From Nigrospora sphaerica (lineage: Eukaryota; Ascomycota; Sordariomycetes; Amphisphaeriales; Apiosporaceae), in assembly GCA_018287875.1 (NCBI GenBank), contig JAGVVL010000001.1, positions 4,278,001-4,342,000 on the forward strand: 64,000 nt of DNA. Reading direction: 5' to 3'. Shown here one piece after another: positions 1-64,000 of this stretch; the stretch's first letter is position 1; the number at the start of each line of letters is the position of its first letter. Below the pieces are notes generated by a model. The model searched no databases. It worked only from the letters and a program-made list of their open reading frames with translations, and was not told the origin of the DNA. Both the position numbers and the translations under genes were made by a program.

Positions 1-933
1 GTTCTCAGAATCACAACGACACCGATCAGTGAAAGGAGGTTCTACTCGACACTAGGCGAGAAAAATCAACGCACGAATTTCCGACGCCTTAGTGCCGCCT
101 CGTCACCGTTTAATGATAAGCGAGTACAGTTCTCTCAACAGGCCCCAGCATCCGGCTACGGAACGACACTGGCATAAGTGCTGGGTTCCTAAGCACCCGG
201 GCTCGTGAAGAAGCTTTTCCTAGCGTATAACGTGGTAGACGCCTATATGACATTCTACAACTTAAATTTAAATGCGAAAGAAATGAATAAGTAGTAAATT
301 CCACTCTATATCGACTGAAAGTGAAGAATCTAACTCCTCGATACCTTTAATAGTATACTTACTGTTTCCTTTTAGAAGTGAATGGCGAAGAATTATTAAA
401 GCGCACTACGGATCTAGGATGCTTCACCACTACCTTAAGATATTCGTCCTTAGAGTACTACTACTCGAGGTGGGACTTAGAAAAGAGTTCCCTTCGAATA
501 AATATTCAACTGAAGTGTCATAAGTGAATGGCAACCACGGGGTAGCTCAGTGGCTTCTCCGCGAGCTGAAGACACCTAGTTAGAAAGGCTTCTAATATCA
601 ATCTTATTTTAAGGATATTACGAAGTTCTATTTCACGAGCAGGGCTCTAGCTAAATATAATCGCAAGGGCGGGATTCTTAAACGTAAACGCATAGTCTTT
701 AGAAAGACTGGTTGACCCCTGCGTTGGTTGTTGAATGAGGAGTTTAGATAGCGTGATAATACGACTATCTACATTATTAAGAAGTACGACTTCAGCCCGT
801 CTAGCGATAACAGTGAAGACCCATTAGCGCACACATCGGCTTAGCTTTTCTCCGGACAGCCCGTAAACCCTTTACAGTGGCTTCTAAATCTTCACTACAT
901 CGGGAAAAGCTTTACTTTACCTTTTATTAACAT

Positions 934-1420
934 CCTAGCATTGCATTTCTCGATAATAGTTTGGATGCGGCTTCGTTGCGCTCTACGTTTCATAAAGATG
1001 TAGTAAATCGAATAAGATTTAAGGACTTCGTGGTCGGGCTAGAAAAGACCGACAGATATGGTCATGGGACGCTCATGATAGCGCTAGTAATGAAGTGCGC
1101 CCCTCCAGCCACTATCATTGTGGCACGAATCATAAAGAACTCATAGGAGTTGGAGCGACTAGCGAACGAGATCGTGAAGGTATAGAAAAATCCAACCAGT
1201 TGAGTGCCGTCTCCTGAGAACTCTTTAGTAACCGAGTCGGGTGAACAGGCAATAGAGTGGACTTCTGGCTAGCGCGGGGAATTCGCCGACCCGAGTTCCG
1301 GGTTTTTCCTACTCGGCACGAATCCGTCATATCCATACACGACACCGTCGCCTTAGGCACATATGGCGATGAGCTGCCGCCTTGGCTCTTCTCCCCATTG
1401 GCGAAAAGTACCCGAAGGTT
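934..1420 (+). pseudogene. Decayed subtilisin-like serine protease (S8) fragment
   Basis: Around 934-1140 the plus strand reads as an S8 catalytic core. It has a catalytic-Asp segment (AFLDNSLDAASL), then KDFVVGLEKTDRYGHGT with the catalytic His motif GHGT near 1060, then the usual 'VAP-x-A-x-IIVARI' strand, here CAPPATIIVARI. In-frame stops follow at 1144. The fold resumes in another frame at about 1290 with VFPTRHESVISIHDT, which resembles the strand before the oxyanion region of fungal S8 domains fused to NACHT, ankyrin or kinase modules. No catalytic Ser motif (GTSxAxP) is visible. The fragment is broken by a frameshift and stops, so it is non-functional. The family call rests on motifs alone. 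Confidence 0.6.
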
Positions 1421-2752
1421 ATACCAGCTGGCTTGTCAATCGCCACAGCAGGGCGTACTTGGCGACCGAGTAGTCGCACGTCTTCGTGTTCACTGGGCAT
1501 ATGGTACGAACCTGAACAACACCCTCTACTACCTCCAGACTGACCCCTTGTCTAACCGGTGCATTTGTCTCGTTGATTTTTTCTGCCCCCCGACTCCAGC
1601 TTGCCCGCCCTGCCCGTGCCCCTCGAGGCCGGCATCAGCTTGCGCGTCCCGGCTACACGCGATCCGAGCGAAGCGGCGCGGCGGCGCGACGGCCGAGTTG
1701 TTCTCGCCCAGGATGGCGTTCCTTACGGGCGAAGGTGACGAAGAGAAGAACGACGAGGGCCCGTAGGAAATAGAGTGCGTCGAGGCGGACGCGAATGTGG
1801 TGGTCGACGACATAGAGCTGGTCGTCGACTTCGACGAGCACCCCGTCAGGAACGACAAGGAGGCCTGCATCGTCCCCAGAGAGGAAAGGTAGCGACCTCT
1901 CTTTTCCCGACGCGAGTCGGAGTACGGGGCCGGAACACCGCTACCACGCTACCCCGGAGAGGTTGTACGGAGTACGCCCACCCTTAATTACGTCTCTTTA
2001 GTGTGAGATTCGCAGAAGCGGCCCGGCCCGTGGAAAATAAGATTTCAGACAGTGGGGTGGCAGATCTTAGATCCCGCTTAGATGGATGCCCAGGATTTAT
2101 ACGGGTCCATCTATACGGTCGCAGTGGCCCGTGGTAGCTTCAGTCTTGATTTTGTTCTTCACCCAATCGGCATCATATCGAGGGGCTGACTGAGACTGGC
2201 GACAACGCCATCTTCCTCGCCTTTGCCATTAAGCGAGTGGGCATCTACGTACGTCCCCCTAGGAATAGGCTCCAGCAGGCCCAAGCCCAAAGATTAGGCC
2301 TCCTGAATGTGCTTGGCCTGCAGGGGAGCACTTAGCGGACAGCAATAGGTACGAAGCAGAGCCCCCGGGCTACCACAGTACCCTGCTAAGGGCCACCCTA
2401 CGCCAACATTCATTCGGGTGCACGGCCATGCGGAAGCCCTTCGTTGATGGAAGGCGAAAGCAATCGTTCAGACTGTTGCGAAGTGGGAAGTACAACATTG
2501 CTGGGCGCATGGATGTTGCGCGGAGCCCAGGGAAATGGTGCCTCTGCCTCACGAGACGGGCACACGATGGCTCAGCCACAGAGAATGCATGTCGACACTG
2601 AATATCGCATGTTGCGCATGTCGCAGACTCTGTGGAGTTTGGTTATATAGATGTGCACCCAAAGCGCTTGCTAGGTTCCTGTCTGTATATTCTACCCAGC
2701 CCTGAAGGAGTGAGGACGGCGCCAAGTTCCCGTTCCTGTTTCCCCTAGACCG
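1421..2752. other. No recognisable gene; GC-rich patch at about 1570-1880
   Basis: I find no supported gene here. A compositionally distinct GC-rich patch (about 1570-1880) is open for stretches in several frames. One plus-strand reading from about 1770 is acidic and Val/Asp-rich (ANVVVDDIELVVDFDEH), but start, splice sites and a homologous pattern are all lacking. The rest is mixed-composition sequence with frequent stops. Confidence 0.5.
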
Positions 2753-4125
2753 TCAGCGGTCAGTATGAGGCCCCGGATGCTTCCACACCTGGTACGCAAG
2801 CCGTGCCTGGCACGAGCTCACCGCCAGAGAAGCAAGGCCTAGGAAAATTGCAATGCAGACAACAGCTAACGTTGCCGTCGGCATATAACTGTTTCCGCTC
2901 CGTCTGTGGATCTGCCGGTCCAGCCATCGCCTGGGCTGGGGCTCCAGGAATTTTTGATGGAGCTCGGCCAGCCGATCAGCAAGGAAACACGCAGCAAATG
3001 TTTTCCTCGCCTCCCCGGCGTGTTTGCGGGAAGTTGAGGCCCCCGGAGGAGCTCCTGTTCAAAGCGCGATGATACCACCAGCTGTTCAAGGAGCCCCGTA
3101 ATAATTTCCGTCGGCTTGGGGGAATAGCAAGCTCTGGGTCGAGTCCAATATATCAACCAGACGTGGGAGCGCGCGGCTATTCCTGGTCAGCATGGAGCTG
3201 CTCAATAGAGTCAAAGTACATACCGTAAGATGGAACAGGCAGGGTTCGATCCGTCGTCGAGTTTTTTTGTTGCTCGCAGGTGCTTTTTGAGGAAGGCCGT
3301 GTGGGGAAGAAGTTCCAGTTCGTTTCTTATGGTATGGCGTCGTAGGTGAATTTGAACGTCATGCGTAGTCACCAGGCGTAAAACTATGCGCCTGACTAGA
3401 TTCTTCGCGATTGGGTTGAACTCCTATCCTTCAGTCAAGCGCATGTCAAGCTGAACCGGGGTGGAATTGCCCAGGGCAACGAAAAGAGCTCGGAGGTATT
3501 AGCTGAAAGGCACGTTACCCCTCCAAGGAACCACTGGTGATCCCGCCTCAGATTGAATAGATATGTGACGAACACCAGAGCAGCCGAGCATCATCAGGAC
3601 CCTGACGGCGAATGTGATGGCCCTCTCCAGGTCATCAGCATCGGCTATGCGGGCTCGAAGAGGGCTTTCGAAGTCGAGCCGAGTGATTTCCGGGTTTCCC
3701 TTCAATCTTGACACTGCATCGAAGACACCGCCATGAGTCTCGAAGGCGTGGCCAGCGGATACTGGCGTATCGGCGTAGTCGGAGGCTTCGCGGGCTTTGG
3801 GTTTAGCTGGCCAAAAAAATCATCCGCCGCAGGACCGAGGTCATTCCCAAAGATGAAGGGCCACAGCTGCATGTTATCGAAGAAGGGAATGGGACGGACC
3901 TGGTAAGGTTCAGCCACGTCAGTGTCCCTGGTCTGGGGGTTGGAGTTCGGATCAGCTGTGGCCTTTGGGCCTTGCATGTCGGTCACTTCGCATACCTCGG
4001 AAGATGGGACATTGGACGAGGCCGCCCGTTCCTGTGCGTATTTGGCATCTAGCGCATCGGACGCGGGTTCGATCAGCCACTAGGCAAAGGCCGCGACCGA
4101 CGTCGAAAAGACGTCTCCAGGTGGT
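2753..4125 (-). pseudogene. Decayed fungal protein with C-terminal membrane anchor
   Basis: Read on the minus strand in pieces, this matches a long, common but unnamed fungal family. N-terminal to C-terminal: IEPASDALDAKYAQERA, then FFDNMQLWPFIFGNDLG (about 3900), ITRLDFESPLRARIADADDL (about 3680), QLDMRLTEG*EFNPIAKNLV (about 3440), LELLPHTAFLKKHLRATKK (about 3290), ADRLAELHQKFLEPQPRRWL (about 2950), and a final hydrophobic helix (TLAVVCIAIFLGLASLAV) before a short tail and stop at 2753. There is a TAG in the first segment (A*WLIEP), a frame change near 3720, and a TAG at EG*EF, so the gene is dead. The function of the family is not known to me. The C-terminal helix suggests a membrane-attached protein. 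Confidence 0.55.
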
Positions 4126-4544
4126 TTAGAAGAAATCCTATACATGGAATGTTAGAGTGTGCATCTACATATATCGTATGTCTTTTCGGAAGAAGGAGGG
4201 GGTACGTAACATATCTCGGTAGGACCTACAGGCCGGAAGCCGGTGACAGATAAATTGTTGTAGAAAAGGGACAGCGATTGCGCCCAAAGCGACATAGGGT
4301 GTTGGCCTACTGGAGATTCGGATGTGTAGTATACGAAACCATTCTAAAACGTGAGGAACTATGGGAGAGGAGTTCGGCTTAAGTACCTGTTTCCAAACAA
4401 TTTATCTCAGAGTGGCCGACCAAAGTGGCGAGGAACAGGAATGGATGAGGTAAATGGTAGTGGCTTTTGCGGATGCGCAAGTTTGCAGACGAGGGGTTTT
4501 AGCAGGCGACGTGGCTTAAGGGCTCGTGGATTTACGGGCGAGGT
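4126..4544. other. Intergenic, no feature seen
   Basis: Mixed-composition sequence between the decayed membrane-protein gene and the LINE A tail. No open frame of note and no recognisable motif. Confidence 0.5.
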
Positions 4545-4553
4545 TTTTGTAAG
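4545..4553. repeat. Target-site duplication half T1 (left copy)
   Basis: TTTTGTAAG abuts the (ATT)n tail of LINE A. Its partner is not at the other end of LINE A. It is the reverse complement CTTACAAAA at 28073-28081, next to the 5' end of LINE B. The match extends to 13 bp if the adjacent ATTA is counted. Confidence 0.85.
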
Positions 4554-4749
4554 ATTATTATTATTATTATTATTGTTCTTACACCTAGCGACCTATCTAG
4601 GCCATGAGGACCCCCTGCGCATCTTGGCCTAGGAAAACCGTTCCGGGCTGACGTCCGGCCGGGTGAAAAACCTAGGTTCCGCTGCGTCGCACCGCTTCTA
4701 TCTGCACTTTGACCTGCCATACCGAGATCGGGCTCAGCGCGCCCGCTTC

Positions 4750-7700
4750 CTAGCTGATGAGTTGATTCGCCAGCTGGAACATGTCCAGCCTTCCGGAGCG
4801 GAGTAGCCATCTCGCGATAATTCCTGCTTTTCCTGGGGTGTCGAGCATCCTGTCCGTGTCTATCGGTCCTCCTAAAGCTTGGACGAGATGCTCTCGTCTT
4901 TCTCTTTCCCGTGGGCAGAAAACGAGGATATGCCGGACGGTCTCCCTGCCCTGACCGCAGACGCACCAGGGGCTGTCGAAGCCCGGGACCCTACGCTTAA
5001 AAGGAAGTCTCGCAGCCCAATCTTGCCAGTCCTCGCTTGGACGAGGATGGAGCTCTCGGCCTTATAGAGTCCCTTATGGAGCTTGAGGACGTGCTTGCCT
5101 GGCGGCATCTTAGTTGCTGCCGGGGTCCGTGCTGTTCGATTTTGCTGCGCTTGTTGCCATCTTTGAAGCCAGTCTCTCTCCTTAGCCTTATATGTTGAGT
5201 CTCCAGCTAGCCATTCGTCTAGCCACCTCTTACGATCGGGAGCGTCGGGGCCTTTCGGTCTGCGCCGGCGAGTCGGTCTTGTTAGGATCCATCTAGCTGC
5301 GCTATCGCACCTTGCTTGGATAAGTGATGCGATACGCGGCTGTTGGAGCCTCTCTTCCGATGCCGCCACCCTTCTGTTGAGCCACGTGTCTAAGGGGATA
5401 CGTAAGCTTCCGTTTCTAGTACTGCAGTGGCCGTGGCTTTGAAAGCTCCTGTGACCTTTCGGAGGCACTCTGTCTGGACGTCGTTAAGTGCCTTGGCTCT
5501 ATTTTTCGAGATCTGGCGGTGCCACTCTGAAGCTCTATAGCCTATCGCAGACCGTACGACGGCTGTATAGACTTGGCGGGCTCGCTGGAGAGACGCGCCC
5601 CATGTCGAGCCGGCTATCCGGTCTAGAGCATAGACCTGCGTTGCCATCTTCTTCGATATCGACTGGATGTGGACGTCCTAGCGGAGACGTCTATCCACCT
5701 GGATGCCAAGGACGCGGCAGGAGTCTTCTAGTTCGATTTCGTGGCCTTCTAAGGCTATCTTTATGTCCGGACCTTTCCGTCTTCGAGAGAAGTGGACTAG
5801 GTGATATTTCTGGACTGCGAAGGTCATACCGTGGCTAACTGCCCATTCTTTACAGATCCTGTGAGCGGCTTCCAGCTGCTCGCAGGTCTGCTCGGGGTTT
5901 AAACCGAAGCCCACGAGGTTTGTGTCGTCTGCGAAGGCTATAGTGGCTATCCCTGGTATAGCACGGAGGGCCTTGTAGAGACCGGCTGTATAAAGGCAGA
6001 AGAGGATAGGCGATAAAGGTGAGCCCTGCGGGACGCCTGCTAGGACTGGGATCTCGTCCAATTCCTGGCCATCGAAGAATAGCGTAGTGGACCGGTTGGA
6101 TAAGAAGCTTCGGATCCAGCTAATAGTCTATATAGGGACCCTTAGCGCTCGCAGGTTAGCGAGGAGCCTTCCATAGTCGACCGAGTCGAAAGCGCCCGAA
6201 ATATCCAGCGATAGAAGGGTTGCTGCGCCTCTATGTTTCTAGGCTGTGCGGACTAAGTCTGTTAGCAGCCGTAGGGCTGTTTCCGTGGAGCGGCCTTTCC
6301 GGTTGCCCATCTATTCGTCCGGGAGCAGTCCATTCTCTTCGGCAAAGCTAGCTAGCTGTTGCGCTAGTAGGCTCTCGATTGCTTTCCCTATAGTGTTGAG
6401 CAGCGCGATAGGTCTCTATCCGCCGGCTTGGTGATACTCGTTTGGCTGCTTTCCTAGCTTCCGGAGGATAACGGTGACTGCTTTCTGGAACGCTCTTAGA
6501 TAGTATCCTATATGCCAGCACGCTTCCGCTAGGGAGGCTAAGGCCTGGCAGAGGGGCTTTCCTAGGCGTTTAAGGAATCCGTTCGAAGCTGGTCTAGTCC
6601 AAGTGCCTTCCACTGGCCTGCCTTAATAAGGACGTCTTGGACTTGTTCTGCTGTCACCTTGCTGTCCATATCGAGAGGCGCTGCGAGCCGGTTCGTTATT
6701 CGGAAGCCGGTGTACGTAGCCTTAGGGAGGGGATAGAACCTCTCTCGGAAGGCCTCTGTTTTCTCCTTATAGGTCGTTACTTCGCCACGCGGTGTGTAGA
6801 GTGTAGGGACTGCCGGGGGTAACGGCGGTGCTGCTCCTTCCGTTCTTGCCCATCTCGCGATATTCCAGACGCCAGCTGGCTAGCTAGAGGCCTCGTGGAG
6901 CATATGTCTCCAGGACGCCGTCTTAGCTTCTCGGATTGCTTTCTTCTTTGAGAGAGTTGACTGCCAGAGGGCTCGCCAAGCTACGTCCGTCCTATCGGAA
7001 AGCCATATCCGCTGGGCTCTTCGCTCCTTCTCTATAGCTTCTTCTGTCTCGTGGTTCCACTAGGCTTTTCCTCTCCCTTTAGAGTAGCAGAGGGGGGCAA
7101 CTAGGTTGGCTATCCGGGTTAATTCCTTAGTTAACGTTTCAGTGTAGCTATCGATTTCTTCTGGTGTCTCGAGTCGTCCTGGCTGTGGTAGGTGTGCCGC
7201 TTCTGCCTTCGCCTGGTCATAGTCAGCTGTTTTCCAGCTGCGTCGTGGCCTATCTTAGCGGTCTGTATAGAGTCCAGCCACGCGTATCACCTGGGGGAGG
7301 TGATCGGATCCAGCAAATGGGGCATACCCGTCGTAGGCAGCTCGGAGATCGTCCGTGGCCCACGCTAAGTCGATCGTGGAGTCCATGCACCCTCTTCGAG
7401 TCCATGTCGGTGTTCCAGGGGGGGTGATCAGCTGGAGTCTCCAGGATTCTGCTAGCTGGAGCAGCTTGTTGGCTGCATTATGGGGTCGGACGTTGTATCC
7501 TCCCTAGACGGGGTGGTGGACGTTGAAGTCTCCCACGAGGACTGTTTGTCTTGGCTGGGGTTCGGCATAGAGGGCTTCGATAGCGGGTAGGTCCGATCTG
7601 CTGGTGGACCCAGGGGGAGGCGAGTATATGCAGACAACCGTTATAGGACCGTCTAGCAGCTGGATCGTGATATGGCACCTGTCTGGCTGCGCCTTGTAGG

Positions 7701-7935
7701 TCCACTGTGCTAAGGGGAACTTCTTGTTAATATATATGCATGCTCTACCTCCCTCGGGAGCGTATAGGAGGTGGTACGGAGAGGATCTTGGGCAGTAAGT
7801 AGTCGGCATATGTAGGTTTCGCCAGGGCTCTTGGATAGCCAGTACGTCGTATTCTTCGGAGATGGCATCAACTGCCGGGATCTGTGCTTTCTTGCTTTTC
7901 TGCGTGTTCCAATGTAGGATCCTTAGCGCTGTCAT
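4750..7935 (-). pseudogene. LINE A ORF2: endonuclease-reverse transcriptase, broken
   Basis: Starts at ATG 7935, overlapping the ORF1 stop as ATGA. The N-terminal APE-type endonuclease shows LRILHWNTQKS, LAIQEPW, LVGDFNVHHPV and SDHLP, carrying the usual Asn, Glu, Asp/Asn and His residues. The reverse transcriptase shows LSLDISGAFDSVDYGRL, GVPQGSPLSPILFCLY and FADDTNLVGF (catalytic FADD). A C-terminal WCVCGQGRETVRHILVFC motif lies in a shifted frame. Eight in-frame TAGs occur, at HHPV*GG, GKA*WNH, ASS*PAG, AGG*RPIAL, PDE*MGN, RTA*KHR, VPI*TIS and RLR*DVH. There is also one frameshift shared with copy B at a T4 run, and two private single-base losses. It cannot make a full protein as read. Confidence 0.88.
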
Positions 7936-8097
7936 GGTCGAGCGTGGATGCTGTTTAGTGTTGACTCCGGTGTTTCGATGTCCATGTCGTCTATCTCTTC
8001 GTGGGTTCTACTGCGGGTTCTGCCAGTGCTTCTAGTACGGCAGCTGGTTGCTCGACGCTTTCGCGGCTGTACTGTCTGCTAGTCCTCGGCTGTTGGC

Positions 8098-9276
8098 TTA
8101 GGGGGTTCTTACGAGGGCAGTGCGAATCCCTTCAGCAGCCTTAGCGATCTGGACCTGCTCCTGGCGGACTGGACACTCCTTAGACCATGCAGTATGTGGT
8201 CCTCGGTATGCTGGACAGCAGTACCGGCTCTTATTCTCGGCTTCTGGGCATTCTTTATCGTCATGCTTTGTTGAAGAGCAAAGCCCACACCTGCGTGCAT
8301 GGCGGCAGACACGGGCGATATGTCCGTAACGGTAGCAGTGGTAGCATTGCTTAAGCTGGGCTCCTTCGGCGAAGGGTTCGCATAGATAGTAGCTATACTG
8401 CCAAATAAGGCCGTCTCGACATAGCTGTTCCGCTTGTTGAACCGTGGGTACTGCAATATATAGGGCCGTGACCTTCCTAGACGAGTTCTTGGCGTTGCGA
8501 GGGAGCTTGGCCTCCAGGACGTCGATAGGGCCGCCGGGCTGGTTCCGGAGTTGGACTTCTAGCTGCCCTTGGTTCGTCTCTATAGCCTCCTTATTGATGC
8601 CATGAGCCACCACCAGGATCTTTCTCTTCTGGATAAAGGCGTTCTCTCTGAAGGCCTCGGCAGTCCAGGTTAGGTCGGCCTCTAGGGCCTGTTTCTCTGC
8701 TGTTGATTTGCAGGTGACCGCGTAATCTCCGCTAAGGAGCTTCCTGGCTGCCACTGCTGCCTCTCTGCCTATTGCTACGTTAACTTTCCGTACGATCTCT
8801 TCGTAGGTGCGGCTTTCAGTTCCCGCGGCCTTAACCGTGACCTCCCGTTCGTGTCGAGGAGGCAGTGTCTTGGCTACCTGAGGAGCCCTAAGTGTAGGAG
8901 CGGCGGTAGGGGTAATAGCGGCTGCAGCGTATATCTTAGGAGCTTTAATTTCCTTGTGGATAGCCTGGAGCGCGTTCTCGATATCATCGATGCGTCTTTC
9001 GATACTGGTCTGGCTATCTAGTTCCTTAGCTGCCGCCTCTAGGACCGGGATGGCGGCTTGTACGGCTGCGACCAAGGTCGCAGCGTCGGAGTCACCGGCT
9101 AGGAAGCGTTTAAGGTGGTTTACAGTACCGCGTATAGCTTCTGGACTGCGTCCAGGTGTAGTGTTGCTGCTTGGCGATGGCGTTCGCGAGTCTGGAGGCG
9201 ACGGCTCAGGCGGTGGGGCGGCCTGTTGGCGGCTCCCACCACCCGCGTTTTGTTTCACTGGTGGTGGATCGACCAT
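8098..9276 (-). CDS. LINE A ORF1: gag-like RNA-binding protein
   Basis: Open frame of 392 residues from an ATG just inside the element. The N-terminus is Pro/Ser-rich and probably disordered, followed by an Ala-rich helical region (about 50-130), a central conserved domain, and C-terminal zinc knuckles. Knuckle 1 is CYHCYRYGHIARVC and knuckle 2 is CGLCSSTKHDDKEC, both CX2CX4HX4C. A third keeps its later Cys residues but has Tyr for the second Cys (CPAYRGPHTAWSKEC); copy B has Cys there. The frame stops at VRTP. Removing one C from the following C5 run opens about 55 further residues (TVQPRKRRATS...) running to the ATGA overlap with ORF2 at 7932-7935, so the natural ORF1 is probably longer. 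Confidence 0.85.
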   Translation of the reverse strand: MVDPPPVKQNAGGGSRQQAAPPPEPSPPDSRTPSPSSNTTPGRSPEAIRGTVNHLKRFLAGDSDAATLVAAVQAAIPVLEAAAKELDSQTSIERRIDDIENALQAIHKEIKAPKIYAAAAITPTAAPTLRAPQVAKTLPPRHEREVTVKAAGTESRTYEEIVRKVNVAIGREAAVAARKLLSGDYAVTCKSTAEKQALEADLTWTAEAFRENAFIQKRKILVVAHGINKEAIETNQGQLEVQLRNQPGGPIDVLEAKLPRNAKNSSRKVTALYIAVPTVQQAEQLCRDGLIWQYSYYLCEPFAEGAQLKQCYHCYRYGHIARVCRHARRCGLCSSTKHDDKECPEAENKSRYCCPAYRGPHTAWSKECPVRQEQVQIAKAAEGIRTALVRTP

Positions 9277-9389
9277 TTCTAGGGTAAATGAGGCCCTAGG
9301 AACAGTTTCCGGGCTATCCGGTAGGTTTTAGAGTCGTGGTTGTGAAGTTATCGCCGTGTGGGGTCAGTTTCGAAAAGTTTTTTTTCCCT

Positions 9390-9401
9390 GAGGGCAGAGG
9401 G
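9390..9401. repeat. Target-site duplication half T2 (left copy, inverted)
   Basis: GAGGGCAGAGGG lies 4 bp outside the 5' end of LINE A. Its reverse complement, CCCTCTGCCCTC, is found exactly (12 of 12) at 32907-32918, immediately after the tail of LINE B rather than at the other end of LINE A. Confidence 0.88.
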
Positions 9402-10149
9402 ATTGTTATGCATGCGGAATCCCTGAAGTGGCATCTCCTTCTCCCTCCCTCCTGCCCCATGGATAATTTCCTGGAAATGTGAATATGAACACATATCATG
9501 GGTTGGCTGCGGGGATAGCTGCACCTATTCATACAGCATGCCACTCACCTCCACGCTCCGGTGTTGGACCATGACCGGGGCGTCCGGTGCATCCTGCCAA
9601 TTTCCCCAATACGAGGCTGTCAGTTTCGCAAGGCTCGACTGGAACATGGCATGGGTAGATCATGTGGGAGCGCGTCTGCAGGACGAACTTTACACGTCAC
9701 GGGTTAATGGTTGATGACAGGCGAATGTTATAGGTTGTTTGCTGGCGTATTGGGGGTGACTTGGCGTCTGATCTGGCGCTTACACTGGACTCGTTCACCT
9801 GTCAACCCCGTCTACCCACAATATCCCGACGAAACCGTTGGGCGACCGTGCTGCACCTGTATACCGGACTCGATTCCCTGACTGAGCAACCCGGACCGGG
9901 ACCATGGGGGTTGCCGTCACCTCAACAGGGATCAACCAAACGGGGGTGGGGGTGCGTACGAGACGGTCTCCTGTATTCAATAGACGCAAATGGGCCGTTG
10001 GTTGGATGATTGAATACAGTTTATTGTTGGATAGGGAGCATGCAGCCACGGCTTTCGAGGCATGTGTCAAGCAGTATCCAAACGGCAGGGCCTTTATGGT
10101 GACCCGAAAAGAAGCAGAGCAGAAGGCCCCACAACGCAACCCTCTCAAG
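9402..10149. other. Intergenic, no feature seen
   Basis: Host-like, moderately GC sequence between LINE A and the small secreted protein gene. No supported gene. It would be the 3' flank of the secreted protein gene. Confidence 0.5.
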
Positions 10150-10827
10150 CTAAACGTTGGCCACGATCTTGACCAGGATTCCCGAGGGAGTATAACCGGC
10201 GTTCTTATAGGCGGCCGTGTTGTACTGCGCGTTTGAGGCGTTGTACTGGACGGTAAAGGAACCCCCGGCCGTGAGGCAGTCGAGCAGGGCGGCCTTCTTA
10301 GGGCTCGTCAGGCCGCCGTCGATGGTGTTAGCAATGTCCTCGAAGAGTACAGAGCTGTCAACCGCATTATTGACGTGCTTGGCGTACGCGGCGGCCGAGT
10401 TGCGCGTGTACAGGGGCCATTCACCGCAGTCGGGGGCGTCGGCGGCTTTCATAACGAACTCTGTGCACCTGCGTCAGTAGCCCACCCGGGAGCTGCTGGA
10501 CGCATTATGGGCCCGGGGAGGGTCCAAAACTTACGGCGGCCGGCGCGCGTCTCCCGCCCGTACGAGCGCAGGTACGAGGCTATGAAGGCGACGTCGGCCT
10601 CGGCGACGTCCTGGGGCTCGTCGCCGGGGCCGTTGTAGCACGTAAGTGTCAGCGGTTCCTGCCGGTTCGCGTCCTTGTCAGCACCGGGGCCGTGGGACGT
10701 GGCAGCACGGGCAACGAACCTCGTAGCAGACGCGCTTAACCTCGTCCTGCGCCAGGGGCACAGCGGCGGCGGTGGCGGCCACGGCTACCAGAACGGCAGC
10801 CTTGCTCAATGCGGAGGTGGCGAACAT
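10150..10827 (-). CDS. Small secreted cysteine-containing protein, 3 exons
   Basis: Exons 10827-10720, 10673-10535 and 10460-10150 join in frame to 185 residues. Exon 1 encodes a clear signal peptide (MFATSALSKAAVLVAVAATA, then AAVPLAQDE). Intron 1 is only 46 nt, with GTTCGT, GCTGAC branch and AAG. Intron 2 is 74 nt with GTAAGT and a TACTGAC branch; the first AG, three bases past the branch A, must be skipped for the AG at 10461 to keep the frame. The mature protein has four Cys (RVCYE, LTCYN, PDCGEW, LLDCLT), consistent with two disulfides, and ends YTPSGILVKIVANV. I recognise the pattern 'DCGEW-x-LYTR ... TIDGG' only from uncharacterised fungal secreted proteins. Effector-like by size and Cys content; function unknown. 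Confidence 0.75.
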
Positions 10828-11467
10828 GGTGGGAAGACGTGAAGTCGGGGAACGTGGGCGTTGGTGAAGAAGGATGGGACAGAGTAGAGTGGCACTCGAT
10901 CGTCATGCCCCGCGCCGAATCTGACGATGATATTCTCGGTCCGCAGTCCTTATATTTCCCAACCTTGCGTTATTTTCATCTTCTTCCCGTAGCGACCACC
11001 ACTGGAGGTATGAGGGCCGGGTTGGGCGCTCACGTGGTCCAAACATGGCTATTCGGCCTGCATGTCAAGAGCTGAGGTCTAGGGGCGTTGTCGGACACTG
11101 CCCAGGGGGGTCGAAAGAGTCAGCTTCGCTCCCCGAACCGCTCAGTGGGGGTCAAGTGTATTACCTGCCAAAATGACCTTAGCATCAAGTGCCTGGGTAC
11201 GGGCTTACGCCCGAGCGACCCCGCGTCAGCCCGCGTCAGCCCGCATGTTGGTGCCTGTGCCGTCGTGCTGCATACCACGCTTGGCCCCATACCCGGTTGA
11301 ATGCATTAGTGAGATTACCTGCAGGCCCCGGCATGGAAAGGAATATGCGTTGCACGATTAGTAGTCTTGTGATTTCGCGGGCAGGACTGCATATCAATAA
11401 TTTGCTCATCACAAGCGACCTCCCCGTCACTAGTTCTCGTGTAGCCGACAAGGCCCCACCTGCCACA
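10828..11467. other. Intergenic; promoter side of the secreted protein gene
   Basis: No supported gene. The part next to 10827 should hold the promoter of the small secreted protein gene. A short tandem repeat of GCGTCAGCCC units lies at about 11220-11247. Confidence 0.45.
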
Positions 11468-12514
11468 TTAGGCAGGGAGGTGTTGCTTGCAGAAGGCGTC
11501 CAGCCTTACCGCCTCCTCTGGATCCTCATCATCTTCATCGCATTTCTCTTCATGCTTCGGTTCCGGGTGGATGACCTGGACGTCCCAGCGCTCCTGCTCC
11601 CAAGCCGTGACAGGGGGGGTGACTTGTGCCACCTTTTGTGCCCACGACTCCTGTGCTCGCGGGCTTACAGCCAGGGAGGCCTCGCGCTCTGGACTGGCGC
11701 CCATGGCTGCGCTTTCAGGCCAGCGACGAAACTCGCACCATGCTGCCGAGTCGACCTCACCGCCTAGCTGCTGCGAGTGGTCGCCGCCAGCCCGCGAGGC
11801 CGGGCCGTCCATCTCGACCCAACCTTGTAGAAAATACGGTCTCCCCTTGGGAGACCATGCGGCGTCCTCGTACCTCTCGCCGTGGGGAAAGAAGCGGCTG
11901 AATGTTTTGTCCAGTGCAGCTTGAAACATTGGTGCAGTATGAGACTCTGTGTATCGAACCCGGAGGACGGTTGTAGTGAGGCGACCCTCGAGATTCTGCT
12001 CGATCCGAAAGAAGGAACACCTGAATGTAATGAACCGCGAAGTTGGCGAGAAGGAGCCAGAAGAAAGAGAAGACGCAGGCGGCTCTGACCGAGCGGTTGC
12101 CCCGGCGTCGCTGATAGATGGGCCCTGTAGCAACGCGCCGGACAGGAGGGTGGCCTCTCCATCGCCGGCAGGTAGGCATCTGAGAAATTCGGTACAGGCA
12201 GGGGAGCGCTGGAAGCTCTCCAAGTCTTGCAGCGTATTCCAAACTGGGTGATTGTTAGTATGAACCCTACTCACCACGTGAGGCACTCGGGAACACTTAC
12301 CAACAATCAGGGCGGCTTGCGTCGGATCCTCGACCTTTCTCCCCAGATAGACCTTCCTGACTCCGGCGACGCCCTCAAGGGGCCCACGGTGTGCATCCGA
12401 ACGGTTTGTTGACCATTTGGGCCATGGTTGGTCCCTGGGTAAATGGAACGGAGTCCATGTTGTTCTCTTTTGGCCGTAGGAGTTTTGCCTTGCTGTTTGC
12501 CTAATGCGTGCCAT
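11468..12514 (-). CDS. Probable ABM-type (dimeric alpha-beta barrel) protein
   Basis: A well-formed 57-nt intron (12300-12244: GTAAGT, ACTAAC branch, CCCAG) joins KVYLGRKVEDPTQAALIV to VWNTLQDLESFQRSP. This reads like the 'x-x-EDP-x-x-x-L-x-V-x-W-x-S-L-E-x-H-x-x-F-x-x-SP' core of fungal antibiotic-biosynthesis-monooxygenase-like domains. The downstream part has GRPYFLQGWVEMDG and a Pro/Glu-rich tail (WDVQVIHPEPKHEEK) ending at 11468, and looks like a diverged second half. The start given (ATG 12514) is only the best in-frame Met; a true first exon may lie elsewhere. No signal peptide is seen. Cytoplasmic small-molecule chemistry is the usual role of the fold, but no substrate can be named. 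Confidence 0.45.
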   Translation of the reverse strand: MARIRQTARQNSYGQKRTTWTPFHLPRDQPWPKWSTNRSDAHRGPLEGVAGVRKVYLGRKVEDPTQAALIVGKCSRVPHVVSRVHTNNHPVWNTLQDLESFQRSPACTEFLRCLPAGDGEATLLSGALLQGPSISDAGATARSEPPASSLSSGSFSPTSRFITFRCSFFRIEQNLEGRLTTTVLRVRYTESHTAPMFQAALDKTFSRFFPHGERYEDAAWSPKGRPYFLQGWVEMDGPASRAGGDHSQQLGGEVDSAAWCEFRRWPESAAMGASPEREASLAVSPRAQESWAQKVAQVTPPVTAWEQERWDVQVIHPEPKHEEKCDEDDEDPEEAVRLDAFCKQHLPA

Positions 12515-12958
12515 TGGGGAGTCAGGTCTTATTTGCTCTAGACGATTGGTTCTGATGACGATGTTATACAAGAGGAAAAGCTTCAAGCCCGAAGAGGGGT
12601 TTCAGGCAGCAGTTATTAACCTGGTAGGCAGGTGGGGCTTTTCCGGCCTCCGAGAGGCGAGTTGAGCGACAAACATGTGACTAGAAGCTGCGTCGTCCAT
12701 TGGCGGCTTACTAATCATGAAGACTACGCACACGGAAGCCCATCGCCAAGCCGTGTCAGGGGCAGAAGTCGGTATGATATGAAGCTAAGTTGGTAGAAAA
12801 TCCCCCTCCCCCCCCCCGGCGACTGCCTTCCAACCGGCATGACAAGCCATTTGGCCCTGCCACGGCCCAATGTGTCACGGGTGCTTCTCTGCCGAGCATG
12901 CTCTGGGTTCACCAAGACCGAGGGCGGCGGCGCGCCGTTGTCTTTCCAGCAACTGGCG
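12515..12958. other. Intergenic; 3' flank of metalloprotease, upstream of ABM-like gene
   Basis: No supported gene. It includes a C-rich homopolymer tract (about 12805-12818). Any missing first exon of the ABM-like gene would lie here. Confidence 0.4.
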
Positions 12959-14218
12959 CTACGCGGCTTTCGCCCCCAATACCATGTTGTTCTTCGGGCC
13001 GGTCAGTTCAAAGTCCCATTTCTTGTCTTGATCGCCCTCCCCGCCAAACAGATAGTTCATGTGCGTAACGAAGAAGACATAGCTTTCCGGGTTTCGTTTT
13101 GCTTTTTCCGGCTCCGTCCGCGCGAGGTCAATGCACCGTGCAAGATCATCTGCCAGTAGCGCATCAGCAAGGCGTGGGCGCCCAGGGGGGCCGTCGTTGG
13201 CCACTCACATATCTCGTCGCCTTGGAGAAATCCAGTGTCGCCGGCGCCAAAGACGACGTGGAAGGCTTCGTGGAAAAGTGTCATGCTCCGGGGCACGACG
13301 TCCGCGAGGTTGGTGTCCTTTTGGATGGTCCCTCTCATCTCGGCCGATGTGTCCTTTTTCGCCGTGTCTAGGAAGCTCGTAGGGCAAAGAATCATGGCCT
13401 CGATCGGATTCCCGCGCGCAGTCGGCAGGCCGTTGGGATCTTGTTCGAGCTCCGTGATTGCCGCTGTCAGGCCGTAGGATTTGATGGCGGGATCGTCTGG
13501 GACTTCGTTGCAGTAGTTGCCGCCCGTAGGTGAGAAGTAGTATCCGTTGACGTCGGTGCGTTCGCCAGACCACCAGGCATCGTTTGCCGGGTCTTCGTCG
13601 AGGGCCGCCTTGTAAGCCGGCACTCTCTCAATACTGACGACATTGCCGTCGCTGTCCTTGATCTCCGCAGCCTGCCAATCCTGGGCCGGGTCGTTGTCTT
13701 GTTTGCGAACCAGGAAAGTGCTGTCGCAATACAGGTTGATACGTGGGTATAAAGGCGCGTTATCGGCACCCTTCTGGTTTTTGAGGAATTCTTCAACGCG
13801 TTGTAAGTTGTCTAAAGGCATGGCCTGCGTCAGAAAAATAGAATATCGAGACAGAAGGAACCGGGGATCCTAATGTACTCTTGATTCTCTCGATTTGATC
13901 TCTGGTATCTTGAGACGGACGCCCGCTGTTGGGGATGCGAAAGTATTTGTTCAAAGCCCTTCGGATACTGATTTTGTTACGGTAATCGTTGTCAACGTCG
14001 AGGTTTTCGAGGGTGTTGTACAGACTATCGAGAATGTCCTCAAGCATTCTGTCCAGAACGCCTTCCTTTGTAACCCGATCGAAATACGCATCGCAGCCGC
14101 CATTGGATCGACCCGCCTGGACGTTGAATATCTCATCAACGGACACGCCCGAGACTGTACGGGAAAAGATGACGAGTATGGCCGCCACCAGGACCAAAAG
14201 GAAGAGGTGCTTCGCCAT
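12959..14218 (-). CDS. Secreted HExxH zinc metalloprotease, 3 exons
   Basis: Exons 14218-13879, 13811-13209 and 13149-12959 give 377 residues with no frame break. Intron 1 is 67 nt with GTACAT, TTCTGAC branch and TTTAG; an AG just 3 bases after the branch A is skipped. Intron 2 is 59 nt with GTGAGT, GCTGATG branch and GGCAG. MAKHLFLLVLVAAILVIFSR is a signal peptide; I chose this Met over one 12 codons upstream because it starts the hydrophobic core. The zinc site is HEAFH (residues 294-298), followed by GDEIYDLARCIDLA, where an Asp or Glu may be the third ligand, and NPESYVFFVTHMNYLFGG. This arrangement matches fungal secreted zincins related to deuterolysin/Lys-specific peptidases. PRINLYCDSTFL sits upstream as in that group. 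Likely an extracellular protein-degrading enzyme; substrate unknown. It is transcribed divergently from the GH55 gene. Confidence 0.82.
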
Positions 14219-15692
14219 CGCCAGTCGCGAGCTTGGGCAGGTAAAAATAAGCAAAATCGAAGCTTCCCTTTGATGCTACTCGGGCTCTAGCAAGATTCAA
14301 GTTTGGGAGGAAACACCTCGGACCGTGGCGGATTCACAGACGTCACTTTTGACCTCACCTGCTGGGGAGCCCCTCGACCCCTTCCGCCAGCTGCGCTCAT
14401 ATGTGAGGGCCAGGTCCCCCCCCGGAAAAGCAAGCGTGATCTCGTGTTCCCCGGAGCGCGGGACGAACCTGCTAAGACCAGAACGATACCATCTCCGTGC
14501 CCACCCTAGCAGCGAGCTCGCCTCACACGGCAAATTGATAATTGGCGGGAATCGACGTGAACTGTGCTCCTTACCACACCGCAGTCGTGCATCCCAGTGG
14601 TTTCACGCAAAGACTGACAAGGTCGGTGATGCTGCGCCACCCGGGGGAATCACCTGGGTGTGTGATGACTGCATGTGTATCGCGTGAAGGGGATGGCTAT
14701 TCTCGGACTGCATGTAATTAATCAAGCTAAAAGCCTTGGCGCTGCAAGCCCGTGGGGGCGTCAGCCGGGACGAGTACTTCAAAGCAGATACAGTAGGAAT
14801 AGGGACTATACGACATTTGTAACCCCGCAAAGGGGTGTTATCACATGTACTTGCAAGTATACGCCTTACACGGCGTGGTACGCCGACAATCGGCTAGGTA
14901 TAACCTTTGACTGAAATAGTTGAGCTCCTACAGGCCATCCCATACCAAGCCCCTTCTATCATGCCTCCCAACCATACACCACGAGTCTTTTGGATGGGCA
15001 GCGGATGCTCGGAAATGGCCAGCTGTGGAAGCTTGTCGCCACCTCGTCCCAGCAAAGGTAATGCGGCCCTACACCAGTGAGATGAGGTTAGCGGAGAACC
15101 AGATTTCTCCAACAAGCCAAAGTGATAAAGTCAGGTAGGACTTTGAACATCGCCTAGTCCTACGTTGTATGCAGGCTTCGGACTAGCCGTCGGAGGCTGT
15201 GGGACCATGTAGCTGTGCACTGTAGGAAGCTCCAGGCAGCCCGTTCACAGCGCCATAGCCAGGTTCGGCATTCAAGCCTAATCGGGACAGCCATCTGTCA
15301 GCCTTATAGGTCTCGGTCCAAAGTAGAAGGTAACATCCCGTAGGAGTGCAGGGTGGGGGCTGATCCTTTCTGGATAAATGCAAAAACAACCGGGGTCAAC
15401 TACGGGCTACTCCAGCTGACGCGCAATTATACTGACCCCATGCGCCGGACTTTCGAGGGCTGACCATCGGGGACAGGGTTTGTATCATGGGCATGCAAGC
15501 CGGCTTTGCTGGCCGAATTGGGCAATTCCACCGCTATATCGCGATCAAGTGCCTATCGTACGGCCAGCGAACCTTTGCCTGGCGGGCCAGTGATACGGGC
15601 ACCAGACGAGTCCGCATCTACTTATGTCCGTCCCGAGTTCTCGACTTTCTCTTGATTCCCGGGGTTGCCCACAGTCGAGTCCCTGTTGCGCA
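14219..15692. promoter_or_regulatory. Shared divergent intergenic region
   Basis: About 1.5 kb between the divergent starts of the metalloprotease (14218, -) and the GH55-like gene (15693, +). No coding pattern is supported. By position it should hold both promoters; I cannot identify specific factor sites. Confidence 0.4.
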
Positions 15693-18600
15693 ATGGCAGG
15701 ACCCTATGGACTCCTTTTGGCGTGGCTCGCTACGCAAGGCACTCTTTGGCAGTCAGTCTCGGCGCAGCAAGCCCCAAACACAACCACGACAAAGGATGGG
15801 ACGGCCCTCCCGTACGCCCCGCGCGTGAGTCTTGGCTCTGTTTCGTTTGACTAGACTGGTGCTGATATCGGAACCCAGCCTGCGCCGGCATACATGGTCG
15901 ACAACCAGCACAACTACTACCATGTGGCTCCTGACAAGGGGCAGCAGAACGGCCCGGTCTGGCGCTACTCGGGCAGCCTGGACACATACATGTCCAACCT
16001 TCGCCAAGGCTTTGTTCTCCGCGGTAGCGGCAGTGCAAGAAACCGCACGACGCGGACGGCCTTCAAAGCCGCCAAGGCCAAACGCCAGTCGTCCGACTAC
16101 TGGCTAGAGTCCCTTGGGCCATTGGGAGTGGTACGCCCCCCCTCCCCTCCCCCCCGAGACCCCCGTTTGCCTGCCAGACTCCCGCCCCGAGGGCTTTGTT
16201 GCTAACTCGGCACGCAAGCAACCCCAAGCCGGCGGTGGCGACTACCAGTTCTTCCGCAACGTGGTCGACGACTTTGGTGCGGACAACACGGGCGATACCG
16301 ACACGGCCGAGGCGCTCAACGCGGCCGTGGCCAGCTGGAACAAGGACTCGGTGGGGGGCGAGAGGACGCGTTGCGGGCGGGAGTGCGGCAACACCTTCTC
16401 GCAAGGCGCCATCGTCTACTTCCCCCCGGGCACGTACAAGATCTGTTCGCCCGTCATCCAGCTCTACTACACGCAGTTCGTCGGCAACGCCAACGACCCC
16501 CCGACGATCAAGGGGTGCGACGAGTTTCAAGGCATCGGGCTGTTCGACACGGATCCTTACATCCCCAAAGCGTCGGGCGCGCAGTGGTACATAAACCAGA
16601 ACCAGTTCTTTCGGCAGATCCGGAACTTCGTTTTCGACCTGACGGAGATGCCCGAGGCGACGGACGACGACGAACAGGAGCTGGTGCCGACGGGCATCCA
16701 CTGGCAGGTGTCCCAGGCGACGTCGCTGCAGAACCTCGTCTTCAACATGCCCAAGACCAGTACCACGACGGCCGTCGGCATATTCACCGAGAACGGCAGC
16801 GGCGGCTTCGTGTCGGGCCTCCGGTTCAACGGCGGCAACATTGGGTGGCGGGCGGGGTCGCAGCAGTACACGGCCCGCAACCTCGAGTTCGACTCGTGCA
16901 ACACGGCCGTCCAGATGGTCTGGGACTGGGGCTGGAACTGGCAGCAGATCCAGGTCAAGGGCGGCTCCATCGCCTTCAACATCTCGGGCGTGGGCGGCGA
17001 CACGGGCCAGGGCATCGGCAGCGTGTCGCTGATCGACAGCGTCATCTCGGACACGCGCGTGGGCATCCTGACCAACGACCTCGGCTCGGCGCCCAACATC
17101 GTGCTCGACAACACCGAGTTCAACAACGTGGCCAGCCCGGTCCTGGTGGACGGCGGCGGCGCCCTCCTGTCGGGCAGCGCGGACCTGTGGGCGACGGGCA
17201 AGCGGTACAACGGCTCGGCCGGCTCGACCGAGACGGGCGACGTCGCGACGGCGCCTGCCAAGGCCGCCGGGCTGCTCGACTCCCGGGGCCGCCTCTTCGT
17301 GCGCGACCGGCCGCAGTACGAGAGTCTCGGTGCCGGCTCCTTCCTGGTGGCGACGACGGACGGCGGGTGCCAGAACGACGGCACCGGCGACCAGGCGTCG
17401 TGCCTCAACGCGTTCCTGCAAAAGGCCGCGGCGGCGGGCCAGGTCGCCTACTTCCCGGCCGGCGTCTACACCATCGGCCGCACCGTCCTCGTGCCGACGG
17501 GCTCGCGCGTCCAGGGCTCGTCGTGGTCCCAGATCCAGGGCTCGGGCTTCTACTTTGGCGACATGAACAACCCCAAGGTCATGGTACAGGTCGGCAACAA
17601 GGGCGACGTCGGCGCCGTCGAGATCGTCGAGATGCTGTTTTCGGTGCGCGGCGCCACGGCCGGCGCCGTCCTGATGGAGTGGAACACGGCCGCGTCGGAG
17701 CAGGGCGCGGCCGCCATGTGGGATTCGCACTTTCGCATCGGCGGCGCCCTGGGCTCCGACCTCGACCTCGCCACCTGCCCCAAGTTCAGCGTCAAGAGCG
17801 AGTGCATCGCGGCCGCCCTCATGTTTCGCGTGACGACGCAGGCCAACGGCTACTTCGAGAACGTGTGGGCGTGGCTGGCCGACCACGACAACGACGCGTC
17901 CGTCTACGACCAGCCCGACTCGAGCGCCACGCAGATTTCCGTCTTCGGGGCCCGCGGCACCCTCGTCGAGTCCCAGGGGCCGTCGTGGTTCTACGGCAGC
18001 GGCTCCGAGCACACGGTCCTGTACAACTACCTCCTCAGCGGCGCCAAGGACGTCTACATGGGCCACATCCAGACCGAGTCGCCGTATTTCCAGCCCGACC
18101 CGGGCGCCCCTTTCCCCTTTGGCGCGTCGGCGAGCTTCCCCAACGACCCCGACTTCAGCCGGTGCAACGCGACCGGCAGCGTGGAAGAAGAACGGTGCCG
18201 CTACGCCTGGGGCCTGCAGATCGTCGATTCGACCGACGTCACCATCCACGGCGCCGGGCTCTACAGCTTCTTCAACGCCTACTACAAGGACTGCGAGGAC
18301 ACCTTCAACTGCCAGGAGCGGATCCTCGAGGTCAAGGGCTCGACGGGCGTCGTCATTTTCAACCTGTTCACCGTCGCCATCGTTAACATGGCCAACGGCA
18401 TCGACGGCTCGCGCATCCTGCAGGCCGACGACAACCAGCGCGGCTTCACGACCGAGGTCAGCGTGTGGGTGCCGCTGCCGGGGGCCGACAACGTCAACAT
18501 CGTGTGGGTCGACGACGACGTATGGGCGACGCCGACCGTGTCGTGCTCGTCGGCGCCCTGCCTGTTCATCGTGCCGACGAGCTCGCTGTCGGCCGTGACG

Positions 18601-20499
18601 ACGATCCAGCCGAGCAGCTACGTGACGTCGTTCGAGTACGGCGACTACGGCACCACGACGATTGGCGGCGTGCAGACGACCGTCTTCGTCACGTCGACGA
18701 CGACCGTCACCATCTCGATCCCGGCCATCGTCACCGACGCCATCCCCTACTCCAACGTCAACGCGTCGTCGGGCTTGGTGGGCGTCACCGTCTACCCCAG
18801 CATCAGCCTCGGGCCCGTAGCCGTTCCGCTGCCCGACGGCGCCGGCGGCACGACGACGCGCACCGTCGCCCTCCCGCCGTGGCCCCGGGTGAACGGCGGC
18901 CCCACCGTCGACTTTACCGACCCGGCCGCCGAGCCCGCGCCCGGCACCGGCGGCGGCGGCGCGAGCACCCGCACCACCTACTACACGCCCGTCAGCAGCC
19001 CCGTCACCGTCACGGGCGCGACCGTCACGACCGTGACGTTCCCTGCCTCGGCCGGCGCCATTACCGTGTCCTGCCCGGCCGCGACGACGCTCAACTTCGC
19101 CACGCCGCCCGTCGCCGTGGCCACGACCTGCACCGACTCGGCGCCGCGGACGCTGTACTTTGCCTGCCCCACGACGCGCGTCTTCAGCTTCCTGGGCCCC
19201 ACGACGGCCGTCGTCTCGGTCGACTGCTCGCTCGAGACGGCGTGGAGCACGGGCCGGCCGTCGACGACGACGCCGCCGCCCGTCTTCGCCACGTGGCCGC
19301 CCTACGGCCAGATCGTGCCCGTCACGAGCACCATCGACGAGCCGCAGCCGACCGACGACGGCGTCGTCGTGCCCTGCACGGCCTGGTTCTTTTTCATCTG
19401 CATCGCGTGGGACGACGTGCACATTGGGGGCTGGCACTGGATCCTGCCGCCGGGCATCTACGGGCCCGGCCCGCCGCCGACGCGCCTCATCAAGTTCCCG
19501 CCCGGCATCACGATCCGGGGCAACCTGCCCGACTGGCCCAGAATCACCATCGGGCCCAACCACCAGCTCACGACGGAACCCGAGCCCGAGTGCGAGACGC
19601 GCACGGCCGAGGCGTGCACGACGACGACGTTCGTGTCGGGCACGCGGACGCTCTCGTCGACGACGCGGTGCGAGACCGTCTCGGGCTGCTCCGTCAGCGT
19701 GTCCGACTCGTCGACGGTCGTCGTGGGCACGCAGACGGCGGCGCCCGTCGGGACGTGGCGCGACGAGGCCTGGGATTACCGCACCCGCGGTGCCGCCTAC
19801 ACCAACTCGGTCTACGCGGCGCTCGCGGCCGAGGAGGCGCGCGACGAGGCCTCGGGCGCCGGCGTCACCCTCGGCCTCACCACGGGGCCGAGCAATGGGC
19901 CGACCTGCGCCGGCGGCAGCACCGCCTGCGGCGGCACCCTCTGCGCCGGCTACTGGTGCGCGCCCACGCCGACGGGCCCGCCGCCCGGCTTCCAGGACCC
20001 CAAGGACCCGAGCTCGGGCGGCTACGCTGCGCCCACCACTACCATCGGCGGGCCCTCGTCGTCGCCGTCCACCAGCCCCCCCACGACGTCGCCCACTGGG
20101 CCCGCCGCGCCGCCGCCCGCGCAGCCCACGGCCCAGCTCATCATCGCCTGGGCCTGGGCCGGCCACGGCTTTTTCGACCCGGGAAGCTGGGAATTCTACA
20201 CGCCGGCCATCGGCGACAGTTGGAGCGTGTGCTCCGACGACATCGGCAGCAGCCCGGCCGATGACTACCCGTTCGCTGCCGTCCCCTACCCTTCGGGCAC
20301 CATCGACTTCGCCTTCCCCGTCCTCACAACCAACGGCTGCTCCTACCAGGGGACCAAGGACGCGCCGGGCGTGCTGCGTTGTCCGGACTTGCAAAGCCCA
20401 ATACAGTGCGAGGACTTTACGTTTCCGCAAATCACCTGCTTCTTTACTGCGTATCCCGTAACGTATTTTCAAAAGGTCCGGTGCCGATGGGGGGGTTAG
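15693..20499 (+). CDS. Giant secreted GH55-like exo-beta-1,3-glucanase
   Basis: Exons 15693-15824, 15879-16130 and 16219-20499 give about 1554 residues. Intron 1 is 54 nt (GTGAGT, GCTGAT, CCCAG). Intron 2 is 88 nt (GTACGC, canonical GCTAAC branch, CGCAAG). MAGPYGLLLAWLATQGTLWQ is a signal peptide, and KR at 112-113 before QSSDYWLESL is a likely Kex2 site. The catalytic half has two pectate-lyase-like beta-helix modules: YQFFRNVVDDFGADNTGDTD (about 137), and a second one with GDQASCLNAFLQ and VAYFPAGVYTIGRTVLVPTG. ENVWAWLADHDND and HIQTESPYFQ (Glu748) are typical GH55 motifs. Residues from about 900 are Thr/Ser/Pro/Val-rich low complexity with Cys pairs, much longer than the roughly 750-residue GH55 enzymes, suggesting a wall-bound or linker region. 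GC content is far above the flanks. It would cleave beta-1,3-glucan outside the cell. Confidence 0.83.
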
Positions 20500-21646
20500 A
20501 GCTAGTGTCCATAGCATTATTCAGCTGTCCTTTATGCGTTACCGATGAGGTGCTGGCTGTGTATACCAAAGGTTAGGTAATCCGCAGTTGACTCGCCCTT
20601 TGGTAGCTTAGGGCTCGAAAGCACGCCATTAGAAAGCCTTGAGACTGGGAATACCTGTGTTGATCCGTCTTCATTCACGGTTGGTTCGCTCAGGTAGCCT
20701 TCATATTTAATAAAACCCCCATCCCATACGCGGTTGGTCTTTGACAGGACGCGACTCACGTCATCTCACACTTAAATCCTAACCAATACCTCCGCCTGGC
20801 CCACTTGCAAGTAGCCGCACCTCGTCCCCGCCTGAACGCCGGCCGCCAAGATTTTCTTCAGATAGGTCGCGGCAGCGACTGCCTCTTTGTTCATGTGAGC
20901 AACCAGGTTTTGGCGAAGGATGTGGTAGAATGAATCGAGAAAGGGCCGGTAGATCCCATATGAAGCTGTGCTGCGGGTGCGGGGGCATCCCATCTTGCTC
21001 AAAAGCCGTTAAATTCCTGCGTCTCTGTGCGAGTCTGCGTAACGGCGCGGGAGGTTCCCATTAGCCGATGCAGGGACCACGCTGGGTTGGTGTCACCGTC
21101 ACGCTTTGGAGGCTGGGGTCGGCGGTAAATTCAAGCGGCCTTTTCCTGAAGCAAACTAGTGAAATATCAACGTAAGCGGCATGTCAGTATGTTCGTGGAA
21201 TTAAATCATGCCTGTGTCTTTGTGGACGCTGGGAACGATGGGAAAGAGAGCGAGATGAACGGTAGTGCCATGGCCTGCTCGAGGTGCCGAGGGTGGCTTC
21301 AGGTGCCGGGGCTGGCTGTGCACAATGTGGAAGCCGTGGCCAAGGCGAATCTTGAGGGTGTTGCTTGGATTGATGGGGCTTCGTGTGTCGCCGCTGGTCT
21401 CCCACGGACTCGAAGAGAGAAGCCGAAGTGAATGGACTGTAAGCGGTCTTTTATCAGGCTGAGTTACTCATGCCGTAGAACTAGACTGAGGGGCTGGGGA
21501 GAGAAAGGGAGGAAGTTCCAAATCACGGAACGGCTGAGCCGAAAGACGTAGCCCGATGCCCAGTTTGGGCCTTTGTTGGAACGGTAGTCGCACCCCTTTG
21601 TTCTTCCTCTCCCACAACAGTCATCGGTCAGGAGTTGCCCTCACAT
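20500..21646. other. Intergenic; weak coding traces on minus strand
   Basis: No supported gene. Two adjacent minus-strand open stretches (20772-21002, with YRPFLDSFYHILRQNLVAHM, and 20532-20759, with VWDGGFIKYEGYLSEP) look more protein-like than their surroundings and could be a decayed gene, but I recognise no family and no splice structure. Confidence 0.35.
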
Positions 21647-21661
21647 CACAGTAACAGTGGA
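21647..21661. repeat. Target-site duplication of LINE C, 5' copy
   Basis: CACAGTAACAGTGGA, repeated exactly (15 of 15) at 27364-27378. It marks the 5' border of LINE C. Confidence 0.9.
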
Positions 21662-21775
21662 CACCTTCCTTCCTATTTATTCTTTTCTGGCACCCACTGT
21701 TAGTGCCAGCCTGCTATTTACTGCCAAATCCTTAACAATCCTCTAACGGCGCCTCAACGCCAACCCAGAGGCCAA

Positions 21776-23173
21776 ATGGACTTTGGGACCATCATCGTGA
21801 TGGCTTCACCTCCTCGTGAGGACATCACCGATGAGGTGATGACGGGAAACGATCCTCCCGACCACCTGGCAGAAGCTTCCCCCACTTATACTCACAAGAG
21901 GAAGCGAACGGGGCAGAATGAGGCCCCTGCGAACGGTCCACTGCGAAACCGAAGGAAGGTCGACGACACTCGAGAAGCTTCGACGACGGAAGAAGCCGCG
22001 CTGCAGACTGCAAAGGAAGGACACCAATTGGCCACGGACGTACTGGCCCCGATCCTGGGCGATATGGATAAGCGACACAATACCCGACGATCGGTACTCA
22101 CGAAGATCGCCCGCGCTCTAGACAACATCATCGAAGAATACCGCGACGAAGATAAGGAAATAGCCGCGGAGATTACGAAAGGTTTCACGGCGTTCCTACT
22201 GGCCAAGACTGGGGAAACGATTGGCCCCCACCCGAACGAACACCTCCTACAGGCGAACGGCCCGACCCGAGCGGAGCCCCTTAGGACCCCCACACGCAGC
22301 TGGGCTGACGTCGCCCGAGCTGGACAGAAGCTAACACCCTAAGACGGTTCAGATAAGCGAACTAAGGAAACGAATCAACGAGAGGACCTTCGAGTTCTTA
22401 TGAGGATCCTAGAGGAACATCGAAGCTAGGCACATACCCAATATAACTTCGCCCTGCGACAAGCCGTATATAACACCCTCGACTTATCTTTAGTGGACGT
22501 TCCCGATGTCCACCATACGGCGACGGGCGTTGCTGTCCGTCCGAGAAATAAAGAAACGAGGGAGGTTCTCCTCCGAAATAAAGAAAAACTAGCACGAAGC
22601 CTCCGAGCTAGCACAGTCGAGGTCCCGGTTACATGGGTGAACTACGTAATTCCCGGCTGCCCGACGCAACTCTCTAACATTTTTGGCGAGACATTCGAGA
22701 CCGACACACTCTTACGAGACGAAGTTCTTGCCCAAATAGGCATCGAGCCAGTAAGCGTACACTGGTCGCGACAGGAACCGATTCCGGGGACGAATAAGAG
22801 ATCATGCATCGTCTCGTTCTTATAGAAAGTTCGTCCGTTCCGGCTCTTTGGGGCGAGTGGGCCCGCCCGGCTAATTGAGAAACGGACGCCTCCCAGCTGC
22901 CACAACCTAGGATGCTAAGGATACCACCCGAGCCGGGTGTGTACAAGAACCGAAAGGTGTGAGAACTGTAGCGCCCGGCTCCCGACAGGACATGAACACC
23001 CGCAGCCGTGCCAGGAACGCCCACGATATGCGAACTGCTATAGGCCAGCTCCAGCAAGCCACGAGAACTGCCCAGCGAAGCCAGTGGTGAAACACGGAAA
23101 GCTAGTACGCCTAACGCGAAGCGAGCTTACGAAGATCCGCCAGACGGGTAGCTTGCTCTATAAGGCAGCCTAA
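21776..23173 (+). pseudogene. LINE C ORF1: gag-like protein, broken
   Basis: Starts MDFGTIIVMASPPRED, open for 188 residues to a TAA at LTP*, then continues in the same frame through further stops. The middle has RNA-binding-domain-like text (VPVTWVNYVIPGCPTQLSN, VSVHWSRQEPIPGTNKRSC). The end has Cys/His clusters (CHNLGC*GYHPSRVC, CENC, and a Cys-rich stretch beginning CANC-like at RYANCYRP), consistent with gag zinc knuckles with one Gln-to-stop change inside. Stops include TAA at 22340, TAG near 22428 and TAG near 22823. It would bind element RNA when intact. Confidence 0.75.
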
Positions 23174-23429
23174 CTGCAAGGAACAAGCCAGGGAGGCAAC
23201 ACACTGGAGGAAGCCAGCCCGGGATTAGACACGCTTAATATCGACAGGAGCACCGTCGATGCGGCCATGGAGGACTCAACTTATATGCCCATAGAAGCCC
23301 TAAGAAGACAACCTCAGCCCTCCCAAGAGAATAAGACGAAGCGTAGCCAACGGAACATCCCATGTATCAACTATTATAAATAGGGAAAGCGATCGAACAC
23401 ACTCGACACGCACTAGACTAGGGCGACAA

Positions 23430-26400
23430 GTCCTACAGGTAACGCAGGCTAACGTAGGCAAATCACCGCCGGCACACACGGCCTTACTATAGCAATGCTG
23501 GGAGGATCACATGGACGTGATCCTTATGTAGGAGCCATCCGTTATAAACGACGGCAGGAACAGATTTAACTCGCACCCAGGCTACAGTGCTTACGTTCCG
23601 GTTGATAGCTGGGACAGTATCGCTACTTAGCCCCGGGTTATAACCTATGTCCGGAAAGATAGCAGGCTAAAGACGAGGCAAAAGCGGCCATGGAAGTCTA
23701 GAGACCTCCTATAACTAGAGATCGACCACTTCACCTTGATTAATATTTACAGACCCCCACAAGAACCGCTAAGTCAGGCGACAAGACTCCTCTTAAGCCT
23801 GCGACCACCAACCTAATGCACGGTCGCAGGGGACTTCAACGCATGGTACAGCGCTTGGGACCCAGACGTGCCCCAAACTCGGAACAGGGGGATTGAGGTC
23901 CATAACTGGGCCATCGCTAACGGGCTCAGCTACATTGGCGAGATAGGGACCCCAACATACGCAGCGGGACGAACCATCGACTTAGCCTTCTCTAACATTC
24001 CTTTTACGGCAGCGGAGGTGGACCCAAGGCTTCGGACAGGAGCAGACCACGAAACAATCCGAATCTTAATTCCCCGAAGCGACTAGACACTAGGGACACA
24101 GTTCCAGTACTCGATACCAGATAATAAACTCGAAGCTTTTGCCGGCTTAGTTGCACTCGGCGTATAAAGCCTCACGCCACTTTTCCCAATACCGACGGCG
24201 AATCAACTGGACCAACAGGCAACGGAGATCCTAGCCCTCTTACGTAGAGCGCTAGAAACAATCGGGAAGCAGCCAATTAGGAACGGTCACAATGCGCCAT
24301 GGTGGACCGACGCCTGCCGGGCAGCCCGGGACGCGTTCCGACAAGCAAGACGACACCACTAAGGGGACTGGAGACACCTAGAAGAACGAAGACACTTCCT
24401 CGCGGTGATACGGAGAGAAAAGCGGGAATATTGGCGACGGAAAATCGACTCTGTCCAGTCCGATCAAGACCTATACAGGGTCGTCCAATGGCATAAACTG
24501 CTGCCCGCCTTACAGGCACCTCCTCTAGTTATTGGGGATAAGATAATCGAAGACACGGAAGAGAAGGCACACGCCCTATGTAAGGCCCTTCTAAAGCGAT
24601 TCACGGACGCCGAAGACCTCGAGGACGACCCTCTCAAGATCCCAACGGTACCGCGGCGTATCCTGCCCTGGAGCACCCACATATCTAAGGAGGAGCTGAC
24701 AGCCGCCATAATCGCGGTGAAGAGCACTTCGCCCGGGACCGATGGAATCTCGGTACGGCTGCTAAAAGCATGCTAGGAGGCTATCTAAGAACCCGTACGG
24801 TCCCTCTTCCAAGCCTGCCTACAGATCGGTCACTACCCACGCCCGTTCCGCACAGCCGAGGTCGTGATACTTCGGAAGCCGAATAAGAAAGACCTCTCGA
24901 ACCCCCGCTCCTAGCGACCAATTGCGCTTCTCTCCTGCCTCGGGAAAGGCCTCGAGAGACTCGTAGCTAGACGAATAGCGAACACCACGTTCTTATATAA
25001 GGTGGTCAGCCCACAACAGGCCGGCGCCTTGCCGACACGGGCAGCCTTAGACCTCCTCGCCTGCTTAACACACGAGATCGAGCATTCCCTAGAGAATAAA
25101 GGCACAGCCTCGATTCTCACCGTGGACGTGAAGGGCGCATTCGACGCTACCCTTAAGAGGCGGCTTATACTTCGTATAAGGCAACAGGGTTAGGTAACCT
25201 AGCTTATTAAGTTTATCGGCTCCTTTATAAAAGAGAGACAAGCACGGATCCGACTCGACAACGTCATAACAAAGCCACAGGCAATCTAATGCGGCCTACT
25301 ATAAGGGTCCCCCGCCTCCCCCGTCCTATTCCTTCTATATATCGCAGACATCCTACTCGAGGACATAAGACACCGGTTTAGGTATACGGACGATATATGC
25401 TTTTACCGAGCTAGCAAGTCCCTACACAATAACGCACAACAGCTAGCAAAGGACTTAAACGATGTCCTTAACTGGGGCAAGGGAAACAAAGTCACTATCG
25501 ACCCGGATAAAAGCGAGCTGCTCTATTTCACGTGTATAAAGAACCCAGGGGAACTCCCTAGTGTAACAGCACGGGACCACAGGCTGACTATACACGCCTC
25601 GGTCCAGCCTATACAATGGCTCGGCGTCTGGTTCGACTCGAAGCTACGGTTTACGGAGCACGTGAAGAGGAAAGCGGCACAAGCGCGAAACGTCGTACGA
25701 CACCTTCGGAGCCTAGCCAACACTCAGCAAGGCCCTCCGCCAAGAGCCCTCCGGAAGGCTATCTTTACCTGCGTTCTCCCTATCCTCACATACGGGGCCG
25801 AGGCATGGTACGAGGGACACACGAAGACACGAAATTTCGCTAGCCGACAACACAATACGGAGGTGTCGACATAACAAGAGGCACAAATAGACGAAATAGA
25901 TAGGGTCCTAAGGGAGGCCATACGAGCTGTTCTGCCTATATGGAAGACAACACCGATAGCCACGCTATACAGGGACGCAGGTGTCCCAACGGCGCAAATC
26001 GCACTGGAAGCGGCGTTCTATCGCTTCGGACAACGGCTCCAGTCAATAGACAACAGCTATATGCTAACAGCGCGGACGGCACTGCGGCCCTATCTATCAG
26101 GTCGCGGCTACGGCTCTTACCAGCCTACGCGAACCAGGCTCCAGAGAGCGGCCAGACTCCTACCTACTATCCTAAGGCCACAGTACCTCCTAAAACGTTA
26201 CACGTTTAAACCGGACCCGCAGAAGGACAAGAAAACAGCGGCGAAGGAGTTCATAGCGTGGCAATCAAAGCTTCCCGACACGCACCTCGTCGTCTTCTCG
26301 GACGGGTTAAAAGGACCGGACGAGGCAGTCGGCTGGGGTTTCGTGATCTACAAAAACGGTCGGAAAATAAGACAAGGAAAAGGCCGACTAGGCCTAGCGG

Positions 26401-27161
26401 AAGTCTTCGACGGAGAGGCCATAGGAGCGTGGCAAGGTCTACGCTAAGCCCACCGGATCAACCCAGGCGCGACAATCCACGTTTGCCTAGACAACACCTC
26501 GGTTATCCAAGGCCTCACGGGAACCGCACCGAAAAGCTCGCAAGAAGTTTTCCTCGCCTTTCAGGAGATAGCGACTATAGCCGACGTCCGTATTCGATGG
26601 GTGCCAGGTTATGAGGGGATTCAAGGGAACGAAGAGGCCGATAGGCTAGCGAAAGAAGAGGCCGCACTCCCAGCACGCCGGTCAGCCCAAGCTACGTACA
26701 CAGGCGTGAAGCGACTCCGAAAAACAATTATACGAGAACAATTCACGAAGTGGTGGGAGGAGGCCTCCTAAGGCTGTAAGCGCTACCGAGAGCTTGAATT
26801 CACCGACGCTACCCTTAAGGTGCCTAAGGAGCTGGACCTCCCTAAACGGATACTCCACAACTTTCTCGCGCTCCGATTAGGACACAGGGACTTCGACTGG
26901 TACCATAAGAAATTCCAACATCCCTAAAACGACCGATGCACCTGCCGAATGTTACGAACACCGGAGCATCTAGTCTACTGCCGTAAAACAAGAAGGCAAC
27001 AGGCCCGTTGGCCGAAGTTCGACCCCGAACTGAAAACCTTAAAGGAATACTAGCAACGGCTAATACACGACCTGGAGAGGTTCCAGCTTTTTATAACGTT
27101 AACGAAGTACTACGAGGATATATGCCCACCATCGGTAGGCCGCAGAAGTTACTCTATGTGA
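23430..27161 (+). pseudogene. LINE C ORF2: endonuclease, RT and RNase H, broken
   Basis: Domains in order: APE-type endonuclease (VTQANVGKSPPAHT, ILM*EPS, FTLINIYRPPQEPL, VAGDFNAWYSAWD); reverse transcriptase (LTVDVKGAFDATLKRR, GLL*GSPASPVLFLLY, RYTDDICFY, where most relatives have ADD); and RNase H (LVVFSDGLKGPDEAVGWGF, VFDGEAIGAWQGL, VCLDNTSVIQGL, WVPGYEGIQGNEEADRLA). In the last motif Tyr replaces the expected catalytic His (CAT to TAT). A terminal Cys motif (CTCRMLRTPEHLVYC) follows. At least twelve in-frame TAG or TAA codons, nearly all at Trp or Gln sites, make it non-functional. Confidence 0.85.
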
Positions 27162-27340
27162 AGTCGCAGCTATTCAGACGGAGATAGAGCCGGGAACGAG
27201 CTCGCACGGAGGAGCCACGGAGACGGTTTGACCAAAGGGTTGCCATTGGGCTTGACATGCGAGATATCTCGTGTTCATGTAGATAGACTCTCGCACGCCA
27301 GATGCCCCTCGGGAGGCGGGACACTGTCCCAGTATGGCGA

Positions 27341-27367
27341 TAATACACACACACACACACACACACA
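27341..27367. repeat. (AC)n microsatellite forming the LINE C tail
   Basis: About 11-12 AC units directly before the 3' target duplication. Its position shows it is the 3' tail of the LINE, equivalent to the AAT tail of copies A and B, rather than an unrelated microsatellite. Confidence 0.85.
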
Positions 27368-27378
27368 GTAACAGTGGA
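27364..27378. repeat. Target-site duplication of LINE C, 3' copy
   Basis: CACAGTAACAGTGGA, the exact partner of 21647-21661. Confidence 0.9.
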
Positions 27379-28068
27379 AGATCCTAGGAAAGCACCGGCG
27401 GTGGTTGGCTTCGCGGACAAAGTCCGTCTTGCATGGTCGTAGAGGGTACAGGAGAACCAATCCCGGCATTCCTCCACCAGCGTGAGCCCAGGCGGGCGCT
27501 CACCAGGTCTGTCTGCATTGAGCCAGGACCCTAAGGGCTTTCTGCTAGCTTCCAGACCTTTCAGGGTGAGAGGAGTCGATATCAAGAAGATGTACATCTT
27601 GCTTGAGTGGGTACTTAGCTACCAACCTGAGAAGTACCAAATTGCGAGCTGTGCTGTGCCCGCAACCCGTATGTACGTCTCACATCCCGTGTTTCTGAAG
27701 CAGTTGCATCCCATCCGGCGTAAGCAAGGGGCAGTTGGGTGCTGGTTTTGACGTACGTCATTCGGTAACGCTGGCTGGCAAGGGAAGAGCCATCTGGGGT
27801 CATTTCAACCGGCGCGAGAGGCTTTTGCCAATCAGCGCCAGGGCACACATAGACCTCCCACCTGCAGACAGAGGTTTCCCGTAGGTGATGCCATCCATGG
27901 ATCCTGGAACATGACACAAGCACCTGACTGATGCCATCCACTCCCTTTGTGGACTGGGCATTTGAACAGGGACGAAACCTTACCATCCGCGCGTCCTGGT
28001 TAGGTAGACTCTCGTCATTGAATCGTCTCTTTTAACCATTTTTTAGTACATCACGTACCTTTCTATCT
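27379..28068. other. Intergenic, no supported gene
   Basis: Short sequence between LINE C and LINE B. It would have been continuous with 20500-21646 before LINE C inserted. No recognisable product. Confidence 0.45.
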
Positions 28069-28081
28069 TAATCTTACAAAA
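28069..28081. repeat. Target-site duplication half T1 (right copy, inverted)
   Basis: TAATCTTACAAAA, the reverse complement of the sequence at the LINE A tail (4545-4557). It lies 3 bp before the A8 run that begins LINE B. Confidence 0.85.
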
Positions 28082-28193
28082 GAGAAAAAAAACTTTTCGA
28101 AACTGACCCCACACGGCGATAACTTCACAACCACGACTCTAAAACCTACCGGATAGCCCGGAAACTGTTCCTAGGGCCTCATTTACCCTAGAA

Positions 28194-29538
28194 ATGGTCG
28201 ATCCACCACCAGTGAAACAAAACGCGGGTGGTGGGAGCCGCCAACAGGCCGCCCCACCGCCTGAGCCGTCGCCTCCAGACTCGCGAACGCCATCGCCAAG
28301 CAGCAACACTACACCTGGACGCAGTCCAGAAGCTATACGCGGTACTATAAACCACCTCAAACGCTTCCTAGCCGGTGACTCCGACGCTGCGACCTTAGTC
28401 GCAGCCGTATAAGCCGCCATCCCGGTCCTAGAGGCGGCAGCCAAGGAACCAGATAGCCAGACCAGTATCGAAAGACGCATCGATAATATCGAGAACACGC
28501 TCCAGGCTATCCACAAGGAAATTAAAGCTCCTAAGACATACGCTGCAGCCGCTATTACCCCTACCGCCGCTCCTACACTTAGGGCTCCTCAGGTAGCCAA
28601 GATACTGCCTCCTCGACACGAACAAGAGGTCACGGTTAAGGCCGCGGGAACTAAAGGCCGCACCTACGAAGAGATCGTACGGAAAGTTAACGTAGCAATA
28701 GGCAGAGAGGCAGCAGTGGCAGCCAGGAAGCTCCCTAGCAGAGATTACACGGTCACCTGCAAATCAACAGCAGAGAAACAGGCCCTAGAGGCCGACCTAA
28801 CCTGGACTGCCGAGGCCTTCGGAGAGAACGCCTCTATCCAGAAGAGAAAGATCCTAGTGGTGGCTCATAGCATCAATAAAGAGGCCATAGAAACGAACCA
28901 AGGGCAGCTAGAAGTCCAACTCCGGAACCAGCCCGGCGGCCCTATCGACGTCCTGGAGGCCAAGCTCCCTTGCAACGCCAAGAACTCGTCTAGGAAGGTC
29001 ACGGCCCTATATATTGCAGTACCCACGGTTCAACAAGCGGAACAGCTATATCGAGACGGCCTTATTTGGCAGTATGGCTACTATCTATGCGAACCCTTCG
29101 CCGAAGGAGCCCAGCTTAAGCAATGCTACCACTGCTACCGTTACGGACATATCGCCTGTGTCTGCCGCCATGCACGCAAGTGTGGGCTTTGCTCTTCAAC
29201 AAAGCATGACGATAAAGAATGCCCAGAAGCCGAGAATAAGAGCCGGTACTGCTGTCCAGCATGCCGAGGACCACATACTGCATGGTCTAAGGAGTGTCCA
29301 GTCCGCCAGGAGCAGGTCTAGATCGCTAAGGCTGCTGAAGGGATTCGCACTACCCTCGCAAGAACCCCCTAAGCCAACAGCCAAGGACTGGCAGACAGTA
29401 CAGCCGCGAAAGCGTCGAGCAACCAGCTGCCGTACTAGAAGCACTGGCAGAACCCGCAGTAGAACCCACGAAGAGATAGACGACATGGACATCGAAACAC
29501 CGGAGTCAACACTAAACAGCATCCACGCTCGACCATGA
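28194..29538 (+). pseudogene. LINE B ORF1: gag-like protein, broken
   Basis: Counterpart of the 392-residue ORF1 of copy A, interrupted by TAA (28410) and TAG (29319). It retains all three Cys/His knuckles, including CPACRGPHTAWSKEC, which is damaged in A. A +1-type frame change at a C5 run (about 29366-29370) leads into EPPKPTAKDWQTVQPRKRR and on to a stop at 29536-29538 that overlaps the ORF2 start (ATGA). In copy A the Trp of KDWQTV is TAG. The two copies therefore carry different private lesions in ORF1. Confidence 0.85.
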
Positions 29539-32500
29539 CAGCGCTAAGGATCCTACATTGGAACACGCAGAAAAGCAAAAAAGCACAGATCCCGGCAGTT
29601 GATACCATCTCCGAAGAATACGACGTACTGGCTATCTAAGAGCCCTGGCGAAACCTACATATGCCGACTACTTACTGCCCAAGATCCTCTCCGTACCACC
29701 TCCTATACGCTCCCGAGGGAGGTAGAGCATGCATATATATTAACAAGAAGTTCCCCTTAGCACAGTGGACCTACAAGGCGCAGCCAGACAGGTGCCATAT
29801 CACGATCCAGCTGCTAGACGGTCCTATAACGGTTATCTGCATATACTCGCCTCCCCCTGGGTCCACCAGCAGATCGGACCTACCCGCTATCGAAGCCCTC
29901 TATGCCGAACCCCAGCCAAGACGAACAGTCCTCGTGGGAGACTTCAACGTCCACCACCCCGTCTAGGGAGGATACAACGTCCGACCCCATAATGCAGCCA
30001 ACAAGCTGCTCCAGCTAGCAGAATCCTGGAGACTCCAGCTGATCACCCCCCCTGGAACACCGACATGGACTCGAAGAGGGTGCATGGACTCCACGATCGA
30101 CTTAGCGTGGGCCACGGACGATCTCCGAGCTGCCTACGACGGGTATGCCCCATTTGCTGGATCCGATCACCTCCCCCAGGTGATACGCGTGGCTGGACTC
30201 TATACAGACCGCCAAGACAGGCCACGACGCAGCTGGAAAACAGCTGACTATGACCAGGCGAAGGCAGAAGCGGCATACCTACCACAGCCAGGACGACTCG
30301 AGACACCAGAAGAAATCGATAGCTACACTGAAACGTTAACTAAGGAATTAACCCGGATAGCCAACCTAGTTGCCCCCCTCTGCTACTCTAAAGGGAGAGG
30401 AAAAGCCTAGTGGAACCACGAGACAGAAGAAGCTATAGAGAAGGAGCGAAGAGCCCAGCGGATATGGCTTTCCGATAGGACGGACGTAGCTTGGCGAGCC
30501 CTCTGGCAGTCAACTCTCTCAAAGAAGAAAGCAATCCGAGAAGCTAAGACGGCGTCCTGGAGACATATGCTCCACGAGGCCTCTAGCTAGCCAGCTGGCG
30601 TCTGGAATATCGCGAGATGGGCAAGAACGGAAGGAGCAGCACCGCCGTTACCCCCGGCAGTCCCTACACTCTACACACCGCGTGGCGAAGTAACGACCTA
30701 TAAGGAGAAAACAGAGGCCTTCCGAGAGAGGTTCTATCCCCTCCCTAAGGCTACGTACACCGGCTTCCGAATAACGAACCGGCTCGCAGCGCCTCTCGAT
30801 ATGGACAGCAAGGTGACAGCAGAACAAGTCCAAGACGTCCTTATTAAGGCAGGCCAGTGGAAGGCACTTGGACTAGACCAGCTTCCGAACGGATTCCTTA
30901 AACGCCTAGGAAAGCCCCTCTGCCAGGCCTTAGCCTCCCTAGCGGAAGCGTGCTGGCATATAGGATACTATCTAAGAGCGTTCCAGAAAGCAGTCACCGT
31001 TATCCTCCGGAAGCTAGGAAAGCAGCCAAACGAGTATCACCAAGCCGGCGGATAGAGACCTATCGCGCTGCTCAACACTATAGGGAAAGCAATCGAGAGC
31101 CTACTAGCGCAACAGCTAGCTAGCTTTGCCGAAGAGAATGGACTGCTCCCGGACGAATAGATGGGCAACCGGAAAGGCCGCTCCACGGAAACAGCCCTAC
31201 GGCTGCTAACAGACTTAGTCCGCACAGCCTAGAAACATAGAGGCGCAGCAACCCTTCTATCGCTGGATATTTCGGGCGCTTTCGACTCGGTCGACTATGG
31301 AAGGCTCCTCGCTAACCTGCGAGCGCTAAGGGTCCCTATATAGACTATTAGCTGGATCCGAAGCTTCTTATCCAACCGGTCCACTACGCTATTCTTCGAT
31401 GGCCAGGAATTGGACGAGATCCCAGTCCTAGCAGGCGTCCCGCAGGGCTCACCTTTATCGCCTATCCTCTTCTGCCTTTATACAGCCGGTCTCTACAAGG
31501 CCCTCCGTGCTATACCAGGGATAGCCACTATAGCCTTCGCAGACGACACAAACCTCGTGGGCTTCGGTTTAAACCCCGAGCAGACCTGCGAGCAGCTGGA
31601 AGCCGCTCACAGGATCTGTAAAGAATGGGCAGTTAGCCACGGTATGACCTTCGCAGTCCAGAAATATCACCTAGTCCACTTCTCTCGAAGACGGAAAGGT
31701 CCGGACATAAAGATAGCCTTAGAAGGCCACGAAATCGAACTAGAAGACTCCTGCCGCGTCCTTGGCATCCAGGTGGATAGACGTCTCCGCTAGGACGTCC
31801 ACATCCAGTCGATATCGAAGAAGATGGCAACGCAGGTCTATGCTCTAGACCGGATAGCCGGCTCGACATGGGGCGCGTCTCTCCAGCGAGCCCGCCAAGT
31901 CTATACAGCCGTCGTACGGTCTGCGATAGGCTATAGAGCTTCAGAGTGGCACCGCCAGATCTCGAAAAATAGAGCCAAGGCACTTAACGACGTCCAGACA
32001 GAGTGCCTCCGAAAGGTCACAGGAGCTTTCAAAGCCACGGCCACTGCAGTACTAGAAACGGAAGCTTACGTATCCCCCTTAGACACGTGGCTCAACAGAA
32101 GGGTGGCGGCATCGGAAGAGAGGCTCCAACAGCCGCGTATCGCATCACTTATCCAAGCAAGGTGCGATAGCGCAGCTAGATGGATCCTAACAAGACCGAC
32201 TCGCCGGCGCAGACCGAAAGGCCCCGACGCTCCCGATCGTAAGAGGTGGCTAGACGAATGGCTAGCTGGAGACTCAACATATAAGGCTAAGGAGAGAGAC
32301 TGGCTTCAAAGATGGCAACAAGCGCAGCAAAATCGAACAGCACGGACCCCGGCAGCAACTAAGATGCCGCCAGGCAAGCACGTCCTCAAGCTCCATAAGG
32401 GACTCTATAAGGCCGAGAGCTCCATCCTCGTCCAAGCGAGGACTGGCAAGATTGGGCTGCGAGACTTCCTTTTAAGCGTAGGGTCCCGGGCTTCGACAGC

Positions 32501-32722
32501 CCCTGGTGCGTCTGCGGTCAGGGCAGGGAGACCGTCCGGCATATCCTCGTTTTCTGCCCACGGGAAAGAGAAAGACGAGAGCATCTCGTCCAAGCTTTAG
32601 GAGGACCGATAGACACGGACAGGATGCTCGACACCCCAGGAAAAGCAGGAATTATCGCGAGATGGCTACTCCGCTCCGGAAGGCTGGACATGTTCCAGCT
32701 GGCGAATCAACTCATCAGCTAG
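29535..32722 (+). pseudogene. LINE B ORF2: endonuclease-reverse transcriptase, broken
   Basis: One continuous frame from ATG 29535 (overlapping the ORF1 TGA) except for stops, then a frame change at the T4 run 32470-32473. It has the same endonuclease (HWNTQKS, GDFNVHHPV, SDHLP), RT (DISGAFDSVDY, GVPQGSPLSPILF, FADDTNLV) and C-terminal CVCGQGRETVRHILVFC motifs as copy A. TAG stops shared with A include 29964, 30408, 31053, 31158 and 31791. The private TAA at 29637 replaces Gln in IQEPW. Unlike A, the run at 32074-32078 has five C and keeps the frame through the connection region. Confidence 0.88.
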
Positions 32723-32906
32723 GAAGCGGGCGCGCTGAGCCCGATCTCGGTATGGCAGGTCAAAGTGCAGATAGAAGCGGTGCGACGCAGCGGAACCTAG
32801 GTTTTTCACCCGGCCGGACGTCAGCCCGGAACGGTTTTCCTAGGCCAAGATGCGCAGGGGGTCCTCATGGCCTAGATAGGTCGCTAGGTGTAAGAACAAT
32901 AATAAT

Positions 32907-32918
32907 CCCTCTGCCCTC
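32907..32918. repeat. Target-site duplication half T2 (right copy)
   Basis: CCCTCTGCCCTC, immediately after the AAT tail of LINE B. It is the exact 12-bp reverse complement of 9390-9401 at the 5' side of LINE A. Confidence 0.88.
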
Positions 32919-34432
32919 GACTGACTTGCTCTACAGGAACGCCGGCACAGTGAGGTGGGTACATACTCCTGCGTACCCCGCATCCTTTAGCTACCAATGT
33001 GGACCCAGCGCGGACCGCGCATCCCCGCCAGACCGAACCTACTGTGTGTGCTGGGACGAGCTCCTTCCAGCATTGCCATGGTCTATTAATAGCGATCTGA
33101 CCTGTATGTTTGTGGCACAGCCAAGACTGCCATCCCATCCCGGCTCAGGTTAGGGGCAGATTATCTCGGTTCCTTGCAGGGTCTGCTGCCTACAGGGTTG
33201 GCTACACCCTCTTATCCGGCCATATTTCCGTTTTGGGATCGAGAAGCTCGACCCGGCGAACCACAACATTCCGGCATCCTCCGCGTATCAGAAGAGAAGA
33301 GTATGGCCAGCTGCCCTGACTGGCAGCGCATTAGTCTATCTGCCTAGTCAGGCCCGGTTTTCCCGCAGGATCCCTCGTGGTAGGCATCCTGAACCGCACA
33401 TCGGGCTTCTTTAAAGCAGGGCTTAGCAGGCGTATGCAATATGGTAACGATAACGTCCCCGAGTCCCCGTCCCGAGTCCTGTTCGAAGGCGCCGACGAAG
33501 GCCCAAAAGTCAGGCGTCGAGCGCGCTACAGCGAGTACTACTACCAGTATCTTGGCCGGCAGGCATTAGAGAGGGGGAACTCATTTGTAAGCTGACGGTG
33601 CATGTAGGATTTATCCGGATAGTGCCTGTATGTAACGTAAAGAAAGTACTATAGGTCGAGAGCGTAGCTTATGCGTGGGAGGGAATGCGCCGTGTTAGGC
33701 AGCGGAGGAGAAGATGGGAGCCCACAAAAGCGGTGAAAGTGGTTAGGGGTGGGAGAAGCCGCAGACGTCGGCTGGTCTCATGAACGGATAGGTGCTAAGT
33801 GGGCGGATATCTCATCTGTGCCACGCCTTGCCCCCTTCCCCGTCACGCCGTCTCCCGCCTTCCCGAAGCCCCCTACTTTCGTCGCCGCTCGTATGGCTGG
33901 ACACGCCGTTTCCAACTTTCTCGTCCGGGCGTTTCCCAAGCAGGGAGGTACGAAGGTGCATAGTGGCGTGAGTACGTATGTATGTATGTATTGTTGTCGC
34001 CGTGTTGAGATAATGCCCCGCCTCCTAGGAGGCATCTAGTGTGCGAGAGTCCCATTTTCGTGGCCCCGTGCGGGAGGGCGGGGGAATAAAGAAGTCTAAA
34101 TAAAAATTCTATCGTTCCTCTAAGCCAGTTCCTCTGAGCCACTAGTACGAGCGAAATAAGAGCCGAGTCTACAGGCTTCATGATGCATAACGAATGGACC
34201 TAATGGTAGTAAAAACCCGTGCATTCAATAGAAGATCATAGTTCTAGCCTCTACTGTAGAATGACTGACTAAGCGAAGACCACAATTCTGGTACCTTCTC
34301 AGCGCTTTAATATGTGTTACTGAATATCCTCAACCTTAAGTGCTTTAAGCGTAATGTAGTTTGATACCAGAGATGAGTACATTGATTTAGTAAGTCCACC
34401 CTATCGAAAAATTAACGCAGTCTTACTATTAT
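32919..34432. other. Intergenic, no supported gene
   Basis: Mixed sequence with a short (GTAT)n run near 33976-33989. Open stretches at 33377-33595 and 33749-34039 show no family pattern. Before the inferred inversion this sequence was joined through a LINE to the present 9.4 kb flank. Confidence 0.45.
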
Positions 34433-35880
34433 GCTCTCCTCTCTCTTTCTTTCCCCTTGCATAATTCTGTGGACGTAAGAGTAGCCTCGGACCCGGTAGA
34501 AGCTGTCCTCCAGTCGCAACACCAACGGATACATGCTCTCTAAAGTCGCAAAGATTACGTCCCCTGGCTCTGGAACAAAAAAGTAGCAGCCTATTAATCC
34601 GTTACTAGTGATAAAGAAGCTGGAATCGGGATACTTAAACTCCTAAACTGGTCTTCAAAAAATGCGACCATCTACATGCTAGGATGCTTTGGCCAGCTCA
34701 GGAGGGATGTACTGTTTATACGAGCCATCATCCACAACCAATCGCAGATACGCTAAGAAGTTATGCATGAAAATGCGGTCATTTTTAATGTACTGGTATC
34801 GTCTATCCTAAAGGAGAAAGATGCTGCTATTGTAAGGGAGGATGCGCTAGAGAGATGCCCCCCGCGCACCTGCAGGCTGGTCACTTGACCTCTAGCACAA
34901 ACCCATTGGCAACCTACTAGCGAGGGGCGGGCGCACCGCTGGCGCCCGACCTGAACTTGGATTCTGCAAGAATCAGTTTTGCAGTGGAATTGAGACTACC
35001 CTTCGCTACCCTATACCTGATGGTGCCACTGTGACTCCTCCGGACCTTACAGCTATACAGGCCAAGCACTCGGCTAGTAATGGTGTGTGTTACCAACGAG
35101 TCTGTAGGTTCGTTGTGATACAACGCCATACATATATCAGGGTATTTTTTCTGTTGACTGAATCGATCCTCGCGTTTCTTAAATAGCACTCGTTGTAGAC
35201 TTCTATAAAATCAACGGTGTCGATGAAAATCTTCTACAGAGAGAAGCTATTATCCTCTTTATCGACAGTCCAGAACGGCTTAGATAACCCAGCTGGCTGC
35301 CACAGAAGGGGCTTTTCAAATCAAAAGGGATTTCTAAAGAGCATCGGTCAATTTTAATAGAGAACTCATGATGATATGTCGGCCACTATAAATTAGAGCA
35401 GGACGTCTGTATTACGGAAATAAATAAGCGCGGCCTACATGGAATCTCGTTATATCTTTACTGCAGATTTATTATAATTAGGTCCCAACAATACGAAGCG
35501 ATCGAGAATACGGAGGAGCCCGAAGAGGCTGTAGATGGCATCCCAAGCATCTGTGCTAGAAAAGTCAAAGGCGAGGTACAGCATAAAGAGCTAGTTATTC
35601 AGCTATCGGATACGCTTGGTTAACACGATGGCGGCCCACTAGTAATGGGTTTAGCTAAAGCTAAACGTCCTTGGAAAAGCAGACTCTAAGATGATATAGC
35701 CTGCGACTAGCTCTACCCGACTCCACTTAACCTTATAGTTCTCGCAGTGTACCTAACGTTTCTTTTATGCATTGACTTCCTAAATCACGTAGACCCGCGT
35801 GAAGTAATTATGAGAGTACAGCCAGCGTAGAGATGCCCATAGAGGGGTGCTACTAAAGTGCCTGTTAATAATATTACTTT
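34433..35880 (-). pseudogene. Decayed HET-domain (heterokaryon incompatibility) gene
   Basis: Minus-strand reading gives consecutive HET landmarks: LRWLYSHNYFTRVYVI*EV (about 35820; normally 'RxWVIQE'), KVKWSRVELVAGYI, STDAWDAIYSLFGLL (about 35560; normally 'DPRDKVYALLGL') and LGPNYNKSAVKI*RD. After the LTR insertion come FMHNFLAYLRLVVDDGSYK, FFITSNGLIGCYFFVPEPGD (about 34590) and YRVRGYSYVHRIMQGE (about 34480; normally 'GxCYVHGIMxGE'). In-frame stops at VI*EV, KI*RD, KAS*HV and others show decay. The N-terminal part is missing; the pogo element begins 40 bp upstream. Intact relatives trigger cell death on fusion of unlike strains. Confidence 0.75.
34831..35051 (-). mobile_element. Solo-LTR-like element, copy 1 (221 bp)
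   Basis: Starts TGTAAGGGAGG, ends CGGACCTTACA, and is flanked by GCTAT (34826-34830 and 35052-35056). The TG...CA ends, 7-bp terminal inverted repeat and 5-bp duplication fit a solo LTR. It splits the decayed HET gene. Strand is assigned only relative to copies 3 and 4. Confidence 0.82.
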
Positions 35881-35920
35881 TAGATTACATTTATAACTTA
35901 CAACATTATTTAAAACTGTA

Positions 35921-37779
35921 ACGTACATGTCAATTAAGCTGCGCAGTCAATTGAGATGCGCACTTCTAAGCACCTCACGCATGAATCCATCGACTACCCA
36001 ACCAGAACGCCTTAAATCAATTCAAACTATTCGGAATCGGACTCTGCAGACGTTTCCACCTCTACTTCACATGTGCGCGCATTATGGCCGGTGTTGCCGC
36101 AGATGCCACACCGGCGTTCGCGCGGTCGCGACCGTGTCGCCCGACTGCTACTCGCACGCGTTTCCTCGGCGAACTGCGCATCCACGTCCCTCTGGGCTAA
36201 AAGGTCTTGAGCCTCGCCTACTTCAAGTGTTCCTCCTTCTTGTAAGCGAGATTTTTTAGCATTGCGACGTTTTGCGAGGCCGGTGTTAGCCTCTCAAAGC
36301 GTTTTAACCTCGGCCCGGAGGAGGGCGGCCTCGTGCATCATCGCCATCGCCCCCTTCGCAAACTGGTCGATAGCTAATAAAATCGGTGTCGGGGAGCTTC
36401 CCTGGTGCTGGCGAACTCGATTTTTAATATAATCGGTTTGCGAAGTCGCTTGCGTTGGGTTATGTGGCGTCTGAGATGCCCACGCGAGGCCCGTTGGCGG
36501 GAGGCTGCCCGACGGCGAAGGCGTCGATATCTTCACATCTAGCTTAGAGAGAACCCGTTCCGGATCGAGAGGCACTAATCCGGCCCCGGCGAATCCAGCC
36601 TTGACGTTATTCGGCGTGAAAACCTTCGTATACGCGGCTTGGAAGGCGATGAGGAACTCGGCCTTAGTAATATGGTTAACGAGTGACTTCATGAAGGTTT
36701 CGATTTCGCTACCGTACGCCCGCTTTAACGGGCTAAAACACCCAACGTCGAGTGGCTAGAGTAGGTGCGATGAGTGCGGAGGTATAGAGATGCAAATAAT
36801 GTTCTTCTGCTTGCAGAACGCCTGGAAATCGGCCGAGACGTGGCTCTCGTGCCCGTCGATCACTAACATTCGAAATGAGCCGGTCGCACGCGACACGGTG
36901 TGTTTTTCGAAATATCGAAGCCAGTCCAGGCCCGTCTCGTTATCGGTCCATCCATTCGCGGTTGGTTTAATAACCCAATCGCGTGGGAGGGTGCTGTCGG
37001 CGTACCAATTGGCTAGGTGGTAGGCGCCCTTCACGGCGATGAACGGCGGGAGGCACCAACTGTCCGAACAGACGCCCTGGATCACGGTGACCCATTCCCG
37101 ATTGCTAGGCTGGACCTTCTTTCGCTTTCCGCTCCGATCGGCGCCGGTTACGACCATCGAGGACGTGATTTGGCCCATCATGAAGCCGGTCTCGTCGAAG
37201 TTGTAGATATCCTCGTCCTGGATGCCATATTTCGCCTTCAGATTTACGAAAAGCGCGAACCAGCCCGAGATCTTTTCAGGGTCTTCGCAGAGGGCCCTCT
37301 GGTAGTCGTATGCACGCGAAAAACGCGTCCGGAGTTGTGGTTGTCGCTTGACGAAGTTCCCAGCCCAACGCGTCCCGACGCGTGGCGCGTTACGCGACGC
37401 GACGAGGATATTCGCCATATCTTCCACATCGCGTAAGCGCGGGGCAAACCCTCGCGAATCTAGGTCGAGGATGTATCGGATAAGCGTCTTCTCTTCGAGT
37501 TCGGTAAGGCGACACTTATTACTGCGTATGTCGTCTCGGGCGCGTTTTCCCTTCATTCTATTACGGATAGTAGATTCGGGGACGTGGAAGATAGATGCAG
37601 CGCGGCGCACCGTTATTGCGGGGTCGTTCCGAATCGTCTGGACCGCGAGAATGATTTGAGACTCTTGGGAACGTTGTGGCATGTTTAGTTGTGGAAATAT
37701 ATATATCTAAAGTGGACGAAGTTGAATATGGCTGGAGTGCGCATCTCAATTGACTGCGCAGCTCAATTGACATGTACGT
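35921..37779 (-). mobile_element. pogo/Fot1-type DNA transposon, copy 1
   Basis: An 1859-bp element with terminal inverted repeats of about 43 bp (ACGTACATGTCAATT... at 35921, mirrored at 37779) and a TA duplication at 35919-35920 and 37780-37781. The two repeats differ at about one position over most of their length. It carries a single transposase gene on the minus strand. It is GC-normal and mostly unmutated, although it sits at the edge of the AT-rich block. Confidence 0.92.
36027..37682 (-). pseudogene. pogo/Fot1 transposase (DDE), two stop codons
   Basis: One frame of 551 codons. The N-terminal psq/CENP-B helix-turn-helix DNA-binding region is MPQRSQESQIILAVQTIRND, RRAASIFHVPESTIRNRMKG, then GTRWAGNFVKRQPQLRTRFS. 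DDE catalytic core: YNFDETGFMMG, MLVIDGHESHVSADF, then PPHSSHLL*PLDVGCFSPLK. The C-terminus has a CCHC knuckle (CGICGNTGHNARTC), as in several fungal Fot-type enzymes. Only two lesions are seen: TAG for CAG at 36756, and TGA for CGA at 36294. It cuts and pastes the element at TA sites when intact; it may be very recently inactivated. Confidence 0.88.
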
Positions 37780-40679
37780 TATCCATTATTTATGAAGACT
37801 TTAAAATATCTTGAATATTTAAGACCTTAATTTAAGTTAAAAGAAGATAATGTTAAACTAAGAATGTGAAAAAATACTATTTTTAATGTAATAAAGAATA
37901 TAAGCTTATAAAGAGATAATATTTAAATAATTTATTTAAGATTTAACTTAACTATGAAAAATAAGCCAGTTACTTCAAAAGAAAGTGAAAAGAAAAATAG
38001 AATTGTTTTAAATCTAAAAGAAAATAAGTTAATTACTTCAAATAATCATACCTATTGACACGTACTTCTTAATAGATTATTTACAGTTTATAAAGTTAAT
38101 TATACTTATTAATATGTATTTCTTCTTGGACTATTTATAATTTATTAAGTTAATTAACTTCATGAAGAATCCTGAGTTTAGTGATGAAAAAGCTTTATAT
38201 GAAGCTTTCGCTTTAATTTACTTATATCTATTATCTATAGCATTTCGTGATTAAAGTTCCTTAACTTAGTGATAAAAAGAGCTTTAAAGAAAGCTTTCTC
38301 TTTATTTTATTTGTATTCATTATCTATAACATCAAATGATTAAAGGAATTTTTAAAAGTTGAAAAATTAAAAATTAAATTTAAATGTTAGAATAAGCTTT
38401 AAAAACATGTAAGACGTATATACTTTAATAACATTTCATCAGTACTACTAACACTTAGAGCAATATCAATAACGGTTTTAAAAATATGTAAGACGTATAA
38501 ACTTTGATAATATTTCATAAGTACTACTAACACTCAAAAGAATATAAATAACGGGTTTAAAACGTAAGTCTTCAGTAAGATGAAAAGCAATATTAAACTA
38601 TACAATATATTAAAAGCTTTTAAAGTGCTTCTTAAAAGGGAAACCACTTTTTACTTTCTATATTATAAATAGTAATCATATCATTTTTCTTTTCATTTTA
38701 CTTATCTGAAATACCAAGCCGAATAACTTTTTTAAGCTTATAAATAACATATAAAGCTTTATGGCTCTTAATAATAATATTGTTAAAAACGTCTTAAGGA
38801 AAGATAAGACTAAAGCTTAATTTCACGTTTATATAAAGAGTTCATATAATAATAAGATATATTATAAGAAACTAAGTACCTTAACTTGAATATCAAAAAT
38901 TTAATTACAAACTCATTATACAATACTTTAACGAAGTAATATTAAGAAATAAAAATAAAAGCTCATTTTAATATTAAGAGAAGATTATTTTCTCCTAATA
39001 CACGTAATGTTTATTTCTTAAAATATAGTTATTATTAAGGTTAAGACATTAGTTCACTTTAAACTTGTAATCTGAATTATAGGTTTTTAGTATCATTAAA
39101 ACTTGCATTACTTAATACTATAGTAACTAAGTAAAAGGTACTTACTTAAGTGTTAGAATAAATTATAACGCTTCTATTTATATTTTTTAAAAATAAAGAT
39201 AACACGTTAAAAACGAAAGATTAAATGTTAAATGGTGTAAAACAAAGCCATTTTTATTAAATGAAGCTTACCACTTAAGGTAACTATAAGACTCTATATT
39301 TTTAAGATAAATAAGTAGCGTCGGGTTGAAAGTTATTTACTATAACTTAGTTATTCATATAAGAATAATACCTACTTTTCTTAATAAAAGTAACACTTTC
39401 TTAAATAGGGATAAGAAAGTACGTTATAAGGATTAATGTATAAAAAGTATATATTATATTTTACTGAAGATTGAAAATAAAAAAATAACTTAGAATAAAA
39501 CTAGGTAATCATTTGAAGGGCATATTACTTAGTATATGTCATTAACCTACTTTATTTACTTTTCATAAATAAAGGAAAAAACCGATGCTTAAAAACCACC
39601 GTTATTAAAGTCTCTTTATAAGTGAGGAATAATAAAGATAATATGTGATAACATGTACTTAAAAGACTTTTAAAAAGCTCAGCTTGATTATAAAAGAATG
39701 AAAAGATTATTAGTAATAAGTAAAAGGTTGAAGTGTTAATAAGTAAAATTAATCAGCTTCTAAAAAGACAACTTATTTTGAAAATTTAACTATGATGTAT
39801 TAAAAACCTTTCATATAAAGTAAGTTTTTAATATTTGAAAGAGTAAAATATAAAATTTAAAAAAGTGAAGAGATTCATAAACGATTTTTATATAAAAAAA
39901 TATATTTAATGGTTTTGAAATCATAATGATAAGGCTTCAATTTAATTTAACCAACATGTAGTATTACTGTATATAAAGCTTTTAAAACCCAGTTTATAAT
40001 AAAATTGTAATTAAAATATTAAAGTAGTTTTAATACATAAAGTATACTATCTAAAATATTAAAATGTATAATACTTTTAAAGTATGAACATATTTAAAAT
40101 TTCAGAGTTTAAAGAGTTTTTATTTAATAAACCATTTCCTTTACATAATAAATACTTTATAAAATTTTACTTTTTTTTATAAATATAGTCTTAAAAGGTT
40201 TTTACATATAACGCCTTATTTTAGATAAATTAAATAAAGAAAGCTTTTTTATTTCATTATAAAGTGATTAAGATATTAACACTAAATGTCAATGAATAAA
40301 CATATCAGATGGCATTCTGAGTATAATACTTATATCTTTTAAATAAATTATTTCAATTTCTTTATAAAAACATATAATTTCCCAAAACTTTTATGTACTT
40401 TAATTAGTAAAGCTTTAAAATATTAATAGATTTATAATCTTATAGAAATTAAATCTTTAAAAGTATTTCAATCGACATATCTTAGAGGGAATATTCATCA
40501 ACGGTGTTAAAATTATTTCAAAACTATAATTGAAAATTATGTTAAAGCTAAATTTCTAAAGAAATTTGAACTCACATATCTTTAAGAGAACCGTCATAAA
40601 CGGTCTTAAAATTAATTTAAAACTATTATCAAAAGAATGTCTACTCGAATACTCTGATTGAAATTTAAGTAGGTTTCAT

Positions 40680-40905
40680 TACTTTGATGAATTTTATGGA
40701 CATTACCACATAAATAATAACTAAAGGTGCTCTTAACTCCATTACAAGATTAATTCTTATAGAATTTAGGCTTAAATCGGGCGTTGAGAATGCGCCCGCC
40801 TATCCTTAGTAAATCGTTCGCTAATCTATTTTATAAGTCAAGTAACTAACTTATAAACATACTAAAGAACGCTTATTCTTTTAACGTCTTCCTCCTAATA
40901 AATAT
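40680..40905 (+). repeat. RIP-degraded copy of the LTR-like element
   Basis: Alignable by eye to copies 3 and 4 through landmarks such as ATTACAAGATTAATTCTTAT (for ACTGCAAGACTGATTCTTGC), TCGGGCG and TGCGCCCGCC, with differences mostly C to T or G to A. Borders are approximate. Confidence 0.55.
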
Positions 40906-41320
40906 ACTTATAAAACAAAAAGCTTCTATAAACATGTGAATAAAAATCTTAATAATGTGATTTTTACATATTTTTAGATATGCTTTAAAAGTTTTCATAC
41001 ACGTTTTAAAAAACTAGCTAGAATATGAACTTTAAGAGTACATACTTAGTTTAAAAGTCCTTAACTTTATATAAATGGAATTTAAAAAATTTAAACTTTT
41101 ATAAATATAAAAAAAAGTTAAAAAATAAGAAATTGTTTTAGAAAAGTTGTATATTGTAATCCTTATTTATCATACAGTATATACTTTATATATACTATAA
41201 AATGAAAAACCCATTGTTTTTTTATATTTTAAGGTAGTTACATCTCTTTCAAATTTAAAATATAAAAATAGCTCTTATTAGAACAAATACTTCTTTTTTT
41301 TTCCTTAATTCAAGTGATTT

Positions 41321-41533
41321 TGTAAGGGAGGAGACGCTGGAGAGGTGCATCAGCAGGCTGGTCACCTGACCTGCGACACAGACCCACCGGCGGCCTACTA
41401 GCGAGGAGCGGGCGCACCGCTGGCGCCCGACCTGAACTTAGATTCTGCAAGAATCAGTCTTGCAGTGGAATTGAGCCTGCCCTTCGCTACCCTATACCTG
41501 ACGGTGCCACTGTGATTCCTTCGGACCCTTACA
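41321..41533 (-). mobile_element. Solo-LTR-like element, copy 2 (213 bp)
   Basis: TGTAAGGGAGG...GGACCCTTACA, flanked by GATTT (41316-41320 and 41534-41538). GC-rich and unmutated inside AT-rich sequence, so inserted after that region was RIP-damaged or too short to be hit. Confidence 0.82.
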
Positions 41534-43110
41534 GATTTCTCTACTTACTTTATTTAATATTATTTCTTATATTATAAGTTTAAGAGAAGGGTTCGTTATA
41601 CGCTTATATATCATCTAGAAAAAGGTTATTTTACTATGTCAAGCGATATGTTTTAAATAAAAGATTGTATTTCGCTATTGATACTTTAGATGGATTATAA
41701 AGTTATATTTTTGAAGTGAAAATATAAAAAGATGTGAATATATAAGTTTTTACTACTTAATAATATATTTAGAATTTCTTTCCACTCAAAAAGGTATTTA
41801 ATTAATTATGCTTTGGAATTTTATACTTGATTAAAATTAGATAATCATACTTTTTAATATTACTATTGAATTTATAAACTTATAAATAGACCCTTTATGT
41901 AAAGAACATACAATAAGCGATCTTTAAAAGAGCTTACGTAAGGGGCGTTAAGCCCCTATATTAGCTTGTTTATAAGAGCGTTAGTAATAACAACTTATTA
42001 AAAACGGTAAATAACCTTATTATAGAAAGCGAAGAAAAATTATATCAAATAATTCTTTCCATTTCCATTAACTTTAATAATATTTTGAAACACTATTCGA
42101 AGATTATTTACATAATAGGCGAAAGTAATATGAATATGTCAAAAGCCTACTTATAAGTGGCATTAACGAGCGAAGTTTAATACGAAAATGATGTTGATAA
42201 GCACTTATAAGACTTTAAAATATAGTTAAGGAGGTCGAAGTAAAATTTAAATATTATAATTATTTAAAATCAATAAATACTCACTTTTAGAAGAGACATT
42301 AATGATTTAAAGTTCTTTAGCTACAGATTAACTTCTTTCCAAAGTTCAAAATAAAAGGATTGCGACTTATTTAAATTAAAGAACAACTTAAGAGTTATTA
42401 GTAAAGCGCTTTTATAAGTTCATGATGAACTATATATTATTTAGCGTAGCTATCATAAATAATATAAAGTTATCGCGCTCCTTTAAGAACATCCAAAATA
42501 TTTCCTCACTCTTAATATTAAAATCTTTGAAGAAAATTAAATAAGCACATTAAAGCTAGTACAAAGGAAAACGGGAACTAATAATAATATATTAGTTATT
42601 ATAAATAACATGTTAAAGTATCCATAAACGATACTATTACTAAAGCGGGTACTATTAACAGACATAATAAACCTATGTTACGCTAGTTTAATACTTGCCT
42701 GAATATTTTAATTTCAAATAAGTGATAAAGTCATAACTTAAAATATATTTTTATAGTAAGTAAAGACTTAAAGAAACCAGCCTGAATCAAAGATAGTTAG
42801 CACTTATGAATAAAATGTAAAGTGAACATAATGAACTAATGTTTTTTAATAAATAGGACTTTTCTCTACTATTTATTCTTAACATAATTAAGTTGGCGTC
42901 GTATCACTTATAAGTATGGTATATAACATTTCCTTTTATAATCCCCTTGAAAGTATGTCTTTATAAGATTTATACAAATACTTTAAAGGCTTATTTTTTA
43001 TTTAAAATACTGAAATGTTTATAAATAGTCAAAGAAATTAGAAATCTAAAAGGGCGTAAGAGAAATATAAAGTATATTAAAAACATGTGAGAGTTACTCA
43101 CTAGATATTA

Positions 43111-43527
43111 ACGTATATGTCATACGAGTGAGCCACTAGAAATTCTAACAAAAAACATCTGTGCGTAACCGTGCACTTTAACGAATTCTAAGTAGAAAAG
43201 AACTGGGGTTTAAAATTTAGCTTATTGCTATAATAAAGATTCTAATAGTTTTCCTTTTATATTTTTAATGTCCTTACTAATCTACTCAACGAGAAATTCA
43301 AAAAAGGAGTCGTTTTTTAAAAGAAATGCTTGGGAATAGCCTCTAATAAATATAGGAAGAATTTAGGAAAACCGTTTTTTAGTTTCCCTTTACATAAGAA
43401 AGCTAATATATACATCCTAAGTTATTTAAAGCTTAAATAAGTTAAGTGCATGGTTACACACAGACGTTTTTATTAGGATTTCTAGTGGCTCACTCGTATG
43501 ACTAGCTCACTCTTATAACATATACGC
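43111..43527. mobile_element. MITE with long terminal inverted repeats (about 417 bp)
   Basis: The left arm (ACGTATATGTCATACGAGTG..., 43111-43185) is matched in inverted orientation by 43445-43527. About 60 bp pair with a few C/T and A/G differences. TA precedes the left end. The arms resemble the end of pogo copy 2 (55949, ACGTATGTGTTATACGAGCG), so this is probably an internally deleted member of that pogo subfamily. There is no coding capacity. Confidence 0.7.
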
Positions 43528-44808
43528 TGAATAATAAAGCTTAGATTAGTAATAAAAGCTAATCATTTCTTTTTAAACCAAGTGATTTCACTTATTAAAG
43601 CTTTAACGTTTAAAACCTTACTAATATTACTTTAATATACTTATCATAATGAGGTAGAGGTCTTTGAAGTATTTCTGAATAAAACGTTATAAAGTATTAA
43701 TCTTTTCTATTCTATGTTTTTCATAAAGTAACTTTTATTATAATGTTACTTGTTATATTAACCTATATAATTGTATTTTAAAAAATATGGTATTTTAATC
43801 AATATTGATGTGCTTCAAAGTATACTCTTTGCGCTATTAACTATACTTAAACAGTTTTATCTTAGAAATAAAATATATCTCGTTGATTTTAAAGTATGAA
43901 TTGAACCTGTTACAATATTAAAGTCTTTAATACAGCCATAATAGAAACTTTAACAGCTAAAAAGGCTTTATACTTATTTACTAAAGGTTTTAACTCTTCC
44001 AACATTTTTACCTTCTAAACTTTACTTTTCCTTTTCTTTCTTCAAGTAATAAATAGAAATAACTTTACTTTTGTATCTTAAAGTTTTATTTCATAACCTC
44101 CGTAGGTAAGCTACTCTTTAATAATCAATTTAAGACGTTTTTATATGAGATTTTTATTTCTCCACTATCTAAGTCAATAAAGAGACAGTACTATTATAAG
44201 TATTACCAAAGATATTTTAAAGAAATGTTAATTTATATATCGATTGAAAGATAATACTCAGTAATTCTATACTTTCTACTTTATATCAATGCTTACTAAT
44301 TCTCCGTTTAAAACTTAATAATAGTATATAAAGACCCTTATTGTAGGTTCAATTTAGTTAAGTACTATATAATTTTAAATAATGAAAAAAATTTTAATAT
44401 CAATAGTAAATATTACACTTTTTTTCTAGTAAAATTTGACTTTTGATGATATGCATAAAAAAGGTATTTTCTTACTTTAACTTAAGAAGTATTAATACGC
44501 TTAAGATATTAAGATTAACTTAATATAACTTCTTTATTAATGTATTAAGTAGCACTAAAGTAAATCTTTAATGTCTTCATTTATATTTAATATAAAAATA
44601 CGTGTCCTAAGTCTCTTACCTAATACGTAAAATAAAACTTATAAGAATTAATACTTTGTAATATTCAATAATATATTAAGTCTTCTTTTCTTTAATATAC
44701 TCAGGCGCTTATAATGATAAAGTTTGGCTTCATAAAAAGCTTATATTTAAAGAAAGTGCTTAATTTTATGTTTCTCTCTCTCTTTATTCTCTTTAAGTGA
44801 ATTATTCA

Positions 44809-45070
44809 ACGTACATGTCAGGTCAGCGGAATATATAGGTCAACGGAACACTTTCTAGCATAATCCCATTAGAATCAGACAACTATATCGCCATAACACC
44901 TTAAATTCAGTTAAACCAGTTAGTCCGACTCTAAAAAGACACCTTTTCCCATTTGACAAGTGCGAGCATTATAACGGGTCTCTCCGTACGTGCCGCAGCG
45001 CTGTTCGCGAGGTTAAGCCCTCCCTCCTTACGCGCCTGCTATTCGCACGTGTTTAATATGTACCCCCTTT
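44809..45070 (-). mobile_element. Fragment of a third pogo/Fot1 copy
   Basis: It begins ACGTACATGTCAGGTCAGCG, like the pogo terminal repeat, and runs through the segment that encodes the C-terminal zinc knuckle in copy 1 (compare 36058-36170). It then fades into AT-rich sequence. RIP-damaged and truncated. Confidence 0.6.
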
Positions 45071-46373
45071 TCAATAAAGAACTGGTAACTTATAACTCTT
45101 TTAACTTGTTTGCCTCTTATGTTAAAGTTATATTCAATATTGCCTTAAATATTGAAAAACTTCAAGTAAAAGTTACTGCTACTTTTTTGAGTCTTACACT
45201 TATAAAGGGAAGGATATATATTAAAGTAACCTCTCTTATATATATATATATATATACTTATCTCCTTTTAACTTTACTTATCGTAGTAGAAAGAAGTATT
45301 AAAAGTTAATATCTTCTTTATTTTACTACTCTTCTTACTATAAAAGGTTAATAAGCTAACTAACTTAATAAATAAGTAATTGTTATTCTTTTAAACAGAA
45401 AAAAAGAGCTTGTTAATATGAATACAGGCTTATGTGATTACTTTTAATATGATTACAATATCAACTTTAACTTATTTATAATTATCCTTTCATTGCAAAA
45501 TAATACTAAAACTAGTATTCTTTTCTTTATAATTTAGTTAACAAACTTAGTTTTAAGTTTTCAAAACTTCATCACATAGAGTTTTGAATAGTAAACATCC
45601 TAGTAAAGCTTATAAGTACTATCATTTGTATAATTGTAATTATATTTAAAGTTACTTTGTTATCATTATAAGCTTTTGTTTACAAGTTTATACTTTAACC
45701 TTTAAAATGGCTATGTTTATGTGTTTATTATATATTATATTTAAAATAATTACTTCTACTCAATTTGTACCGTTTTAAACTTTTTTTACTTAGTTTTATC
45801 CCGGGCGTAGATAGTATAACTAGTTTGTTAAATTTCGAAATAAAATAAATAGCTAAATTTAAATGTTGTCTCATAAAGTTTTCTACAAGTCTCCATATAG
45901 TGACTATTTCAAAGAATCCGTCATAGAATTTCAAGGTAGTAATAAAAATACACCTAAAATAAAGAACGATTGAAAAGGTATTTAACTTTTTATAGAGGAT
46001 GGTAAGAGGTAACCACTTGCTTATAATGCTTAAAAGGCTAGTAATGTCTTCACTTATAAAGACTAACACCTTTAATTTAAACCAATTAAGATATAGCGGG
46101 CTACATGTAATAACCCTTACAGTTATCTTTTTTATTTAGTTAAATATAAGGCTTCTTAAGTTATTCTAAAAGTTTAAAAGTGTTCTTATTCAATACTTCT
46201 TTAGTTTAAAAAGCTATTTTTACATCGTTTACATTAGATTAGATATTATGAAATTTAATTAAAGTGAATTTTATTTTCTTATAAGCCTAAGCTATTTTTC
46301 TTTATCGGTATATCTTTTACTATTATAAGCTATAAGCTTAGTTAAGTAGTACGGCTTAATACGTTTATCTTAA

Positions 46374-46607
46374 TGTAAGGATCCGAAGGAATCACAGTGG
46401 CACCGTCAGGTATAGGGTAGCGAAGGGCAGGCTCAATTCTACTGCAAGACTGATTCTTGCAGAGTCCAAGTTCAGGTCGGGCGCCAGCGGTGCGCCCGCC
46501 CCTCGCTAATAGATCGCCAGCGGGTCTGCGCCACAGGTCAGGTGACCAGCCTGCGGGTGCACGGGGGCACCTCCCTAGCGCCTCCTCTCCTACACTCCTC
46601 CCTTACA
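46374..46607 (+). mobile_element. Solo-LTR-like element, copy 3 (234 bp)
   Basis: TGTAAGGATCC...CTCCCTTACA, flanked by CTTAA (46369-46373 and 46608-46612). GC-rich island in the AT-rich block. Very close to copy 4 in length and sequence. Confidence 0.82.
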
Positions 46608-48889
46608 CTTAATTTTTACGTAAGTGTTACTTTAGCTACGTAGTTAACTTAGCTATACACTTTCGCTATATTCTATATTAAATACTTTAAAAGCGCAATT
46701 CATTTAATAGTGTGTACTGATACGTTTAACAGGGTCTTTAGTAGTTTTAACGGTTTAAACGAGTTAAAATAACCTTATGTTAACTTTTTACTACGGCGTA
46801 TCTATATTTCAAGTTCTTAAATTAACTATTCACGTTAAAATAAAAGAAGTACGCGCTGAAAAGAGCTTATATAATACTAAGAGGATAAGCTTATTTAATA
46901 TTTACTCGACCTAAATTCGTAGGGGCTTACCCCGCGATTATGTAATATAAAAGATATAGCGAATGTTATTTTTACGTCGCGCGATATATTACGCGTTAAA
47001 ATATGATAAGTTACGAACCTCGTTAAGCGATAACTATAATTTTAAACGCGTTTTTCGTATGTATACGACTATTAAGGAGCTCTTTACGAATATCTTTAAA
47101 AGATCTCAGCTTCATTCGTGCTTTTCGTAAACTTAAAGGTAAAATATATTATTTAAGATAAGGATATATATAACTTAATGAAAGCTTGCTTTAAAAAAAG
47201 CTAAATTATATCCGCAATAATCGTAACTAATATTAAACGTAATAAAAGGCGAAAAAAGGTTTAACTCAGTAATCGAGAGTAAGTTATTGTAATCTAAGGC
47301 ATTTATTAAAATATTTAACACGTATCAGTATTTATAACTATAAAAGGCGTTTGCTAGCTTATCAAATCATATATTAGTAAGACTTTCTTACATAACTATT
47401 TTATTAAAGTTATCTTTCTTAAGTAAATTGATGATAAGACGGACTTAAATGAATATTAATACGTTAAAACATATATTGTATTATATACGAGAAGCTCATA
47501 TTAATTATTAATAATCGACGGGTATAAGAGCCACGCTTTAAATAAAATTTAAGCTTTCTATGAAAGAACGAACATTATTATATCTTTACACTTTTACACT
47601 TACCGCATTTACTTTTGTTAATGTCAAGTGTTTTAACATATTAAAGCGGGTGTATAACTATTAAATTGAAAGCTTTATAAAGTCACTTGTTAATTTCATT
47701 TTTAATGCTAACTTTCTTATTGCCTTTTAAGCTACGTTTTAAAAGGTTTTTCTACTTCATAATACTAAGGTTAAATTTTATAACGCTAGTTTAATGCCCT
47801 AAAACTTTAATAAGGTCATCTCGAAGCTTGACGTGTGGTTATTAACGCGTTCGTTATTTAGTAACCTCTTATTCGCGGTCGTCTTATAAGCCTCTTGAAT
47901 GCAACATAACTTAATAGAAGCGATTTTATAAACTACTTAAAATAAAACATAGACTTATTAATATTAAGAAAGCTATTCGACGCTGATTTTATTAGCTATT
48001 AATTATTTTATAAAGGGTGCCATAACGACAGTATATGAGGTCGCCCTCCGGGCTGAAAATGAAACGCTTTAAAGGGTAAACCTTAGTCTTACGGTACGTC
48101 GCAAAGTTAAAAGGTCTTATAAGAAGGAACACTTAATATTAATAACGCTTAAAATCTTTAATAAAACAGACGTCGATATGTAGTTAGGAGAGGAAACGCG
48201 TATAAGGAGTAGTCGGGCGATAAGGTTAAAACCGCGCTTATAAAGGTATAGCATTTATAAAACGGCCGAGTATAATATGCGAGTATATAAAATAGATAAA
48301 AAGATATTTAAAGAGTACAGTTGTAATTAGTTAAAATTAACTTGAGACATTAAAGAAAAGTAATTAATGGATTTATCGCGAAGGTGCTCGAAAGTGGGTA
48401 GCTTAATTAACTACATAGCTCGAGTGACACTTTATAATAACGCTATTCTCTTTTAACTCAATACAACTTAAAGTGATAAGGCTAGATCTAAATAACAAAG
48501 TAATTAAGTAGTTAAGTGAATGGCTAAGGTAAATAATCTTTAATTCATCTCTTTCATTCTTATCCTTATTCTCTTGTTTATAAAGAGCCTATTCTTATAA
48601 TTACCATGCTGTTTTATCTGTTATTAAACGCTACACTTATAGTAGTCTTACATGTAAGGCATATATAATAAGGACTTAGAGCATTTTCACTTAAGTATTT
48701 ATCGCTAAGTAGTTAATAACTAAGAGGTGCTTCACTAATTAAAACTGAGCCTTATAAGAACTCGTTAAGCTTTGAGCTTATATATAAGTGTGATACATGC
48801 TTAAATTAACTATTAAGATGATGGCTATCGTTATAAGAAATCCTTTTAACCTATATACTAGGTCATTTCATATAAGGATCAAAAAGAGC

Positions 48890-49065
48890 TATAATAGCAC
48901 TATTAACTATATAATAGTAAAGGGCAACTTAATTTCTTTATAAGACGAGTTCTTATAGATTCTAGGTTTAAGAGGGACGTTAACGAGCCGCCCGCCTTTT
49001 ATTAATAGGTCGGCATTTAGTTCGTGCTATAAGTTTAATAAGTAGCTTATAAATATATAAAGACA
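48890..49065 (+). repeat. RIP-degraded copy of the LTR-like element
   Basis: Recognisable through AGGGCAACTTAATTTCTTTA, TTCTTATAGATTCTAGGTTT and CCGCCCGCC in the same order as copies 3 and 4, with C-to-T and G-to-A type changes. Borders are approximate. Confidence 0.5.
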
Positions 49066-52000
49066 ATACTATTTTACGTACGCCTTACTTATAGTTAAAG
49101 ACTATAAATATCTCCATTTTCATTTATAAATTTATAAAAAAGCTGTTTCATAGTAATATTATAAAACCTTTGTTTCTTAATCTATTTATCTAATAAAAAA
49201 TAAGATATTATAGGTATTATGCTTAGAATGCTATAATATTGTCTTTTAAATTAAGAATATGAAGTATTAAAACAAAATTATTAGACTCAATGTTATTTAT
49301 TTTAGGCTTGTATTTAAGTACTCTTTACGTACCTTCTTATATTTTAAAGTAAATCATTAATTTAATATAAGTTCAAGTTTTTCTTTTCTTTTCAAGGTAT
49401 CCTATAGCCTTTATTTTTATACAAAATGTTTTATCGGTAAATCACTATTAAAAAGTCTTTAAACTCTTAGTTATCTTTAATACTTTAAAGTCTTCGTTAA
49501 GCTTAATCTTTATATCCTTTTATATCTTTGAGTGATTATGAAGATTCCGTAAGCCTACTTAAATGATTAAGTTATTAACGGTTCTTAAATGTTAAGTCTC
49601 TTTATAATATATGCCACTAAACTGAGCTAAACACTTAACCAACTTTAGAAATATTTTTTATATAAAGATATGCTTGTAATTTAACTATGCTCTAACGTAT
49701 CTATGGTCTAAGAGCATATACTTTAATATTACGTTACTTCTAGCTTTATATAAGCTTAGAACTGTTTTCATAATACAGTATTCAATATAGATTGCATTCT
49801 ATTTAATAACTTTAATAAAATACATAGACTTTAGTTTTTAAATCCTAAGTGGTAAACGGCTTATCTATAGACATATTTAAAATAAATTTATAATTTTGAA
49901 AGTTTTATCTCAAGTTTAAAAAAGAAGTAAGGACATTATATAGAAGAATATTAACTGTTTATAGTATGTAACATAAGAATTTTTTCTTTAAGTGTCTGTA
50001 GCTTATCGTGTTTATACTATTTATCTTTTATTTTAAGTAACGTTAATCAGTTTTTATATTATAATATAAGCCTTAAAGCCCTCGCTTATATTAGTCGCCC
50101 TCATCACTTCTTAAGCTTTAAAGTAATATAGCTTATTCAGGCTCATTCAAAATACCTGTTTGTTTTAAAAGGTTTTAAGAATTCTACTTACTATAAAAGT
50201 ACTTCACTATTATCATTACTCTTTTTAATTTAAGACATTTTCTTATTAGTTCATTAACATCGTACTATTATAAAGAAAACCAGTTTCTTAAAGTACTAAC
50301 ACTATTCTTTAGAATGATAAGTAAATACAATAATTATTACTTACTTAAGATCTTTGTGATATATTAAACACACTTATGACTATTACACTATTAGTATATA
50401 GGTATAAAGGTAATAAGTATAAGGACTACCTACATTATTAGTTAGTGACATCTACCGCGAATAGCTAGATTTATCCATTTTTAGTAGTGATAAAGTAGAA
50501 CTTTTTTCTTTTCTTCTTTCTTTTCACTTTTAGTTCTCACCTTTTAATAAAACTAGAGAGTTATTGATGTCTCCCTAGTTTTTTGAACTGTGACATCGTT
50601 ATAAATTATCTTATCCACTGAAAAAGGCTTTTATTAGTGATTCCAACTTATAAATAGTCCGATAACGATATAGTTATAACAGCGACTTATATATATTATG
50701 ATGCTGATAAATAAACAAAGTGAATCACTTTTTAAAGCCACGAAAACTTATAAAGACGACTTGAGTTATATTTATAAGGGTTCTTTAAAAGCGAGCGATA
50801 TTAACAACGTGAGTAGTTTTAGGTTAAAATCTACTTAAAAGCGCTATAAGCGCTTAAAGATAAGAAAAGTAAGATGTCTAGTAATAGATAATCACTTTAA
50901 TTTCATAGGCAGTGAACAGTATAATAACGAACGCTATACTTAAGTACTACGTGACGTAGGGTTTATATAATCAAGGATAGAGAGCGTCGATTTACTTAAA
51001 CACTAGTCGTAGGGTAACTGATAAGCTAAAGGTGCTTAATAAGTTAATAATCATAATCTTCATAATAAGTTATTAAAAGGTTACTCTTATTTATAAGTTA
51101 GGTAAATACTTAAATTAACTATTAAGATAATGGTTATTCAATTAAGAAATTCTCTTAACTTATACATTAAAGTTTTTTCCTTGTCAATACGTTAGATTAT
51201 TAAATCGATTAATTAATTTCATAATCCGACATAAGAACTCGACGACTCAAATTTTTATTCACCTTAAATTATGTAATCTTAAATAAATTTATTACGCGAC
51301 TTCTTTTTTAAGGCTTTTCTTATAGTTACCTTTATAGCTAAAGAGGTCTTAAGTAGCTAATGTAGTACTTACCCACCTTCCTTCGCTTAAATCTTTTGAG
51401 GTCGTAATATAACCCCTCTCCTTCTTAAGGTTCTTATCTTGAAAGCCGTAGTCGTATAAAGATGTTAGTTCACTTATATATAACGTGTATCGTTATAAGT
51501 TTATCTTTCCTTCCTTCATATTTTTGTAATGCATACTTATTATATTAAGTTATGCCAAGAAATAAAAATCGCGTGTTCTTTACTTTAAGAAGATCCGATA
51601 ACGCGACGCACTTCTTAAGGTTATTCTTTAATCCGTAATAAAGATGCTTAATTCTTATTTATATTACGAATATTATAACATTCGCTATTTTAAAGCGAAT
51701 AGTTTATCTCGTTATACTAAGTATATAGTTAATTATTTATATTATGATATTAAAGTTCTTTCCTTAATGTAATTACTTTTTATAGCTTCTAAGTATTTTA
51801 AACTTTAAGAAAAGATAGAGGCCTTGAAGAAAGAGCGCTAAGAATTAAATATAACGATAAAACGTCTTTAAAGTAAAAGAAAATGTGGTAAAAAAAGATA
51901 ATACGTGCCTTATATCGTGGTAATATTGATATGAAGTAGTTATATTATATTAAGCGTAAGAAGACTGTTAAAGACGAGCTTCGTTATATAATATAGCTTA

Positions 52001-55000
52001 CTCTTAATTTACTTATTCTTTCGATTACTTTTAACAATTTAATAGATGCGTAAGATAAGTCTTTTTTAGAGGTCAACTTAAACCCCTAAATATTAAGTTA
52101 ATTTCGCCTTATCATAAAAGAATTTTAACTCTTCCTTTAAGTTCCTTAGGTAGTTAATAAGTTCTTATATATTTTCTTTTAATAGATATCCTTTTTAGTC
52201 AATAAGGTGTTTTTAAACATCTCTAACTTCTTCTTATTTAAGATAACTTTTACTTCTTATATAGTTAAATATATCCTAACTTAGAGTTACTTTGAATGTA
52301 TGCGTTCTTAGAAGCTAACTAAAGTAAGGAGATATAGAATACATAGTGTATGCTTATATTACTCAATAGCGAGATTTAATAATTAATTTTTAAGATAACT
52401 TTATTAGTTTTAAATACTTTAATCTTTTTAAAGTCGAGTTGCTTACTTATTTACTTAATTTCAATATTTTTATATAGTAAGTAAACTTCATCTCCCTTTT
52501 TAAAGCTAAGTGCATTTAATCTTACTTAATCGGAATAAGTTTTAATCCTATTTTAGAAGAATATAAAATCCTTTTATAGGTTTTATTTCACTTTCTTAAG
52601 TTTGTTTCTTATAATTTTTACAATCAATAATAATTCTCTTAATAAAGATGCTCGTGTAGTCTTTAGGTTAAAGTTAAAATTGAATTTATATGATGATATA
52701 TTACATAACTTGCTATTAGCATTTATATAAATGAGCTATCTTAGAAAGAGTAGTTTAACTTAATTATATTACTTATAACTAACGTATTATTGTAAGTATT
52801 ACTTAAGTGTTGAGTTAATTTGCCCCGTTTATTTATTCGTTTATAAGCGATAAGCTATGAGTAGCTTATATTGAATACTTATTTATATAATAAGTGACTT
52901 TTAAAATCTAGCTAAAAATAATTTTTCTCGGTTTGAGATAAATTAATCTAATAATATATATTAAATAACGATAACTTCAAGGAGGGGAGTAAAAGTTTCT
53001 CAATATCAATTACTTCCTTATACAATATAAAGTATATATACTTCGTAAGTCTATTAATAATACTAATGAGGTTATTATAAGTTACTTATAATATTGGTTT
53101 CTTATATAATAATAGCTCTATAGTAAAGCTTAACATAAGTATTTTTAAGCCTTATTTGATCGCGATATAAGTTAAAGTTCTTTATATAGCTCATATTATG
53201 ATACTTTTACTTTATTATATAAATCGTCATCCTTAATAACTTTAATGACTTATTCTTTTAGCTTTTAAAAATTAAAATATCATTATGTTTAACTCGTAGT
53301 CTTAAAGATTCTCTAATGTTTATAGACGAGGTGCTTATATAAATCTTTAACTAATTTATCTTCAAGTTATTTAAGTATCTTAATTTAATTATTAATTCAT
53401 AATAGCTCTTATCCTCTAAATTCTTTCATCTTTTGAATTCAATTCTTATATTAAACTTATTATATTATATTTAACTACTTACTAAGCATTAAGTTTTTAT
53501 TAGCGTCTTTATAATGATGGTGTATGTTTTTATTATAAGCTCTTACTTTAAATTTAGCCGCCGGCTAAAGGAATTGGCCTTATTACTCTTTTTACCCATT
53601 TCTGTAAATAATAACGAAATAGAATTTAAAAAGGAGTTTTATTTAACGGATTTATCACTTATTTAATTCCTTCTTTATTATACATATAGCGAGATTATTA
53701 TAATCGGTGTACACTATTATTTAATATACTAAATTACTAAGAAAGCGTTTTTGTTATAAAAATGCTTCGATTGTAGCTATTAACTTTATATCGTGGATTT
53801 AATAATTAAGTAATAATCTGTTAAGTTTCTTTAGAACGTTATAAGTGTAGCTTCTTATTCTCGTTAGCTTAATTAAGTTAGCCTTTAATCGTATGATGTA
53901 ATACATCGATCTCAACTTTCAATAGTTATAAAATATTTATTATATATAATTTTAGCTTATTTATAATCCTCTTTTTAAACGCTGTAAAGGCTTATTCGTT
54001 TATATCAATTTATTAAAAGCTAATATTCATATAAGTTAACTTCGTCAAAGTGGCCATAATCTTTTTATATTAAACAATGAATGTCTTTCATAGTTCGCTA
54101 ATCTTCAAAACGGATCCTATATCCTTTACGTTTTAGGTATCGGCTATTCTCTGACTTTTAGACCCTTAGCTTCTTTTTCTCGAATTTCACTTATAGATAT
54201 AAAGTATTTAAAATAGTTAACTTCTCTTTATTTAACTTGCCCATTTTTATGATTAGAAATAACTTAGGGCTTTGAAGTACTTCTAATACGAGACGAATAC
54301 ATTCCTAATTTTCTTAAAGATTCTTAAAATGAATTAAGGTACTGTTAAAGTAAATGATTTTAAATTTACTTATAAAGTCTTATATCACGTAGTTTATTAA
54401 GTTTTGAAAACTTATTAATATTTTAAGGTTAAAAAGCACTATTAAATACTTTATTTTAACTATTCCTAAAAAGAAATAATTTCTTTAAGCTTCATCATTA
54501 ATTATTACTAGCACTGTATTTCTTATATTAAGAACATTAATAGTTTATTTACTTCGCGATTATCTTAATATGTCGCGTATAAGAACTTTTTATCTTATTA
54601 AGCTATTTATAGTCCCTTTATAAATAACTTTAAACATTTCTTAATTACTTAACTTATCGCTTATAGGTAACTTTAACTTATTTTATAGCTTTTTATGCTA
54701 TCAAGCTCTCTATCGTCTCAAGTATTTAATAAATTTCTTTAAAGTTAAGTCATCCGAAGACGATATGTTCTTTATTAAGTCGATATATCCATTAAGAAAT
54801 ATCTCTTATATGTTCTTTTTTTCTTCTTTTAAATCGGTCGGAAATTAAACTAGCCCTTTAATCTCGTGATTAATAAGAGTTATAAGTAACTATACTTACT
54901 TTTACTTTTTTAGCTTCTGTTCGTAACTTTACTTCATTTTCAAATATTCTTTAACCTTCTTAACTATATGTATATATATTTAAAATTTCGTAAACTAATA

Positions 55001-55948
55001 TTATTCGATAATACTAGCTATACACTAGTAAAAGTACTCTTAAAATGCTTTAATAATATATATTCTTCTTAATTCGTGACTTGAATAATAATTTTATAGA
55101 TTTCCTCTCATATATATAAGCTATATGTAGCTTATCTTACGCTTCGTTATAAAAATTAATAGTTCTGAAGCTTTTCGTGAAAGTATAATATATATGAATC
55201 GAAGATGTATAAACTTATATTAGTTTTTTGATAGTACTCTACTCAAATGTGTAGTCGGTAATCGTTACCGAATTTTTATCCTTATTTTGGTTTATAATCT
55301 CTAACGATATTTATAAGTCGTTTAACAATGTCGCTTTCTTTGAAGTATATTCCTTTAAAAAGAACTTATTTTTTATATTTAATAGTTCGTTATGGAATAA
55401 CTTACTTTATAAGCTCATCGTTAATATAATAGTTTAACTTTCAAGGTTTTTAAAACTTAACCTATTTTTAAAGCCATTCTTTATTACTGTTATTTCTAAA
55501 GTAAGATTCTTCTTTGGATTCCTATTAAATAACTTATCATTATATCATAATGATATAGGCTTAGAATAGGGTTGAAAAATATTATTTTACGCCATCCTTA
55601 TTAATTTAATAAGTGCTATACTTACCGTTGTAATATACTATTTAAATTAAAGTCGTTATAATCTATGTTAAGAGTACTTATAATTTTCTTTCCCTTTTAT
55701 TTAATATCACGATATCTTGTCTTTAAATTGTATTAACTTGTCGCTTTAAAATTAAGTTCTATATATAAGTCTTCTTTAATTCCGTGTATTAAAAAATAAA
55801 GTATCATTTCTTCTTATAGTTATAGTATTCGCTATCGAACTTTAACTTATTACAATAAGTTATATTAAAGTTTATTCATTTTATATAAATATCGTGAGAG
55901 CTCTCATTTTTATCTATCATTATAAAATTAATAAGGCTAATTAAGTTA

Positions 55949-57550
55949 ACGTATGTGTTATACGAGCGACGCAGTTATACGAGAGACGCACTTTTTAGCA
56001 CCTTCATAATAACTTAGTTAATTCCGCAACCACAATGTTTTAAATCAATTTAAACTAATCGGAATCCAACTCTCCGGATGTTTCTACATCCATTTTATAT
56101 GTACGTGCATTATGCCCGGCCGTTCCGTAGATGCCACACCGCCGCCCGCGCGGCTCTGACCTCGTTGCGCGACCACTCCTTATGCGCGTTTCCTCTCATA
56201 ACTGCGTATCCACGTCTTTCTGATCTAAAAGACCTTGAGCCTCGCCAATTTCAAGTGTTTCTCCTTACTTTAGACGTGTCTTTTTCGCTCTCCGACGTTT
56301 TACGAGGATGGAATTTGTAAGGATCCGAAGGAGTCATAGTGGCACCGTCAGGTATAGGGTAGCGAAGGGCAGGCTCAATTCTACTGCAAGACTGATTCTT
56401 GCAGAGTCCAAGTTCAGGTCGGGCGCCAGCGGTGCGCCCGCCCCTCGCTAATAAGTCGCCAGCGGGTCTGCGCCACAGGTCAGGTGACCAGCCTGCCGGT
56501 GCACGGGGGCATCTCCCTAGCGCCTCCTCCCCTACACTCCTCCCTTACAGAATTCGCCTCTCGAAGCGTCTTGACCTCCGCCCGTAGAAGGGCATTCTCG
56601 TGCATTATCGCTATCGCACCCTTTGCAAACTGGTCCACTGCCGATAAAATCGGTGTTGGAGAGCTTCCTTAATAACAGCGGACTCGATTCTTAACAAAAT
56701 CAGTCTACGAAGTCGCCTCGATTAGGTTATATAGCGTCTGATAGGCCTATAGGACGCTCGCGGCCAGAAGACTTCCAGTAGGCGAAGGTGTCAATAACTT
56801 CACATCCAGCTTTGCGAGCACTCTGTCCGGGTTTAAAGAGACTAAACCGGCTCTGGAGAATCCAGCCTTAACGTTATCAAATGTGAAAACCTTTAAAAAA
56901 GCGGCTTAAAAGGCGATTAAAAACTCGGTCTTAGTGATGTGATTAACAAGTGACTTTATAAACCCTTTGATTTCGCGACTATACGCCTGCTTTAATAGGC
57001 TGAAACACTCCACGTTAAGTAGCTAGAGTAGATAAGACGAGTGTGGAGGTATAAAGACTGTCACGATGTTTTTCTCTTTATAAAAAGCTTAAAATTCAGC
57101 TGAAACGTGGCTCTCGTGCCCGTTAATCACTAACAGACGATATTGGCTTATTACGCGCGACGAGATGTGTTTATCGAAATGCCGAATCCAGTCTAAGCCG
57201 GTCTCGTTATCGGTTTATCCATTCTAGGTCGGTTTAATTACCTAATCGCGCGGGGGAATGCTGTCGGCGTACCAATTGGCGAGGTGGTAGGCGCTCTTTA
57301 CCACGATAAACAGCGGGACACACCAGCTGTTGGAACAGACGCCCTAGATCACCGTAACCCATTTCCGATTGCTAAGCTAGACCTTTTTTCGCTTTCCGCT
57401 CTAATTAACACCAGTCACAACTATTAAAGACGTGATTTAGCCTATTATAAACCCGGTCTTATCAAAGTTGTAAATATTCTTATCCTAAATACCGTACTTG
57501 TTCTTCAGGTTCGCGAAAAGCGCGAACCAGCCCGCGATTTTCTCGGGATC
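55949..57550 (-). mobile_element. pogo/Fot1 copy 2, RIP-damaged and interrupted
   Basis: Left end ACGTATGTGTTATACGAGCG preceded by TA. The minus strand encodes a degraded version of the copy 1 transposase from the zinc-knuckle end up to EKIAGWFALFANLKNKYGI (57487-57543), with many stops. Similarity to copy 1 (matching 37270 there) stops abruptly at 57550/57551, where TGTAACGG begins. The missing N-terminal third is not in the window. It is interrupted a second time by LTR-like copy 4. Confidence 0.82.
56316..56549 (+). mobile_element. Solo-LTR-like element, copy 4 (234 bp)
   Basis: TGTAAGGATCC...CTCCCTTACA, flanked by GAATT (56311-56315 and 56550-56554). Removing it and one GAATT restores collinearity with pogo copy 1 (GTTTTACGAGG...CGCCTCTCGAAGCG against GTTTTGCGAGG...AGCCTCTCAAAGCG). 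This proves the element borders and the 5-bp duplication. Confidence 0.88.
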
Positions 57551-57783
57551 TGTAACGGAATGATACGAATCGAACGAGGTGACTATGTGCACGCAATTCC
57601 AATGACTGGCTGGCTGTATTGACTTCAATCTGGCCGTCCCTCCGTTTGCGGGCGCGGCCAGATTCTGCATAAGGGCGCCCCGGATTAACGTGGCGCCGCT
57701 CCGCCGTTTCGGCGACCGCCCTGGCGCTTGCTTCCCGCCGGCGCGCCGACGCACCGCCGATCCGCCCGCCCGGCCCCTTTACA
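57551..57783 (-). repeat. Putative 3' LTR of the gypsy element (233 bp)
   Basis: On the minus strand it reads TGTAAAGGGGCC ... ATTCCGTTACA, with TGTAA/TTACA inverted ends. It is preceded by a G7 purine run (57787-57793) placed like a polypurine tract. Its outer edge coincides exactly with the break in pogo copy 2. No second LTR is in view to confirm it. Confidence 0.6.
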
Positions 57784-57786
57784 ATG

Positions 57787-57793
57787 CCCCCCC
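57787..57793 (-). other. Putative polypurine tract
   Basis: GGGGGGG on the minus strand, 3 bases before the proposed LTR start. It would prime plus-strand DNA synthesis in the element. It depends on the LTR call. Confidence 0.45.
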
Positions 57794-58255
57794 AATTCCT
57801 GGGCCCGGTCTCCGGCGCCCGTGGAATTCCTATCGGTGGAGCGGTCTCGGGTGCGCCGCGCCGCGTGGGTCCTTGGCCCGCCACCTTGTGGTCGCCGCCC
57901 TTCGTGGGGTTGTCCTATGCGCTCGTTATGTCTGCTGGCCCGCCCGTCGGCGGCCGGTCGTTGCCTGGGCGGCGCTGCCCCGCGCTGCGTGTTTGTCTCC
58001 AGTCGCGCTCTCTGTCGCGGCGGCCTCGCCGCCTCGCCGCCTCGCTGCCTCGCTGCCCGTGTTGCTGCCTGGGGCGCCGAGGGCTCGGCTTTGTTTGTAG
58101 CTCCGTACTCCATACCAACTCCTGGGTCGGCGCCTGGTTGCAGCTTTCCTTTGTTCCCGTTCCTTGTGGCAGGCGACCTCTCCATTCCCCGTACGTCTCG
58201 TGTTTCGTGACGCTCTCTGTTCCTCATCCATTCGTTCTTCGACTGTTCGCCGACA

Positions 58256-61200
58256 ATGCTGTACCCGATCTACTCGCGCGAGGACGCGCTTAACCGCATT
58301 CGCGAGTGGGAGGTCCTCCCCGCCTGTCACTCTGTCTTTCGTTTTGGACACTCCGGCGGCCCTTTGTCCCGGAACGCCGACGACGATCTTGTCGTTTCCT
58401 TGTGCGTCCCGCATCCTGGTCGGCGCTCTATCGGGCCTCGCTCGGCTGCCTCGGGCGTTGCTAACCCTCCCCTCTAGCCCCAATGCCTTTTGTTGCAACA
58501 GTGTCACGACCGGCGCTGTTGATCCCTCTCTGAACTGTGAGGGTGCCGGCAAGTGCGGGATCTGCGCCATTGATCATCGCAAATGTGTCGCCGTTTGTGT
58601 TGCCCTTTGCCCGCGACTGTGTTGCGATGGCTGACGCGTTTAGATTCCCGAGGAATTGGTCGGTGCCGGCCGCGTCCTCACCGCTGGCATCGCCCATCTT
58701 CGCGTCCTTCAATACCGCGGTACCCACATGGGCCAGGTGGGCAGTTCCAATTGGAACTGGCGATACGTCCAAGCCTATGGGTCGCTCAAGACGGTCTACC
58801 ACGAGGCGGCGATGGCTTTCCGCCTATGCTGCAATGAGGAGGACATTGCCGTCTTCCAGGAGCGCAAGGAACAGAAAAAGCGCGAAGCCGCCAACTCCCT
58901 CGCCGTTGTTGAGGCGCAGAGCCAGCGCCGGTTCGTCCAATTACAAACGGACATCCTCGCCGTGAGTTTCCCTCCTTTCGCCGCCGCGTCGGCGTACTGG
59001 TTCTAATCGTGTTCCGGTAGGGCGCCCATGGCCAACGGGAGCCTGTCAGTGCTGAGGAGTACCAGCGGCGATACACCCTCGCCCTTCCTGTCGGCGATCG
59101 CAGTGCCGATAGCCTGTCCCGCCTTATCGCGCACTGCGAGGAACTTTATCGCCTAACCGTCGACAACTACGACGACAAGCTGTACCGCTGGGCGCCTGGA
59201 TACCATTTTCTCGCGGGCGAGGCCACATCGGATATCGATTGGCAGCGTCGGTTCAAACGATCGCAGAAAAAGGTGCTGCGAGGGTTGATTCGTGGTTTGG
59301 TGTCAACCACGCCCGGCGGGAGAAACATGGTAAGAGCCGCGTTGCTCGAGCAGGTCCCGCCGCCCCTGGTCGCCGTACCCCGGTGAGTCCTCCCCGTCTT
59401 CGTTTTGACGCGACCGGTCCTTAGTTAACACTTCCGGTAGGGTAGCAAGGCGTCTGTCCGCCGATCCCATTCCGACGCACGAGTCGACTCCGCCGGGCCT
59501 TCGTCGCCCTTCACGCCAGTCCCCGCCGCGATGCCTGGCGATGAATCGCCTTCCGACGACGAGGACTCTGACGACGACGCCTCGAGCCTGGGTGCGGACA
59601 CTGACGACGATGGCGAGTACGTCCAGTCGCCGTCCGGTCGCAGCTCTCCTTCCGGCTCCAGTGCCCGTCCTGGCCCCTCCGGCCGGGGTGGCTCGGGCGC
59701 GCCTGCGCTAGAGGATCGCGACCTGCTGTCCTCTGCTGCGTCCCTGTCGGACGCGCCGATGTCCTCTGCGCCGGCCTCTCGGGTCCAGCGCTCCACTCGT
59801 GCTGCGACACCCTGGCCCTCCAGCCCTGCCTCCGGCGTCCGCTCTGCTAGCGGTGCTCCCTCCGCTAGCGGCGCCTCCTCGATGGTGGAGTGGCGGGCCG
59901 AGCGGCGGATCCATCTCACGATGATCTCCAATACCTGTCCTCTGCCTGAGAAGCCTTGGTCCGCGGAGGAGTATCGCGACTGCGTCGCCGCGCGCTTGGA
60001 ACTGTGGCATAAGTTCGACCAGGTCCCCACGACCGTCGCCGAGCCACCTCATTCGTCCGCTCGTGACCAGAAACTCATTGAGTTTCGCGATTTGGTTCCC
60101 CGCCCTTCCGAGGTTGGAGGCCACCATAATCCTGTCGCAATGTACGACGTTTACCATACTGCCCGACGCGGTTTCGAGACCTGGCTTCGACGTCTACACC
60201 CCTTGCCTTCGTCCGGCGGCTCGCTGCCGTCCCCTCTCGTCGCCGGCGAACGGCCAGCGTACTTACAGCGCCTCTCCGGGCTATGGCAAGGCGAGTACGA
60301 CCCGTTCGCTTCGCCTAAGCGGGTAAACTTCAGCATGCCCGGCGACGGCGGTCGCGACGTTTCCTCGCTGGACAGTAGCCGCTCTGGTTCCGATGTCGTG
60401 GACGGTCTGGACTCGTGCGGCCCTTCCTCTCCCTTGAGCGCGGTCGCCGACCCAGATGCGTCCGACGGCGGCAACGCCCTGTCCGTTGGCTCCGACACCG
60501 GCGGTGACCGCTCCCCTAGCCCTGATGGCGATGTTGACATGGTCTCGGGGGCACTGACGCGTCGGCGCAAATGCCGCCACCCGCGCAAGCTCTTGCCCCG
60601 ACCGGCCCGTCCGTGGACCCACACTGGACTGCCGAGCAATGGGCGCTCGCCCGCCGACGGGCCATGAACCGCATCCTCGAGCTGTATCCTGACCCCGCTC
60701 CCCCTGTCAGCGTTACCGCCTTCCGGGATGTCCTTTGGGCCCGGCACTTCAGTCTCCACTCGGCGAACCGCGAGATAGACACGGCTATGCGCTGGGATTC
60801 CCATCCCGCGCCGCCTAGTGTTCAGCACACGCGAGACACTGAGAACCTCGACGTGGCCACCATCACGCTCTCGGCGACGGCTGACGTCCTTGGTTGTGCT
60901 CCCCGAGCTGGCCATCTCTCTCTGGCTCGGCTTGCCCAGGCCGGCGGACGATCGCATGTCCTGCGCCGCTTCCCGATCGACGCTACCCGCCCCGATCCCA
61001 TTGGAGCCGGGTACACACCCCGGTACGTCTCCGAGATCGTGACTAGCCTTCCGGCGGCGGCTCCTCCCCCTGCCGTTTAAGGACTGGTCCCCGGCCGCAA
61101 TGGAGGAGTACTACAACAGCGCCTTCTCGTCACTCGGCTTGCGACGGATCAACGTCCTCGGTGGCATCGCTCCGCCCGCCGTCTCGCCGTCCTCGTCGAC

Positions 61201-61309
61201 CCGAGGTGCCAAACGTCGCCGCTCTGCCGCCGACGACGCGGCTCACGGTCCCTCGGCTGGACCCCTCCTTCGCGACGCCTTCGCCCGTCTCGCCGCTAGG
61301 TCGCCCTGA
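58256..61309 (+). CDS. Unrecognised multi-exon gene antisense to gypsy pol
   Basis: A CT-rich leader ends in GACAATG. Exons fit as 58256-58401, 58478-58592, 58644-58961, 59021-59329 (or 59382), then 59441 onward. Introns of 51-111 nt have GTGCGT/GTTTGT/GTGAGT starts, GCTAAC, GCTGAC, TCTAAT or GTTAAC branches and TAG ends, and preserve phase. The product starts MLYPIYSREDALNRIREWEV and has a Cys cluster (FCCNSV, LNCEGAGKCGICAIDHRKC, residues about 53-86), a charged helix (EDIAVFQERKEQKKREAANS), an acidic Ser/Asp-rich segment (DESPSDDEDSDDDAS), then EEYRDCVAARLELWHKFDQV and WTAEQWALARRRAMNRILEL. Frame breaks occur at G5 60547-60551 and C5 61066-61070. It ends KRRRSAADDAAHG...RLAARSP. No family recognised; the Cys cluster and basic/acidic tracts suggest a nuclear, nucleic-acid-linked protein. 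Confidence 0.6.
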
Positions 61310-61478
61310 CGCGTCACCTAGTTTGCCGTCCCCTCATCCGCTGCGTCCTGCGCTTTGGCGGATCCTCGTCGCCCGTACGCCGCCTAGCGGACCTCCTGCG
61401 TCCTACTCTGCATGCCGCGTGCGACCTTCCACAGCAATTGCATGGCTTAGCTCCGTGTACTTCTAGGCCCTGGCCTCG

Positions 61479-64000
61479 TTAATTGATCTGCTGCGCTTCG
61501 CGCCCCGCCACTCCGTGATTTCCTGTGCTCGGAGGGCGATCGTCGTCCCATTTACGGTGGGACCGCCGCTTACGATAGCGTGCCACGATCTTCGGCGCGT
61601 TCTCCAGGTTCGCCTCTGGCTCCCAGGTGTTATATTCCACCGGCCAGCCCATCCATTTCACGAGGTACTCCGCCCCTCGGGCGGTCGTCCTGTGTCGGAG
61701 GATATCCTCGACCTCCCACTCCTCTTGGTCCTCCACCAGTCCTGGGAGTGCCTCATGGTCCCCGGAGGCCTTGCCAGTCCATGGCTCCAACGATGACACT
61801 GGGAACACGTCGTGTATCCGTTCGTACTGCGAGGGCAGGGCGACCCTGTAGGCCACCTTACCAATCCTCTCCGTGACCTTTACCCGAATGTACGTCGGGG
61901 CGAGCTTCGCACCGCACTTAAATCGGAACCGCTTCGTCGAGAGGCCTACCCACTGACCTGGTTGGAACTCTTGGTCCTGGTGCCTTCGGTCGTAGCCCTT
62001 TTGTTGGGCTTTCACTGCGACGTCCCAGTGTTCTCTCATACGCGCGCGGACCTCTCGGCTCTTCTGTAGCCGTTCTAACACGCCCGCGCTCCGAAAGCGT
62101 TCTGCTTGGGGGCGAACTCCGTCATCCTCGGGTGAAATCCATACAGCGCCTCAAACGGTGACACCCCGATGGAGTCGTGGCGGCGGTTATTATAGGCGAA
62201 CTCGGCTTCGTGTAGCCCGGATGCCCATGTCGCCTCGTCGCAACACGTGCGTAACCACTTCTCTAGTGTTTGGTGCGTTCTCTCTGTCTGCCCGTCCGTT
62301 TGGGGATGGTACGCCGTGCTCAGCCGGCGTTTCGTTGCCCTTGCCTCGCACCACTCTTGCCAGAACCGGCTCGTGAGTAGGGAGTCCCTATCGCTCACAA
62401 TCCCGAGGGGCGTCCCGTACCGGCATTCCACTTCCTTATACAGGATATGGGCTAACTCTGCCGCAGTTAGGGTTTTCCTCGTGGGTAGGAACAGTGCCAT
62501 CTTCGTGAATCGGTCCACGATGACTAACACGGCGTCGCAGGCGTCGCCCTCGGGTCGGCAGCTGATCGGCAGCCCAGTGATGAAGTCCATGCTAATCTCT
62601 TGCCAGGGTCCCTCGGGTAGCGGTAGGGATTGGAGTAGGCCGTACGGTTTGTGCCTTGGTCTCCTTGCTCCCTGGCACTCCTGGCATGACTCTGCGTACT
62701 GTCGCACCTCCTCGGCGATCGCGGGCCAGTGGAACTTCCTCGTGAGCAGCTCTAAGGTCTTATTCGCGCCTAGGTGTCCCGCCCTGGGGTCATCGTGGTG
62801 TTGGTGGAGTAGTTGGGCCCTTAACGCTCCCTCATTAGGGATGACTAGCCTTCCTTTAAATCGGAGGGCTCCTTCCTCGTCTAGGTGGTACCCCGCAGCT
62901 TGGCCTTGCCGCGCCTTCTCCATTCGTTCCGCGATGTCCCGGTCCTGGGGTTGTAGCCCCCGAATGAGCTGGTAGAACGCCTCAGTGGGCTTATCCGCCC
63001 AAGTGGTCTCGTTTCTTGCCACGCTTCGAGCCACTGCTCTCGGGAGCACCTGTCCCCCCACCGGCCTCGTCGATCACTGCTCGGCGCCTCGTCGTGGGTG
63101 GCCCTCCTGGCCTTGTGCCCGGGTTACCGGGGCAAGGACCGCGTCCCCCTGGCCACCCGCCGACCTTTTGTCTGTGTGCGTCACCATCGCCCGCACCGCC
63201 CCCACGTACGTCGCGGTCCCGACGTTTCTCGTGGTGCTGATCCTTGCCACCTGGTGTCGGACCTCGGCCGGCAGCTGGTCGACGAGTGCCAGTTTCATTG
63301 CTAGTGACGGAATCACGTCGTGGTAGCTGATCTCCCCAGCCATGTAGTCTGGTCGCCGCGATAGCGGATCCGCCGGGTTCGTGGCCCCCTTCCGATATTC
63401 CATATCGAAGTCAAAATGCGAGAGCCTGTACACCCATCTTGCGAGGCGGCCTCGTAAGTCTCTCGCCGGTGCTTCCACGACCCCTTTCAGTGCCTGGTGG
63501 TCGGTCCAGACCGTGAACTTGGCGCTCAGCCCCTCAAGGTAGTGTCTCCAATGCTCGAGTGATTCGACAATCGCTAGCAGTTCCTTTTGGCCCGTGGCCC
63601 AGTTCAGCTCGGGCGCCGTGAGTTTCCGCGACCAGTAGGCGACTGGCCTCCACTCGCCACCTCCTTGTTTCTGTGATAGGATGCCTGAGACTGCCCTATC
63701 ACTCGCGTCTGTCTCGACCCTGCTAGTTTTCTCCGGGTCCCAGTGTCGGAGCACCGTCGCCGAAGTGAACGCGTGCCTTAGCTCTTCGAACGCCTTCTGT
63801 GCGTCCAGGGGCCACTGGAACGGGCCCTTCTTCCGGCCGGCCTCCATGCCTTTCAGTAGCGCCGTAATCGGTGCCGTGATATGCGAGTACTTCGCAATGA
63901 ACTTCCTATAGAAGTTGGTGAACCCTAGGAACACTTGGATGTCCCGGTACGACTCAGGAGGCTGCCATTCCTGCACGGCTATCACTCGTTTCGGGTCCAT
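61479..64000 (-). pseudogene. Gypsy pol: RT end, RNase H, integrase, chromodomain
   Basis: Entering from the window edge: RT thumb (FLGFTNFYRKFIAKYSHITA) and RNase H (RVETDASDRAVSGILSQ, KELLAIVESLEHWRHYLEG, FTVWTDHQALKG). An in-frame TGA at 63074 replaces a likely CGA. Integrase has an HHCC finger (HHDDPRAGHLG ... CQEC) and a DDE core (ISMDFITGLP, IVSDRDSLLTS, TDGQTERTHQTLE). A one-base deficit at a G5 run (62108-62112 on the plus strand) breaks the frame before VLERLQKSREVRARM, the GPY/F-like part. Last comes a chromodomain (WEVEDILRHRTTARGAEYLV, KWMGWPVEYNTWEPEANL). Only two lesions are visible in 840 codons, so this copy is young compared with the AT-rich block. Confidence 0.88.

Follow-up and report, generated by a model that had tools for sequence, protein, structure and literature searches.

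How do two retrotransposon copies come to stand on opposite strands with the halves of their target duplications exchanged between them? The question is raised by a stretch of 64,000 nucleotides of Nigrospora sphaerica (contig 1, 4278001-4342000), here called the window, in a genome of 51.6 Mb on 33 contigs. The initial annotation had described two LINEs in this window as inverted arms of 4.8 kb that are nearly identical, and alignment of the two gives 99.0% identity over about 4.8 kb in opposite orientation. The copies and their flanks are, in window positions:

4554..9389, minus strand: LINE A, full length, with (AAT)7 as the tail on the low-coordinate side (ends placed by comparison with other copies)
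28082..32906, plus strand: LINE B, full length, with an (AAT)3 tail and endonuclease and reverse transcriptase pieces (Exo_endo_phos_2, RVT_1)
4545..4557, plus strand: target duplication P, half on the 3' side of A (TTTTGTAAG is certain, while ATTA possibly belongs to the tail)
28069..28081, plus strand: target duplication P, half on the 5' side of B (TAATCTTACAAAA)
9390..9401, plus strand: target duplication Q, half on the 5' side of A (GAGGGCAGAGGG)
32907..32918, plus strand: target duplication Q, half that follows the B tail (CCCTCTGCCCTC)

The flanks pair crosswise, as had been claimed. Positions 4545-4557 are the reverse complement of 28069-28081 over 13 bp, 9 of which are certain as ATTA/TAAT possibly belongs to the tail, and 9390-9401 is the exact reverse complement of 32907-32918 over 12 bp. 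Neither copy has a match of its own of 8 bp or more, and the tails are individual, with seven AAT units in A and three in B, which also agrees with the earlier description. When uninterrupted P or Q sites were sought across the genome, only the two halves of each were found; P and Q are single copy, so there is no empty site in this genome, and this counts against an inversion.

The family to which A and B belong combines Exo_endo_phos_2 and RVT_1 pieces with (AAT)n tails and variable duplications, and is thus a family of non-LTR retrotransposons (LINEs), which we take, from host and layout, to belong likely to the Tad1 clade. Its copies were sampled from the best 42 of 248 and the best 41 of 402 candidate matches, and as the genome holds 325 exact 3' ends of the family, this census covers a minority of the copies. 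Copies were taken at 38 further loci; 35 of these have both ends and make up, together with A and B, the 37 copies compared below, while L022, L033 and L036 each lack one end and stand outside the 37. L047 and L048 are window neighbours with no copy among the matches listed. Three copies (L010, L025 and L044) are absent from the 34-copy tables used for difference counts, A/B substitution polarity and the random-gap test, and are included again in the comparisons of substitution-free tracts. The family does make target duplications: in 15 of the 37 copies, the two flanks of the element match each other over at least 9 bp (9-14 bp once tail letters are removed). If the match is required to lie beside the tail, 14 of the 37 qualify at a threshold of 8 bp. 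The own duplication of L029 is visible by eye, outside the count of 15. Neither an own duplication of at least 9 bp nor a reciprocal partner is found in 18 of the 37, among them L029 and also L021, which has a one-sided partner. The absence of own flanks alone is therefore common and counts against reading it as a sign of inversion; in these 18 copies, the partner or the duplication may have been lost, mutated or not sampled.

As regards the sampled copies themselves, L010 (contig 18, 272800-278900) lacks an internal part, about element 808-3190, and is flanked by its own duplication, which measures 13 bp with tail letters counted in, and at contig 5, 1026550-1031480, a full-length minus-strand LINE (L130/L133) lies inside the tail of a plus-strand LINE, the plus-strand 3' end standing on both its sides. 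L038, L040, L043 and L045 are mosaics of subfamilies, with a 5' half from a diverged subfamily and a 3' half that is A/B-like after about element 2210.

Crosswise matches of at least 9 bp beside the tail occur in 12 of 1332 ordered pairs of the 37 copies. Eight of these consist of poly-A (seven, all with L015) or of LINE-tail sequence (one, L026/L046), and the other four are A to B (12 bp), B to A (9 bp), L020 to L040 (10 bp) and L040 to L020 (13 bp), so that two pairs are reciprocal, A/B and L020/L040. In 100 shuffles of the flanks, the mean was 0.85 ordered pairs of at least 9 bp and 0.01 reciprocal pairs, as opposed to the two observed. It is therefore extremely unlikely that the crosswise matches are coincidences or reflect a favoured insertion sequence. 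The initial annotation had allowed that the flank matches could be element ends in other genomic copies, but the flank letters of A and B (CCCTCTGCCCTC, CTTACAAAA) stand at the element ends in 0 of 35 other copies and thus are not part of the element, which speaks against target preference as well. In favour of such a preference, L032, L088 and L089 have the flank ATACCCCACAACA in common at the insertion point, due to either a preferred target or insertion into one repeat family. Here, L032 (minus) and L088 (plus), both on contig 5, match crosswise over 15 bp. The pair was rejected because no run without substitutions exceeds 64 bp (rank 693 of 780), because a reciprocal match turned up neither in a pattern search nor on inspection of the L088 5' junction by eye, and because L089 has 13 bp of the same flank. 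A crosswise match of 15 bp is thus possible without an exchange tract, which has to be counted against the inversion reading.

The second reciprocal pair lies on contig 5, with L040 at 4019374 on the plus strand, L020 at 4081584 on the minus strand and about 52 kb between the copies. Its crosswise matches are 14 and 14 bp when tail letters are counted in. If the 5' flank of L020 and the 3' flank of L040 are joined, the product aligns through the joint at 18 of 25 places among the matches listed, over at least 490 of 539 bases and with 68-91% identity, to another repeat (best at contig 10, 163395-163933). The second site is an older LINE copy that is split, with element 3594-3439 beside L040 and 3451-2793 beside L020. 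As the joined flanks are collinear with uninterrupted copies of a repeat and the older LINE is split, the exchange in this pair is supported independently of the short duplications, and the collinearity is also at odds with coincidence. The copies have the 5' halves of two subfamilies and an identical tract of 678 bp in the middle (element 2440-3119), which is their longest substitution-free run, with 285 differences at 4812 sites in all; in the sub-window 2440-3120, the copy next nearest to L020 has 15 differences. Five and six differing sites are found in the two windows after the tract, and these may be later mutations of a tract that once was longer.

A third pair, also on contig 5, is probably a further exchange. 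The 5' flank of L021 (851 kb, minus strand) matches the 3' flank of L081 (872.5 kb, plus strand) over 15 bp beside the tail, 12 of them without tail letters, and the copies are about 18 kb apart. L081 is cut at element position 1654. The reciprocal duplication was sought and not found, and the pair is one-sided, which counts against it. The longest substitution-free run is 971 bp (element 2993-3963), with 108 differences at 3159 sites, and in the sub-window 3120-3600, the copy next nearest to L021 differs at 37 sites.

The comparison of crosswise partners included 80 extra 3' flanks beyond the 37 copies. Among 19 further 3' flanks on eight contigs (7, 10, 11, 12, 13, 16, 18 and 33), no partner was found for the copies without own duplication. 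L010/L107 (13 bp) was rejected because L010 is flanked by a duplication of its own and the match stands apart from the tail, and the 9-bp cross matches of L040/L018, L031/L042 and L031/L037 lie at least 30 bases inside the 3' flank and are not crosswise.

If A and B had recombined, a trace may be expected within the elements, and the distribution of differences between them is highly uneven:

30277..32892, plus strand: identity tract of B (element 2196-4811) without any substitution relative to A, the presumed crossover or conversion region
4580..7193, minus strand: identity tract in A, partner of the B tract, with two 1-bp C-run deletions relative to B
28347..30276, plus strand: diverged part of B, with all 43 counted substitutions to A

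All 43 substitutions are transitions and lie in element 13-2195, with none in 2196-4811; element positions up to 12, with one A/B difference in the alignment, are outside the substitution counts. When 43 sites were placed at random, no gap of 2600 arose in 200000 trials. Judged by the majority of 16 related copies, 26 of the substitutions are derived in B and 17 in A, and 25 of the 43 are C-to-T next to A on one strand, which we take to be a RIP-like context. Decay of this kind is seen in LINE B (28082-32906), where the frame with the fewest stops has 22, 16 of them TAG; in the 3' half, which is free of substitutions, A has the same stops. A deletion of 14 bp is common to A and B and absent from 32 of 32 other copies, so that both may go back to a single source. 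Among the other full copies of the table, L011 is closest; over element 2210-4816, it is separated from A by 62 transitions and 2 transversions. Among the 40 copies scored, the best other match to the A/B tract reaches 97% identity, as a lower bound. The copy next nearest to A has 16 differences in the sub-window 2440-3120 and 6 (L039), 6 (L011) and 3 (L011) in the three sub-windows after 3120, so other copies come near A in single sub-windows, a point against the exchange, and none does over the whole tract. Over element 1-2210, 25 transitions separate A from L011 and 43 separate it from B. As the tract is identical and, in the 5' half, B is not nearer to A than L011 is, the parental halves of A and B are inseparable and a chimeric structure is not demonstrable, which also counts against the exchange.

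The longest substitution-free run, taken over compared sites only, was determined for all 780 pairs of 40 copies, with a median of 111 bp and a 95th percentile of 325. A/B ranks first with 2614 bp, L021/L081 second with 971 and L020/L040 eighth with 678. Element 2993-3119 falls within the tracts of all three pairs. Runs of at least 500 bp occur in 3 of the 55 pairs on the same contig and opposite strands, and these are exactly A/B, L020/L040 and L021/L081; elsewhere, they occur in 1 of 50 pairs on the same contig and strand and in 7 of 675 on different contigs. Eight of the 11 pairs with such runs are thus not crosswise, which counts against the inversion reading, as the tracts are not unique to crosswise pairs; yet they are present in all three. 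One of the other pairs, L031 (contig 5) and L037 (contig 13), has a substitution-free tract of 588 bp (element 2794-3381), 336 differing sites otherwise and, at a distance from the tail, a flank match of just 9 bp, and is a possible case of interchromosomal gene conversion.

Considering all this, it is very likely that a crossover between the inverted copies A and B, together with gene conversion, inverted the segment between them, and that this recurred in the second and probably the third pair. The two LINEs would first have arrived by separate insertions, on opposite strands and about 19 kb from each other, and each would have produced a target duplication. A crossover within the 3' half of the elements would then have inverted the segment and swapped the inner duplication halves, and gene conversion with or after the exchange would have left 2.6 kb free of substitutions. 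The same process would have taken place again on contig 5, over about 52 kb and probably over about 18 kb. Crosswise flanks, opposite orientation and identity tracts are directly visible, and from them we infer the crossover in the tract, the inversion of about 9402-28068 and the conversion of the 3' half. The crossover between inverted repeats proposed in the initial annotation has gained support from a second reciprocal and a one-sided third pair, each on one contig in opposite orientation, from the collinear flanks of the second pair and from the long substitution-free tracts in all three.

Crosswise flanks of the same kind would also be produced by the assembly, if the true chromosome had the other orientation and the assembler had been misled through the nearly identical arms. 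Such a flip is unlikely. In its favour, A and B are free of substitutions over 2.6 kb, and of the two C-run deletions of A, one is common to L018, while the other, found in no other copy of the table, could be a read error left uncorrected. Against it, contig 1 has a length of 9.29 Mb, which implies long reads that span repeats, and as a read of about 3 kb links the outer flank to the first difference, a flip at A/B would be possible only if reads were shorter than about 3 kb. The second and third pairs, identical over at most 678 and 971 bp and with differences at 285/4812 and 108/3159 sites, offer too little to mislead long reads, and yet they are crosswise. A misassembly by repeat collapse is hence implausible for these two pairs and improbable for A/B. 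Identical crosswise duplications should also arise if two LINE cDNAs were being integrated simultaneously at two sites and became linked crosswise by their far ends, with no crossover of resident copies involved. This is very improbable, as an inversion at integration predicts no shared identity tract, and the mosaic halves and the 678-bp middle tract of the second pair fit a homologous exchange instead.

The segment that was likely turned around by the crossover contains the following:

9402..28068, no strand: the putatively inverted segment, with a HEAFH protein ORF, a GH55-type gene and LINE C
16114..20499, plus strand: GH55-type (pectin-lyase-like) gene (PF12708, 9.1e-76)
21700..27000, plus strand: LINE C, with RVT_1 and RNase_H pieces (ends approximate)

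An island with a GH55 gene, a metalloprotease, a secreted protein and a further LINE had been proposed. The GH55 gene is borne out by the Pfam match, and its product is 77% identical to its best relative (Annulohypoxylon), followed by proteins of Trichoderma and Pseudogymnoascus. The RVT_1 and RNase_H pieces likewise agree with LINE C, which had no match to B in blastn and is a different LINE. As to the metalloprotease, the ORF at 13057-13821 (minus) has a HEAFH motif, which presumably suits such an enzyme, but no Pfam match lies there. No counterpart of the secreted protein was recognized, 10 interior ORF pieces being without Pfam match. Antisense to the GC-rich GH55-type gene, a 1484-aa ORF without Pfam match (16063-20517, minus) is probably a shadow ORF. 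Further along the window, about 18 kb (38001-56000) have 21-36% G+C between parts at 46-55%, with repeats of about 190 bp in and around this stretch (at 34859, 41345, 46374 and 56312). A DDE_1 transposase ORF with Psq and Tc5 DNA-binding domains is found at 36756-37682 (minus), and a retrotransposon-type integrase ORF at 62075-63061 (minus).

Galileo is a DNA transposon of the P superfamily. Exchanged or mismatched duplications have been used at inversion breakpoints for Galileo (PMC2775673), for BuT5 (PMC3355041) and for L1 and Alu (PMC2603318), the comparison here being with excerpts of these three papers. In inversion 2z3 of Drosophila buzzatii, Galileo copies of opposite orientation lie at the breakpoints with exchanged duplications, like A and B, and ectopic recombination was inferred (PMC2775673). 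There, the uninverted chromosome was examined, whereas A/B are LINEs around a 19 kb segment seen in a single genome. In inversion 2s of Drosophila mojavensis, the exchanged duplications at BuT5 are inverted complements, again like those of A/B; BuT5 is another transposon family, and the inversion is fixed in the species (PMC3355041). The L1 and Alu inversions of human and chimpanzee likewise involve retrotransposons with unmatched duplications, and recombination leaves chimeric copies there; the present case concerns a fungal LINE with an (AAT)n tail and RIP-like decay, in which the likely exchange tracts are visible as substitution-free runs (PMC2603318). The mechanism is thus already known from Drosophila Galileo and primate L1/Alu, and what is new is the case of a fungal LINE family. 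Among the matches listed in the open-licence literature, no paper on exchanged duplications between fungal LINEs was found, which is not a proof of absence.

With respect to timing, the lack of any transition in a perfect duplicate of 2.6 kb suggests that the A/B event took place later than the RIP-like mutation of the 5' half, and that it is younger than the RIP-like mutation of the rest of the copies. The argument is weaker for the second and third pairs, as their tracts are difference-free by definition and L020/L040 differ just after the tract. Being perfect duplicates, the identical tracts of 680-2600 bp are ideal RIP targets, yet they have no C-to-T change. As a tentative and rather doubtful extension, the inversions might be recent and probably vegetative, dating from the time since the last sexual cycle competent for RIP, and the A/B segment could flip today. 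If this were true, the segment with the GH55-type gene would flip back and forth, and nuclei or isolates would differ in its orientation.

The interest of the finding lies in the recurrence of probable LINE-LINE inversion alongside RIP-like decay. Crosswise duplications make inversions readable from a single genome, without need for a relative. The two clear pairs and the probable one, with their visible likely tracts, indicate where exchanges between LINEs may occur, and a comparison of the tracts with the surrounding RIP-like mutation indicates when they may occur, which would make vegetative ectopic recombination in RIP fungi testable.
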